A DNA stretch of 42,075 nt. Source: a virus. This document shows, piece by piece, positions 1 through 42,075 of the stretch. Under the pieces are notes generated by a model, which was not told the origin of the DNA, searched no databases, and saw nothing but the letters and a program-made list of their open reading frames with translations. The stretch lies in the IMG/VR virus record IMGVR_UViG_3300025151_000089, positions 1 through 42,075 of that record; one strand, given 5' to 3'. The position numbers were made by a program, and so were the translations under genes. Each line of letters starts with the position of its first letter. Positions within the stretch are counted from its first letter, which is position 1.

Positions 1-179
1 ACTGCTTGGAGATGATCCGATATTGCGTCAACGTGCCAGTTGTTCTGGAACTCGACACCCGGCTCAATCGTCGGCCACGCTGCTTTCGTAAACTCCCTCA
101 ATGATCTGCGGTACTTCTCCGCTCTGACCTGATCCAAGGTGAGATTGCTCAAAAGCTCGTTCAATTGCTGCGAGTTCAT
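1..179 (-). CDS. terL: Terminase large subunit, N-terminal part (runs off left edge)
   Basis: This is the packaging motor ATPase/nuclease, of which only the first 59 codons are in the window. An ATG at 179-177 follows an AAGGA Shine-Dalgarno with 9 bases between, and the frame stays open to the edge. The translation carries the usual pre-ATPase segment of phage large terminases (a KYRRSLREFTKAAWP stretch, then EPG and NNWHVDAISDHL), which normally comes just before the adenine-binding and Walker A motifs. The start lies 116 bases inside the small terminase gene in another frame, so the two are probably translationally coupled. The family call comes from recognising this N-terminal pattern. 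The catalytic domains lie outside the window. Confidence 0.82.
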   Translation of the reverse strand, partial: MNSQQLNELLSNLTLDQVRAEKYRRSLREFTKAAWPTIEPGVEFQNNWHVDAISDHLQA

Positions 180-552
180 TTACGCCAATCCTTGTGAGAT
201 CCAGTGTTACTCTGTTTTCTGTTTCTACTTTATGCTCTTGCTTATCGACCCAGCCAGCGCGGTTTTTCAGGTAAAAGATAATCGCTGTGTTATCGCGTTC
301 CAGCGTTGCATTTTCAAAGAGTGCGTTGGTCACTTCTTCGATGCCCAGCGCTTCGCCCCTTTTTATTGCCTCTGAAAACTCTGAATTTTCTGCCTGATAA
401 ACGTAGAAGGTTGCTACTGAAATTCCTAATGCTCTGGCGCATTGTTCTCTTGTTAAACCTTGCGCCATTAGTTTTTCTGTGCGTTGCAGCACTTCTTCAT
501 TGACTTCGAACTTTGGTCTTCCAACTGGGTTCTTTGATTTTTTCTTTGCCAT
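64..552 (-). CDS. terS: Terminase small subunit
   Basis: This 162-aa protein should recognise phage DNA and load the large terminase for packaging. A basic Lys-rich N-terminus and a GRPKF motif are followed by a helix-turn-helix at about residues 33-60 (LTREQCARALGISVATFY). The phrase FYLKNRAGWVDKQ, seen in many terminase small subunits, is at about 93-105. The start has an AAAGG ribosome site 7 bases upstream. The gene stands alone after a strong terminator (588-620) and overlaps the large terminase start by 116 bases. A loose AT-rich inverted repeat (TTTTGAA at 569-575 and TTCAAAA at 589-595) lies just upstream and could be a control site. I see no clear promoter. Confidence 0.85.
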   Translation of the reverse strand: MAKKKSKNPVGRPKFEVNEEVLQRTEKLMAQGLTREQCARALGISVATFYVYQAENSEFSEAIKRGEALGIEEVTNALFENATLERDNTAIIFYLKNRAGWVDKQEHKVETENRVTLDLTRIGVNELAAIERAFEQSHLGSGQSGEVPQIIEGVYESSVADD

Positions 553-587
553 GTTGATACCTTTCCACTTTTGAATTTAGTTTAGAA

Positions 588-620
588 TTTCAAAAAAAGA
601 AAGACCCACCGAAGTGGGTC
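588..620 (-). terminator. Rho-independent terminator of the early leftward genes
   Basis: On the minus strand a 7-bp GC-rich stem (GACCCAC/GTGGGTC, 603-620) with a TTCG loop is followed by a T-rich tract (602 to about 590). It sits between the HD hydrolase gene and terS, so it separates early leftward transcription from the terminase genes. Confidence 0.88.
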
Positions 621-625
621 AGTTA

Positions 626-1105
626 TTAAGGCACTTTCATAAGGGAATTGTCTTTTGCCAAGAACATCTTTTTGATAGCGTCTTTTGCTGTTTGTGTACA
701 GAGTTTTTCTTTTTTGGGTGTAATGCCAACGCGAGTGAGGTCGAGCCGATCTGCATCCCAACAGGCTTGTACTGTTATATCTGCGTCTGTGTATCCATCT
801 GAGTGATAGGTCAGTGCTTCATCCAGCAGCCGCATTTCTTTATTGGACAGATCGAACCATTTGCCTCTGATTGAGTGTGCATATTTGGCTGCACGATATC
901 CATGATATGGATCTCTATTTTCGTTTCTGCGTTGCGTATCGTGTAGGAGCGCGAACAGACCAACGACTTTTGCATTGGCATTTTCTTGTTGTGCAATGTG
1001 CCTACCGTTTTGGAAGACACGCGCCCAGTGTTGAAAGCCGTGATAACCTTGGTGGTTCATTTTGTATTGATGATAGCAATGTTTTGCGAATTGTTTTGTT
1101 ACCAT
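626..1105 (-). CDS. HD-domain phosphohydrolase-like protein
   Basis: This is a probable metal-dependent phosphohydrolase of the HD superfamily, with unknown substrate (nucleotides or signalling nucleotides are possible). Early histidines in YHGFQHWARV (about residues 21-30) are followed by the HD pair in GLFALLHDTQRRNE (His55-Asp56), another His near 68, and a later DADRLDLTRVG stretch that can supply the last Asp. Together these are the spaced ligands of a small HD fold. I chose the ATG at 1105 (159 aa), which overlaps the previous gene by 7 bases. An upstream ATG at 1153 would give 175 aa; neither has a good ribosome site. It is the last gene before the terminator at 588-620. Confidence 0.68.
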   Translation of the reverse strand: MVTKQFAKHCYHQYKMNHQGYHGFQHWARVFQNGRHIAQQENANAKVVGLFALLHDTQRRNENRDPYHGYRAAKYAHSIRGKWFDLSNKEMRLLDEALTYHSDGYTDADITVQACWDADRLDLTRVGITPKKEKLCTQTAKDAIKKMFLAKDNSLMKVP

Positions 1106-1374
1106 GCGAGCATAAACACCAGTATTGCTATGACTAGGATTGCGAAGGCGCATCCAGCTATGATTTCTTTTGCTATTCCATCTGGTTTGTTATCGAAGAT
1201 ATGAACGTGGCCTTTCAGATCGATGGAGATCCATTGATCTTTATTGGCTGGCAGTTCGCCTTGCTGAGTGTGTACCCAGATGTAATTAGATCCACGGCGT
1301 TTGCTTGTGTTTTCCTGAATCCATTTTGGCATGTCTTTATCGAAGCCTGTAAACTTCCAAGATTTAACGATCAT
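1099..1374 (-). CDS. Small protein with one C-terminal membrane segment
   Basis: This 91-aa protein is of unknown function. The first two thirds are soluble and rich in Lys and Trp (VKSWKFTGFDKDMPKWIQ, then VHTQQGELPANKDQWISI). The last roughly 22 residues (IIAGCAFAILVIAILVFML) form one strong membrane helix, as in a tail-anchored protein with its N-terminus in the cytoplasm. It overlaps the MarR-like gene by an ATGA junction and the HD gene by 7 bases, so it is part of one leftward operon. Confidence 0.65.
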   Translation of the reverse strand: MIVKSWKFTGFDKDMPKWIQENTSKRRGSNYIWVHTQQGELPANKDQWISIDLKGHVHIFDNKPDGIAKEIIAGCAFAILVIAILVFMLAW

Positions 1375-1700
1375 GCTTTACCTCCAAACATTTTCTGCAT
1401 GAGATCTTTGCCTTTTGGCGTTAGCTTGATTTCTCTGTGGCGTCTGTCTTCTGGCATCATGTTGAGTTCGATAACTTGAGCGCCTTTGACTTTGCCTCTG
1501 CTGTGGTCTGCTAGGGAGTGCAGCAATCTGTTTGTAGTTGATTGTTGAAAGCCTAGCTTTTTGTGCAGATCATTACTGGTTGTTGGTTGATCTTCACATA
1601 TGGCTGTGAACACAATGATATGGTTGATTGAAGTCTGTGATGTATTCACGACTTTATTGAACTCTTTGATCTGCTTTTGCAGTGTTGATATTTGTTTCAT
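1371..1700 (-). CDS. MarR-like winged-helix regulator
   Basis: This 109-aa protein is a probable DNA-binding regulator. Residues 24-100 read as a winged helix of the MarR kind: a helix with IIVFTAICEDQPTTSNDL, a recognition helix QQSTTNRLLHSLADHS (about 52-67), and a wing ending DRRHREIKLTPKGKDL, the typical end of a MarR wing. I chose the ATG at 1700 over one at 1769 because GAGGA lies 5 bases before it and it then starts one base after the preceding gene. It is a candidate for controlling one of the two operator types in this window, but its target is not visible from sequence. Confidence 0.6.
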   Translation of the reverse strand: MKQISTLQKQIKEFNKVVNTSQTSINHIIVFTAICEDQPTTSNDLHKKLGFQQSTTNRLLHSLADHSRGKVKGAQVIELNMMPEDRRHREIKLTPKGKDLMQKMFGGKA

Positions 1701-1701
1701 T

Positions 1702-1899
1702 TCATTCCTCACTAAAGATGTCTTTTGCCAGATCGATTGGCACTTCGACGGTGCTGGCTCTGAAGTCACACTTCAAACATTTCCGTCTGCGTTTGATTGT
1801 TTGAAAGCCGAAGGTTGAATGTTGTCTTGAGTCTACGGCTGACATTTTGGTTTTGCATTTTGGGCAGTACGACACTGTGTCATAGTTTGGTTCTGTCAT
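1702..1899 (-). CDS. Small zinc-ribbon protein resembling the NrdR N-terminus
   Basis: This 65-aa protein has two CxxC knuckles (Cys12/Cys15 and Cys41/Cys44), a VDSR motif (22-25) and a basic KRRRKCLKCDFRAS run (37-50). This order, CPxC then VDSR then RRRxCxxC, is that of the zinc ribbon of the ribonucleotide-reductase repressor NrdR. NrdR then continues with an ATP-cone, which is absent here. It may be a stand-alone DNA-binding ribbon; I infer DNA binding only from the resemblance. It joins the previous gene by ATGA overlap. Confidence 0.55.
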   Translation of the reverse strand: MTEPNYDTVSYCPKCKTKMSAVDSRQHSTFGFQTIKRRRKCLKCDFRASTVEVPIDLAKDIFSEE

Positions 1900-2129
1900 T
1901 TTTCTGGCCTTAGTTTTGGCCTGATTAACTTTGAGACTTTATCTGTGACGTGGCATGTCATCATGATGTCGTTGCCATAGAGATCGTATAAGTGGTTATA
2001 GATACCGTCTGCGCTTCCGCTATTCATTGCTGAGTAGCAATGTTTTTCGCTTTGGAACCATATGGACGTTTCGATCTCTTGCTTTTGCACTGTGTATTCG
2101 ATGACGAGAGCTGTGAAGTATTCGATCAT
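1896..2129 (-). CDS. Hypothetical protein, 77 aa
   Basis: I do not recognise this gene. The protein starts with a beta-type stretch (IEYFTALVIEYTVQKQ) and contains a WFQSEKHCYSAM segment resembling small phage proteins that follow a beta-alpha pattern. Its C-terminus is basic. It overlaps both neighbours by ATGA junctions, which supports expression as part of the leftward operon. Confidence 0.5.
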   Translation of the reverse strand: MIEYFTALVIEYTVQKQEIETSIWFQSEKHCYSAMNSGSADGIYNHLYDLYGNDIMMTCHVTDKVSKLIRPKLRPEK

Positions 2130-2365
2130 GTTGATGCCTCTTCAAATATTTTAATCAAACCTTCACGAGATAGTTTGAACTCATCAATTTCGCTGATTTT
2201 AAATCCTCTTCCATCAAGCTCTAGTGAATCACGATTAATTTTTGTTATTGGCTTCCAAGTTCCAGCCCATAGATTAACATCTTTCGAGACTTTGGCCTTT
2301 CCATATGTAAATGGTTTTTTTCCAAATGCTGTCACGCCATTGAGTTTGTCATGTAGCTTTGTCAT
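2126..2365 (-). CDS. Hypothetical protein, 79 aa
   Basis: I do not recognise this small mixed-charge protein (MTKLHDKLNGVTAF start). The ATG at 2365 was preferred to an upstream ATG at 2491 because a strong AAGGAGG lies about 8 bases before it and the start overlaps the previous stop as TAATG. It ends in an ATGA overlap with the next gene. Confidence 0.55.
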   Translation of the reverse strand: MTKLHDKLNGVTAFGKKPFTYGKAKVSKDVNLWAGTWKPITKINRDSLELDGRGFKISEIDEFKLSREGLIKIFEEAST

Positions 2366-2652
2366 TACGCTGCCTCCTTTTTTCTGAAGGCATCGTAAAG
2401 ATCGATAGCAGCTTCTCGCCAAGATTTTTTTGTGATTGGGCTTTCGCCTTTGACGTGATGCCAAGTTGGGGTATCGCGTGATGTTCCACATGGAGCTGTG
2501 GTTGTGTAGTAGATTTCACCAATGTAGGTGTAATGATCTTCGCCGTATTTTTTCCACAGGATATCTGCGTAGGCGTATTCGGTTCCAGATCCGTGGACGC
2601 GACAGATGATATCGAATCCGTTTTTGGTGTATTTCATTCTGCGTATAGACAT
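2365..2652 (-). CDS. Hypothetical protein, 95 aa, under repeated promoter copy A
   Basis: This protein is of unknown function. It is Tyr/Trp-rich, with MSIRRMKYTKNGFDI at the start, HYTYIGEIYYTTTAPCG in the middle and a basic helical C-terminus (KKSWREAAIDLYDAFRKK). The ATG at 2652 was chosen over 2706 because a GAGAGAGAGGA leader lies just before it, matching the leaders of five other genes in the window, and because the longer version would start inside the promoter. It is the first gene of a tight run of overlapping genes ending at the HD hydrolase. Confidence 0.62.
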   Translation of the reverse strand: MSIRRMKYTKNGFDIICRVHGSGTEYAYADILWKKYGEDHYTYIGEIYYTTTAPCGTSRDTPTWHHVKGESPITKKSWREAAIDLYDAFRKKEAA

Positions 2653-2706
2653 GTGTTTTCCTCTCTCTCTATAAATCACATATAAGCCATCTGGCATAGA
2701 TTGCAA
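2653..2706 (-). promoter_or_regulatory. Repeated promoter-operator, copy A (divergent copy)
   Basis: On the minus strand this reads TTGCAA, 16 bases, TATATG, then a TATAGAGAGAGAGGA leader ending at the ATG. It aligns base for base with copies B-F, but the central dyad has decayed: TGCCA-GA-TGGCT replaces TGACA-N2-TGTCA. A relaxed or altered operator is therefore possible. It would drive the overlapping genes from 2652 leftward. Confidence 0.6.
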
Positions 2707-2720
2707 GTAGTCAAAGTAAA

Positions 2721-2963
2721 TTAATTTTGAGCTGACACGCCGACCATCATCATGTCGGGAGTTGCGATGCAGACGTAACGCTTGCCTTCGGCCATAAGCA
2801 ATTCGTTTGCGCTGTTCATTTTGAACAATGGGTGATTTGCTTCTTCAAAGTTTTTGACAGTCTTTGGAGTGATCTTGGTGATGCGAGTGTATGTGCGGAT
2901 CAAGATAGTTTTGCCGTCTGCGATATGCTTGTTGATAAACTCAAGTGCGATTTGTGATTTCAT
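2721..2963 (-). CDS. Hypothetical protein, 80 aa, under repeated promoter copy B
   Basis: I do not recognise this gene. The protein begins MKSQIALEFINKHIADGKT and continues with a Thr/Lys-rich stretch (ILIRTYTRITKITPKTVKNF) and a C-terminal beta segment (KRYVCIATPDMMMVGVS). The ATG at 2963 is preferred to 3005 because AAAGGA lies 7 bases upstream and the conserved promoter leader ends there. It is followed by its own gap and then promoter copy A, so it may be a single-gene transcript. Confidence 0.6.
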   Translation of the reverse strand: MKSQIALEFINKHIADGKTILIRTYTRITKITPKTVKNFEEANHPLFKMNSANELLMAEGKRYVCIATPDMMMVGVSAQN

Positions 2964-3021
2964 TTCGATTTCCTTTCTCTCTCTTACACTATTAATATAT
3001 GTCACTTGTCACACATTTCAA
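2964..3021 (-). promoter_or_regulatory. Repeated promoter-operator, copy B
   Basis: On the minus strand this reads TTGAAA, 16 bases, TATATT, then a GTGTAAGAGAGAGAAAGGA leader. The spacer holds TGACA-AG-TGACA, one base away from the perfect TGACA-N2-TGTCA dyad of copies C-F. The -35, spacer length, -10 and leader match the other copies. Confidence 0.68.
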
Positions 3022-3054
3022 GTATTCCAGATAAAATTAATTACATTTAATGCA

Positions 3055-3087
3055 GAATAATTGCAGTGGTGGTGACTGCAATAATTC
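3055..3087. repeat. Imperfect inverted repeat
   Basis: GAATAATTGCAGT (3055-3067) and ACTGCAATAATTC (3075-3087) pair at 12 of 13 positions around a GGTGGTG spacer. There is no T tract on either side, so it is not a typical terminator. It shares the TGCAATAA core with the downstream direct repeats. Confidence 0.7.
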
Positions 3088-3225
3088 ACCCAGCCCAAAC
3101 CCCTTATTCTTATAGTAAATATATATATATATATTATTTATTGTATTATTACTTACTACCCTTCCTACCCCCTCTCTGGGGGAGACATGGGGGGATCTGT
3201 AGGTACTAATAATAGACTGCATTAT

Positions 3226-3300
3226 TGCAATAAATACATTAAATACTAAGCCATTGTTTTTCATACTAAAAACCCCCCTATTTACGAATGCAATAAATAC
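3226..3300. repeat. Direct repeats of TGCAATAAATAC
   Basis: Identical 12-mers lie at 3226-3237 and 3289-3300. The first overlaps a palindrome (3222-3233) and the second is followed at once by another TGCAATT. With the inverted repeat at 3055-3087, at least four TGCAAT-like units occur in 250 bases, which is iteron-like. Confidence 0.6.
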
Positions 3301-3305
3301 TGCAA

Positions 3306-3452
3306 TTAAAAATCTGGCTCACCATTCTCATCGAACTGTGGCTTTCTGTAGGTATATTGGGGTTCAGGAGCTGGTTCTGGTTTGGGCTTTTGCCTATTCA
3401 CCACTCCCAGCACCTCCAGCTCCCGAACCATGTACTCAGGCATCTCGTTCAT
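3306..3452 (-). CDS. Hypothetical protein, 48 aa, coupled to the methyltransferase
   Basis: This small protein begins MNEMPEYMVRELEVLG and then has a Pro/Glu-rich linker (KPKPEPAPEPQ) and an acidic C-terminus. Its ATG overlaps the methyltransferase stop (ATGA at 3449-3452), which favours this start over an ATG at 3566 inside the methyltransferase. The helix plus Pro-rich tail suggests a partner-binding peptide. Function unknown. Confidence 0.5.
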   Translation of the reverse strand: MNEMPEYMVRELEVLGVVNRQKPKPEPAPEPQYTYRKPQFDENGEPDF

Positions 3453-4003
3453 GGTCTGCGCTCTACAATGTATTTGGTTTCTCTTCTTGGTGTCTCTGCC
3501 CAGACTGTCCAGATGAAATCCATTGTGGCGCTCTGTCCACGCTCTGGAGACATGGCTGGCCTCCACGTCATGGCCATCACTGCCATTGGCCCAGTATCCA
3601 TGAACAGCCGCCTACGCTTCTCAGCATGCCAGTATGTTGCTTTGGTTAACATTGCAAACGGCACTTTCTTTTGGACTGATCGCTCAATAAAGTTGGAAGC
3701 CAGTCTGAATGGTGGGTTGGTTATGATGGCATCACAGGCGCAATCGGCATGGAGAAAATCCATATTGCTGTCGCCATATCCCCGATCATAAAGATCCGAA
3801 GATACTACTCTGAAGCCTCGCAGCTCCAAAACTTTTGAGATCGCCCCATCGCCACAGGCTGGCTCCCAGATGCGCTTACCCCTGAACAACCACTCAAAAC
3901 GATTGAGCAGCGCGATGGTGCATTCGGGTGGGGTGGCATAAAAGTCTGCCTTATTGCGTTTGTGTTGATCCGACTTACCGCCGATTATTGTTGATGATTT
4001 CAT
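3449..4003 (-). CDS. DNA adenine-type methyltransferase
   Basis: This 184-aa protein is probably an AdoMet-dependent DNA base methyltransferase acting on phage (or host) DNA. Motif I (WEPACGDG, residues 46-53) binds AdoMet, an acidic SSDLYD follows (68-73), and the catalytic NPPF is at 96-99, the form typical of N6-adenine enzymes. An N-terminal DFYATPPE (20-27) is common in small phage enzymes of this class. No separate target-recognition domain is visible. The ATG at 4003 is chosen over 4018 because a GAGGAG site lies 5 bases before it. A Mom-type modification gene on the opposite early arm suggests layered protection against restriction. Confidence 0.8.
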   Translation of the reverse strand: MKSSTIIGGKSDQHKRNKADFYATPPECTIALLNRFEWLFRGKRIWEPACGDGAISKVLELRGFRVVSSDLYDRGYGDSNMDFLHADCACDAIITNPPFRLASNFIERSVQKKVPFAMLTKATYWHAEKRRRLFMDTGPMAVMAMTWRPAMSPERGQSATMDFIWTVWAETPRRETKYIVERRP

Positions 4004-4014
4004 TTTCTCTCCTC

Positions 4015-6306
4015 TCAATGTTGTGGTGGTGCGAAGTATGCAAACCTTGGCTTGCCCCTCTGCCCAGCGTTAGTTTGTCTGCTTTGAATGCCGCGATCTT
4101 GCTCCAGCGCGTCCAGAACATCCTGACGGCGCTTTGGCTCCATGTTTGCAAAAGCAGAAACTGTGCGTGATATTTGCGAAGCTGTGATACCTTCGAGCCC
4201 GGATCGTTCGATCTTATCGAACACTTGCTTGCATGTTGCCTGAAATGGACCTTCGGCCATGTTTGCCCTGAACATCTCAATGGCTTGCTTGGCGTAGTGA
4301 TCAATGTAATCGATTGACCACTGCATTGCATCAATCCCGATTTCATCCTGACCCATTGATCTGGCAATGATCAGCGACAGACGCATCGCAACTTCGCGTG
4401 ATCGATTGTACATATCTTCCAGACCAGATCCGTTTTCACTTCTGATGGCATCGACCAGACGCGCTTCATAATCGCGCAGCATATCTTCAGCCTCTGGAGT
4501 GAAAGCAACTTCGATTGGATGGGGAGGCAAATCATGTGCATTGCCTGTGTCCAGATCACCCTCCTGTGCCTTGGCGTGTTCCTTCGACCAAGATGCCAGA
4601 CGCTCTGAGATTGTTGATCTGCGTTTCTTCTGAGACATCTGCACCCCGATACCAGAACGCACGATGATGAATCGGTTTAACAAACCAGACGCAACATCAC
4701 CGCCCCCGATAGCTTGCAGAAACTCTGATGGCGTGGACATGCCAACTAGCGTCAGGCTTGGCCGCTTCACTACTTTCTCCAGCTTCTCAGCCTCAGAAGA
4801 CTTCATAGTGTTAGTCGCGTAGCCTTGCTGTCTGAGCGTACCGTCTTGGCGACCAAAGCATTCCATGATGGTAGTCAATGCGTCTGCCTTGTGCTGCATA
4901 CCGCGAGCTGCTGCCGACTTGAGCTGACGCCCAAGTTCATCGACCACAGAAACATGGGTAGGCTTTTTGGTCAGAGTTGAGATGACCCCAGCCGCTGACG
5001 TGTAGCCTGCTGGCCCGATCAGTTCGTCCAGACCAGCCTGTTCAAGCAGCTCCTCCAAGACAGTCTTGGTATGCTCCTTACCAGATCCTGTTTCACCAAT
5101 GTTCAGAAAGTACAGACTGGAAAAATTTCTCTGGTCTGTGACCCATCTGCGCCCCATGACCACAGATCCAAATGCGAGTGCAGCTTGGACTGCGAACTGT
5201 GGCTGTGGCTTGATGGCTGTGACTGTGTAGTAATTTACCACGTCCTGAAGAATACCGGGAACACTCAGTAAATTTTCAGGAACATCATCTAATGGCTCTC
5301 TCTCTTTTTTGATTGGCTTGGATAAAATTTGCGCGGCAACCTTTGCGCCATGTTCGATGGCCTCTCTGTCGTATTCGTAGTCTGGATCTTGCGTCACGTT
5401 CAAAAGCTGTGCCGCATCTTTAACTGCCTTGGTCACATTGCCCTGATGCTCGTATTGCAAGAACACCTCGAAAGCATCGAAGCTGTGGGCGCTGTCAAAT
5501 GGATCTGATGCATGGTGGCTGTAGGCGCGACCATCATCGAACAACTTAACCCCAGCCAATCCAGATGAAGAGTTTGGCGATAGGTATCTGTTTCGAGATG
5601 TTGGCTTGTAGCCGTACTGCACTAATAGTGTGTGCATATCGTGCGCCTCATTATAGGCATCGATCACGGACGTGCTGTCACCTTTTGGTCTGGGCTTTCT
5701 GGTAGGCTGAAATTCTTCCTTCTTTTTCCAAGGACACATGCTCATAAGCTGTGGCCTGAAGCGATCCCACTCGCGCCATAGTGTTAGGAGCTGTGGCGGC
5801 AATTCTGGTAGCCCATCCCAGATTGGCATACCAGCCCACTCATATGGACGGCCTGTATCTGGATGTATCGATGGTGGTAGAACATCTTGCGATGGCCCAG
5901 CCCGAAGCTCGAAGACCACTTCGGTTTTGCGCGGATCATCTTTGACTGGCCAAGACAATTTCTTGATGACCAAATCAGATGGCGCTTTGAAGATGAGCTT
6001 GCCCCTGTTTTCGCGCCCGATAATCTGTGGCGCTGAGTTCATTAGATCAGAAAAGTTGATGCCCAACTCTTCGAAGATAATCTTTGTGTTTTCGACATTA
6101 TCTATATCCACAGCGCATGTGCCTGATGCGCCATGTAACAATCCCACATTATGTGTTGGGTTTTTCTCGTAATAGTCACGCGCAATTTCTGGATCTGACA
6201 ACGCCTTCTCTGGCTGCTGCCAGCCAAACTTTGTCGGCCCCTTCGATCCTGCTGGGATTGTGACCAAATACCAGCCCAGTCTTGAACAATATTCTTCTAT
6301 CTTCAT
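4015..6306 (-). CDS. Primase-polymerase/helicase fusion (prim-pol plus DUF3987-type ATPase)
   Basis: This 763-aa replication protein should prime DNA synthesis and unwind DNA. The N-terminal prim-pol domain has the metal-binding AVDIDN (65-70), then ELRAG (133-137) and VLPPSIHPDTGRPYEW (142-157), the hallmark of phage bifunctional primase-polymerases. The second half is a P-loop helicase-like ATPase: GETGSGKEH (404-412) is Walker A and HVSVVDELG (451-459) is Walker B, as in DUF3987 proteins. No family A or B DNA polymerase is seen in the window, so synthesis probably relies on the host or on this domain. The start overlaps the HTH gene by ATGA. Confidence 0.82.
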   Translation of the reverse strand: MKIEEYCSRLGWYLVTIPAGSKGPTKFGWQQPEKALSDPEIARDYYEKNPTHNVGLLHGASGTCAVDIDNVENTKIIFEELGINFSDLMNSAPQIIGRENRGKLIFKAPSDLVIKKLSWPVKDDPRKTEVVFELRAGPSQDVLPPSIHPDTGRPYEWAGMPIWDGLPELPPQLLTLWREWDRFRPQLMSMCPWKKKEEFQPTRKPRPKGDSTSVIDAYNEAHDMHTLLVQYGYKPTSRNRYLSPNSSSGLAGVKLFDDGRAYSHHASDPFDSAHSFDAFEVFLQYEHQGNVTKAVKDAAQLLNVTQDPDYEYDREAIEHGAKVAAQILSKPIKKEREPLDDVPENLLSVPGILQDVVNYYTVTAIKPQPQFAVQAALAFGSVVMGRRWVTDQRNFSSLYFLNIGETGSGKEHTKTVLEELLEQAGLDELIGPAGYTSAAGVISTLTKKPTHVSVVDELGRQLKSAAARGMQHKADALTTIMECFGRQDGTLRQQGYATNTMKSSEAEKLEKVVKRPSLTLVGMSTPSEFLQAIGGGDVASGLLNRFIIVRSGIGVQMSQKKRRSTISERLASWSKEHAKAQEGDLDTGNAHDLPPHPIEVAFTPEAEDMLRDYEARLVDAIRSENGSGLEDMYNRSREVAMRLSLIIARSMGQDEIGIDAMQWSIDYIDHYAKQAIEMFRANMAEGPFQATCKQVFDKIERSGLEGITASQISRTVSAFANMEPKRRQDVLDALEQDRGIQSRQTNAGQRGKPRFAYFAPPQH

Positions 6307-6482
6307 TGCGAATCACTCAGGTAGTCGCTGAGTTTTTTCCATGTGTTCAGGCTGATTTGTTCGTTGCCTGTGGCAATTGCTTTGACTGTCGGATGAGACA
6401 GCCCACACTTCTCCGCAACCACTGTTAAACGCCTGTCTTCTAAGGCTTTTCGTATGTCATCGATTGGCATTAGGTTTGTCAC
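6303..6482 (-). CDS. Small Cro/CI-like helix-turn-helix protein
   Basis: This 59-aa protein is a probable DNA-binding regulator. Residues 10-55 form a compact HTH (LTVVAEKCGLSHPTVKAIATG as helices 2-3), followed by TWKKLSDYLSD as in XRE/Cro proteins. I chose the GTG at 6482 because AAGGAG lies about 6 bases upstream; an internal ATG at 6470 is too far from it. It is the first gene of the leftward operon and sits beside an inverted repeat at 6529-6555 that overlaps the rightward promoter. A role as repressor of the divergent promoters is the natural guess. Confidence 0.68.
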   Translation of the reverse strand: MTNLMPIDDIRKALEDRRLTVVAEKCGLSHPTVKAIATGNEQISLNTWKKLSDYLSDSQ

Positions 6483-6515
6483 TTTCTTCTCCTTTTTGAT
6501 ACAAATTTGCATATT

Positions 6516-6555
6516 TTGTAAAAAGATCTTTACAGAATAAAATAATTTCTGTAAA
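6516..6555 (+). promoter_or_regulatory. Divergent control region: promoter overlapping a 9-bp inverted repeat
   Basis: A rightward promoter reads TTGTAA (6516-6521), 16 bases, TAAAAT (6538-6543). This -35 and spacing match the repeated promoter family. An inverted repeat TTTACAGAA (6529-6537) / TTCTGTAAA (6547-6555) has its left arm between -35 and -10 and its right arm just after the -10, an ideal operator position. Leftward elements are weaker: a TTTACA on the minus strand could serve as a -35. The HTH gene alongside is the likely cognate repressor. Confidence 0.55.
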
Positions 6556-6594
6556 CCGATTTTTGTAGAGAAAGAAAAAGTGAAAGGAATTGCC

Positions 6595-6972
6595 ATGAGC
6601 AATGTAGACGGTTTAGCCGCCCAATGGCTACAATTAAAGGCGCAAGAAAAACAATTAATCGCAAAGCGCCATACGATAGAAGCCCAAATCACCAAGGCGT
6701 TGGACGCCAAAGATGAAGGCACAATAACTCACCTACTAGATCAGCACAAAATTTCGTTGACACAGCCTGTCACGCGCAAGGTTGATGCGGTTCAGTGGGA
6801 TAAAGTTAAAGACAAAATTCCAGAGCATATGCATCCAGTTAAGCACAGCATTTCTGCTGATGCTGTTGGCTGTCGTTATCTGGCAGAAAAAGAGCCTGTT
6901 ATGTGGCGCAAGATCGCAAAGGCGTTTGAAACAAAACAAGGTAAAATTGGCGTGAAAGTAGAGGTGCTATAA
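6595..6972 (+). CDS. Conserved early protein, 125 aa, N-terminal coiled coil
   Basis: This is the first gene of the rightward operon. Residues 8-50 are a helical, charged segment (AAQWLQLKAQEKQLIAKRHT) likely to form a coiled coil. The rest is a basic mixed fold (VTRKVDAVQWDKVKDKIPEH). Proteins of this kind often lie directly before Sak4-like ATPases in phages, so a recombination or single-strand-DNA accessory role is plausible but unproven. The ATG at 6595 has AAAGGA 6 bases upstream; a GTG at 6580 is the alternative. It ends directly against the next start. Confidence 0.6.
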   Translation: MSNVDGLAAQWLQLKAQEKQLIAKRHTIEAQITKALDAKDEGTITHLLDQHKISLTQPVTRKVDAVQWDKVKDKIPEHMHPVKHSISADAVGCRYLAEKEPVMWRKIAKAFETKQGKIGVKVEVL

Positions 6973-7731
6973 ATGGCCATAAATTTAAAACAACTATCGA
7001 AACCGACAGGACAGCGACCAATCATCGCTACACTGTTTGGCGAAGGCGGCATGGGTAAAACTACCCTAGCTGCCATGTTCCCGAAACCTGTGTTTATCCG
7101 AACTGAGGATGGCACAGCGAGCTTGCAAGGGAATGATGAAGTAAGTCTGTTTCCAATCGCAACATCGAGTGACGATGTTTTGAGCGCGATTGAGGCGCTG
7201 GCGACAGAAACGCATGAGTTCAAAACTGTGGTGATTGATAGCATCACTCAGTTGGCAACGATGGTCGAAAGTGAGATCGTTGCAGCAGATCCCAAGGCAA
7301 AGTCAATCAATCAAGCTGGGGGTGGTTATGGCGCTGGGTACAGCACAGCCGCTGAGAAGCATCGCCAGATCCGTGAATGGGCTGGAGCTTTGGCTTATGA
7401 CAATGGCATGAATGTGGTCTTTATTGGTCACGCGGATACAGAGACTTTGGATCTGCCAGACATGGACCCATTTGCCAGATACACAGTGCGGATGCACAAG
7501 AAGGCAATTCCGCACTACACTGATAATGTCGATCTGGTCGGGCTTATTCGACTGAAGACATTTACGAGAGGCGATGGTGAAAAGAAACGCGCCATCTCAA
7601 CTGGGGAACGTGAAATCCTGTGCTTTCCACAGGCGTCGAGCGTTACCAAAAATCGTTTCAACATCACTGAACCGCTGCCATTCACGTTTGATGGCGGCAA
7701 TCCATTCCACCAGTATTTAGCAGAAGGATAA
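6973..7731 (+). CDS. Sak4-like RecA-fold ATPase (AAA_24), single-strand annealing/recombination
   Basis: This 252-aa P-loop NTPase has Walker A GEGGMGKTT (23-31) and Walker B FKTVVIDSIT (83-92). The later VFIGHAD segment belongs to the RecA-type core. This minimal RecA fold, next to a DUF669 protein and an exonuclease, is the Sak4 type of phage recombinase thought to assist annealing with single-strand-binding protein. It should act in phage DNA recombination and repair. The gene begins immediately after the previous stop and lies 5 bases before the DUF669 gene. Confidence 0.78.
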   Translation: MAINLKQLSKPTGQRPIIATLFGEGGMGKTTLAAMFPKPVFIRTEDGTASLQGNDEVSLFPIATSSDDVLSAIEALATETHEFKTVVIDSITQLATMVESEIVAADPKAKSINQAGGGYGAGYSTAAEKHRQIREWAGALAYDNGMNVVFIGHADTETLDLPDMDPFARYTVRMHKKAIPHYTDNVDLVGLIRLKTFTRGDGEKKRAISTGEREILCFPQASSVTKNRFNITEPLPFTFDGGNPFHQYLAEG

Positions 7732-7736
7732 TCAAA

Positions 7737-8207
7737 ATGGATCTTAATGGCTTTAACGCACTCAACCACGAACCTGTAACCTCTTTTGATCCGCTACCAG
7801 CGGATTGGTACAAGTGCGTGATTACTGACACTGAAGAACGTCAGACCAAGGCAATGGATGGCTCATACTTGCAGCTTACCATTGAGGTGATCGAAGGACC
7901 GTTTTCTGGTCGAAAAGTTTTTGATCGCTTAAACCTGAACAATAAAAACCAGACTGCTGTTGAGATTGCTCAACGCGCTCTGGCATCGATTTGTCGAGCA
8001 GTCGAAGTTCCGAACCCAAAGAACAGCGACGAGCTGCGCGACAAACCTTTGATGGTAAAAGTGTCAGTACGACCAGCAGAAAACGGCTACGATGCATCTA
8101 ACGATGTTAAGGGTTATGACGCTGCGTCAGGATCTTCAGCATCTGTAGCTGTGGCAGCAGAGCCAGCAGTGGCTAACGGATCTGCAACGCCACCTTGGAA
8201 ACGCTGA
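7737..8207 (+). CDS. DUF669 family protein, likely ssDNA-binding
   Basis: This 156-aa protein has the DUF669 pattern: a start with LPADWYKCVITDTEERQTK (20-38), then GSYLQLTIEVIEGPFSGRKV (42-61) and FDRLNLNNKN. The C-terminus is low in complexity (Ala/Ser/Gly, about 120-150) and ends PPWKR, a flexible tail. DUF669 proteins accompany phage Sak4/RecA-like recombinases, and single-strand-binding protein activity is proposed for the family. That role is inferred here from family and context. Confidence 0.75.
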   Translation: MDLNGFNALNHEPVTSFDPLPADWYKCVITDTEERQTKAMDGSYLQLTIEVIEGPFSGRKVFDRLNLNNKNQTAVEIAQRALASICRAVEVPNPKNSDELRDKPLMVKVSVRPAENGYDASNDVKGYDAASGSSASVAVAAEPAVANGSATPPWKR

Positions 8208-8221
8208 GTTCAGTTTTTGGG

Positions 8222-8242
8222 ATGGGGCGCGTGTCGCCCCAT
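8222..8242 (+). other. Perfect 8-bp stem-loop in the early rightward transcript
   Basis: ATGGGGCG (8222-8229) and CGCCCCAT (8235-8242) pair perfectly around CGTGT. There is no T tract, so it is not a standard terminator. It lies just after the DUF669 gene and may protect or attenuate the mRNA. Confidence 0.6.
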
Positions 8243-8265
8243 TACATGAACAGAAGGAGAGTGAA

Positions 8266-8415
8266 ATGAAAACACACAAAATTAGTCTGAAGCATTACTT
8301 CGATCATAAGGATAAATCGAAGGTGACCTATGAAAAGCCATCAGATGAAATCATGGAAATTTTGGATCAGGTTTTTCAGAAGTTCAATTACAACTGGGTG
8401 AAGGATGATGCTTGA
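8266..8415 (+). CDS. Small hypothetical protein, 49 aa
   Basis: This short protein begins MKTHKISLKHYFDHKD, is rich in Lys and acidic residues, and has an amphipathic helix (PSDEIMEILDQVFQKFNY). A strong AGAAGGAG site precedes the ATG, and the end overlaps the next tiny gene by 8 bases. Function unknown. Confidence 0.6.
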   Translation: MKTHKISLKHYFDHKDKSKVTYEKPSDEIMEILDQVFQKFNYNWVKDDA

Positions 8416-8476
8416 GTACATCGTCATTCATACTGGTGTTGTGATTATCCTAGCTTTGATTGGAGTAATTTCTTGA
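8408..8476 (+). CDS. Possible 22-aa single-span membrane peptide
   Basis: An ATG overlapping the end of the previous gene (ATGCTTGA) opens a 22-codon frame that is almost entirely one hydrophobic helix (IVIHTGVVIILALIGVIS). Its TGA overlaps the exonuclease ATG (TGATG), so it sits in a perfectly coupled chain. The geometry supports translation. There is no close ribosome site of its own, and function is unknown. Confidence 0.42.
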   Translation: MLEYIVIHTGVVIILALIGVIS

Positions 8477-9429
8477 TGGAACTTGAAGCATTTGTCACGC
8501 CTGAAACAATACAGGCAATTTACAATTACTACCAAGCCAAGAGAAAGAATGAGCATCGGCCTCATCTTGGTGGTAGTCAAATCGGAAACGAATGTAGCCG
8601 CGCATTGTGGTATCAGTTTCGACACGCATGGACGCCTCATTTTGATGGGCGTCTTTTGCGTTTGTTTGAAACTGGTGATCGTGAAGAAGATCGCATTGTG
8701 TCAAACCTTCGAGCAGTCGGAGTGACGGTTTGGGAAAGAGATCCAGAGACTGGCAAGCAAGTCAGGTTCGAGGCTTGTGGTGGCCACTTTGCCTTATCGC
8801 TGGATGGCGTTGGAGAAGGCTTCAAGGAAAGCAGCAAGCCGCATACGCTTGAGTTCAAAACGATGAACGACAAAAATTTTAAGGCCACCAAAAACATGGG
8901 CGTCGAAAAGTCGAAGCCGATCTACTGGGCGCAATGTCAGGTTGGCATGATACTGTCTGGTATTGATCGATGTTACTTTTTTGCTGTGAATAAAAACACA
9001 GATGAAATGTATGGCGAGCGGATTAAGCTGAACAGAAAAGAAGCGCAGAAGCTGTTGGACAAAGCCCACAACATTGTTTTTGCCAGTACACCACCCAGCC
9101 GCATTGCAGAAGACGCCAGCGATTGGCGCTGTAAATTTTGTCCGTACTGGGCGATTTGTCATGGCTGCAAGATTCCAGAAGTGAGCTGTCGAACTTGCGC
9201 CCATGTGACGCCAGAAGAAAATGGAACTTGGAGCTGCAATCGAAGAGATACTGCTGAGACTTGTGAAGAGCATTTGTACATCCCTCAGATTATGCCGAAG
9301 GATCTCGAAATGAGTGACGCTGGAGATGACTGGGTTGAATATGAAGACTTGGATACTGGTGAGACTTTCCGCAACAATGGAAACAGCCGTGAAATTTTTG
9401 AGGGAAGGATGAGAGATGGGGGTCCGTGA
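8476..9429 (+). CDS. PD-(D/E)XK exonuclease, Cas4/RecB-like with cysteine cluster
   Basis: This 317-aa nuclease probably makes single-strand ends for the recombinase. LGGSQIGNECSRALWY (31-46) is the typical N-terminal motif of this family and includes a cluster cysteine. The active site follows as SLDG (108-111) and EFK (126-128). The C-terminal half has further cysteines, including WRCKFCPYWAICHGC, as in Fe-S or zinc-bearing Cas4-like enzymes, and then SCRTCAH and WSCNRRD. The extra cysteine pairs after the core are more than a simple Cas4 needs. The ATG at 8476 overlaps the upstream peptide stop. Confidence 0.75.
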   Translation: MELEAFVTPETIQAIYNYYQAKRKNEHRPHLGGSQIGNECSRALWYQFRHAWTPHFDGRLLRLFETGDREEDRIVSNLRAVGVTVWERDPETGKQVRFEACGGHFALSLDGVGEGFKESSKPHTLEFKTMNDKNFKATKNMGVEKSKPIYWAQCQVGMILSGIDRCYFFAVNKNTDEMYGERIKLNRKEAQKLLDKAHNIVFASTPPSRIAEDASDWRCKFCPYWAICHGCKIPEVSCRTCAHVTPEENGTWSCNRRDTAETCEEHLYIPQIMPKDLEMSDAGDDWVEYEDLDTGETFRNNGNSREIFEGRMRDGGP

Positions 9430-9685
9430 AGAGTTACTTCGAGATGCACTAGAAGAATTTATCGATAGATTGCCAGATGAAATTACCAATACTGAATCTG
9501 CTTGGATAATTTTTAATATTCTTGGCTCGCGTGAGAAGCTCGAAGACTGGGGAAGCATACACAAGCTGACAGTTGCGAACATCGCAGAGTATTTCATTCA
9601 TCAGGCATTTTCGAATGAAGAGTTGGCTGAAACAGAAGCAAAGATGTTTCTGGAGAAAATTGTAAAGGAGCATAAATCAAGATGA
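9416..9685 (+). CDS. Hypothetical helical protein, 89 aa
   Basis: This acidic, largely helical protein (REELLRDALEEFIDRLPDE at the start; NEELAETEAKMFLEKIVKE near the end) sits between exonuclease and helicase. It overlaps the exonuclease by 14 bases and the helicase start by ATGA, and AAGGA lies 8 bases before its ATG. The context suggests an accessory factor for one of these enzymes. I do not recognise a family. Confidence 0.55.
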   Translation: MGVREELLRDALEEFIDRLPDEITNTESAWIIFNILGSREKLEDWGSIHKLTVANIAEYFIHQAFSNEELAETEAKMFLEKIVKEHKSR

Positions 9686-11322
9686 CTTTCGAGCTTCGTG
9701 ATTATCAGAAAGACGCCATTGATGGGCTGTACGATTACTGGGCGCAAAAGATGGGAGAGAACCCATTGATCGTTGCGCCGACTGGATCTGGCAAGACGGC
9801 GATCATTGCCAAGATGATACAAGACGCCATGAGCTTTCCAAACACTAGGGTGCTGGTTCTGGCGCACGTTAAGGAGCTGCTTGAGCAAGGGGCATCAGGC
9901 TTGAAAAAGCTGTACCCAGAAGCTGAGTTTGGCTTTTACAGTGCGTCTTTGAAAGAAAAGGATCTGACCAAGCCAATAACTTTTGGCGGCATTCAGAGCA
10001 TTTACAAGCAAGCGTTTAACATGGTTCCAGCTCCAGACTTGGTGATTATCGACGAGGCGCATATGCTGCCACCTAAAACGACCACACGCTATGGTCGGTT
10101 TATCGATGACCTGAAGCAGTGCAATCCAGACGTGAAGATCGTTGGGCTGACGGCCACGCCATACCGATTAAGTTCAGGATATTTGCACAGAGGTGAAGGC
10201 GCAATCTTTGATGGCATTGCCTATGATATTCCTGTTACCATGCTTATGGATCAGGGATACTTGGCTCCAGTTATCAGTAAAGGTGGCTTGGAGCAGATCG
10301 ACCTGACCAATGTGAAGAAGCGAGGTGGTGAGTTTGTCGAAAGCGATCTGGCTGTTGCTGCATCTGATCCTGAGTTGGTGCGTAAAACAGTTGAAGAAAT
10401 TGTTGCGCTGGGAGCCAACCGCAAGAGTTGGTTGATCTTTGCCAGTGGCATTGACCATGCAAATATGTTGGAGGCTCAGTTTTTCGATCACATGATCGAC
10501 TGCGAAGTTTTGACTGGTGAAGACAGTCAGAAGGATCGCGCATCGAAGATCGAAAGATTTAAGAACGGTAGTTTGCGCTGCTTAGTAAACGTGAATGTTT
10601 TGACCACTGGTTTCGATGCTCCGAATGTTGATTTGATTGGGCTGGTTCGAGCGACAGCATCGACAGGTTTGTATGTTCAGATTATTGGGCGTGGCACTCG
10701 AACATTTGAAGGTAAGGAAAATTGTCTGGTTTTGGATTACGGCCAGAATGTCGAGCGGCATGGGTTTATCGATAAGGTGAAGCCAGAGCGTGATAATAGG
10801 GGCGATGGTGATGGAGAAGCGCCCATCAAGACTTGTCCGAAGTGTCAGATGCATTTGGCTATTGCCTGTTTGATTTGTCCTGACTGTGGCCATGAGTTCC
10901 CACCACCCACGCTGAACCACGCCAGCAAGAGTTACGATGGCGCGATGATCTCGACACAGGTGAAGCCTGAATGGTTTGACGTGGAAAACGTAACGTACAG
11001 GCGCTGGCAGAAGGCTGGGAAGCCCGATAGCATTCGAGTGACGTATCACTATGGCTTTTTTAAAGAAGTGTCTGAGTGGCTGTGTCCTGATCATGGTGGC
11101 TATGCCACGACCAAATACATGCAGCGTAGGGGGCAACTTGGAGCGAAGGCAAAGACTACCAGTGAAGCGATGGATGAATGTCAAAGCTGGAATAAACCCA
11201 GCCGCATCATGGTAAAGCCTGATGGAAAATATGAAAGAATTGTGAGGTTCGATTATGAGAAACGTGAAAAGAAGGAAAACGTCATCGACGTTAATTTCGG
11301 TTTCGAGGACATATCCTTCTGA
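9682..11322 (+). CDS. DEAD/DEAH-box (superfamily 2) helicase with zinc finger
   Basis: This 546-aa helicase is of the UvsW/RecG-like phage type. It has an N-terminal Q-like motif (RDYQKDAIDGLYDYW, 6-20), Walker A APTGSGKT (32-39) and the DEAH box IIDEAH (122-127). It then has SAT-like GLTATPYR, and motif VI in the second lobe (QIIGRGTR). After the core, a four-cysteine zinc finger (CPKCQ through CPDCGHEF, about 387-407) and a C-terminal DNA-binding-like region follow. It should act in replication fork or recombination-intermediate processing. It overlaps the upstream gene by ATGA, and the VRR-NUC gene starts inside its last 68 bases. Confidence 0.82.
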   Translation: MTFELRDYQKDAIDGLYDYWAQKMGENPLIVAPTGSGKTAIIAKMIQDAMSFPNTRVLVLAHVKELLEQGASGLKKLYPEAEFGFYSASLKEKDLTKPITFGGIQSIYKQAFNMVPAPDLVIIDEAHMLPPKTTTRYGRFIDDLKQCNPDVKIVGLTATPYRLSSGYLHRGEGAIFDGIAYDIPVTMLMDQGYLAPVISKGGLEQIDLTNVKKRGGEFVESDLAVAASDPELVRKTVEEIVALGANRKSWLIFASGIDHANMLEAQFFDHMIDCEVLTGEDSQKDRASKIERFKNGSLRCLVNVNVLTTGFDAPNVDLIGLVRATASTGLYVQIIGRGTRTFEGKENCLVLDYGQNVERHGFIDKVKPERDNRGDGDGEAPIKTCPKCQMHLAIACLICPDCGHEFPPPTLNHASKSYDGAMISTQVKPEWFDVENVTYRRWQKAGKPDSIRVTYHYGFFKEVSEWLCPDHGGYATTKYMQRRGQLGAKAKTTSEAMDECQSWNKPSRIMVKPDGKYERIVRFDYEKREKKENVIDVNFGFEDISF

Positions 11323-11656
11323 GCATGATGAACAGGTTGGGTTTGTAAATTGGTTTCGCACAAGATTTCCGAAGGTTTTAATTTTTGCCATTCCAAATGG
11401 AGGCAAGCGATCAGTGGGCGCTGGCAAGAAACTGAAGGCTGAAGGTGTTGTGGCTGGGATTCCTGACCTGTTCATTCCTAGCTGGGATGTCTGGGTTGAG
11501 ATGAAGCGTAAATCTGGTGGGCGACTTTCCCCCGATCAGAAGAAGATCATCGAATACCTTGAGAGCGAGGGTTACAAAGTGATTGTTGCCAAGGGCGCGA
11601 CAGATGCATCGAAACAAATAATGGAAGCAAAAGATAACTGGGGGAGAAAAGAATGA
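11255..11656 (+). CDS. VRR-NUC domain nuclease
   Basis: This 133-aa protein is a stand-alone VRR-NUC, a PD-(D/E)XK nuclease thought to cut branched DNA. The catalytic residues are visible: Glu in SEHDEQ (22-27), Asp in GIPD (68-71) and the E-x-K of WVEMKRK (80-86), followed by the conserved SPDQK (92-96). The IPNGGKRS loop (46-53) is typical of phage versions. No later in-frame ATG fits, so the start inside the helicase gene with a GAGG site is kept. A Holliday-junction resolvase role is likely. Confidence 0.8.
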   Translation: MRNVKRRKTSSTLISVSRTYPSEHDEQVGFVNWFRTRFPKVLIFAIPNGGKRSVGAGKKLKAEGVVAGIPDLFIPSWDVWVEMKRKSGGRLSPDQKKIIEYLESEGYKVIVAKGATDASKQIMEAKDNWGRKE

Positions 11657-12300
11657 ACGATCTTTCAGTGCGGCCAATCACACGGCGATCTGCGCTTCCT
11701 TTTATCATAGACCGTCATTACATGCACAGGGTTCCACCTATCAGCATGGCATTTGGATTGTTTGATGGTGAGAAAATGATTGGCATAGTCACCTATGGCG
11801 TTAGCGGATCTACGACTTTGCGGCGCGGTGTTTGTGGAGATGAATTTGCTGATAATGTTTATGAGCTTACGAGACTTTGGACTGAAGATGATGCTCCCAA
11901 AAACGCAGCGAGTTTTTTGATTAGTGGCTCATTGAAAATGGTTGATAAGGAAATTATTGTGACGTTTGCAGAAATAGAGGCTGGTCATGTTGGCACGATT
12001 TATCAGGCGTCAAACTTTTTTTACTGCGGCCTATCTTCGAAGTTCAAAGATCCAAAAGTTAAAGGATTGGAGCATCAGCATCACACAACTTATGCACATG
12101 GCATGAACATGCAGCAGATCCGCGACAAGTATGGGGCAGAGAATGTTTACTATGTCGATAGGCCGCGCAAGCATAGGTATGTTTTTTTTAACGCCAAAAA
12201 GAAACGGCGCAAAGATTTAATCAAGGCTCTCAAATACAAAGTTCTGCCTTATCCAAAACAAGGAGAAAAGAATGAATTGGAAATATCACTGGACAGTTAG
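11653..12300 (+). CDS. mom: Mom-family DNA modification enzyme (GNAT-like)
   Basis: This 215-aa protein belongs to the Mom group, which converts adenine in phage DNA to a carbamoylmethyl-type derivative that blocks many restriction enzymes. The family signature is clear: HYMHRVPP (22-29), FGLFDGEKMIGIVTYG (34-49), ELTRLWTEDDAPKNAASFLI (71-90), then EAGHVGTIYQASNFFYCG (109-126). These match the known Mom pattern of ExxRLW, then GHxGTIYQAxN. The C-terminus is strongly basic. It overlaps the VRR-NUC stop by ATGA. No separate Com-type translational activator is recognised, although a 57-aa gene starts inside its end. Confidence 0.83.
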   Translation: MNDLSVRPITRRSALPFIIDRHYMHRVPPISMAFGLFDGEKMIGIVTYGVSGSTTLRRGVCGDEFADNVYELTRLWTEDDAPKNAASFLISGSLKMVDKEIIVTFAEIEAGHVGTIYQASNFFYCGLSSKFKDPKVKGLEHQHHTTYAHGMNMQQIRDKYGAENVYYVDRPRKHRYVFFNAKKKRRKDLIKALKYKVLPYPKQGEKNELEISLDS

Positions 12301-12445
12301 GGATAATGGATTGCATATTTATGAAAATGGTCAGCGGATTGCGAAGATTGATCCTGATCATTTCAAACATTTAGTTGCAGAATTGGCAGAACATGTAAGG
12401 TGGCAAGAAACGAAAAAGGAGAAAGAAGATGTCAGAGATGATTAA
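12272..12445 (+). CDS. Small hypothetical protein, 57 aa
   Basis: This small protein starts inside the last 29 bases of the mom gene with an AAGGAG site before it. It begins MNWKYHWTVRDNG and has a helical acidic/basic second half (VAELAEHVRWQETKKEKE). The next gene overlaps its end by 17 bases. Function unknown; its position could indicate a partner of the mom product, but no zinc-finger (Com-like) cysteines are present. Confidence 0.58.
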   Translation: MNWKYHWTVRDNGLHIYENGQRIAKIDPDHFKHLVAELAEHVRWQETKKEKEDVRDD

Positions 12446-12629
12446 TGAAAGGGAACTTAATACTTTCCAATCAGCGCATGTGAGGTGGCTGAAGCAGCAA
12501 CTCAATAATCTCAAAGACATTAAGAATCAAAGAGAAAAGCCTTCAGGAATTGACCGCGAGATTTTTGCTGCTGATATGGAACTGACTGACTACATCAAAC
12601 AACTTCGAGAACACGGCTATAAAATATAA
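12429..12629 (+). CDS. Small helical hypothetical protein, 66 aa
   Basis: This charged, helical protein (ERELNTFQSAHVRWLKQQ, then ELTDYIKQLREHGYK) resembles small coiled-coil phage proteins. An AAGGAG lies about 8 bases before the ATG. It is the last gene of the main rightward operon before promoter copy C; no terminator is obvious after it. Confidence 0.58.
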   Translation: MSEMINERELNTFQSAHVRWLKQQLNNLKDIKNQREKPSGIDREIFAADMELTDYIKQLREHGYKI

Positions 12630-12658
12630 AATAATTTAAAAAAAATGCATTGCCCCTA

Positions 12659-12716
12659 TTGTAATCTATGACAGATGTCATATATGTAAGGTGTAGAGAG
12701 AGAGAAAGGAAACACT
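12659..12716 (+). promoter_or_regulatory. Repeated promoter-operator, copy C
   Basis: TTGTAA (12659-12664), 16 bases, TATATG, then a GTGTAGAGAGAGAGAAAGGA leader up to the ATG at 12717. The spacer holds the perfect dyad TGACA-GA-TGTCA (12669-12680). A TGCCCCTA segment just upstream is shared with copy D. Confidence 0.72.
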
Positions 12717-13070
12717 ATGAAAATCATCGTACAACATGCAGATCACAATCGTGAAACTGGAGAAATCACTAGCTATACAAATGTAGCAGAAGTTAACGGA
12801 TCACGTTTTGAAGACGTAGATCAGGCACTTGAGTATGCTTACCGCTACACAAACAATGTCATGGGTTCTTGGTCTATCAAGAAAGAATTTTTGCCAATGC
12901 GTGATGGCGGCGAAATGCCAAACGGCGACTACAATGACGATGTTACTGTATTGCGTCATCGTCCAGATGGCATGGGTCAGAGATCAACAATGATGGGTGA
13001 TCGCATGATTGTTAACGGACAAACTTATGAAGTTGCAGCGTTTGGTTTCAAAATGATGGAGGAGGTGTAA
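12717..13070 (+). CDS. Hypothetical protein, 117 aa, under promoter copy C
   Basis: This protein begins MKIIVQHADHNRETGEITSY and has an aromatic segment (QALEYAYRYTNNVMGSW) and a Met/Gly-rich C-terminal half (PDGMGQRSTMMGDRM). AAAGGA lies 6 bases upstream in the conserved leader. It resembles small acidic early proteins of phages, possibly host-directed, but I recognise no family. The next gene starts within its stop (TAATG). Confidence 0.6.
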   Translation: MKIIVQHADHNRETGEITSYTNVAEVNGSRFEDVDQALEYAYRYTNNVMGSWSIKKEFLPMRDGGEMPNGDYNDDVTVLRHRPDGMGQRSTMMGDRMIVNGQTYEVAAFGFKMMEEV

Positions 13071-13390
13071 TGAGACTATACATGAACAGCAAAGGCGAAT
13101 GGTTTGGCACACAGGCAGACGCTCGCCGCAATTCACCAAGAAACTGGACAGAGGTCGATGTACCGACATCAAAACAGGATCTGCTAAACTGGCTCAACGA
13201 AAACAAAGTCGGAGGCATTCAGCAGAGCGCCTCAGAGCCTCGCCCAGCGCCAGAGCCGAAGTCTGAGCTGCTGTCGCCCCACGCAGCATCTTGGGTCGCA
13301 TGGTCGCTCGACAACCTCAAGCGCGGCAACAAAAAAGATGCCGAAGAAATGCTGGCCAAAGGATTGAAGATTCAAAGAGAGTGGGCATAA
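13070..13390 (+). CDS. Hypothetical protein, 106 aa
   Basis: The N-terminal part (MRLYMNSKGEWFGTQADARR) resembles a small fold of the kind that begins many early phage proteins. A Pro/Glu-rich linker (RPAPEPKSE, about 58-66) then leads to a helical C-terminal segment (DNLKRGNKKDAEEMLAKGLK). A strong GGAGGAGG ribosome site precedes it. The stop codon lies inside the terminator hairpin. Function unknown. Confidence 0.58.
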   Translation: MRLYMNSKGEWFGTQADARRNSPRNWTEVDVPTSKQDLLNWLNENKVGGIQQSASEPRPAPEPKSELLSPHAASWVAWSLDNLKRGNKKDAEEMLAKGLKIQREWA

Positions 13391-13406
13391 GCCCATTCTT
13401 TTTTTT
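13382..13406 (+). terminator. Rho-independent terminator
   Basis: TGGGC (13382-13386), loop ATAA, GCCCA (13391-13395), then T-rich sequence to 13406 including eight T in a row. The loop includes the end of the preceding gene's stop codon. It separates the copy C and copy D transcripts. Confidence 0.82.
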
Positions 13407-13416
13407 GTTCTGCCCC

Positions 13417-13470
13417 TTGTAATCTGTGACAGATGTCATATATATATAATGTAGAGAGAAAGGAAACACT
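13417..13470 (+). promoter_or_regulatory. Repeated promoter-operator, copy D
   Basis: TTGTAA (13417-13422), 16 bases, TATATA, then a TGTAGAGAGAAAGGA leader. The dyad TGACA-GA-TGTCA is at 13427-13438. It is identical to copy C over most of its core, and the leader ends in AGGAAACACT in both, just before the ATG. Confidence 0.74.
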
Positions 13471-13656
13471 ATGAACAAATTTTCAGTTACTTATGAAATC
13501 GGTGAAAAAAATAACCCCGATACAATTTGCACCCGCTTTGTAAAAGCAGAAGATGCTGACATGGCAGTAGTAAAAGTTTTGGCAGAAAAAACCGAAGATG
13601 GTTATCCGTTAAGCACAGTCATCATGCTTCGCATCACAAAAGTGGAGCGCGTGTAA
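13471..13656 (+). CDS. Hypothetical protein, 61 aa, under promoter copy D
   Basis: This small beta-rich protein (MNKFSVTYEIGEKNNPDTI, then FVKAEDADMAVVKVLAEK) resembles short phage domains of alternating strands and a helix. Its stop overlaps the next start (TAATG), so it is co-translated with the cysteine-peptidase-like gene and may act with it. Function unknown. Confidence 0.58.
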   Translation: MNKFSVTYEIGEKNNPDTICTRFVKAEDADMAVVKVLAEKTEDGYPLSTVIMLRITKVERV

Positions 13657-14399
13657 TGAAAAATCTAAACATCAAACCAGTCAATCACGGCACAACCAAA
13701 GCTGACAAAAATCGCTATTGTGGCCCAGCCGTCATCAGCGCCATCACTGGCATGACAACTGGAGAGGCATCACGGTTGATCCGTCACGTCAGTGGCCGTA
13801 AGGCCATCAGAGGATCTTCAGTTCGTGAAGTCACAGACGCACTGACTATGTGTGGCATCAAGAGCGAGTACAAGTCATTCGGCATGAAGCTGGGTCGCTC
13901 CACTGGCCCAACACTTGCTGGATGGCTGAAGGCCACAGTCAAAGAGCGCACTGCTGATCGCGTGTTCTTGATGATCGCTGGGTGGCACTGGCAGTTGATC
14001 CAAGGTCGCCGCATCGTCTGTGGCATTCTTGGCAGTCCAACGTCTGTCCGTGACAAGCGCGTCAAACGCAGAGCGCGTGTTGCCAACGTCTACGAGCTTC
14101 ATTCCACTGGAGCCATCACAACGCCCACAGAGGCTAAAAAGCCTAAGAGTGTTGATACCAACCGAAACCACCGTTCCAAGGCTCAGAGCCTCGCTAAGAA
14201 GCTGGGCATCACCATTGAGATTGAACGCTGGTTTAGCTCAGACATTAACAAGTACGAGAATGTCTACTGGATTCAGTATGAAGGTGACTTCGACTACTCT
14301 GAGAATGGCATCATCGACGGCCACTGCTCATATGACTGGCAAGAGGTGTTTTGGAAGCTCCAAGAAATCGAGCAGCACCAACAAAAAAAAGCAGCATAA
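13656..14399 (+). CDS. Cysteine-peptidase-like protein (C39/papain-like fold)
   Basis: This 247-aa protein has an N-terminal domain matching papain-like/C39 peptidases: NRYCGPAVISAITGM (19-33) provides the catalytic Cys22, and AGWHWQLIQGRRIVCG (108-123) the catalytic His (about 111) in the usual H-[FYW]-x-x beta strand. A third residue cannot be fixed by eye. The region after about residue 130 is basic and Arg/Lys-rich; the C-terminus is acidic with aromatics. There is no ABC-transporter part, so it is not a bacteriocin exporter. It may cleave a host or phage protein early in infection, which is inference from its position in the accessory regulon. Confidence 0.62.
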   Translation: MKNLNIKPVNHGTTKADKNRYCGPAVISAITGMTTGEASRLIRHVSGRKAIRGSSVREVTDALTMCGIKSEYKSFGMKLGRSTGPTLAGWLKATVKERTADRVFLMIAGWHWQLIQGRRIVCGILGSPTSVRDKRVKRRARVANVYELHSTGAITTPTEAKKPKSVDTNRNHRSKAQSLAKKLGITIEIERWFSSDINKYENVYWIQYEGDFDYSENGIIDGHCSYDWQEVFWKLQEIEQHQQKKAA

Positions 14400-14404
14400 A
14401 AATT

Positions 14405-14424
14405 GAGGCTTCGGCCTCTTTTTT
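14405..14424 (+). terminator. Rho-independent terminator
   Basis: GAGGC (14405-14409), TTCG loop, GCCTC (14414-14418), followed by six T. It ends the copy D transcript and lies 12 bases before promoter copy E. Confidence 0.85.
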
Positions 14425-14435
14425 ATTTCTTGCTA

Positions 14436-14491
14436 TTGTAATCTGTGACAACTGTCATTATATAATAGGTATAGAGAGAGAGGAACTTAAC
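14436..14491 (+). promoter_or_regulatory. Repeated promoter-operator, copy E
   Basis: TTGTAA (14436-14441), 16-17 bases, TTATAT/TATATA, then a TATAGAGAGAGAGGA leader. The dyad TGACA-AC-TGTCA is at 14446-14457. It directly follows the terminator at 14405-14424. Confidence 0.72.
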
Positions 14492-15061
14492 ATGGCATAC
14501 AACCCAACACATGAATATGAGCATCGCTACCACCCAGCAATCGAAGCTCGCAAAATGGCTAACGCCGCCAACACTAAGCGCAAAAACTGGATTGCCACTG
14601 ATGATCGCGCAGAAGAAATCATCGAATTTGTTTCTGATTACAATTCAGATGGCGAAGGCTTTTTCTCAGCTTGTGCAAAAGGTATTGAGAAGTTTGGATC
14701 GCTTACACCTAACATGCGTAACGCTATGGTTAAGGTGCTGGACAAACGTGCCGCACAAGCCGCTGAGTGGGCTACCAGAGATGGCAAGTGTGAGTTTGTT
14801 GGCACAGTGGGCGAGCGTCAGGCTTTCGAAGTCACAGTGAAGCATATCGTGGAGCTGGAAGGCATGTATGGCATTTCATATCTTCACATTTGCCGTGACG
14901 CTGATGACAATGTAATCATCTACAAAGGCACACAATACTGGGGTAAAGGCGCTCAAGTAACTTTCATGGCCAAAGTAAAAGATCATGGCGTCCGTGATGG
15001 TGTAAAGCAAACCATCATCCAGCGCCCTACAAAAGTAAAAATAAATGGGGAGGATTACTAA
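14492..15061 (+). CDS. Hypothetical protein, 189 aa, under promoter copy E
   Basis: This protein begins MAYNPTHEYEHRYHPAIEAR and has a helical basic region, a central segment (AEEIIEFVSDYNSDGEGFFS), and a C-terminal beta-rich half with TVGERQAFEVTVKHIVELEG. The second half resembles small OB- or beta-barrel phage domains, but I recognise no family. I chose the ATG at 14492 because the conserved leader and a GAGGA site precede it; longer versions would start inside the previous gene. Its stop overlaps the next start as TAATG. Confidence 0.62.
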   Translation: MAYNPTHEYEHRYHPAIEARKMANAANTKRKNWIATDDRAEEIIEFVSDYNSDGEGFFSACAKGIEKFGSLTPNMRNAMVKVLDKRAAQAAEWATRDGKCEFVGTVGERQAFEVTVKHIVELEGMYGISYLHICRDADDNVIIYKGTQYWGKGAQVTFMAKVKDHGVRDGVKQTIIQRPTKVKINGEDY

Positions 15062-15219
15062 TGAAAAAATATGTAGCATATTATGTGCAGTCAGGCACAA
15101 ACGAGCGTTTGTCGGCAGAGGCCGACAGCCTCGAAGAATTAAAAACCATGATCTACGGTCAAGCCTATGGCCCGAAGTATGGATCTGTCACATATTACGA
15201 AAGAAAGCAGCAGCCTTAG
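15061..15219 (+). CDS. Small hypothetical protein, 52 aa
   Basis: This is the last rightward gene. It begins MKKYVAYYVQSGTNERLSAE, then has an acidic helix (ADSLEELKTMIYGQ) and a basic end, a beta-helix-beta-like small fold. A GGAGG site lies 8 bases upstream. Its stop lies inside the shared terminator hairpin, and the stop of the oppositely directed ejection gene overlaps it. Function unknown. Confidence 0.6.
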   Translation: MKKYVAYYVQSGTNERLSAEADSLEELKTMIYGQAYGPKYGSVTYYERKQQP

Positions 15220-15228
15220 TTGGCTGCT
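15209..15228. terminator. Shared stem-loop between converging transcripts
   Basis: AGCAGCC (15209-15215) and GGCTGCT (15222-15228) pair around a TTAGTT loop that contains both stop codons (plus-strand TAG 15217-15219, minus-strand TAA 15216-15218). The stem works on both strands, with T-rich sequence after it on the minus side and a weaker TTC on the plus side. Confidence 0.72.
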
Positions 15229-17480
15229 TCTTGCACCTTGGTTGATACGTTTGGATTTATATTTTGTATCAGACTTTGCAGTGCTGGCGAATCAGATGCA
15301 TCAGTTTCTACAACTTCTTCAACTGGTGGCTGCATTACACCCTCATCAGCACTGACTAACAACGCAGTTTGTAACCAGTTTCTAGGATCTGTTATGCCAG
15401 CAGCTTTGGCAAAGCGTTTGTAAGCTGGAGATTTTATCACTGCATCCATGTTGGGTTGAGATGCGTCCATAGCCAAACTCTTAAATGCTGCACTATTCAA
15501 AAAATCACCAGCAGCTTGAATTTTTTGCTTATCAGTTTTTCGCAATAATATTTCGCCAACTGCGTCTGCTGCTACACCACCAGCAGGACCACCAGCAGCT
15601 TGACCAGCAACACCTCGAACCACACGATTACCCATAGTGGTGCTTAGAATAGACTTAATTAAGCCATCAGCAGTCATTGCTTGGACGAGAGCCTGATTTG
15701 ACTTTCCTGTACCCAGAACAGCTCCACGCGCCTGTGTGATACGTTTAGAAAGTTCATTTAAGTCAGCCATAGTTTGAGCTGTCTCAGGGCCAAGAATTTT
15801 CATAACGCGACTGAAAACTGCCCCATTCTTTTTTAGCCCATCGTAAACTTGAGAAAATTTTGCAAAATCAAAAGGACCACCAAATCCAACAGCAGTGGAA
15901 GATGTTAAAGATCCAATAGCTGTTGCCACAGCTTCACGCTGTAATTCTTTGGGAATAATTTTTAGTGTTCGATTAAGATTGGCAATGTCACCTTTTTTAC
16001 CGCTATTGATTGCAGTTAAAAGTTTTGGTGCTATGCTTCCTTCGCCGTCTTTGCCAAAGAAAGTAACCAGTCTTTTTTCTAGTGCTTTTTGTTTTGCAGT
16101 CGTTTGGTTCGCCAATCGAAGTGCAGAGCGAGCTTTATCACCGCCAACTCTTTGTGCTGTGTTTAGATAGTCTTCACTAAGCGCAGCATAAATACGCTTT
16201 GCTGTTCCTGTATCCATATCAGCATATTCGCCTTCGCCTTTGTTTATAGCTCTGCCAATACTGTTTCTGAACTTTTTAAGAGAAGCAAAAGTTAAAGGCG
16301 TATCTGGATCTGTCAGCTTATCAAACAAGGCTTTTTCTTTGCCTGTCAAAGCGCCCATACCGCCAACTTCTTCGAGAATTTTGTTGATTAGTATGACGCT
16401 ATTTGTGGGATCAACAAGTGAACTGGCTGGTACAATTTGATCGACCTCTTTGTAAAGATCACTGGCAGCTTTTTCTAAAGCGCCTCTGGTTTGCAAAACA
16501 TCAGTTTTCACACGCTCTGCAAGCGATGAAATATCTGGGTTGGCGTCCATTTCTCGCATGATTTCATCAGCACGTTGTGACGCTAAAATTACTGTATCTC
16601 TAAATGTTGCTTCAGCTTCGCTTCCAGCTAGTGATCTGGAAAGACCAGCAGCACTTTTTAGCTGCGTGTCATCGCTCAGTACATCTGCTGGAACATCAAT
16701 ACCCAAACGCCGCGCAGCCGCTGCTGCTTCAGGGTTAATACGAGCCGCTTGTGCAATCGCTTCTGCTGCTGCTTGTGATCCACGTCCACCAGACGAAGCT
16801 ATCCTGATAAGCTCTCCCAGACGCTCTGGCGTCATGCTAGAAACAGATGGTGGCTTTGGAGTGGCGTTAGCATCAATTTGTAAATCTGCTTCACGCAATG
16901 CAGCAAGCTCATCTGGCGTAAAGCGTCTTACCACTTCTGCCTCTTGGACACCGCCAACACTGGGGTTACGAATACTGCGTGGACGCATGATAGAAGTTGG
17001 CGAGCCAGCAAAGGCATCTGGAAGAGCCATAAAATCTCTTGCAAATTTATCTGCTGTGCCTTCATCAACGCCAGCTTTTGTCAGAATATCAGCAGCGCCA
17101 CCTACTAAATAGCCGTATCCAGCCATACCATAACCAGCCGCTGTTGCCATGCCATCGCCAATAAACTCAACAGCATCTCTGAATGCTTTGGGAAACTTTA
17201 CTTGTATGTCGCCATAGCCCAGTGGCATCTCTTCAGGTAAATCTACAACGCCTTCACCAGTGTATGGGTTTAGACCACCACTAGCTTGCTTTGCTAACTC
17301 TAGACCCGGCTGTGCGTATTCTGTGCGGAAGTCTGTTGGCTTTTTTTCTTTTTCAGGCAACTCTGAGTCGTCTGCACTAGGAACCATTACATCAACAGAG
17401 CTTTTTGAAGACAAAAGTGACTGTTTAAGTTTGGCTTGTTTTAGTTTTGCTTCTCTTAATTTTTCTTCAGCAGTCGCCAT
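15216..17480 (-). CDS. Large ejection-type virion protein, 754 aa
   Basis: This is the last gene of the late cluster. It has a Lys/Ala-rich N-terminal coiled coil (EEKLREAKLKQAKLKQSLL), a Gly/Ala hydrophobic segment (GMATAAGYGMAGYGYLVGGA, about 130-150), long helical Ala-rich stretches and a second Gly-rich hydrophobic region (GVAGQAAGGPAGGVAADAV, about 630-650). Large helical proteins with hydrophobic patches at the end of podovirus structural clusters are internal proteins that are injected with the DNA. I see no catalytic motif such as a transglycosylase. The ejection role is inferred from size, composition and position. Confidence 0.6.
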   Translation of the reverse strand: MATAEEKLREAKLKQAKLKQSLLSSKSSVDVMVPSADDSELPEKEKKPTDFRTEYAQPGLELAKQASGGLNPYTGEGVVDLPEEMPLGYGDIQVKFPKAFRDAVEFIGDGMATAAGYGMAGYGYLVGGAADILTKAGVDEGTADKFARDFMALPDAFAGSPTSIMRPRSIRNPSVGGVQEAEVVRRFTPDELAALREADLQIDANATPKPPSVSSMTPERLGELIRIASSGGRGSQAAAEAIAQAARINPEAAAAARRLGIDVPADVLSDDTQLKSAAGLSRSLAGSEAEATFRDTVILASQRADEIMREMDANPDISSLAERVKTDVLQTRGALEKAASDLYKEVDQIVPASSLVDPTNSVILINKILEEVGGMGALTGKEKALFDKLTDPDTPLTFASLKKFRNSIGRAINKGEGEYADMDTGTAKRIYAALSEDYLNTAQRVGGDKARSALRLANQTTAKQKALEKRLVTFFGKDGEGSIAPKLLTAINSGKKGDIANLNRTLKIIPKELQREAVATAIGSLTSSTAVGFGGPFDFAKFSQVYDGLKKNGAVFSRVMKILGPETAQTMADLNELSKRITQARGAVLGTGKSNQALVQAMTADGLIKSILSTTMGNRVVRGVAGQAAGGPAGGVAADAVGEILLRKTDKQKIQAAGDFLNSAAFKSLAMDASQPNMDAVIKSPAYKRFAKAAGITDPRNWLQTALLVSADEGVMQPPVEEVVETDASDSPALQSLIQNINPNVSTKVQEAAN

Positions 17481-17481
17481 C

Positions 17482-18912
17482 TTACAAACCTAACTCTTCC
17501 ATACGTTTTAAGTATGCATCAATTTGATCACTATCTAACGTATCAAGATCTATATTTTCTAATTGTTGCTCATTCATAGTGGAAAAATCGTAATCAGTTC
17601 CTTCTAACTTACGCTCTGCTTCGATGCGTTTTAGCTCTTCTTGCTTTTCTCTGACGTGACGCAACCAATCACCGACTGTCTTATCTCCATCAGACAAGAA
17701 TATTGCCTGATCGTTTAGGTAGGCCATCAGCTTGTTTTGTGCTTTAATTTTATCATCTAACCACTGAATTAATTCAGGTTCTGGCATGTTTGTTGGCAGC
17801 GCTGTGTTTAGCGCCATGTTCAATTCGCTTTCGCTTAGAGCGCCAAAAGTAACAGATCCAACAACGTCTAAACCAAGACGGTTTTTGACGTTTTCAAGAG
17901 CGATTGTTGAGGCTTTCCAGTTAGGCAAAAGATCAGCAAGTTGACCAGAGTTTGCACCACCGCCGCCTTGATCTTCTGGTGTAAGAAGTTTTTTGGCTTC
18001 TTCTAAGTTCGCAATGTTTGTTCTAATTTCACCAACTTTTTCAAACGCAGCAAGTGCAGTATCTACGCCAACAGTACCAGCGCGTCTTGCGCCTGATCTT
18101 TCACCCTGAAGCTCAATGCCACGCTCTTCAGCTTCTGTGATAGCTTTTTGAGCATCTTCACCAGTTACTTCGTTGCCAAGACCATCTACAACTTTGCGTG
18201 TGCCATCTTTAAATGCATAAACAATTACGCCGCCATCAAGTATTTTACTTGCTTGAACTTCTGCTGCGTCTTCATTCGTACCACCTTTACTGTCAGTCCA
18301 ACCTTCAGGCGGTACAGTAGCCCAACCTTCGTTTTCAAACTGCTGTGCATCAGATTCGTTTTTAACAACGACAGGATCAAAACCAGTTTTAAAAAATTTA
18401 CGTTCTTTAAATGTGTTTGTACCTGTGCTTGGTTTTTCATAAGGAGAAACAACTTTGCCATCAGCTTTTGCTGCTTTTATTTCTGCGTCTGTCAGAACCA
18501 TTGCTACGCCATCCACCATCACATTATTGTAATCAACACTAACAGTTGGTGGCTTCAGGCTAGGGGCAAGAGACAACGCAGTTTGCATCCGCGCCTGATC
18601 TGTTTCGCGCTTTTCTTTTTTCTTAGCAGCAAGATAATCGGCTGGTGCTTGCATCGCTCCTACAGCAGATCCTAATACAGTAGCACCGGGCTGTGACGCT
18701 CCTTGACCCATAGCCAAAAAGAATTGCAGCGCAGCCTCATAAGGATCTGGCTTTTCAACTGCTGGATATAGCTGCTGGGCAAAGTCGATAGCCATTTGTC
18801 CACGCTTTTGGTTACCAGCTAATTGACCAAGAATTGGCCTAAGTGCGCCCATGTTGCCTAAATCATTTGGGCTACTTGCTGTGGCTCCAAGTCGTGTTTT
18901 GTCTACTGCCAT
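17482..18912 (-). CDS. Ejection-type virion protein, 476 aa
   Basis: The N-terminal 100 residues are hydrophobic and Gly/Ala-rich with a QFFLAMGQGASQPGATVLGS segment, the middle is Thr/Lys-rich beta-like, and the C-terminus is a charged helix (HVREKQEELKRIEAERKLE) suited to oligomerisation. It starts 10 bases after the repeat-containing protein and ends one base before the next start, so all three are co-expressed. I call it a candidate internal/ejection protein from position and composition; no known domain is recognised. Confidence 0.55.
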   Translation of the reverse strand: MAVDKTRLGATASSPNDLGNMGALRPILGQLAGNQKRGQMAIDFAQQLYPAVEKPDPYEAALQFFLAMGQGASQPGATVLGSAVGAMQAPADYLAAKKKEKRETDQARMQTALSLAPSLKPPTVSVDYNNVMVDGVAMVLTDAEIKAAKADGKVVSPYEKPSTGTNTFKERKFFKTGFDPVVVKNESDAQQFENEGWATVPPEGWTDSKGGTNEDAAEVQASKILDGGVIVYAFKDGTRKVVDGLGNEVTGEDAQKAITEAEERGIELQGERSGARRAGTVGVDTALAAFEKVGEIRTNIANLEEAKKLLTPEDQGGGGANSGQLADLLPNWKASTIALENVKNRLGLDVVGSVTFGALSESELNMALNTALPTNMPEPELIQWLDDKIKAQNKLMAYLNDQAIFLSDGDKTVGDWLRHVREKQEELKRIEAERKLEGTDYDFSTMNEQQLENIDLDTLDSDQIDAYLKRMEELGL

Positions 18913-18922
18913 AACTTACCCC

Positions 18923-20278
18923 TTAATCATTTGCCATTCTATAGGCGCTGTAGCCAGCACCAAGGCCACTAATAAGCTGTCCATAAACTGATGGGTTTGC
19001 AGTAAAGCTAGATCCTAGCTCATAACTACGGCTTCTTGTGCTGTATGGTGTACCAGACAATGCACCAAGTGCGAAGTTAACCATCTCCATTGGGTACTGT
19101 CTTTGATCCATAAAGTCTGCATATGCCAAGTCAAGCGCACGTTGATCCAAGATACGCTGTGCCTCTCCAGAAGAAATAAGACCAGCCGCTGCACGATTTT
19201 GTAGATCCATAACCAGTGGACCTAAGTTTTGATAGGCATTCATTTGCGCTATGCGAGCTGCTTCGTCTGTCTCGAAGCCAGTGCGTAATGCTTCTTCTGC
19301 ACCAAAACGAGCAGCTCTTTGGTCGCCATAACGACCATACATAACATCTTCTGCGCCAAATCTCGCAGCACGATCTGCTTCTGCTTGAGATCTTCGCATA
19401 TCTTCTGCATCGAAACGACCAGCACGATCTTCCATAAACTGACCGCGCATAACGTCTTCTGCACCAAAACGTGCCGCACGTTCTCGTTCTGCCTGTGACG
19501 CCAGTGTATCTTCAGCCGCAAATCTTGCTTGACGATCAGTGTCAAATCTTCCAGCAGCAAATCCTAGACCCTCACGCGCTGCTTGTGCGCGGAGATCGCC
19601 AGCAGCCCTTGCGCCTTCGCCAGCCGCTGTGCCTTCTAAAATTCCAAGGCGAGATCCAAATGCACCACCGGGCGCACGTCCTGCTGCTTGTCTTGCTTGG
19701 TTTTGCGCTCTAATCGTTTGTTCTTCAATCTCACGAATGGCTGGATCCATAGCCTGTTGATATATGTCCATGTACTCTTGAGCGTTTTCTATTGAAAATG
19801 GATCACCTAAAAGCTCTTCTCGCGTTGCGCCTTGATAATCTCCAATCAAATCTTCTCGCGTTGCGCCTTGGTATTGACCCATAAGTTCATCAGCAGACAA
19901 ACCTTGGAAATCACCTACAAGCTCTTCTCTTGTTGCTCCTTGAAACTCATCTCCAAGTAATTCTTCACGGCTCATAGAATCGTAGCCGCGACCTAGTGTG
20001 TTAGCTACAGAGGCTGCACGATTGATGTAAGGAAGATAATCACCAGCACCTTCACGCAGCATCTGCATTCCAAGACGCTCATCTTCTGTTAAGGTGCTAC
20101 CACCAAAAGTTGCCGTTCTTTCGCCTTGATAAATTGGATAGTCAGAGCCAGCTATACCTGTGGCAGAAGTAAATAATTCTCGACCAGCTTCAGCAACCCA
20201 TGCAGGAATCTCTGTACCTGTAACAACTTCTGAAGAATCAGGTAACTCAGTGTATGATGGTGTACAAAAACCGCCCAT
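18923..20278 (-). CDS. Repeat-containing ejection-type virion protein, 451 aa
   Basis: This protein has two separate repeat blocks. Residues 103-160 hold five units on the theme TREELLGDxxxGA, and residues 244-343 hold about five units on the theme AARFGAEDVMxGxxxxDR. Both are amphipathic helical repeats that suit long coiled assemblies. A Gln/Arg-rich helix (170-200) and GRAPGGAFGSRLG (200-212) lie between them. The start has a GGAGG site. Its location with the other large proteins suggests an internal or ejected virion component; the repeats themselves do not match a family I know. Confidence 0.6.
   Translation of the reverse strand: MGGFCTPSYTELPDSSEVVTGTEIPAWVAEAGRELFTSATGIAGSDYPIYQGERTATFGGSTLTEDERLGMQMLREGAGDYLPYINRAASVANTLGRGYDSMSREELLGDEFQGATREELVGDFQGLSADELMGQYQGATREDLIGDYQGATREELLGDPFSIENAQEYMDIYQQAMDPAIREIEEQTIRAQNQARQAAGRAPGGAFGSRLGILEGTAAGEGARAAGDLRAQAAREGLGFAAGRFDTDRQARFAAEDTLASQAERERAARFGAEDVMRGQFMEDRAGRFDAEDMRRSQAEADRAARFGAEDVMYGRYGDQRAARFGAEEALRTGFETDEAARIAQMNAYQNLGPLVMDLQNRAAAGLISSGEAQRILDQRALDLAYADFMDQRQYPMEMVNFALGALSGTPYSTRSRSYELGSSFTANPSVYGQLISGLGAGYSAYRMAND
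19250..19549. repeat. Repeat tract coding AARFGAED-type units
   Basis: About five imperfect units of roughly 18-19 codons lie in residues 244-343 of the 451-aa protein. The core AARFGAED recurs at 268-275, 305-312 and 323-329, and degenerate copies (GRFDAED, ARFAAED) lie between. Unit number may vary between related phages. Confidence 0.75.
19799..19972. repeat. Repeat tract coding TREELLGD-type units
   Basis: Five units of about 11-12 codons lie in residues 103-160 of the 451-aa protein: SREELLGDEFQGA, TREELVGDFQGL, SADELMGQYQGA, TREDLIGDYQGA and TREELLGDP. The DNA repeats a TCTTCTCGCGTTGCGCCTTG segment at least twice. Confidence 0.8.
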
Positions 20279-20713
20279 TTACGCCTCCATGTAGAGCGAA
20301 CCAACTTTGGACAAACCAAGACGCTCATAAAATTTATCTTTTCGCTCACCATCTCCTGAATAGACATGGCCTAATTTGATTTTGATTTCTGCTTCTCTTG
20401 CGACTTGCATAAAACTTTTTATCAACTTTGCGGCGATATTTGACTTTCTATGTTGTTTATAGACAAAAAACCACATATCAGCCAAATATTTTTCATTAGA
20501 CCACCAGTCAGTGCTTTCTATTCCAGCAATAGATCCAGCTATTTTACCATTTACATCGAATACTATTACAACACCTCTATGCAGAGCATTACTAATTGCT
20601 GATGTTAGTTTTTCAGAATCGATTGGCGAAGTACAGTCAATGGTTTCTGAATGCATGACGTTTAACATCATGTATATTTCAGAAAGATCTTCGACTGTTG
20701 CCAATCTTATCAT
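20279..20713 (-). CDS. GNAT-family N-acetyltransferase
   Basis: This 144-aa GNAT has a typical start (MIRLATVEDLSEIYMML), a strand KIAGSIAGIES (about 57-67), the acetyl-CoA loop region FFVYKQHRKSNIAAKLIKSF (82-101, a Q/R-x-x-G/N-type pyrophosphate loop) and the C-terminal FYERLGLSKVGSLYMEA. It is placed inside the virion structural cluster, and its start overlaps the previous gene as TAATG, so it may be packaged or act on virion or host proteins. The substrate is unknown. Confidence 0.72.
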   Translation of the reverse strand: MIRLATVEDLSEIYMMLNVMHSETIDCTSPIDSEKLTSAISNALHRGVVIVFDVNGKIAGSIAGIESTDWWSNEKYLADMWFFVYKQHRKSNIAAKLIKSFMQVAREAEIKIKLGHVYSGDGERKDKFYERLGLSKVGSLYMEA

Positions 20714-21090
20714 TACCTCATACCGCCTAACGCGCCCATTTGTGGATTAGATTGTGTTTGTGCTGTTTTGGGTGGCTGTGTTGGTGGTGGGCCTGCTCGA
20801 CCTGAAGAAGCAATTGCCTCCATCAATGATCCCAGTTCAGGCAACAACATAAGAAGTGCTTTTGCTGCTTCTGGAGTGATCGCACGATCAAGCTCTGCTA
20901 ATTGCTCTTCTGTCATTGCTCCAAGGCGTGAAACCAAAACTGCTGCCAGTTGTGAAGATGGCCGCATAATGTTTTGCTTTGCTTGATTGACTGTTCTGTC
21001 ATCAGGTGCGCCTCGCTGTTGGGGTGGCATGTTTGCCCCAGCCATGTCTGGCATTTCTGGACGTTGGTTCATTTGTGGTTGTCGTGCCAT
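20713..21090 (-). CDS. Pro/Gln-rich virion-associated protein, 125 aa
   Basis: The ends are low-complexity, Pro/Gln/Met-rich and probably disordered (RQPQMNQRPEMPDM at the start, PPPTQPPKTAQTQ near the end). A helical core (SSQLAAVLVSRLGAMTEEQL, then PEAAKALLMLLPELGSLMEA) sits between. Small proteins like this often accompany ejection proteins, as chaperones or minor virion parts. The start has AAGGAG. Function inferred from context only. Confidence 0.5.
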   Translation of the reverse strand: MARQPQMNQRPEMPDMAGANMPPQQRGAPDDRTVNQAKQNIMRPSSQLAAVLVSRLGAMTEEQLAELDRAITPEAAKALLMLLPELGSLMEAIASSGRAGPPPTQPPKTAQTQSNPQMGALGGMR

Positions 21091-21102
21091 GTTTGGCTCC
21101 TT

Positions 21103-21960
21103 TTAAAAGAATTTAGACAAAAACCCGACAATCTGACCAGAGCCGGGAATAATTGCGTTTGCGACATATGAAAGAACAGCCGTTTTACCAGCATCTTTTG
21201 CAGCATCCATTGGATCTGCACCCATAGCCACCTGAGTAATAAAGTCAGCACCAGCAGCGTATCCTGTAACTTTAAGGTTTGCTGCGCCAGCTTCTGTGCC
21301 AAAATTAAGACGGTTCATAACTCTGCCAGTATAATTAGCAGCAGGCGCTCCACCAATCCCAGCACCAGCAGAAATTAAATTTCTGCCAGTTTGCACAGCT
21401 TGCTGTGGCACATTATCTTTATTTAAAAAGTTAAGTGGGTTTACTGCTCCAAAACCAGCTTTTGCTGCATTTTCCACAGTGGCGTTTCCAGCTAAAGCAG
21501 CGCCAAATGCACTACCAGCCGCTGCCCCTGTTGCCCCTGCTACTTTTTGACTCGCACGTTCAATTTGTGCTTGCATCAATGCTTGTTCTGCGCTCATGCC
21601 ATGCTCAGTGGCAAACTCTTCGCGCAGTTTGTCCATTTCTTCAGCAGTCATATTTAAGTCTTCAGCAGGATCATAAGTCATTGTGCCTGTCTGCTGGGCT
21701 TCAATAAACTGAAACATTGGCATGTATTTTGTGCCATAAATCTTTTGCATCTCGCCTATTCCAAGGCCGGGATCTCTTGACTTTAATTCAATAGTTGGCA
21801 ACGTAATTGTACCGTCTTCATTGGTAACTGGCTTGTCAATTACCGCATCACCCACATTAGCCAAAGCCCCAATGTTTGGGGCTAGATTAGGTATTAGACT
21901 TGAACCAAGTATGTTTGACGTAGCAATGAGTTGCCCATCATCTCCTACAATCACAGCCAT
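21103..21960 (-). CDS. Gly/Ala-rich ejection-type virion protein, 285 aa
   Basis: A Gly/Leu-rich, moderately hydrophobic start (ATSNILGSSLIPNLAPNIGA) is followed by an acidic helical middle (DLNMTAEEMDKLREEFATEH). A long Ala/Gly-rich hydrophobic second half (ATGAAAGSAFGAALAGNA, then TGYAAGADFITQVAMGADP) could insert into membranes. This suits an internal virion protein helping DNA cross the envelope. The GGAGG site is strong. No enzymatic motif is visible. Confidence 0.55.
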   Translation of the reverse strand: MAVIVGDDGQLIATSNILGSSLIPNLAPNIGALANVGDAVIDKPVTNEDGTITLPTIELKSRDPGLGIGEMQKIYGTKYMPMFQFIEAQQTGTMTYDPAEDLNMTAEEMDKLREEFATEHGMSAEQALMQAQIERASQKVAGATGAAAGSAFGAALAGNATVENAAKAGFGAVNPLNFLNKDNVPQQAVQTGRNLISAGAGIGGAPAANYTGRVMNRLNFGTEAGAANLKVTGYAAGADFITQVAMGADPMDAAKDAGKTAVLSYVANAIIPGSGQIVGFLSKFF

Positions 21961-22284
21961 TTAGGTTACCTCCAAAAAACTTGCCACAACGTGCAACCGA
22001 TCTGCTGTTGCTGCTGTAACCTTTATAATTTCATTTTCTTGTACCACAAAAGGAGCTGTTAACAACTCACTTGTAGAAGGTCCAGATATTGCTTTTACAC
22101 TATACACAGAAAATACTGAATTGTCAGCATCTGTTATAGTAACAGTAATTGTATCGTTATGTGCGCTGTCATTACACACCAAAAAAGACTTAAAAATAGC
22201 AGTTGTAGCGCCCGGACATGTGTACAAAGTTGTGGCGTCTGTTGTTGTTAAATCTACTTTTGCGTTCTTATAATTGTTTGCCAT
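21961..22284 (-). CDS. Small beta-rich tail/neck-associated protein, 107 aa
   Basis: The protein is Thr/Val-rich with alternating strands (KVDLTTTDATTLYTCPG, then DTITVTITDADNSVFSV), as in small phage beta-sandwich proteins. I chose the ATG at 22284 (TAATG overlap with the previous stop) over 22299. It lies beside the gp10-like hub gene and is likely a minor structural or decoration protein. I recognise no family. Confidence 0.55.
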   Translation of the reverse strand: MANNYKNAKVDLTTTDATTLYTCPGATTAIFKSFLVCNDSAHNDTITVTITDADNSVFSVYSVKAISGPSTSELLTAPFVVQENEIIKVTAATADRLHVVASFLEVT

Positions 22285-22472
22285 TATGCCATAAACCACG
22301 CTGTAGCTTCAGCTTGCTCAACTGCATTTGTTAGACCGATAGAAGCAGCAAAGTAAGTAGATTGTTTTTCAAGTTCGAGCGTGTTTGTCAGGCGAGCCAT
22401 ATACCCCTGATTATAATCTTCAGGTGGAGTTGGTAATCTTAAAACACCTAAACCAGTTCCTGTCGTACTCAT
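22284..22472 (-). CDS. Small hypothetical structural-region protein, 62 aa
   Basis: The protein begins MSTTGTGLGVLRLPTPPEDY and then has a helical stretch (ARLTNTLELEKQSTYFAA). The start overlaps the gp10-like gene by ATGA. Small proteins with an N-terminal Pro-rich strand and a helix often attach to tail hubs or fibres; here this is only a suggestion from position. Confidence 0.52.
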   Translation of the reverse strand: MSTTGTGLGVLRLPTPPEDYNQGYMARLTNTLELEKQSTYFAASIGLTNAVEQAEATAWFMA

Positions 22473-24622
22473 CGCATACCATCCGCTCTTGTGTTTATTC
22501 TAAAATCACCAAGCGACCAATCGTCTTGTGTTCCTGTTGTTTGAAACTTCACACTGATTTGCCTACCTTTCGCTCTCACACTAACTTTTTCTGTGGAGCT
22601 GGTCATAGCAAATGGCCCTTTAGTTGTTTCAGGCGCAGATGGATATTTGCGTGTATTCAAGTAAAGATCCATTGATGTATTGGCAGACATTGTGACGTTT
22701 GGAACAATCTTATCTACCATGTATAAATTTTCGCCTTCAGCAGTTAGTTCGCGTGGTGAGCTTTCTATAAAGCAATTCATCGCTGATCCTGCTGCGCTTG
22801 TGCCTGTTTCGTGGTTGTACAAATTGCCATTTGGATCAAATGCGAATGGTTCATTACGAGCGCCAAACGTATCATGCCAAACTGTTCTGTCCATTGTGCC
22901 TATCGACCAAGCGCCTTCAACATAGTTATATGTAACATAGCTATCGTTTTCTGGATTAACTGTTCCTGCGCTATTGTCTTCGCTTACATACCACCAAGTG
23001 ATTTCTTTGAATTTTTTGTTGTGGCCAACAACAACTTTATCGATGTATCGATCCTGCATTCGATCAAATACATAATACTTAACAGGACAAGGCAATTCTT
23101 TGACGATACCATCATATGAAAAGAAATTTCGTTTGCCCATCCAGAAGACGTTGCCATCAATGCTAATCATTGTGTTTAGACCGCCAGCACCAGCGTCTGT
23201 GGCAAGCAGTCGGAATGAAAAGATGAAAGGCGCACCAACAAATGTCATACCATAGATTGCTTCATCTGTGGATATAATGGTTTCTTCACGCGCTGAAACC
23301 ATTGCAACGATTTTTGTGCCAACTTGCAATCTCTGATCGCCAGCAGTGTTTAATGCAGTAGGTCCAAACTTGGTAAAGTCTTCCTGTGTTGACCATCGAA
23401 CAAGCATGTCATCAACATCACCGCCACCACCAGCAGCATAAGCCTGACAGCCAGCCGCAATAAAGTGTCGGTCTGGGAAGGAGACAGTGGTGACACGCGC
23501 AACAGATGGAACACTTTCAGCTCCAGCTAAAGAAGAGACAAGAACAGCGCGGTTTCCAATACCCCCTGATGTATCCCAATAGTAAATTGCACCATTACGA
23601 ACTGTGGCTATAAGATCTTCACCCCAAATGTTGAGGTTCCATGAGCTGTTGTCGAGCGCAACGTCTGCTTCAGTAATACTTCTAGGATTGTTCCAACCCG
23701 GCCCACCAGAAGTTCCACCCCAAGCTCCAACGCCCCAACCAAGTGCTGGGTCTGAGCTTTGTGCGCCTAAACCTTCATCAATACCGATCAGATATTTGAT
23801 TGATATGCCTGTGCCGCCTCCTGCTGCAACTGTTGAGCTTGCGTTTGTAGGTAAAGTTATTGTGTATGTGTCACTGTCTGATACAGTGATCTGATATCCA
23901 TAATAATCGTTGATTTCATCTGCTGGGATGCCACCAGTTGCTGTAGCTCCGCTGATTACTACCCAATCACCAGTTTCTGCGCCATGCGCCACGTCTGTTA
24001 CTGTAACTACATTATCAGTTGTACCACCAGATGTTGTAGCCAGTGGATTTATAAGTGCTTGAGTTACAGCAGCGCCATTTGCGTGGGCTGCAAAAGAAGT
24101 TCCATTTGTAGCTCTTGTACATCCAGTTAATGTTAAAGAGCTTATACCTGTGTAGGTAATTATTTCACTATCTATTAAAACAGCACCAGAAGATGTAAGA
24201 CCAGTGACGCTTGCGACATCTATAGTAAGTGGTGAAGTATTATTATTTGGCAGTGTTTGAGTAGTAGTAGTTGCAGTGTTTGATATATCACGCAGTGGTG
24301 TAATATCATACAATGCGCCATTCAGAAGGATATACAGGTGGTTGTGAGTGCCGATTGCCATGTAATCTTCGCCATCCGACAAGGCTCTCCAAAACACTGT
24401 TTTTCTTGCTATGCCTGTAACACTGGTGGTGTTCTGTGTAACAGTTCCACTAGGATCTAGCTTAGAAATATTTTCTTTTTGCCAGCCGCCTATTTTAGTT
24501 GGGTAACCATTACGAAAACGAACCAGATTGCCATCCACCCAAAACGGTCCGTTTTTTCCAGCAGCATATTCTGTGATGTCTTTGACAATACCGGGATCAT
24601 ATTTAAGAAGCTGCAAAGGCAT
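22469..24622 (-). CDS. P22 gp10-like DNA-stabilisation/tail hub protein
   Basis: This 717-aa beta-rich protein begins PLQLLKYDPGIVKDITEYAAGKNGP-type sequence with VDGNLVRFRNGYPTKIGGWQ (about 29-48). This matches the start of podovirus hub proteins such as P22 gp10, which close the portal after packaging. The middle has Thr-rich Ig-like insertions (about 105-270), and the second half a beta-propeller pattern (DEAIYGMTFVGAPFIFSFR, KRNFFSYDGIVKELPC). It lies just after the endolysin gene in transcription. Family assignment is by pattern, not by a search. Confidence 0.68.
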   Translation of the reverse strand: MPLQLLKYDPGIVKDITEYAAGKNGPFWVDGNLVRFRNGYPTKIGGWQKENISKLDPSGTVTQNTTSVTGIARKTVFWRALSDGEDYMAIGTHNHLYILLNGALYDITPLRDISNTATTTTQTLPNNNTSPLTIDVASVTGLTSSGAVLIDSEIITYTGISSLTLTGCTRATNGTSFAAHANGAAVTQALINPLATTSGGTTDNVVTVTDVAHGAETGDWVVISGATATGGIPADEINDYYGYQITVSDSDTYTITLPTNASSTVAAGGGTGISIKYLIGIDEGLGAQSSDPALGWGVGAWGGTSGGPGWNNPRSITEADVALDNSSWNLNIWGEDLIATVRNGAIYYWDTSGGIGNRAVLVSSLAGAESVPSVARVTTVSFPDRHFIAAGCQAYAAGGGGDVDDMLVRWSTQEDFTKFGPTALNTAGDQRLQVGTKIVAMVSAREETIISTDEAIYGMTFVGAPFIFSFRLLATDAGAGGLNTMISIDGNVFWMGKRNFFSYDGIVKELPCPVKYYVFDRMQDRYIDKVVVGHNKKFKEITWWYVSEDNSAGTVNPENDSYVTYNYVEGAWSIGTMDRTVWHDTFGARNEPFAFDPNGNLYNHETGTSAAGSAMNCFIESSPRELTAEGENLYMVDKIVPNVTMSANTSMDLYLNTRKYPSAPETTKGPFAMTSSTEKVSVRAKGRQISVKFQTTGTQDDWSLGDFRINTRADGMR

Positions 24623-24625
24623 TTA

Positions 24626-25261
24626 TTATTTTACCCATTCATATACTTTTTTGGTTTCTTTTATGCGATGATCTAAACCTGTATAGCCACCATTGATCGT
24701 TTTAGTCAGACGCTTGATTACGTCATCATTAACACCTTCGTCGCATATTTTCCATAGATTGTTTTTTCTAAAAAACCATATGGCTGTATCCATTGCGTAG
24801 TCTTCTTCTAGCAGTGTTGGATTTCTCAAAACATCTGGAAGGCGCATATCTGATGCAAACGATCTGACGTTGTTATACCCGGTCAATTGGATAAATCCGC
24901 GACCAATGTATAGGCTGGCTTTTTCTTTTGTATCGTTTCCAAGTTTGTAATTTTTGCCACGATTTTCGTCCAAGTACACAAGCTCTGCCAATGCTTTGGG
25001 GTTTCTTGAATATGGCTTTGCGCTTTCTTCTGTTGGAAATCTTTTAGGCCAAACACGCATCATTGCTTCTACAGAGTAATTTAGATTTTCGCGTGTAAGT
25101 TTAAAAGATCCACTTTCATGGATAACTTGACCTATCAAATGTGCGCCACGTTCTGGCGACAATTCGTAGTGTTTTACGATTCCGCGAGCTGTATTAGGTC
25201 CGAATGCACCATCTGGCGTACATCCACATTTTTCTTGAAGTATTTTTAACGCATTACTCAT
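24626..25261 (-). CDS. Endolysin, glycoside hydrolase family 19 type
   Basis: This 211-aa muralytic enzyme has a short N-terminal peptidoglycan-binding-like motif (LKILQEKCGCTPDGAFGPNT, 6-24) and a chitinase/GH19-type domain: catalytic Glu in IHESGSF (47-53), NLNYS (59-63), GRGFIQLTGYNN (120-131) and TINGGYTGLDHR (188-199). It should cut peptidoglycan for host lysis. I chose the ATG at 25261, overlapping the 30-aa membrane peptide by ATGA with GGAG 8 bases upstream, over an ATG at 25291. No signal peptide is seen, so export needs the holin. Confidence 0.85.
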   Translation of the reverse strand: MSNALKILQEKCGCTPDGAFGPNTARGIVKHYELSPERGAHLIGQVIHESGSFKLTRENLNYSVEAMMRVWPKRFPTEESAKPYSRNPKALAELVYLDENRGKNYKLGNDTKEKASLYIGRGFIQLTGYNNVRSFASDMRLPDVLRNPTLLEEDYAMDTAIWFFRKNNLWKICDEGVNDDVIKRLTKTINGGYTGLDHRIKETKKVYEWVK

Positions 25262-25350
25262 TTCTTCATCTCCAAGTACAAACGCCAACAATTTACCAAT
25301 GTGTTCAAGCTCACTGCGCTAAACAGCATTATCCACTGCCACATTTCCAT
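25258..25350 (-). CDS. Tiny membrane peptide between holin and endolysin, 30 aa
   Basis: This short frame (MEMWQWIMLFSAVSLNTLVN and then a charged tail with LYLEMKK) is one hydrophobic helix with a basic end. Its ATG overlaps the holin stop (TAATG) and its stop overlaps the endolysin ATG (ATGA), so it is fully coupled within the lysis operon. It may modulate the holin, but there is no direct evidence. I recognise no family. Confidence 0.55.
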   Translation of the reverse strand: MEMWQWIMLFSAVSLNTLVNCWRLYLEMKK

Positions 25351-25808
25351 TATTTCTTACCGTAGTATTTGGATACAGCGCGATTGCCGAACCAGAATGA
25401 CATGATAGCAGCAAACAGCCCAGCCGTGTTATCATCCCAAATTACATTTAACGCTCCAGCCAAATCAGCGCCTTGCTCGTTCATCATTGTCATTACAGCG
25501 ACAATTTTGATGGCCACGAAAAGGCCAAAAAAAGCATAAGTGATGACAGGACGGACTGAACCTCTGAGCGCATTAACAAATCCCCCAGCGTCGATACTGT
25601 CATGCTTATACAATCCTTCTGTTTCTTTAATTTCTGCTTGCTTGTCTAACTCTTGTAATTTGAGTTCAGATCGCTTTGTCATAAGATCCATCTCAAGCTG
25701 CATACGCTCAAGATTATGTTTGTGTTCTTGCCCAGCTTTAAAGTAATTTAAAACTTCTGGTAAGAATGAAGTACCAAAGCCTAGCAGACTGCCCAGCAAT
25801 GTCATCAT
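25350..25808 (-). CDS. Holin of the 3TM type
   Basis: This 152-aa membrane protein times lysis by opening the cytoplasmic membrane for the endolysin. It has an N-terminal GSLLGFGTSFLPEVLNYF (6-23), a long charged coiled coil (30-68), SVRPVITYAFFGLFVAIKIV (84-103) and a C-terminal SFWFGNRAVSKYY (137-149). The order L-G-S..PE, coiled coil, RPVI, FWFGNR is that of the Holin_3TM family. I chose the ATG at 25808, which overlaps the upstream stop as TGATG and has GGAG 6 bases before it; a GTG at 25811 is an alternative. Confidence 0.8.
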   Translation of the reverse strand: MMTLLGSLLGFGTSFLPEVLNYFKAGQEHKHNLERMQLEMDLMTKRSELKLQELDKQAEIKETEGLYKHDSIDAGGFVNALRGSVRPVITYAFFGLFVAIKIVAVMTMMNEQGADLAGALNVIWDDNTAGLFAAIMSFWFGNRAVSKYYGKK

Positions 25809-26029
25809 CACGCGCTCCTATCTGTCTTAGCTTCTTTGCCTAACCACAATGCAAAAGACGCTGAAAGCATCGCAGTGACGAGCGATACGAACGCGCTCTG
25901 TTGAGTTGTGGGATCTGGCAAAGTCATAAACCACAAACAAACTTTCCAAGTAAGAATAATTTGGCAAAGGAAAGCTAGACGTGGCAGTATTTTTAACTGA
26001 TCTATAGCGTTAGCTGTTAGCTGAACCAT
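25808..26029 (-). CDS. Small two-span membrane protein of the lysis cluster, 73 aa
   Basis: Two hydrophobic segments are visible: LAFLCQIILTWKVCLWFMTL (about 18-37) and AFVSLVTAMLSASFALWLG (about 46-64), separated by PDPTTQQS. Such a hairpin next to a 3TM holin may be a second holin or antiholin. AAGGTG precedes the ATG and the stop overlaps the holin start. The assignment as lysis-related is from context. Confidence 0.6.
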   Translation of the reverse strand: MVQLTANAIDQLKILPRLAFLCQIILTWKVCLWFMTLPDPTTQQSAFVSLVTAMLSASFALWLGKEAKTDRSA

Positions 26030-26094
26030 GTTACACCTTTATGTTTATCCACAGTATTTTTTCTAAACTTACCACAACTTTGCAATAAGTCCAA

Positions 26095-26217
26095 TCAGAC
26101 ATATTTTCCTTGCTTAATAACCCATTCTGCTATTCTACGATGATGCGTTATAATCACAATTTTGCCTCGCTTATCGTATACAATCCATCGCAATCTGCCT
26201 GCTTGTACCAGTCGCAT
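26095..26217 (-). CDS. Small basic protein, 40 aa
   Basis: The frame reads MRLVQAGRLRWIVYDKRGKI, then a basic helix with HHRRIAEWVIKQGKYV. It starts one base after the stop of the preceding gene (TAAATG) and fills most of the gap before the membrane protein at 26029. The fold looks like a strand pair plus a helix. I believe it is real because of the coupling and composition; function unknown. Confidence 0.52.
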   Translation of the reverse strand: MRLVQAGRLRWIVYDKRGKIVIITHHRRIAEWVIKQGKYV

Positions 26218-26691
26218 TTACCATTTGCCTTGGCCTTTACCAATCAACCAAAGTATGAAGCCCATTACAGCAATACCAACGACTGCGGCTAATATACCAA
26301 CAATCCATTCGATAATCTGACGCTTTAATTCTTCCTTGCGGTAAAGTTCATCTTTGCGTTGTTTTCGCATTTTTGCTTCTATTGACAACACCTCTTCCCA
26401 TGCAGATGGTCCGTAATTCCACGAAATAAAAGCCTTAATGTCTTTACGCATAGTCTCCATCTTTTTTTTCTGGGCAAAAATTTGCAACGCAGTTTCTTCG
26501 TCGGAGCCTTTGAAAGAATACCAAGGGGGGTTTTTACTTTTTTCTTCTGCGTAATTGAAATCGGAAAACGCCTTACCCCATTGGGAAAGTTGTCCACTCA
26601 TATCTTGCAAATCCCGACCCACAGCAATGCCTTGCTTGATGGCGTTAAATGCAGAAGTGGCTACACCGACTGCTGTAATAGGATCAATCAT
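26218..26691 (-). CDS. C-terminally anchored membrane protein, 157 aa
   Basis: The N-terminal part is helical and mildly hydrophobic (ITAVGVATSAFNAIKQGIAV), the middle is a charged helix/coiled coil with Lys and Trp, and the C-terminus is one strong membrane span (IVGILAAVVGIAVMGFILWL, about 130-149) followed by a short basic tail. It sits in the lysis region and is overlapped on both sides. It could serve envelope disruption or be a virion protein; I do not recognise a family. Confidence 0.6.
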   Translation of the reverse strand: MIDPITAVGVATSAFNAIKQGIAVGRDLQDMSGQLSQWGKAFSDFNYAEEKSKNPPWYSFKGSDEETALQIFAQKKKMETMRKDIKAFISWNYGPSAWEEVLSIEAKMRKQRKDELYRKEELKRQIIEWIVGILAAVVGIAVMGFILWLIGKGQGKW

Positions 26692-26861
26692 GTTTCACGA
26701 AACCTCACTGGACAATAGTAATAAGGATCTACACGATAGATCCTATCATAATACCCAAAGCGTTTCGACCCACAGTCATAGTAACACGCTTTATAAAACC
26801 AGCTACCGTATCCGTTTACCCACATGTGTCCATGAGCTATGAACACAAGCGTACATATCAT
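26688..26861 (-). CDS. Tyr/Cys-rich small protein, 57 aa
   Basis: This peptide begins MICTLVFIAHGHMWVNGYGS, possibly a short hydrophobic or signal-like start, and continues with four Tyr-rich Cys positions (YKACYYDCGSKRF, then DPYYYCPVRFRET). The Cys spacing and extracellular character suggest disulphides outside the cytoplasm. It starts within the preceding stop (TAATG) and ends in an ATGA overlap. I did not recognise a family; host envelope or lysis-related roles are possible. Confidence 0.55.
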   Translation of the reverse strand: MICTLVFIAHGHMWVNGYGSWFYKACYYDCGSKRFGYYDRIYRVDPYYYCPVRFRET

Positions 26862-27094
26862 TATCGTTCCATCAAACGATCTATTTTTTCTTCAATTCGA
26901 TCAAAACGTGCGACGATTTGATTCATAACAGCAGAGCTATCAGTCTTTGTAACGTACTCTTTTGCCATCTCTTCTCTTGTTTTATTCAAGAGAATTTGAA
27001 CGCGCCCAAGTTCAGTGTGTTGTGTTTTTATCCACCAACCCAAACCACCAATTGCAGTGGTTAATCCTAAATTTATGAGCGCGTTCATTTCCAT
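26861..27094 (-). CDS. Membrane-anchored coiled-coil protein, 77 aa
   Basis: One N-terminal membrane helix (LINLGLTTAIGGLGWWIK, 5-22) is followed by a long heptad-like helix (RVQILLNKTREEMAKEYVTK, then VARFDRIEEKIDRLME). This is the plan of an inner-membrane spanin (Rz-like) or of a phage coiled-coil membrane protein. No Cys-lipobox partner was found. It is in the lysis/late operon, coupled by TAATG. Confidence 0.6.
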   Translation of the reverse strand: MEMNALINLGLTTAIGGLGWWIKTQHTELGRVQILLNKTREEMAKEYVTKTDSSAVMNQIVARFDRIEEKIDRLMER

Positions 27095-27327
27095 TACTGT
27101 GCAGCCACTTCTTGTGCTTCTTCAGGCGTGTCTTCTAAAGATTTTTTTAACTTACTAATCCAGTAAATTTTTCCACCTTCCATTTGCCTTGCAGATTTCA
27201 TTGTGTTGGCTATTTTTCGTTCAAGATCAGCAACATGATCAACTGCTTCTTGCTGTTCAGGGGTCATGTCTTCAAAAGTGTATTCTTTTTCGTCAATAAC
27301 AATAGGCGTTGTTTTTTTCTCTGCCAT
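27094..27327 (-). CDS. Small conserved late protein, 77 aa (DUF6447-like pattern)
   Basis: The protein has a strand pair (TTPIVIDEKEYTFEDMTPEQ, 6-25), then a helix (AVDHVADLERKIANTMKSAR) and an acidic end. The order I-x-I-x-x-x-x-Y-x-x-x-D-M-[ST]-x-E followed by a helix recalls small phage proteins of the DUF6447 kind, but this is from memory only. AAGGA precedes the start. The position after the tail fibre suggests a tail-assembly or early lysis-region role. Confidence 0.52.
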   Translation of the reverse strand: MAEKKTTPIVIDEKEYTFEDMTPEQQEAVDHVADLERKIANTMKSARQMEGGKIYWISKLKKSLEDTPEEAQEVAAQ

Positions 27328-27350
27328 TGTGATTTCCTTTCTTTGTTAAA

Positions 27351-27695
27351 TTACCAAGGTACGCCAGAAGAGTCGCTTGCTGCACGGTCAATCTGACCTT
27401 GCACTTTTGCTGTGCGGTCTGCTTCGACACGCGCCTTGGCTTGATCTGCTGTTTCGTCACCTTCGATCAAGCTGTTGTATACCCAACCTAAGACTTGATT
27501 TTCGGTCAAATCTGCATAGGGCGTAAAGTCTGAAGCGGACGCGTCATATGTTAAATGCAGTTTGTCACCTTCTGTAGAAGTGTAAACGGGATCACCGTCG
27601 CTTGCTGCTACGCAAGACCAATAGACGAGGAATACTCCACCGTCCGAATCTTTATGCGTCATGTCGTTGACGCTCCACGTTGTTGTAATAGCCAT
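27351..27695 (-). CDS. Small beta-rich late protein, 114 aa (DUF7936-like pattern)
   Basis: The protein begins AITTTWSVNDMTHKDSDGGV, then FLVYWSCVAASDGDPV, with a second half VLGWVYNSLIEGDETADQAK and a C-terminal basic helix. Proteins with this DGGV-x-x-[VL]-x-W order lie near tail-fibre genes in marine phages. It is probably a virion or tail-associated component. Family match is not verified. Confidence 0.55.
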   Translation of the reverse strand: MAITTTWSVNDMTHKDSDGGVFLVYWSCVAASDGDPVYTSTEGDKLHLTYDASASDFTPYADLTENQVLGWVYNSLIEGDETADQAKARVEADRTAKVQGQIDRAASDSSGVPW

Positions 27696-27698
27696 TGT

Positions 27699-28013
27699 TT
27701 ATATCTCCTGTGCTTCACGCATAGCTTTGTATGCAGTTTTAACATCATCTGTCCATGCTGCATTAGCTATGGCTTGTACGCTTGCATCCTCACCAGAAAT
27801 ATCTGTGGGTGTATGCGTCCAGCTACCATCTTCAGCTTTTACTGAACTAAATGGTACAAGAACATGACGGTGAAAACTGCGGCTGAGTTCTGTTTTTACA
27901 CCACCAGCCCCTTCTTCCATAATCTTAGTAGCTTTACGAACTTGGATACTCCAAGAAGAAACCACTTCAATTTTATCATATTCTATTTCTTTTGTTATGT
28001 CGCCTTGTGCCAT
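27699..28013 (-). CDS. Conserved late protein downstream of the tail fibre, 104 aa
   Basis: The protein has a beta-rich first half (DITKEIEYDKIEVVSSWSIQ) and a hydrophilic segment (AEDGSWTHTPTDISGEDASV), then a helical end (DVKTAYKAMREAQEI). It begins after an AAGGAGG site, and a stem-loop lies between it and the fibre gene (ACCCA/TGGGT around 28040). Its position suggests fibre assembly or attachment. No domain is recognised. Confidence 0.55.
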   Translation of the reverse strand: MAQGDITKEIEYDKIEVVSSWSIQVRKATKIMEEGAGGVKTELSRSFHRHVLVPFSSVKAEDGSWTHTPTDISGEDASVQAIANAAWTDDVKTAYKAMREAQEI

Positions 28014-28062
28014 GTTTACCTCCTTTGGCTATGGACTGTCCGACCCAATGCTAGGCAGTGGG

Positions 28063-30642
28063 TTATGCTGACTCATAAGTAGCCGCCATATAAATAGAGC
28101 GACCATTTGTTACTTGTCCGTATTGGTGATACCGATGTGATGTTTGTTGTGATGGAGCAGTAGGTTGAACACCCCGAACAATTGTTTGACTAGAGGAAAT
28201 ATAAGCTAGACCCACGGTATCCCCACTATTAGTTGAAGGACCACCTTCATCTGTCCACATTCCACCATTAACGGAACTTTCACCTGAAGCACTTGTAAAG
28301 GGAAGACCACCAATTGCAAGATTTCCTGCCGTGCCACTAGCATCGTTTCTTGTAATGTTTGCATAAACATGAACTGTTCTACCAATTTTTGTATAACGTC
28401 CATTAGCAAAACTAAGCGTTCTAGAGACATCCGCACCATCTAGTAAAGTTGGAGTAAAATCGCCTTCTTCGTAATCGTCAAATATATGTGAGGACGCTGT
28501 TCCAGAGCCACTACCAGTAGCAGAGAAGTTGATGCCGTGACCCGATGTACCTATTACGAGATTACCATCGCTAATAGTAAGATCACCATCCCCATCAATG
28601 GTTGCTCTTGTTGCAGAAGCACCGCTACTGTTTCTTACCTGAAACTTCATAATGTGTTCGTTATTAGAGCCTACACGTTGGGCTGCAATAGCAGTTCCGG
28701 GATTGTCATTAGACCCAAGAGTTAGCGCAATACCAGTATTAAGATTAGCACTCAAATTTCTAAGATGGACATAAGCTCCTAAATCAGATTCTGAGTCTGT
28801 TTCTGTTCTAGTTTGTTTAAATGTTGCCTGTCCATTGCTACTAATGCGTAGCCGTTCAGCCGTAGCTGCACCTGTTTTTTGTGTTTCAAAAGTTAGATAT
28901 GCGGCATCTGTCGCACCATCCTGAATTGCTCCAATGTTTGCTAAGTTACTGTCAACATTTGTGTTGCCAAATCTAATATTTCCTAGTTGTCCTGATGTAG
29001 CACCAGAGGTTCTAGTCATCATCAAACCTACACCAGTAGTATTATCCAAATGCACATCGTCTTGAGGGGAGCTAACCTTAATACCAATTCTGTCGTTTGT
29101 TCCATCTACAAACAGCATATGAGATTCATTATCTGACTCCACCCTAAAGTCAGAGGTAAGTCCCGGTTCATTTACAATAATATGACCGCTAGTATTAAAA
29201 GTTATTCTGCGCTGATTGTCTTGAACTAAATCAACAGTTTCATCGCCATCAAAGTTCCCTACTTCAACTGGTGATCCTGATCCATCTCTGCGCCTACGAA
29301 CGCCGCTTGAAATAGTTGTGCCATCACGAATAACCCACCCCGCAATGGTATTAGTGTTGGCTGTGCCATCGTTTTGCACAATGCCGTAAGTTGCACCAGA
29401 TGCGTTGTCGCTGTCTATGTGAAGGGTTGATGCAGGGTCATTTGTGCGAATACCAATGCGATTATCCGTGGCATCCACATAAAACATGTTTGCGTCATTA
29501 CTACTCTCAACACGGAAGTCTGCGGCATCGCCATTTTCATTGAAAATCGCCCCTGACCTAAACGTAGACACTCCTGAATTATTAATAGTTAAGACATCTA
29601 CCCCAGTTATAGAGTCATTGTGCGTTCTTATTCTAAATGAAGGCGTGCCATCTGATCCTGCCCTAAGCCCACCAATCGCAACTCCATAGTTGTTGTCTGT
29701 GCTGGTTCCGAAAAACATATTCGTATAACCACCGCTGTCAGTGGTAGCTGAAGGGTGTAACCTTAAAAAAGATGAGCTATCATATTGCGAGGTGATTTGA
29801 GCTTTGCGAATGTCATTCGTATGATTGGACAACAGGCCAGCATTGAAAATTGCTCTACCAGCCTCAGACATATCAAGGGTCAGGGCAGTTATGGTTGACC
29901 CACCATCATTACCTTTAAACTGTATATCCTTATCTGCTACTGCTGCATAAATAGTAGGATTTTGAGAATCTGCCCCTATTTCTAATATAGAGGTTCCATT
30001 ATCTTTAAATCTCCAATTTGGAGCATCACTGTCTAATATAAGATCACCAGCTACATCGAGTGTTAAATCACCAGTAGCGTTTGTAATTGTACCAGCAGAA
30101 CCAGAGTGCGAAATCTGCAAATCGTTGTCGGCTCCGATGTTAATAATTGCACCATCAGATTGCAGCGATAAATCATCATCTATAAATAGGTCAGTTATTG
30201 CTAAATCTTGCGATAAATCTGTGACAGCCGCACCAGCTCCAGCTCCATCAGTCGCAATTATTTTTGTCTGGCCATTAAGGATATTTATAGTAGCGCCACT
30301 ACCTTGCTTGATTGTAATTGTTTGACTTCCACTTGTTGCATTCTCAATGAGCCAAACTTTACTAACTGTATTTGGCAAAAGAGTAACAACTCTTGTGGTT
30401 GTTAAACTGGCGCTAGAAGTAATTTTAAGAAACAAAGATCGCAGAACATTTTTATTGGCTGCTGTATCAGATCCTTCTGGCATAGTGAGAGAAGTATCAG
30501 CATCACCAATGGTAGCTGTGCCATACCCAAATGCATCAGCAATTAATTCAAGGTTTGTATTAGTCTTCGTACCCCAAGAACCAGCGTTTTCGCCAGTGGC
30601 CATTTCTTCGAGTTGAAGGTCATTGTCAAAGGTACTAGCCAT
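28063..30642 (-). CDS. Tail fibre / receptor-binding protein, 859 aa
   Basis: The N-terminal 150 residues (TGENAGSWGTKTNTNLELIA; SGSQTITIKQGSGATINI) form the attachment domain common to podovirus fibres. The long middle is beta-helical with repeated DFRVESxxxxxMxxVD and NDRIGIxxxxP motifs (near residues 380-400 and 500-520), which mark fibre shaft units. The C-terminus (EEGDFTPTLLDGADVSRTL, then NGRYTKIGRTVHVYANITRN) is a receptor-binding or trimerisation domain often seen at fibre tips. No separate intramolecular chaperone domain is obvious. It determines host range. Confidence 0.8.
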   Translation of the reverse strand: MASTFDNDLQLEEMATGENAGSWGTKTNTNLELIADAFGYGTATIGDADTSLTMPEGSDTAANKNVLRSLFLKITSSASLTTTRVVTLLPNTVSKVWLIENATSGSQTITIKQGSGATINILNGQTKIIATDGAGAGAAVTDLSQDLAITDLFIDDDLSLQSDGAIINIGADNDLQISHSGSAGTITNATGDLTLDVAGDLILDSDAPNWRFKDNGTSILEIGADSQNPTIYAAVADKDIQFKGNDGGSTITALTLDMSEAGRAIFNAGLLSNHTNDIRKAQITSQYDSSSFLRLHPSATTDSGGYTNMFFGTSTDNNYGVAIGGLRAGSDGTPSFRIRTHNDSITGVDVLTINNSGVSTFRSGAIFNENGDAADFRVESSNDANMFYVDATDNRIGIRTNDPASTLHIDSDNASGATYGIVQNDGTANTNTIAGWVIRDGTTISSGVRRRRDGSGSPVEVGNFDGDETVDLVQDNQRRITFNTSGHIIVNEPGLTSDFRVESDNESHMLFVDGTNDRIGIKVSSPQDDVHLDNTTGVGLMMTRTSGATSGQLGNIRFGNTNVDSNLANIGAIQDGATDAAYLTFETQKTGAATAERLRISSNGQATFKQTRTETDSESDLGAYVHLRNLSANLNTGIALTLGSNDNPGTAIAAQRVGSNNEHIMKFQVRNSSGASATRATIDGDGDLTISDGNLVIGTSGHGINFSATGSGSGTASSHIFDDYEEGDFTPTLLDGADVSRTLSFANGRYTKIGRTVHVYANITRNDASGTAGNLAIGGLPFTSASGESSVNGGMWTDEGGPSTNSGDTVGLAYISSSQTIVRGVQPTAPSQQTSHRYHQYGQVTNGRSIYMAATYESA

Positions 30643-30659
30643 ACTTTTATATCCTTATA

Positions 30660-31085
30660 TTAATCAATGCGGATCAATCCAGAAGCGCCCGGATCTGGGA
30701 ACACAATTCTGAATGTACCTGAAGTTACTGTAAAATCACCGCCAAAACTTAACACTGCAATTGCTTGCTTGCCAGCAGTTGTGTCATTGTAGATCAATGC
30801 GCCAGCCGTTGTGAATGTAGCTGATGTCCATTCTGGGTTATTAAAGTCAACATGTGCTGTTGTGCCAGTGGTTCCAATTGTAGCACCAGTCAAAGTCTCA
30901 CCACCTGTTGTGTATCCATTGCCGTTTGCAACTTCTCCAGACGCACCTGTATATGTTGTTGTTGCAGCACCTAAACTTGCTGATGAAGTAAAAAGTGCGA
31001 TTTTGATTGTATCAGAATCAAGGTCTTGCTCTTTCTGAAACAAGTCTTCCTTGAAGCTGGTACACATTGCTTGAGTAATAGCCAT
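30660..31085 (-). CDS. Virion structural protein, 141 aa
   Basis: The protein begins ITQAMCTSFKEDLFQKEQDL, then DTIKIALFTSSASLGAATTTY, a motif sequence common in phage tail or neck proteins (xIKIALYTSSA followed by YxxxGE). It is Thr/Gly-rich and beta-type and ends FRIVFPDPGASGLIRID. It is overlapped by the adaptor gene (TAATG) and precedes the tail fibre. Probably a minor tail or fibre-base protein. Confidence 0.65.
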   Translation of the reverse strand: MAITQAMCTSFKEDLFQKEQDLDSDTIKIALFTSSASLGAATTTYTGASGEVANGNGYTTGGETLTGATIGTTGTTAHVDFNNPEWTSATFTTAGALIYNDTTAGKQAIAVLSFGGDFTVTSGTFRIVFPDPGASGLIRID

Positions 31086-31711
31086 TATAAGCCTCCATTA
31101 TATTCTGCTGCGTAGTCTCGCTGCATCTCTTGTACAAATAATTGCACTGCTTCGTCAAATTGTGTCTTATAAAGCGTCAAAGTTTCTCCAGCTTTAAGAA
31201 AAGCTGATGCTTCATAAAGACACGCTGCTAATAACACATTTTCTGCGTTATCTCCAATCCAAGTATTCGCATTACTTGAACTCAAGCCTGTTTCTGGGGC
31301 GATAAAATCAACTTGATAAGTTGAAGTAGTGGCATCTGGAGTTGGTGCAACAGTGATTGTTGTTCCTCCAGTGGCTGCTGTTTTGGTGCTATACATTTCT
31401 GGAACGCCTTGAGTTGTGGCGTTTGGCCAGTAATCACGCAAATAAGAATCAACTCTGTGATTAAGATAAGAAGATACATTCGATGTAATAATTGAAACCT
31501 GTCTAATCATTCTTGCCGAAGGCACAACATAATCTGACGTGCCTTGCACAAGGCTTGCTGATGTTGTTTGCCTAAAACACGGCAAGTTTGGTAGGCGCTG
31601 AAAGATCATCTCTTCAGCCTGTGTTATGATTTCATCAATAGAAGCTGACAGCTCTGCGCTATCGTCTTCTAAGAAGTTTTGAATATTACTTACCAATTGT
31701 GTGTAATTCAT
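31085..31711 (-). CDS. Head-tail adaptor-like protein, 208 aa
   Basis: The protein starts with a helical section (LVSNIQNFLEDDSAELSASI, then IDEIITQAEEMIFQRLPNLP), a Pro-rich turn, then beta-rich segments and a C-terminal helix (EASAFLKAGETLTLYKTQFD). This helix-beta-helix layout is shared by podovirus adaptors such as P22 gp4 and T7 gp11. It should join portal and tail. It is similar in layout to the neighbouring 226-aa protein; one may be an adaptor and one a second ring protein. Confidence 0.62.
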   Translation of the reverse strand: MNYTQLVSNIQNFLEDDSAELSASIDEIITQAEEMIFQRLPNLPCFRQTTSASLVQGTSDYVVPSARMIRQVSIITSNVSSYLNHRVDSYLRDYWPNATTQGVPEMYSTKTAATGGTTITVAPTPDATTSTYQVDFIAPETGLSSSNANTWIGDNAENVLLAACLYEASAFLKAGETLTLYKTQFDEAVQLFVQEMQRDYAAEYNGGL

Positions 31712-32643
31712 TAACCATTACCCCACGATCCATTATTCCATGCATTATTACCCCATCCAACTGCTGTCTGTACAGCCGTTCCATCGCCGATTGCACCTGT
31801 ACCAGCCAAGCCTGTTTCGGATATTTCAGATTCTGCAACTTCAGTTCCTGTTGCACCAACACCGCCAAGACCAGTAACTGGTTCAACAATAACATTAAAA
31901 TCACTATTAGCGCCAGTTCCAATAATATGAACAGCGCCAGTACCAGCTACGCCTGTTACATCGAAGTCTTGCTCAAGAGTTGATGTTCCAATCGCACCTG
32001 TGCCAGCTACGCCTGTGATGACTTCTTCTTGCTCAAATGTTGATGTACCAACACCACCTGTGCCAGCTACGCCTGTTTCTTCAATTTCAGACTCTGGAAC
32101 TTCAGTACCAACAGCTCCTGTGCCAGCCAAACCTGTGACTGGTGTACCAAACACAAGATCTCCAAGTGCGCCAGTTCCTGCAACACCTGTTGCGTTAAAG
32201 TCTTCTGATATAACAACTTGATAAGTTCCAATAGCGCCTGTACCAGCCGCTGCATCTATAGCTGGGTTTGCAAAGACTGTGCCTACAGCGCCTGTACCAG
32301 CCACTCCAGTGACTGTAATCTCCATTTCTATAAAGTGTTTAGTAGAAATAGAACCATGAGCTGGTACGCCCACAGGTGGGCGCTGACGTTGATCTAAGAA
32401 TATGTCGTAGTTGTATCCAACAAAAAACGTAACATTTTCGGGATCATTGTCTGGACGTGGATTAAAAAGAGCTGTTGCATCGACAACATTTCTGGCTGGT
32501 GTAAGCTGTGGTTGTTTTGGCTCCCAATCGTCTGGAGATACGCGCAAGCCATCCCAAGTTGTTTTGAGGTCAGTATATTTGACCCTCAAACCACCTCTGT
32601 CGCTTATTGCTAGGGATTTTTTTCCTCTTGCGAATTTGCCCAT
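31711..32643 (-). CDS. Virion protein with nine-fold GVAGTGAVGT repeats, 310 aa
   Basis: The N-terminal 100 residues are a basic/beta region (KFARGKKSLAISDRGG, then RVSPDDWEPKQPQLTPA). Residues 112-286 consist of about nine repeats of GVAGTGAVGT separated by around ten variable, mostly acidic residues, forming a predicted beta or Gly-rich shaft. The end is Asn/Gly/Trp-rich (GNNAWNNGSWGNG). It lies between two adaptor-like genes. A flexible extension or decoration on the neck is a plausible role. I do not know a function for this repeat. Confidence 0.6.
   Translation of the reverse strand: MGKFARGKKSLAISDRGGLRVKYTDLKTTWDGLRVSPDDWEPKQPQLTPARNVVDATALFNPRPDNDPENVTFFVGYNYDIFLDQRQRPPVGVPAHGSISTKHFIEMEITVTGVAGTGAVGTVFANPAIDAAAGTGAIGTYQVVISEDFNATGVAGTGALGDLVFGTPVTGLAGTGAVGTEVPESEIEETGVAGTGGVGTSTFEQEEVITGVAGTGAIGTSTLEQDFDVTGVAGTGAVHIIGTGANSDFNVIVEPVTGLGGVGATGTEVAESEISETGLAGTGAIGDGTAVQTAVGWGNNAWNNGSWGNG
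31786..32310. repeat. Tandem-like coding repeats (about 60-bp period)
   Basis: About nine copies of a ten-codon GVAGTGA[VI]GT core lie in residues 112-286 of the 310-aa protein at roughly 20-codon intervals. On the plus strand the core appears as repeated CCAGCTACGCCTGT-type segments. This could be a hot spot for expansion or loss by recombination. Confidence 0.85.
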
Positions 32644-33323
32644 TAATATAAATTCAGCGCAGTTGGCTGAACCCTCAAAGAAACGCCGTCATTGTCAGAT
32701 GCCGCTGCAAAGTTAAATGCGCGTTCATACATCTCATTTAGCATTGAAAACTTTTCAGGTGCAAACTTCATAGATAATTTACTGGCTAAACCAGCACAGA
32801 TACATTCATTCCATCGATATGGAATGTCTGCGTCTTGGTTTGATGCTGTGACATCTTCGAGCTGTCTGATTGCCCAGTACACCATACTATATGTTGTGGT
32901 ATCTGGAACTTGCCAAAAATAAATAACAGGCGTGAATTGCTTATCTAACATATACTGGCTTGGTTTGCCGCCAGATGTTTTGTTTGGAAGCTGGTTATAA
33001 TCTGCAATCGACACACGATTGATAAGTTGATCAGAGTTTGTACCAGTTCCACTGTCGCGTATAACTGCGCTTATGATGTCGATTGTTCCTGCTGGCAGTG
33101 TGTAAGACGCTGTGCCGTTCACCAGTGTTAGTGTTTGCTGATCTACAGCCCAGTAGTTAATACCTCTGTTTGCCCACTCAGAGAAGAGCAGATTGAGGCT
33201 ACGCCTAGCAGAAACTGCTTTGTCGCCTGTTTGCGTTTGCGTATCAATATTGCAGCGTTCAAATGCCTCAGTAATAATTTCTTCTACATTTGGTCGAAAC
33301 GCCACTGTTCCTGAAGTAGCCAT
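32643..33323 (-). CDS. P22 gp4/T7 gp11-like adaptor (tail tubular A) protein, 226 aa
   Basis: The N-terminal helices (NVEEIITEAFERCNIDTQTQ, then AVSARRSLNLLFSEWANRGI) are typical of podovirus adaptor proteins. QQTLTLVNGTASYTLPAGTI (63-82) forms the familiar strand pair. The C-terminal region (YRWNECICAGLASKLSMKFA, then MLNEMYERAFNFA) completes the fold. It should bind the portal ring. The start has AGGAG, and a terminator lies just upstream (33336-33362). Confidence 0.72.
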   Translation of the reverse strand: MATSGTVAFRPNVEEIITEAFERCNIDTQTQTGDKAVSARRSLNLLFSEWANRGINYWAVDQQTLTLVNGTASYTLPAGTIDIISAVIRDSGTGTNSDQLINRVSIADYNQLPNKTSGGKPSQYMLDKQFTPVIYFWQVPDTTTYSMVYWAIRQLEDVTASNQDADIPYRWNECICAGLASKLSMKFAPEKFSMLNEMYERAFNFAAASDNDGVSLRVQPTALNLY

Positions 33324-33335
33324 AAATCACTCCTA

Positions 33336-33362
33336 ATTTTGAAAAGGTGGCCGAAGCCACCT
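33336..33362 (-). terminator. Candidate rho-independent terminator or attenuator
   Basis: On the minus strand AGGTGGC, TTCG loop, GCCACCT (33345-33362) is followed by only four T (TTTTC). It lies between the 137-aa gene and the adaptor gene, inside the late operon. It may reduce, rather than stop, downstream transcription. Confidence 0.6.
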
Positions 33363-33365
33363 AAT

Positions 33366-33779
33366 CTAATATTCTTTAGCTACGCGCAAAACTACCTGAT
33401 ATGCATCTCCAGCCGCACCAGCTCCTGTTGTGGTGAATTTAACGTCACCAGTTGGACTTGTGCCATAAGAAGAGCTTGCAGGAAGCCCACCAAATTTTTC
33501 GAAACTATGATAGCCTTGTTGATTTTCAGCCAAGTGCATGATGATAATATCAGTGCTTGCGTCTGCCAGCACCTCTACTGTCATGCCTTGAATGATCCAC
33601 CAACACTCTAGAATTTTCACGCCTGTGCATGTGTCTCCATTTGAGTTTTTAACAAGTGAAGAAACATCAATTTTACTTACTGCGCTTTCGTCACCAGTAT
33701 CGACATATTGATACTGAAAAGCAAACACAGCTTCGCGTGGGTTATCTTCTATCGTAGTTGTTGTTACGATATCAGCCAT
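33366..33779 (-). CDS. Virion structural protein, 137 aa
   Basis: The protein is beta-rich, with VFAFQYQYVDTGDESAVSKI (18-37), a hydrophobic Trp-rich segment (ECWWIIQGMTVEVLADASTD) and GDVKFTTTGAGAAGDAYQVV near the end. It has the look of a small neck or decoration protein. The start overlaps the AT-hook gene's stop as TGATG. I recognise no named family. Confidence 0.6.
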   Translation of the reverse strand: MADIVTTTTIEDNPREAVFAFQYQYVDTGDESAVSKIDVSSLVKNSNGDTCTGVKILECWWIIQGMTVEVLADASTDIIIMHLAENQQGYHSFEKFGGLPASSSYGTSPTGDVKFTTTGAGAAGDAYQVVLRVAKEY

Positions 33780-33943
33780 CAGCTATCCTTTTTCTTTGGT
33801 GGACGGCCACGCTTTTTCTTAACAGGTTTTTCTTCCCATGCCTCATTTACATCAGGCGTGGATGGATCATCTGCTTTGAGCGTACCATCTTTGTTTCTAG
33901 CTCGAACCTTCTTTCGAGGGTTCATCATGTTTAGCTTACCCAT
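33779..33943 (-). CDS. Small AT-hook-like basic protein, 54 aa
   Basis: The protein is basic at both ends: an N-terminal MNPRKKVRARNKDG and a C-terminal KKKRGRPPKKK in which RGRPP is an AT-hook-like core (about residues 45-49). The middle is acidic and Pro-rich. AT hooks bind the minor groove of AT-rich DNA, but in a virion cluster the motif could also help package or bind DNA at the neck. It overlaps the following gene by TGATG; the start has only a weak AGGTG site. Confidence 0.6.
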   Translation of the reverse strand: MGKLNMMNPRKKVRARNKDGTLKADDPSTPDVNEAWEEKPVKKKRGRPPKKKDS

Positions 33944-33950
33944 GCGTCAC

Positions 33951-34433
33951 CTATGAAACGGCTGCGCTAAATGGAGTTGCTTCTGATCCAGTAGCTGATT
34001 GGTTAATTAAAACACGAAACTTGTTTGAAGCAACGTCTTGGATTTCAATGTGACCTCCAAGAATACCGCCAGTTGTAGTACCATTTAAAGTAATCGTGTC
34101 ACTATCTGCTGCTGTTTCAAAAATAGATGCTGTCGCGTCACTATCGTTTGCAACCACTGCAACACCTGACATTGTGTCATTGGCGTTAGCAACTTGGATC
34201 TTGTAACTGTTAGAAGTTACAGTTGTCTGAACAAAGAAACTATATGTATTGCCAGTTCCAGACGCTGCTGGAAGTGTTAAGGTTGCGCCTGACGCTACAT
34301 TAAGGTTCATTGTACGTCCTGCATGAGATGCAGATGTAATTGTTGCGTCTGCTGTAATAGAAACCAGAGAATCTGAACCGCTAATAAAACCAGCAGTAGA
34401 AGTCACTGGACCTGAAAATGTGGATGAAGCCAT
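33951..34433 (-). CDS. Virion structural protein, 160 aa
   Basis: The protein is Ser/Thr/Ala-rich and beta-type (SSTFSGPVTSTAGFISGSDS, then ITADATITSASHAGRTMNLN, YSFFVQTTVTSNSYKIQVAN), typical of phage head-decoration or fibre-like proteins. I chose the ATG at 34433 because AAGGGG lies 9 bases before it; a longer frame to 34538 begins in non-coding leader. It is the first late gene after the accessory insert. Confidence 0.62.
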   Translation of the reverse strand: MASSTFSGPVTSTAGFISGSDSLVSITADATITSASHAGRTMNLNVASGATLTLPAASGTGNTYSFFVQTTVTSNSYKIQVANANDTMSGVAVVANDSDATASIFETAADSDTITLNGTTTGGILGGHIEIQDVASNKFRVLINQSATGSEATPFSAAVS

Positions 34434-34545
34434 AGTATAATACCCCTTGCACAAGGTTTCGCCATGCAGTCTGTGCAACGTCAGGTGGGGCGTTCTCCTG
34501 TCTGCAAGGCTAATGTTACCCCAATCGCAGAATAACACATTTGTC
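34434..34545 (-). other. Non-coding leader with a possible stem-loop
   Basis: This leader of about 110 bases lies between a terminator and the 160-aa gene. On the minus strand TTGCACA and TGTGCAA (around 34445-34480) can pair around an 18-base loop just upstream of the ribosome site. I see no convincing promoter, although one is needed if the terminator at 34546 works well. A structured leader or leaky terminator is possible. Confidence 0.35.
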
Positions 34546-34575
34546 TAAAAAAGAAAGAGGCGACTTTCGCCGCCT
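34546..34575 (-). terminator. Rho-independent terminator of the accessory insert
   Basis: On the minus strand AGGCG, an 8-base loop, CGCCT (34558-34575) followed by TTTCTTTTTT. It ends the short transcript started at promoter copy F. Confidence 0.75.
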
Positions 34576-34582
34576 TTGTTTG

Positions 34583-34630
34583 TTATTCTTCTTCTGCAAA
34601 TTCTTCATTGCATCTTACGCACATTGTCAT
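34583..34630 (-). CDS. Possible 15-aa CxxC micropeptide
   Basis: A 15-codon frame MTMCVRCNEEFAEEE starts in a TGATG overlap with the zinc-ribbon gene upstream. It has one CxxC and a strongly acidic end. The coupling suggests it could be made, and it might be a half zinc knuckle. It could equally be chance. Confidence 0.3.
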   Translation of the reverse strand: MTMCVRCNEEFAEEE

Positions 34631-34893
34631 CACGCTTTTTCAACTTTTTTATACGTTGCCTTGCCTATCACATTGGGCGAATTCCTAACAGACTTCGCAT
34701 CCCACTCGTCTTTGGTCATCCAGTTGCGTCCACTCTTGTACTCGTAGACGACAACCACGTCTGGCATTTCTTCGTATTCCTCGCGCTTTTTTTCTTCATA
34801 GCATGTTCCGCAAAAATGCCACCCATAATCTGGCTGATATTCCCCTTCTGTTGCATTGCAATGGACACATTGCTTTCTATCTGAGTTGCTCAT
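34630..34893 (-). CDS. Small zinc-ribbon protein, 87 aa, in the accessory insert
   Basis: The N-terminal zinc ribbon has two CxxC pairs (CVHC at 9-12 and CGTC at 28-31) separated by 15 residues, then an acidic/Lys helix (EEKKREEYEEMPD) and a basic end containing NWMTKDEWDAKSVR. The ATG at 34893 has AAAGGA 6 bases upstream. A longer frame to 35220 is a shadow of the preceding gene. It may bind DNA or protein; function unknown. Confidence 0.58.
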   Translation of the reverse strand: MSNSDRKQCVHCNATEGEYQPDYGWHFCGTCYEEKKREEYEEMPDVVVVYEYKSGRNWMTKDEWDAKSVRNSPNVIGKATYKKVEKA

Positions 34894-34906
34894 CTTTCTT
34901 CCTTTC

Positions 34907-35500
34907 TTAAAATGGTGTTTCGTAGCCAGCTTCGATTGGGCAATCGTATCCACCCATATGATCGTAACGCTCTTCTGCCCAACGCAGTGCAGCGCGTTCT
35001 GCTTCTTGCTCGTAAATGTATGCGTCTTTTTCGCTATCCCATTGTGCAGCGTACTCTTCACGATCTGCGATTGCTTCGCGGATTGCTTTGAACATATCGT
35101 TGCGATTTGCATGACGTAGTTCAACTTCTTGATTAGCTTCGTCTGCGCGTAGTGTGCATACCCATGATTTTTCCATTGGGAAGTTTGACACCATACCCAT
35201 TTCGCGTTCTGTGCCGTCATGTAGCTCCATCATGATGTCCCACGCTGGCACACCTTTGCCACAACGAACTGCGCGAAGCTTGAAGCTATCGATGTAACGC
35301 TGACGATCAATCACAGCTTGCTTCTCGTCTTCAGCGTCTTTAAGTTTACGGATCAAATCACGCGCAGCTTTGACAGCTTTATAAGTGCTGCAATCTCCAT
35401 CCCAGTTTTCTTCTGGATAAATTTCGTGAAAGCCGTCTGCTAGAACGTCATCTAGTGCGCGTTCCATGTCGTTTAGGTTATATAGTTTTGAGTTTTTCAT
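34907..35500 (-). CDS. Acidic helical accessory protein, 197 aa, under promoter copy F
   Basis: This protein begins MKNSKLYNLNDMERALDDVL and is acidic and helical throughout, with a beta-type middle (WDIMMELHDGTEREMGMVSN) and a C-terminal Glu/Arg-rich helix (ADREEYAAQWDSEKDAY). I chose the ATG at 35500 because the conserved purine leader ends there. It is the first gene of a short insert between capsid and neck genes and shares its promoter type with early genes, so it is probably expressed early, unlike the structural genes around it. Confidence 0.62.
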   Translation of the reverse strand: MKNSKLYNLNDMERALDDVLADGFHEIYPEENWDGDCSTYKAVKAARDLIRKLKDAEDEKQAVIDRQRYIDSFKLRAVRCGKGVPAWDIMMELHDGTEREMGMVSNFPMEKSWVCTLRADEANQEVELRHANRNDMFKAIREAIADREEYAAQWDSEKDAYIYEQEAERAALRWAEERYDHMGGYDCPIEAGYETPF

Positions 35501-35555
35501 TTTTCTTTCCTCTCTCTCTACAATACTAATATATGACAAGTGTCACGAATTACAA
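35501..35555 (-). promoter_or_regulatory. Repeated promoter-operator, copy F
   Basis: On the minus strand this reads TTGTAA (35555-35550), 16 bases, TATATT, then TTGTAGAGAGAGAGGA leading to the ATG at 35500. The perfect dyad TGACA-N2-TGTCA is at 35534-35545. It lies just after the capsid terminator. Confidence 0.73.
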
Positions 35556-35569
35556 TAGGCAAAAACAAC

Positions 35570-35609
35570 TTTTTTTAAAAAAAGAAAGAGGCGATCCGAA
35601 GACCGCCTC
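35570..35609 (-). terminator. Rho-independent terminator after the major capsid gene
   Basis: On the minus strand GAGGCG and CGCCTC (35588-35609) form a 6-bp stem with a TTCG-containing loop, followed by TTTCTTTTTTT (35587-35575). It ends late transcription from the capsid gene before promoter F. Confidence 0.83.
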
Positions 35610-35642
35610 AATCAAGCCCAAACAGAGAGAGGTTTGGAAAAC

Positions 35643-36554
35643 TTATGCTGCGCCTTCAGATCCGAAAACACCGCGCCAGTCAGTGAAGCCAAAGCTGTAA
35701 CGCTCGCGTACTTTGTAGCGCACGTTGCCAGTTTCAAAATCACCTTCCATCCCTTTTTTCATTGGGGAACGCTGGAACATTTTCAGTCCATCAGGAACAT
35801 CAGTAACCACAAAGAACGCATCGCTGTCTGTCAGACGGCGCATCACATGATATCCTTTTGGCAGATAACCACCAGAACGGATAGCGTTGATGTCGTTGTC
35901 AGCAGTTCCTGTGCGTAACTGTGATTCTAGCAGACGTTCTGCAACAAAGGTGTATGCTGTTGGAATAACAAGCATTTGACCTTGTGCCGCAACCCGAAGA
36001 CCACGATCATCTTTCATATCCGCGATTTGGATAAGAATAGATTCAAGTGATGTTTCGGAAAGGTCAGCAGCAGTCGCAAGTGTGTTTGACTGGTTGCCGT
36101 TCTGCGTTGGGTGGGCTGTACTCAAAAGAGCTACACCGTCACCGCCAGCATATGTGCCTGCTGAAGTTGCGTTATTCAAAATATTTGCAGCTTTGATCTC
36201 TTTAGTAGAGGCCATAGAACGTGCAAGTGCTTTTGTATAGCGCGAAGCAATTGAGCCATATTGACCGTCTTCTTCAGCTTCTTCAGTAATTGAGAAAGCC
36301 AAAGCAATTGTTTCGTGCTGATAACGCGCAGTCCACTGTTGAGAAGCCGCATCGTAACTGATTGCTGCGCCTTCACCTTTGGTTGGAGCTGATCCAAACC
36401 CGGATAAAAGAACGTCTTCTTCAAATGCCTTCTGAGAAGTATTTGATTCGAAAACCGCCTCGTATTCGGCTGGATAGCTGTCATATTCGAGTCCAAAAAG
36501 AGTATTCAGACCCGGCTCAAGCATTTTAGCAAAGGATGCTCTATTCATTGCCAT
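35643..36554 (-). CDS. Major capsid protein
   Basis: This 303-aa protein builds the icosahedral head. It begins MNRASFAKMLEPGLNTLFG, then EYEAVFESNTSQKAFEEDVL, ALAFSITEEAEEDGQYG and GVALLSTAHPTQNGNQSNTL. The late segments GLRVAAQGQMLVIPTAYTFV and VTDVPDGLKMFQRSPMKKGM belong to the HK97-type fold of Mu gpT-like capsids. AAGGAGG lies 8 bases upstream. A strong terminator follows. No cleavage or frameshift site is obvious. Confidence 0.85.
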   Translation of the reverse strand: MAMNRASFAKMLEPGLNTLFGLEYDSYPAEYEAVFESNTSQKAFEEDVLLSGFGSAPTKGEGAAISYDAASQQWTARYQHETIALAFSITEEAEEDGQYGSIASRYTKALARSMASTKEIKAANILNNATSAGTYAGGDGVALLSTAHPTQNGNQSNTLATAADLSETSLESILIQIADMKDDRGLRVAAQGQMLVIPTAYTFVAERLLESQLRTGTADNDINAIRSGGYLPKGYHVMRRLTDSDAFFVVTDVPDGLKMFQRSPMKKGMEGDFETGNVRYKVRERYSFGFTDWRGVFGSEGAA

Positions 36555-36568
36555 TGTTCATACCCTCC

Positions 36569-37120
36569 TTAAATACCAGCAGTCTGTTTCAGGACATGCT
36601 CGTTGACAAGCACTTCCATGATTGCATTAGCACCAAACGCATTGTCTGGTGTATCGTGCAGAGCAATGATTTTACATTGCGCTGTACCAGCAGCCATAGT
36701 TCCTGAAATTTCAAAGCCAGAACGACCAGTTGTTGTGGACCCTGCACCAGCAACAATATCAGCACAATTGCCGATATTTGTCTGTGCAGTAGTACCAGCA
36801 GACTGGACTTTAAACACAGTATATGGATCATCATACACATAAGCTACGATTTCTGTAGCTGTAGTGCCTGATGGCCAATACTCACTATACACATATGATC
36901 CATCACTAGCAGTGTATGAAACCCCTGCAAACACACCAATCTGATTCGTTTCAGTAGCACCTGCTGGATTTAGAACGCCATCCGCTGTTAGGATGACCAT
37001 ATCTCCAGAGAAGATGTTTTCTGCAAGACCAGAAGTAATGGTGTATTTGTTTGTGCGAGGTGCATTACCGCTCATGTGACGAACTGGCACAAAGCCAAAG
37101 GCTGCATCTACATTAGCCAT
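36569..37120 (-). CDS. Head protein, likely decoration or minor capsid, 183 aa
   Basis: The protein begins ANVDAAFGFVPVRHMSGNAP and is Ala/Gly/Thr-rich and beta-type (ENIFSGDMVILTADGVLNPA, then GVSYTASDGSYVYSEYWPSG). The C-terminus has PDNAFGANAIMEVLVNEHVL. Phages of this kind have such a gene directly before the capsid gene, and a decoration role is usually assumed. The AAGGAG site is good. The structural role is inferred from order. Confidence 0.62.
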   Translation of the reverse strand: MANVDAAFGFVPVRHMSGNAPRTNKYTITSGLAENIFSGDMVILTADGVLNPAGATETNQIGVFAGVSYTASDGSYVYSEYWPSGTTATEIVAYVYDDPYTVFKVQSAGTTAQTNIGNCADIVAGAGSTTTGRSGFEISGTMAAGTAQCKIIALHDTPDNAFGANAIMEVLVNEHVLKQTAGI

Positions 37121-37144
37121 TTATTCGCTCCTTTTAGCGTTAAG

Positions 37145-37627
37145 TTAATCACTCATGGCAGAAAGAGATCTACCACGACTTACCTCAGAATGCCGATCCT
37201 GTTGGATCTGCAATCCATTACGCCGTCCCATCGCATCAAGTTCACCGACAACTGATTCGTTTTGCTCTTGGTTCTTTCCTGAATAATAGTCTTTCATTTG
37301 TGTGTGACGTTCTTCAGGCATTTCGCAGAGGAGCATTCCTTCAATGCCGATACAACCTTCCCACTGGCCGTGATTAATAGTCGGAAACAACTTACTTTTC
37401 ACAGTGTCAGCAGAGCGAGGTTCCCATCCTTCGCGCATACGTTTATACACGTTATCTGGGGTGTCTTTACCCTGAATCGAGGTAGCTACCCACCTTTGGA
37501 CATAACCGGGACGTGCTTCTGGCGCGTCCAAAAGTGCTGGTGGTTTCCATGCCGTTTCACGACGAGTTTCCTCATCACGGATGGAAGTACGAGTTTGGCT
37601 TGCACGAACATTTCTTTTCTCAGACAT
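37145..37627 (-). CDS. Head-region protein, 160 aa
   Basis: The protein is highly charged, with an N-terminal basic segment (SEKRNVRASQTRTSIRDEET), RPGYVQRWVATSIQGKDTPD (39-58) followed by VYKRMREGWEPRSADTVKSK, and a flexible C-terminus (RNGLQIQQDRHSEVSRGRSL). It starts within the stop of the scaffold gene (TAATG), so the two are coupled. Its composition suits an assembly or minor head protein. I do not recognise a specific family. Confidence 0.58.
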   Translation of the reverse strand: MSEKRNVRASQTRTSIRDEETRRETAWKPPALLDAPEARPGYVQRWVATSIQGKDTPDNVYKRMREGWEPRSADTVKSKLFPTINHGQWEGCIGIEGMLLCEMPEERHTQMKDYYSGKNQEQNESVVGELDAMGRRNGLQIQQDRHSEVSRGRSLSAMSD

Positions 37628-38538
37628 TATTGGCTCCTTTGCTGACGCCGAATTTCGGCTTCATATTTTTTAAGACTCTTTTCATCATTGATGCCAAGTT
37701 CTCTCGCCATCCTAAGTTGTTCTTGCGTCATCCGCACTCTATTGCCCTTGTACTTGGAAGAACCGCCTGTAGTTGGGGCGACTGGGGGTCTACTTTTTGT
37801 TCTTGCCTTACTTGGACTTGATCCTGAAGATAGCTCAGGAAACAATTTTTGTAAACGACTGTTTAAAATTTGGTAATATTCGTCCGAATTTTTGTCATAA
37901 CCTTCTAAATCAAGTTGGACATCAATTGAACGAGCAGCAGCCGTTTCTCTTTCAAATCCTGCTGCATTAAACCAGTTATTTGCTTGCCACCATTGCATTG
38001 CTTTTTGTGGCGCTGGGTTTTGTGCAGCTTGCTGTGCGCGGCCTACCGTTGGAGATGCTGCTGCACGTTGCTGTGCTTGTTGACGTTGCATTTCAGCAAT
38101 ACGCATAGCCGCTCGCATGTCGGCCAGTTGCTCCTGATATGCTACTTGCGCTTTCGTGTCACCTTCTTCCACGGCTTGCTCAAGAGCTGCCCTAGTTTCT
38201 CCGTAACGCTGGTTAAACGCTTGTTCAGCCGATTTCTGAGATCCTTGCTCCAGTCTTTCAAGCCTTTTCTGAAGCTGCGAATTTTGCTCCTGAATTTGCC
38301 TAGCTTGAACTTCGGCATCTCTACGCTGTTGAACAAGTTTTTGAATGCGCTTTTGAACTTTAGGTCCATAGTCATCATCCTCTGCTGTTTTTGCTTGTTC
38401 CTCTTCAGCTACATCTTTAGCCTCTTCTTTGGCTTCTTGAACAGGATCTTCTGTGATTTCAATCTGAAAATCTTCTGGCTCACCTTTAGCCTTCTTAATT
38501 TCAGACTCGATCTCTTCTAAAATTTCTTTTTCTGCCAT
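37627..38538 (-). CDS. Scaffolding-like capsid assembly protein, 303 aa
   Basis: The protein has an acidic N-terminus (about 1-55), a long coiled coil rich in Gln and Arg (DAEVQARQIQEQNSQLQKRL and onward, about 60-170), a linker with WWQANNWFNAAGFERETAAA and a basic C-terminal domain (RVRMTQEQLRMARELGINDE). Acidic start, central coiled coil and basic capsid-binding end make the usual scaffold plan. It precedes the head and capsid genes. It should guide shell assembly and then leave the head. Confidence 0.75.
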   Translation of the reverse strand: MAEKEILEEIESEIKKAKGEPEDFQIEITEDPVQEAKEEAKDVAEEEQAKTAEDDDYGPKVQKRIQKLVQQRRDAEVQARQIQEQNSQLQKRLERLEQGSQKSAEQAFNQRYGETRAALEQAVEEGDTKAQVAYQEQLADMRAAMRIAEMQRQQAQQRAAASPTVGRAQQAAQNPAPQKAMQWWQANNWFNAAGFERETAAARSIDVQLDLEGYDKNSDEYYQILNSRLQKLFPELSSGSSPSKARTKSRPPVAPTTGGSSKYKGNRVRMTQEQLRMARELGINDEKSLKKYEAEIRRQQRSQ

Positions 38539-38542
38539 AATC

Positions 38543-38947
38543 TTACCCTAAATATGCTGCAACTTCTACACCGTCTGGCAGTATAGAAGTTATTTCATCA
38601 TCGTTTAAAAGAAGAAACTTTACGCCTTTGACTACAATCTTTTGACCAGCATATTTGCCATAAGTCACACGATCACCAATTTTTGGTAAAACTTCTGATT
38701 TCCATTTTGCGCCTGTGTCTCTGTCACGATACGCAAGCTCACCCATAGCGCATACTGTGCCATGAGCTGTAAGATATTCTTCATTATCTTTTGATGAATC
38801 TGGCAGTAATATACCGCCTGCTGTTTTCATTTTCACCTGATTAGGCTGAACCAAAACTTTCCAATTTAGGGGAATTGGGATTTGATGAGAACCAATTGTT
38901 GCACTGGTTTCTTCATCTGTAAATATTCTATCATGCTGATGAGACAT
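38543..38947 (-). CDS. groES-like: GroES-like co-chaperonin
   Basis: This 134-aa protein matches Cpn10 with an N-terminal extension of about 24 residues. IPLNWKVLVQPNQVKMKTAG (25-44) and GGILLPDSSKDNEEYLTAHG (44-63) give the first strand and mobile loop, and PKIGDRVTYGKYAGQKIVVK (88-107) with FLLLNDDEITSIL (111-123) the last strands. Phage co-chaperonins such as T4 Gp31 cap host GroEL to fold capsid protein; its place just before the scaffold and capsid genes fits that. I chose the ATG at 38947 (GAGGAGG upstream) over starts at 38965. Confidence 0.85.
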   Translation of the reverse strand: MSHQHDRIFTDEETSATIGSHQIPIPLNWKVLVQPNQVKMKTAGGILLPDSSKDNEEYLTAHGTVCAMGELAYRDRDTGAKWKSEVLPKIGDRVTYGKYAGQKIVVKGVKFLLLNDDEITSILPDGVEVAAYLG

Positions 38948-38948
38948 G

Positions 38949-39146
38949 TCATACATCCTCCTCATTAAGAGTTTTTAAAGTTTCGCGGATAACCTCAGAG
39001 GCTTGCATTAAGCCTTCTGCGATCCCTACGTTTTTATGATATGCGTTGAAGTCGGCCATCCGACCATCAACCATACCTTCAGCTATTTCTAACCGCCGTT
39101 TCTCCAGATTTTTTCTGATCTTCTGGAGTAGATCGCTTGTTGTCAT
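38949..39146 (-). CDS. Small helical head-region protein, 65 aa
   Basis: The protein is helical and charged (TSDLLQKIRKNLEKRRLEIA, then MADFNAYHKNVGIAEGLMQA). A strong AGGAGG lies 8 bases before the ATG. The pattern is common as a small protein beside capsid genes in marine phages, but I cannot name a function. Confidence 0.6.
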   Translation of the reverse strand: MTTSDLLQKIRKNLEKRRLEIAEGMVDGRMADFNAYHKNVGIAEGLMQASEVIRETLKTLNEEDV

Positions 39147-39219
39147 CTTTCACGCCTCCTGACATTGACACGCCAGTCACAAGCACTTCGACAACTTCAG
39201 AGTTTTTTTGTTCTGGCAT
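39079..39219 (-). CDS. Possible small protein, 46 aa, overlapping its neighbour
   Basis: A 46-codon frame begins MPEQKNSEVVEVLVTGVSMS in a TAATG overlap with the 45-aa basic peptide, and its last 68 bases overlap the next gene in another frame. The first half looks like a real beta strand pair (VVEVLVTGVSMSGG) and the rest is hydrophilic. The overlap is long, so I keep confidence moderate. Confidence 0.42.
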   Translation of the reverse strand: MPEQKNSEVVEVLVTGVSMSGGVKDDNKRSTPEDQKKSGETAVRNS

Positions 39220-39356
39220 TAGTATTTTTTACCTTTCTTCATTGTTTTCTTTTTTTTCTTTACATTCTTTTTGACAGATTTCATAGGTTTCTTTTTGCCA
39301 TACTTCATTTTTTGTCCTCCTTTAGACATAAGTTTACCAAAACTTGCTCTATTCAT
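39219..39356 (-). CDS. Lys-rich small protein sharing the capsid N-terminus, 45 aa
   Basis: The frame begins MNRASFGKLMSKGGQKMKYG and then is almost all Lys (KKKPMKSVKKNVKKKKKTM). It starts in an ATGA overlap with the 185-aa gene, and a second ATG follows an AAAGGAGGA site within it at residue 17. The first six residues equal those at the start of the major capsid protein (MNRASF), and the DNA ATGAATAGAGCA is the same at both. It may bind DNA or act in capsid assembly; the resemblance may also be chance. Confidence 0.52.
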   Translation of the reverse strand: MNRASFGKLMSKGGQKMKYGKKKPMKSVKKNVKKKKKTMKKGKKY

Positions 39357-39910
39357 CGCCCCATAACCTTGTTGGCCATATTACCAAAGAACCTCACGAC
39401 AGGTGGTGCTGCTTTCATTGCGCCCATCATAGCCGCTGTGATAACTCCAGAACCAACTGCCATTGGTGCAATTTCTTCTTTGCCTGTCTCTATTCGATCT
39501 TCTGCGCTTTCACCTTCTCCAGTGCCGCTTACAAATCCACCAAAAGCTCCAGTTCCAGTTCCAAATGCAACATTTGGCAAAAATTTACCGCCAACCATTC
39601 TGGTTACTGCCATTGGAGCGCCAACTGAAATTGTTGGCAACATACCTAAACCACTAGATGTTGTGTATTCGGCTGGATAGTTTTCCTTAAACGCAGCTTG
39701 CTGCTGATTGATTTCGCTGTCGATCTCTTGAAATGTCTTGTCGCTAAACGGCGCTCTTATTCCAGCTTCGATCTCACCACCCAAACCCACAATTGTTGCG
39801 CTGTCTAATGCAGTTCGAGCCATACCTTTTAAAGCCTCTGGATCTTGTCCAGTCAAATCGTACTTTGGTGGCGAAGACATTTTGTAATATGTTTCCCAAA
39901 AGCCAGCCAT
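39353..39910 (-). CDS. Gly-rich head-region protein, 185 aa
   Basis: The protein begins AGFWETYYKMSSPPKYDLTG and has Ala/Gly-rich hydrophobic stretches (SGLGMLPTISVGAPMAVTRM, then AFGTGTGAFGGFVSGTGEGE, APMAVGSGVITAAMMGAMKA) suited to membrane or pore contact. A strong AGGAGG precedes it. It is overlapped by a TAATG junction. It may be a minor virion or ejection component encoded near the portal end; no family is recognised. Confidence 0.55.
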   Translation of the reverse strand: MAGFWETYYKMSSPPKYDLTGQDPEALKGMARTALDSATIVGLGGEIEAGIRAPFSDKTFQEIDSEINQQQAAFKENYPAEYTTSSGLGMLPTISVGAPMAVTRMVGGKFLPNVAFGTGTGAFGGFVSGTGEGESAEDRIETGKEEIAPMAVGSGVITAAMMGAMKAAPPVVRFFGNMANKVMGR

Positions 39911-40101
39911 TAAACTTGACCTCCTGACAGCTCACGCGCCAAAACTTTTAACGTATCTGCAAAGCCTTTATCCAACTCTTTAGCGGCCATAGCAAATTTC
40001 TTAGGAGATATTTCGCTAGACTTTAGGCCACGCCGCTCCAAAAAGCTCTTAGCTGCTCTAATTTCTGCTTGCGCTACGCGCTTAACTGCCGCTCTCGCCA
40101 T
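39910..40101 (-). CDS. Small basic helical protein, 63 aa
   Basis: The protein is basic and helical (AAVKRVAQAEIRAAKSFLER, then KFAMAAKELDKGFADTLKVL). Two ATGs lie side by side (40104 and 40101); GGAG is 6 bases from the second. It overlaps the 519-aa gene's end by 20 bases. It may be an accessory of that protein. Function unknown. Confidence 0.55.
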   Translation of the reverse strand: MARAAVKRVAQAEIRAAKSFLERRGLKSSEISPKKFAMAAKELDKGFADTLKVLARELSGGQV

Positions 40102-41641
40102 CATTATCTCCTACGCCTTGCAACGCGCCATAACCAACTGTACCAACTAAAGGCACAGAAAACAAATTTTCCTTCATCTGGCGCATTACGCCTTCTCTAT
40201 ATTCATCTTTATTTGGTCCAAAGTCAGTGTAAGTCGATACAGGCAAATTGTTTTCTCTGAAGATCCGCATCACTTCTTTGTTTTCAGTAAGATGTCTAGG
40301 AACAAGAGCAGTATCAAAATCACTTAGGCTCATTGCATAATTAGGTTTTGCTTCAAAATACTTTGTTGGAGCAGTTTGCATAATTTCACCAACACGGTTT
40401 ATTGCATCTCTGAGCGCAGGAATATCGTCCATAGATACAAAACCTTCAGATACAGCCGCTGTACGAGCAATGTCTGGATCGTTCCTTGCTATAGCCAAAA
40501 GCAGCTCATTTGCTGTTTCTATACCCATCATGCGTGTTATCGGCTCTTGAGTTGTGACAAGCTCGCCGTCTTCATTTCTAGATCTTTTTGTTCTAATTTC
40601 TGTTTTCTTAAATTTTTCTGTAAGATCATCGATCATAGAATATTTTACATCGTGAAATTGACTGAATAAATCTTCAAGAGGGTTTGTTCTAAAATCTGGG
40701 TTATCTCTTTCTTCAACATAAATTTGACCTCTAGCATCTTTGACCTCATCAATACTTTTAAATGGTCGTGACGTTGCTGCTCTAAATGCCCCTGCATAGT
40801 TTTGAGATCCATATTCAGAAGCTGGTAGATACATTGAACCGTAGTCGCCTTGGCGCATATCTTTTAGGCTTGTTGATAATGTTGCTGGCCTGTCTGGTCT
40901 TGGGCTTCCATCAGAGTAATATGGATCTTTTGGAGGCAGCACTCTGCCAACATCTGCATATTCTGAAATGCCATCATAATCAGCAAGAAGTTCTTTATTA
41001 TCGACAAGTCTTGCAGTGCGCCCATCACCTCTTAATGCTCTACTTGCTGCTCCAAACAGTTCGCCAAAACTATCAAAATCTTTTGGATCAACTAAATCAA
41101 AAGCTATAGCAGCATTTACCATTCTTAAATCTAAGTCAGAGTCTTCTAATGCTCCTGATGATAAATATCTGGCAGTATCGTCTGCTATGTGACCAAAATT
41201 TATGTCTGCTTTTAGACGTTCTTTAAATTGTTTTGTATTTTTTATTTTTACTTTGCTTTTTGGCTGTCTGCCTGTGTAAGCATCTGTTGGATAGATGTTC
41301 ATGTTTGGGTTTAACTTATAGGGGTCCATAATCAGGCTAATCTCACCAAACTTTTGTAAATTAGCTGGATCTGAAATGCCAATCGATGGGCTAGGAATGC
41401 CGCCAAGTTCATTCGCTACCAATATACCTTCAAGGCTTGTATTATGCACTGCTATCAAAGGCGCATTATCTACTGTTGGTTCTGGAACAGATGGCATGGT
41501 TCGAACTTGTGTTTGCAATTCTTGTACATTGCCAGCACTTTCTCTGCCAAACGCATCACGAATGGCAGAAAACATTCCTTTACTAGTGTCGATAATTCTT
41601 TCACCAAGTTGACTAATTGCGCCTTTTGCTGGATTTGCCAT
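40082..41641 (-). CDS. Polyvalent-like virion-associated protein with HNxxxxxI...GG...PS signature, 519 aa
   Basis: An N-terminal section (1-60) is followed by AVHNTSLEGILVANELGGIP (64-83), SPSIGIS (84-90), FGEISLI (98-104) and then DAYTGRQPK (120-128). This HN..GG..PS..G-I-x-L-I..DAY.xRxP order recalls a domain of large phage polyvalent proteins. The rest is hydrophilic and modular and no catalytic motif could be fixed. It lies next to the portal/capsid end, so it may be packaged and delivered as an effector, but this is inference. I chose the ATG at 41641 over 41770 because it lies one base after the previous stop. Confidence 0.6.
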   Translation of the reverse strand: MANPAKGAISQLGERIIDTSKGMFSAIRDAFGRESAGNVQELQTQVRTMPSVPEPTVDNAPLIAVHNTSLEGILVANELGGIPSPSIGISDPANLQKFGEISLIMDPYKLNPNMNIYPTDAYTGRQPKSKVKIKNTKQFKERLKADINFGHIADDTARYLSSGALEDSDLDLRMVNAAIAFDLVDPKDFDSFGELFGAASRALRGDGRTARLVDNKELLADYDGISEYADVGRVLPPKDPYYSDGSPRPDRPATLSTSLKDMRQGDYGSMYLPASEYGSQNYAGAFRAATSRPFKSIDEVKDARGQIYVEERDNPDFRTNPLEDLFSQFHDVKYSMIDDLTEKFKKTEIRTKRSRNEDGELVTTQEPITRMMGIETANELLLAIARNDPDIARTAAVSEGFVSMDDIPALRDAINRVGEIMQTAPTKYFEAKPNYAMSLSDFDTALVPRHLTENKEVMRIFRENNLPVSTYTDFGPNKDEYREGVMRQMKENLFSVPLVGTVGYGALQGVGDNDGESGS

Positions 41642-41642
41642 C

Positions 41643-41900
41643 TTACCACGCCTTACATGACCAATATCTGGCTTTAGTCTTCGGGCCGGGGTTATCGCAG
41701 TTATGACGCGATCTAAAGTTTTTTCTACGACCTTTTTGGTTCTTTTTAATAGACATATTTGGGTCGCCAAAGGTAACGCGCTTTACTCTATCGCCGTCTT
41801 TGACATACACCACAGACTTCTTTTTGCCATAAGATGTTTCGCCTTTGGCAATGCGTCGAGGCTTGTTAAGCGTAACTTTTTTACCTTTGTATGTAGCCAT
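41643..41900 (-). CDS. Basic conserved head-region protein, 85 aa
   Basis: A basic N-terminal half (KGKKVTLNKPRRIAKGETSY) and VTFGDPNMSIKKNQKGRRKN lead to NCDNPGPKTKARYWSCKAW at the end. The ending RxxHxC[DS]xxxxxTxxxYWxCxxW is a recurring signature in short proteins near podovirus portals. The two Cys and one His may bind zinc. Function is not known to me. It overlaps the 37-aa gene by TAATG. Confidence 0.65.
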   Translation of the reverse strand: MATYKGKKVTLNKPRRIAKGETSYGKKKSVVYVKDGDRVKRVTFGDPNMSIKKNQKGRRKNFRSRHNCDNPGPKTKARYWSCKAW

Positions 41901-42013
41901 TACTTTTTCTTCTTCTTTTGCTTTTTCATTTTTTTGAAGTCAGCGCCAGTAATTTTGTTTTTTGGTTTGGCTTTGCTTGCAATCTTTTTTTGAGCTGGAC
42001 TTAATTTTTTCAT
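41900..42013 (-). CDS. Lys-rich small protein, 37 aa
   Basis: The frame reads MKKLSPAQKKIASKAKPKNK, then ITGADFKKMKK and a run of Lys. The motif KITGADF with a Lys tail recurs in small marine phage proteins. It joins its neighbours by ATGA and TAATG overlaps. It may bind nucleic acid, by composition only. Confidence 0.58.
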   Translation of the reverse strand: MKKLSPAQKKIASKAKPKNKITGADFKKMKKQKKKKK

Positions 42014-42075
42014 TTTTTATGCACCTTCTGAACTTCAAAAGACGCCTTCTTACTTGCGCCTTTGTGGGGTTTATA
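42010..42075 (-). CDS. C-terminal fragment of a small basic protein (runs off right edge)
   Basis: The last 21 codons of a frame that continues beyond the right edge end ...YKPHKGASKKASFEVQKVHKK, with the stop overlapping the next start (ATGA). The basic composition matches its two downstream neighbours. The real start and length cannot be seen. Confidence 0.48.
   Translation of the reverse strand, partial: YKPHKGASKKASFEVQKVHKK

Follow-up and report, generated by a model that had tools for sequence, protein, structure and literature searches.

A dispersed promoter–operator module in a marine phage group and a phage MarR-fold protein as its candidate repressor

The window (the whole 42,075-nt stretch of IMG/VR record IMGVR_UViG_3300025151_000089 analysed here) contains six sites of common architecture. 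With moderate confidence, we regard them as host-polymerase promoters of small accessory genes, furnished with a 12-bp inverted-repeat operator at which a phage-encoded MarR protein would act as repressor; the units behind them would be cassettes swapped among phages. This reading draws on sequence comparisons that establish conservation of the module, its phage specificity, the joint presence or absence of sites and MarR, a difference between left- and right-arm operators, the cassettes, and the insertion at site F.

Architecture of the six sites

All six sites listed in the initial annotation were recovered, in position and on strand (Table 1). Each combines TTGNAA and TATAT hexamers, mostly 16–17 nt apart, within the 16–18 nt of sigma-70-type promoters; the transcription starts are predicted. 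The spacer of 16 nt proposed initially holds for sites A, B, C, D, and F, while site E, with one additional T, has 17 nt. The perfect dyad TGACA-N2-TGTCA is indeed present in four copies (C, D, E, and F), and that of site B differs by one base; the asymmetric operator of site B is identical in CRP-902. In our reading, the module is a sigma-70-type promoter of the alphaproteobacterial kind, whose -35/-10 spacer contains an operator and whose purine leader extends up to the ATG.

The copies exceed chance expectation, as had been claimed. In 100 dinucleotide-preserving shuffles of the window the exact dyad occurred 0.06 times on average, compared with four occurrences in the window itself; TTGNAAT-N3-dyad was found four times in the window and in none of the shuffles; and the arrangement TTGNAA...AGAGAGA...ATG occurred six times versus a shuffle mean of 0.04 (maximum 1). 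Since the gene for a phage RNA polymerase is absent from CRP-901 and CRP-902 (PMC10149686), the host polymerase should use these promoters. Searches for known RNA elements (Rfam) and for tRNAs gave no matches.

Table 1. Coordinates of the promoter–operator sites and associated features in the window.
Feature	Position	Strand	Details
Site A, promoter (TTGCAA, 16-nt spacer, TATAT)	2653..2706	-	variant dyad TGCCAGATGGCT (2685-2696), GAGAGAG leader
Site A, first gene	2365-2652	-	head of operon reaching the MarR gene
Site B, promoter	2964..3021	-	asymmetric operator TGACAAGTGACA (3000-3011); gene 2721-2963(-)
Site C, promoter	12659..12716	+	perfect dyad 12669-12680; genes 12717-13070, 13070-13390
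Terminator	13374..13403	+	immediately 5' of site D
Site D, promoter	13417..13470	+	perfect dyad 13427-13438; genes 13471-13656, 13656-14399
Terminator	14405..14418	+	immediately 5' of site E
Site E, promoter	14436..14491	+	perfect dyad 14446-14457; 17-nt spacer; gene 14492-15061
Gene E	14492-15061	+	phrog_27218, function unassigned in PHROG
F cassette (promoter, two genes, terminator)	34558..35587 (approximate ends)	-	between capsid gene and next structural gene
Terminator ending F cassette	34558..34575	-	
Site F, promoter	35501..35555	-	perfect dyad 35534-35545; genes 34907-35500, 34630-34893
Terminator 5' of site F	35588..35609	-	kept in CRP-901/902
MarR-fold winged-helix protein, 109 aa	1371..1700	-	CRP902_gp02 / CRP901_gp02; proposed dyad repressor
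NrdR-like zinc ribbon	1702..1899	-	adjoins MarR; disfavoured as dyad regulator
Cro/CI-type HTH gene, second circuit	6303..6482	-	own operator
TTTACAG-N13-CTGTAAA dyad	6529..6555	.	divergent HTH / 6580-gene promoter; followed by GTAGAGA leader

Conservation in related phages

A position matrix built from the six sites was used to scan relatives and revealed five sites in CRP-901 and six in CRP-902, with unchanged architecture. The suggested phage-wide promoter–operator regulon is supported. These phages belong to a marine group infecting Roseobacter bacteria. In the text of the paper describing CRP-901 and CRP-902, the words 'promoter', 'motif', and 'repressor' are all missing. The DNA pattern matched 17 viral contigs and the dyad-plus-leader pattern 34. 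The latter number includes one chance match, contig L206/G051, which lacks the promoter and was rejected as a carrier of the module.

We kept 89 distinct genuine sites, which their neighbouring genes divide into 24 on the left, in the MarR operon, and 65 in the right arm. About 20 unrelated families of first genes are found downstream of these approximately 90 sites. A 22-nt core, TTGtAATcTgTGACAnnTGTCA, is nearly invariant in the right-arm sites, with at least 1.67 bits at every position except the least conserved ones, namely 10, 16, and 17, the last two of which form the dyad centre. The distance from dyad to -35 is constant, TATAT lies 16 or 17 nt past the -35 in most of these 65 sites, and the (G/A)TAGAGAG leader begins at position 36 or 37. 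Inspection by eye revealed no correlation between core position 10 and its mirror position 23. Recent duplication, put forward earlier as the general origin of the copies, is not supported, as the module spans a clade with Prim-Pol proteins merely 84–95% identical.

Phage specificity of the dyad

Among GTDB genomes, Rhodobacteraceae bacterium SB2 alone has the full pattern, in a single copy on contig LGRT01000016.1. This strain belongs to CHAB-I-5 and its 16S rRNA shares 99.78% identity with that of FZCC0083, although SB2 is not the isolation strain (PMC10149686). The contig carries homologues of genes of the window phage and is itself a phage contig. All three exact copies of TGACANNTGTCA in the 3.6-Mb SB2 genome are located on it. 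Given this restriction, the regulator of the dyad is probably phage-encoded.

Alternatively, the phage could borrow a transcription factor of its CHAB-I-5 roseobacter host. We consider this very unlikely, even though these phages rely on host RNA polymerase and the outer half-site TGTGA...TCAC resembles CRP-type sites: SB2 lacks the dyad outside the phage contig, 40 other genomes of the family contain only 0–6 exact copies each, and sister phages within the same group do not have the TGACA dyad.

Candidate regulator

The best candidate for the regulator is the MarR-fold protein encoded next to the zinc ribbon, for which we propose binding to the dyad. Its AlphaFold2 model (pLDDT 83.6) was compared with the PDB using Foldseek; the best match was MarR (3bpx), and the top set comprised MarR, BpsR, PcaV, AbfR, and MexR. 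The winged-helix fold is also indicated by profile matches to MarR chains in the PDB, and the protein was assigned to phrog_9665, 'transcriptional regulator' (E 1e-14). Matches to NCBIfam and Pfam models were all under the curated cut-offs, so that our claim is limited to the MarR fold and PHROG 9665, with no curated MarR subfamily.

The candidacy rests on joint presence and absence with the sites, judged from records that cover both the MarR slot and the right-arm sites. MarR and perfect dyads are both present in the window, CRP-901, CRP-902, G042, G058, and L037. Both MarR and promoter dyads are absent from G052, G053, G083, G087, and G092, which do possess the zinc ribbon and the gene at 1099-1374; in G053 and G083, the genes flanking the MarR slot directly adjoin. 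The initial annotation had named small HTH, MarR-like, and zinc-ribbon proteins as well as host factors. The MarR-like protein is the best supported of these, while the zinc ribbon, like a host factor, is disfavoured: it is missing from G042 (L085), which has MarR and the sites, and is present in the five phages without sites. The Cro-like HTH protein was also rejected, as it has a TTTACAG dyad of its own that is kept in phages lacking MarR. A second, distinct control circuit had been suspected before and is supported: the TTTACAG dyad is conserved in all relatives read.

MarR-positive phages fall into a single group in the Prim-Pol tree (support 90/99). The co-occurrence of MarR and dyads therefore amounts to a single gain or loss, and other clade-specific genes show the same pattern. 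MarR might merely be linked to a phage-specific regulon governed by another clade-specific protein, such as the product of a small gene or the DNA methyltransferase encoded at 3449-4018; the A gene, the methyltransferase gene, and others likewise have no match in G052 and G053. This is unlikely in our view, because MarR is alone among the clade-specific proteins in having a recognised DNA-binding fold that suits a short dyad, methylase targets are not expected at promoters only, and both the zinc ribbon and the Cro-like protein are disfavoured on the grounds given above.

Operators of the MarR operon and proposed mechanism

Perfect dyads occur in 61 of 65 right-arm sites and in none of the 24 sites of the MarR operon (Fisher test 9e-18 on the raw lists, a descriptive value given that the copies share descent). 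In 13 of these 24 sites the same pair is C-G instead of A-T, with the change made in both arms. Copy A, previously regarded as decayed, is therefore a conserved variant: CRP-902 has the same promoter with a perfect variant dyad, TGCCAGATGGCA, and CRP-901 has it with TTCCAGATGGCA. Most simply, weaker operators would allow the operon that encodes the repressor to escape repression in part, but the left-arm variants could also belong to a different regulator.

The joint changes in both arms also bear on whether the dyad has a regulator at all. If a strong promoter and leader had simply been copied along with the genes, shared ancestry would account for the near-identity of the copies and for the conserved leader. 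This is extremely improbable: besides those 13 sites, free variation in the core is confined to the dyad centre and position 10, and in phages lacking MarR, gene E retains the same frame and leader around a different spacer dyad.

Under repression by MarR, the host polymerase would transcribe the cassettes upon phage entry. Promoters A and B would supply MarR, which would then bind the spacer dyads as a dimer and block the polymerase, so that the cassettes would be on at entry and off as the repressor builds up. Because the A and B operators are degenerate, the MarR operon would be repressed less and later, and would continue at a lower level in graded negative feedback. We infer the binding by MarR, the direction of control, and the early timing.

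The opposite sign of control, in which MarR or another protein activates or antirepresses a weak promoter (TTGTAA / TATATG) and the cassettes are middle genes that are turned on, would agree with -35 and -10 elements that depart from consensus and with a dyad at constant distance from the -35. It appears quite unlikely, since operators within a spacer tend to block polymerase, activation of the MerR type requires a spacer of 19–20 nt while most here have 16–17, and the majority of MarR proteins are repressors.

Gene cassettes

The gene at 13070-13390 follows three different first genes: that of site C in the window, gp25 in CRP-901, and the orthologue of the site D gene in CRP-902. This argues that the units are cassettes, each apparently composed of promoter, leader, one or more genes, and terminator, and swapped among phages. 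Intrinsic terminators lie immediately 5' of D, E, and F, and another follows the F genes. Searches of Pfam and PHROG found no functions for the cassette genes.

The modular gain of a gene together with its promoter, also postulated earlier, is exemplified by the F cassette. CRP-901 and CRP-902 represent the empty site, where a terminator separates the capsid gene from the structural gene that comes next. The window shares this terminator, and after it come site F, two genes, and another terminator resembling the first; on contig L196, site F and the F gene occupy the matching location. Lambdoid morons bring a promoter, genes, and a terminator of their own into the space between genes that are neighbours in relatives, and the F cassette displays the same arrangement. 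We therefore take site F to be the promoter of a moron inserted among structural genes. Unlike the autonomous promoter of lambdoid morons, that of the F cassette is part of a phage-wide operator regulon, and its operator suggests regulon control in place of expression independent of the lytic programme.

Operator replacement in a sister clade

Of 48 contigs, 12 carry the TGACA dyad at the gene E promoter. Members of the G053 clade keep the promoter frame and leader around an imperfect dyad, TACTC-TATT-TAGTGTA. TACTA-N4-TAGTA is present at two further promoters of G053 and its relatives, one in the left operon (imperfect) and one on the right. Thus, several dispersed promoters of this clade have a different dyad at an unchanged spacer position. 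The first candidate for the regulator in the G053 clade is a 113-aa product of the left operon, which matches HTH proteins weakly and is encoded upstream of the zinc ribbon. Tentatively, and with less than even confidence, we suggest that the dispersed regulon may swap its operator in concert with the repressor, in the manner of immunity types: the MarR clade would use the TGACA-N2-TGTCA family and the G053 clade TACTA-N4-TAGTA at three dispersed promoters, with frame, leader, and genes left in place. In that case, the repressor would double as an immunity or quiescence factor.

Comparison with known systems

The closest working analogue is SPBRE/MrpR of Bacillus phage SPbeta, where one repressor serves a short element in about ten dispersed promoter regions, mostly preceding genes of unknown function (PMC10516654). 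Both systems have a short conserved element at dispersed phage promoters, here with a candidate repressor. MrpR, however, is a lysogeny-maintaining protein with the fold of tyrosine recombinases, whereas the protein considered here has a MarR fold and its operator lies inside the spacer. Also in contrast to SPbeta, no integrase was found here, including in the annotation of CRP-901 and CRP-902; these relatives are described as strictly lytic, and the corresponding paper reports the absence of lysogeny genes. As with SPBRE-like operators, several copies are located at phage promoters and the host is devoid of them. We liken the module to the dispersed phage-repressor operators.

Stoperators of cluster A mycobacteriophages are repressor sites that are numerous in each genome and change in sequence with the repressor between relatives (PMC6550527, PMC9283540). 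They are asymmetric 13-bp elements within transcription units, up to 30 per genome, and stop elongation, while the sites described here are few, symmetric, and each placed within a promoter. The SAS/ESAS repeats of cluster K mycobacteriophages accompany unrelated non-structural genes, at whose start codons they lie beside an inverted repeat (PMC3203893). They resemble the module in being a clade-specific repeat consensus missing from the host. SAS coincides with the ribosome-binding site, and no promoter is assigned to the imperfect 17-bp repeats; in the module, -35, -10, and operator can all be placed.

MarR proteins of integrase-bearing T7-like phages (LUZ100, the CRP-113 group, and HTVC200P/119P) share 27–40% identity with the MarR-fold protein of the window. 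The LUZ100 protein was proposed as a lysis–lysogeny regulator (PMC10134795). In these Autographiviridae, the integrase gene adjoins that of MarR, for which repression of the phage RNA polymerase gene has been proposed; as in the mechanism suggested above, the protein would act by binding at phage promoters. Here, both integrase and phage polymerase are absent, MarR lies between the zinc ribbon and the 1099-1374 gene, and the dyad has another sequence; exact TGACANNTGTCA was not found in the early regions read of T7-like phages with a related MarR. TTRCACC-type repeats were noticed in these phages, by eye only, 5' of the polymerase gene.

Implications

The module defines a testable regulon and predicts co-expressed small genes. 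It may also serve as a marker for new accessory genes, as any gene behind it would be a candidate, and its variants offer a natural series in which to follow a repressor as it changes along with its dispersed operators. Should the genome be silenced by the repressor, these phages could no longer be labelled 'strictly lytic' without revision.

Putative operator types

A different dispersed dyad, TACTA-N4-TAGTA, occupies the same promoter spacer in phages of the sister clade, which lacks both MarR and the TGACA dyads (G053, represented by L215-L217, and G055, G083, G086, and G087). The leader at these promoters is of the same GTAGAGAG type, and the copy in the left operon is again imperfect. Further spacer sequences were seen at other promoters of gene E (phrog_27218), namely in L267 and L268 upstream of E, in L242, L243, and L270, and in L237-L241. 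These spacers, some of which contain inverted repeats such as GTCTC-N6-GAGAC in L268, suggest yet more operator types. The second dyad of the window, located at the HTH gene, is kept across the phages compared, with one arm variant. It is followed by a GTAGAGA leader resembling that of the dyad promoters.

Coordinates of the dyads and genes
Feature	Genome	Position
TACTA-N4-TAGTA dyad (examples)	G053	6213, 19135, 41601
TTTACAG-N13-CTGTAAA dyad (divergent HTH/6580 promoter)	window	6529-6555
Small NrdR-like Zn-ribbon gene	window	1702-1899
	CRP-901	678-872
	CRP-902	607-801
192-193-aa protein adjoining the regulator slot	L214 (G052)	1728-2303
	L085	16009-16587

Putative regulatory genes and related phages

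The Zn-ribbon gene of the window shares 81-92% identity with its counterparts in CRP-901 and CRP-902, both of whose records lack its annotation. The 192-193-aa protein weakly matches the RNA polymerase alpha C-terminal domain and sigma-70 region 4, and is a possible transcription factor.

Within the genome assembly of Rhodobacteraceae bacterium SB2, one contig of 6.6 kb (L069, LGRT01000016.1) belongs to a phage of the CRP-901 type, suggesting that this phage was present in the culture. Cultivation of SB2 was later lost, according to PMC12075776.

Inverted repeats were recognized, by eye only, upstream of the RNA polymerase gene in the T7-like phages CRP-113, CRP-171, CRP-125, HTVC200P, and HTVC119P; examples are TTACACC-AT-GGTGCAA and TACACCAGTGTA. 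These may represent MarR sites of T7-like phages.
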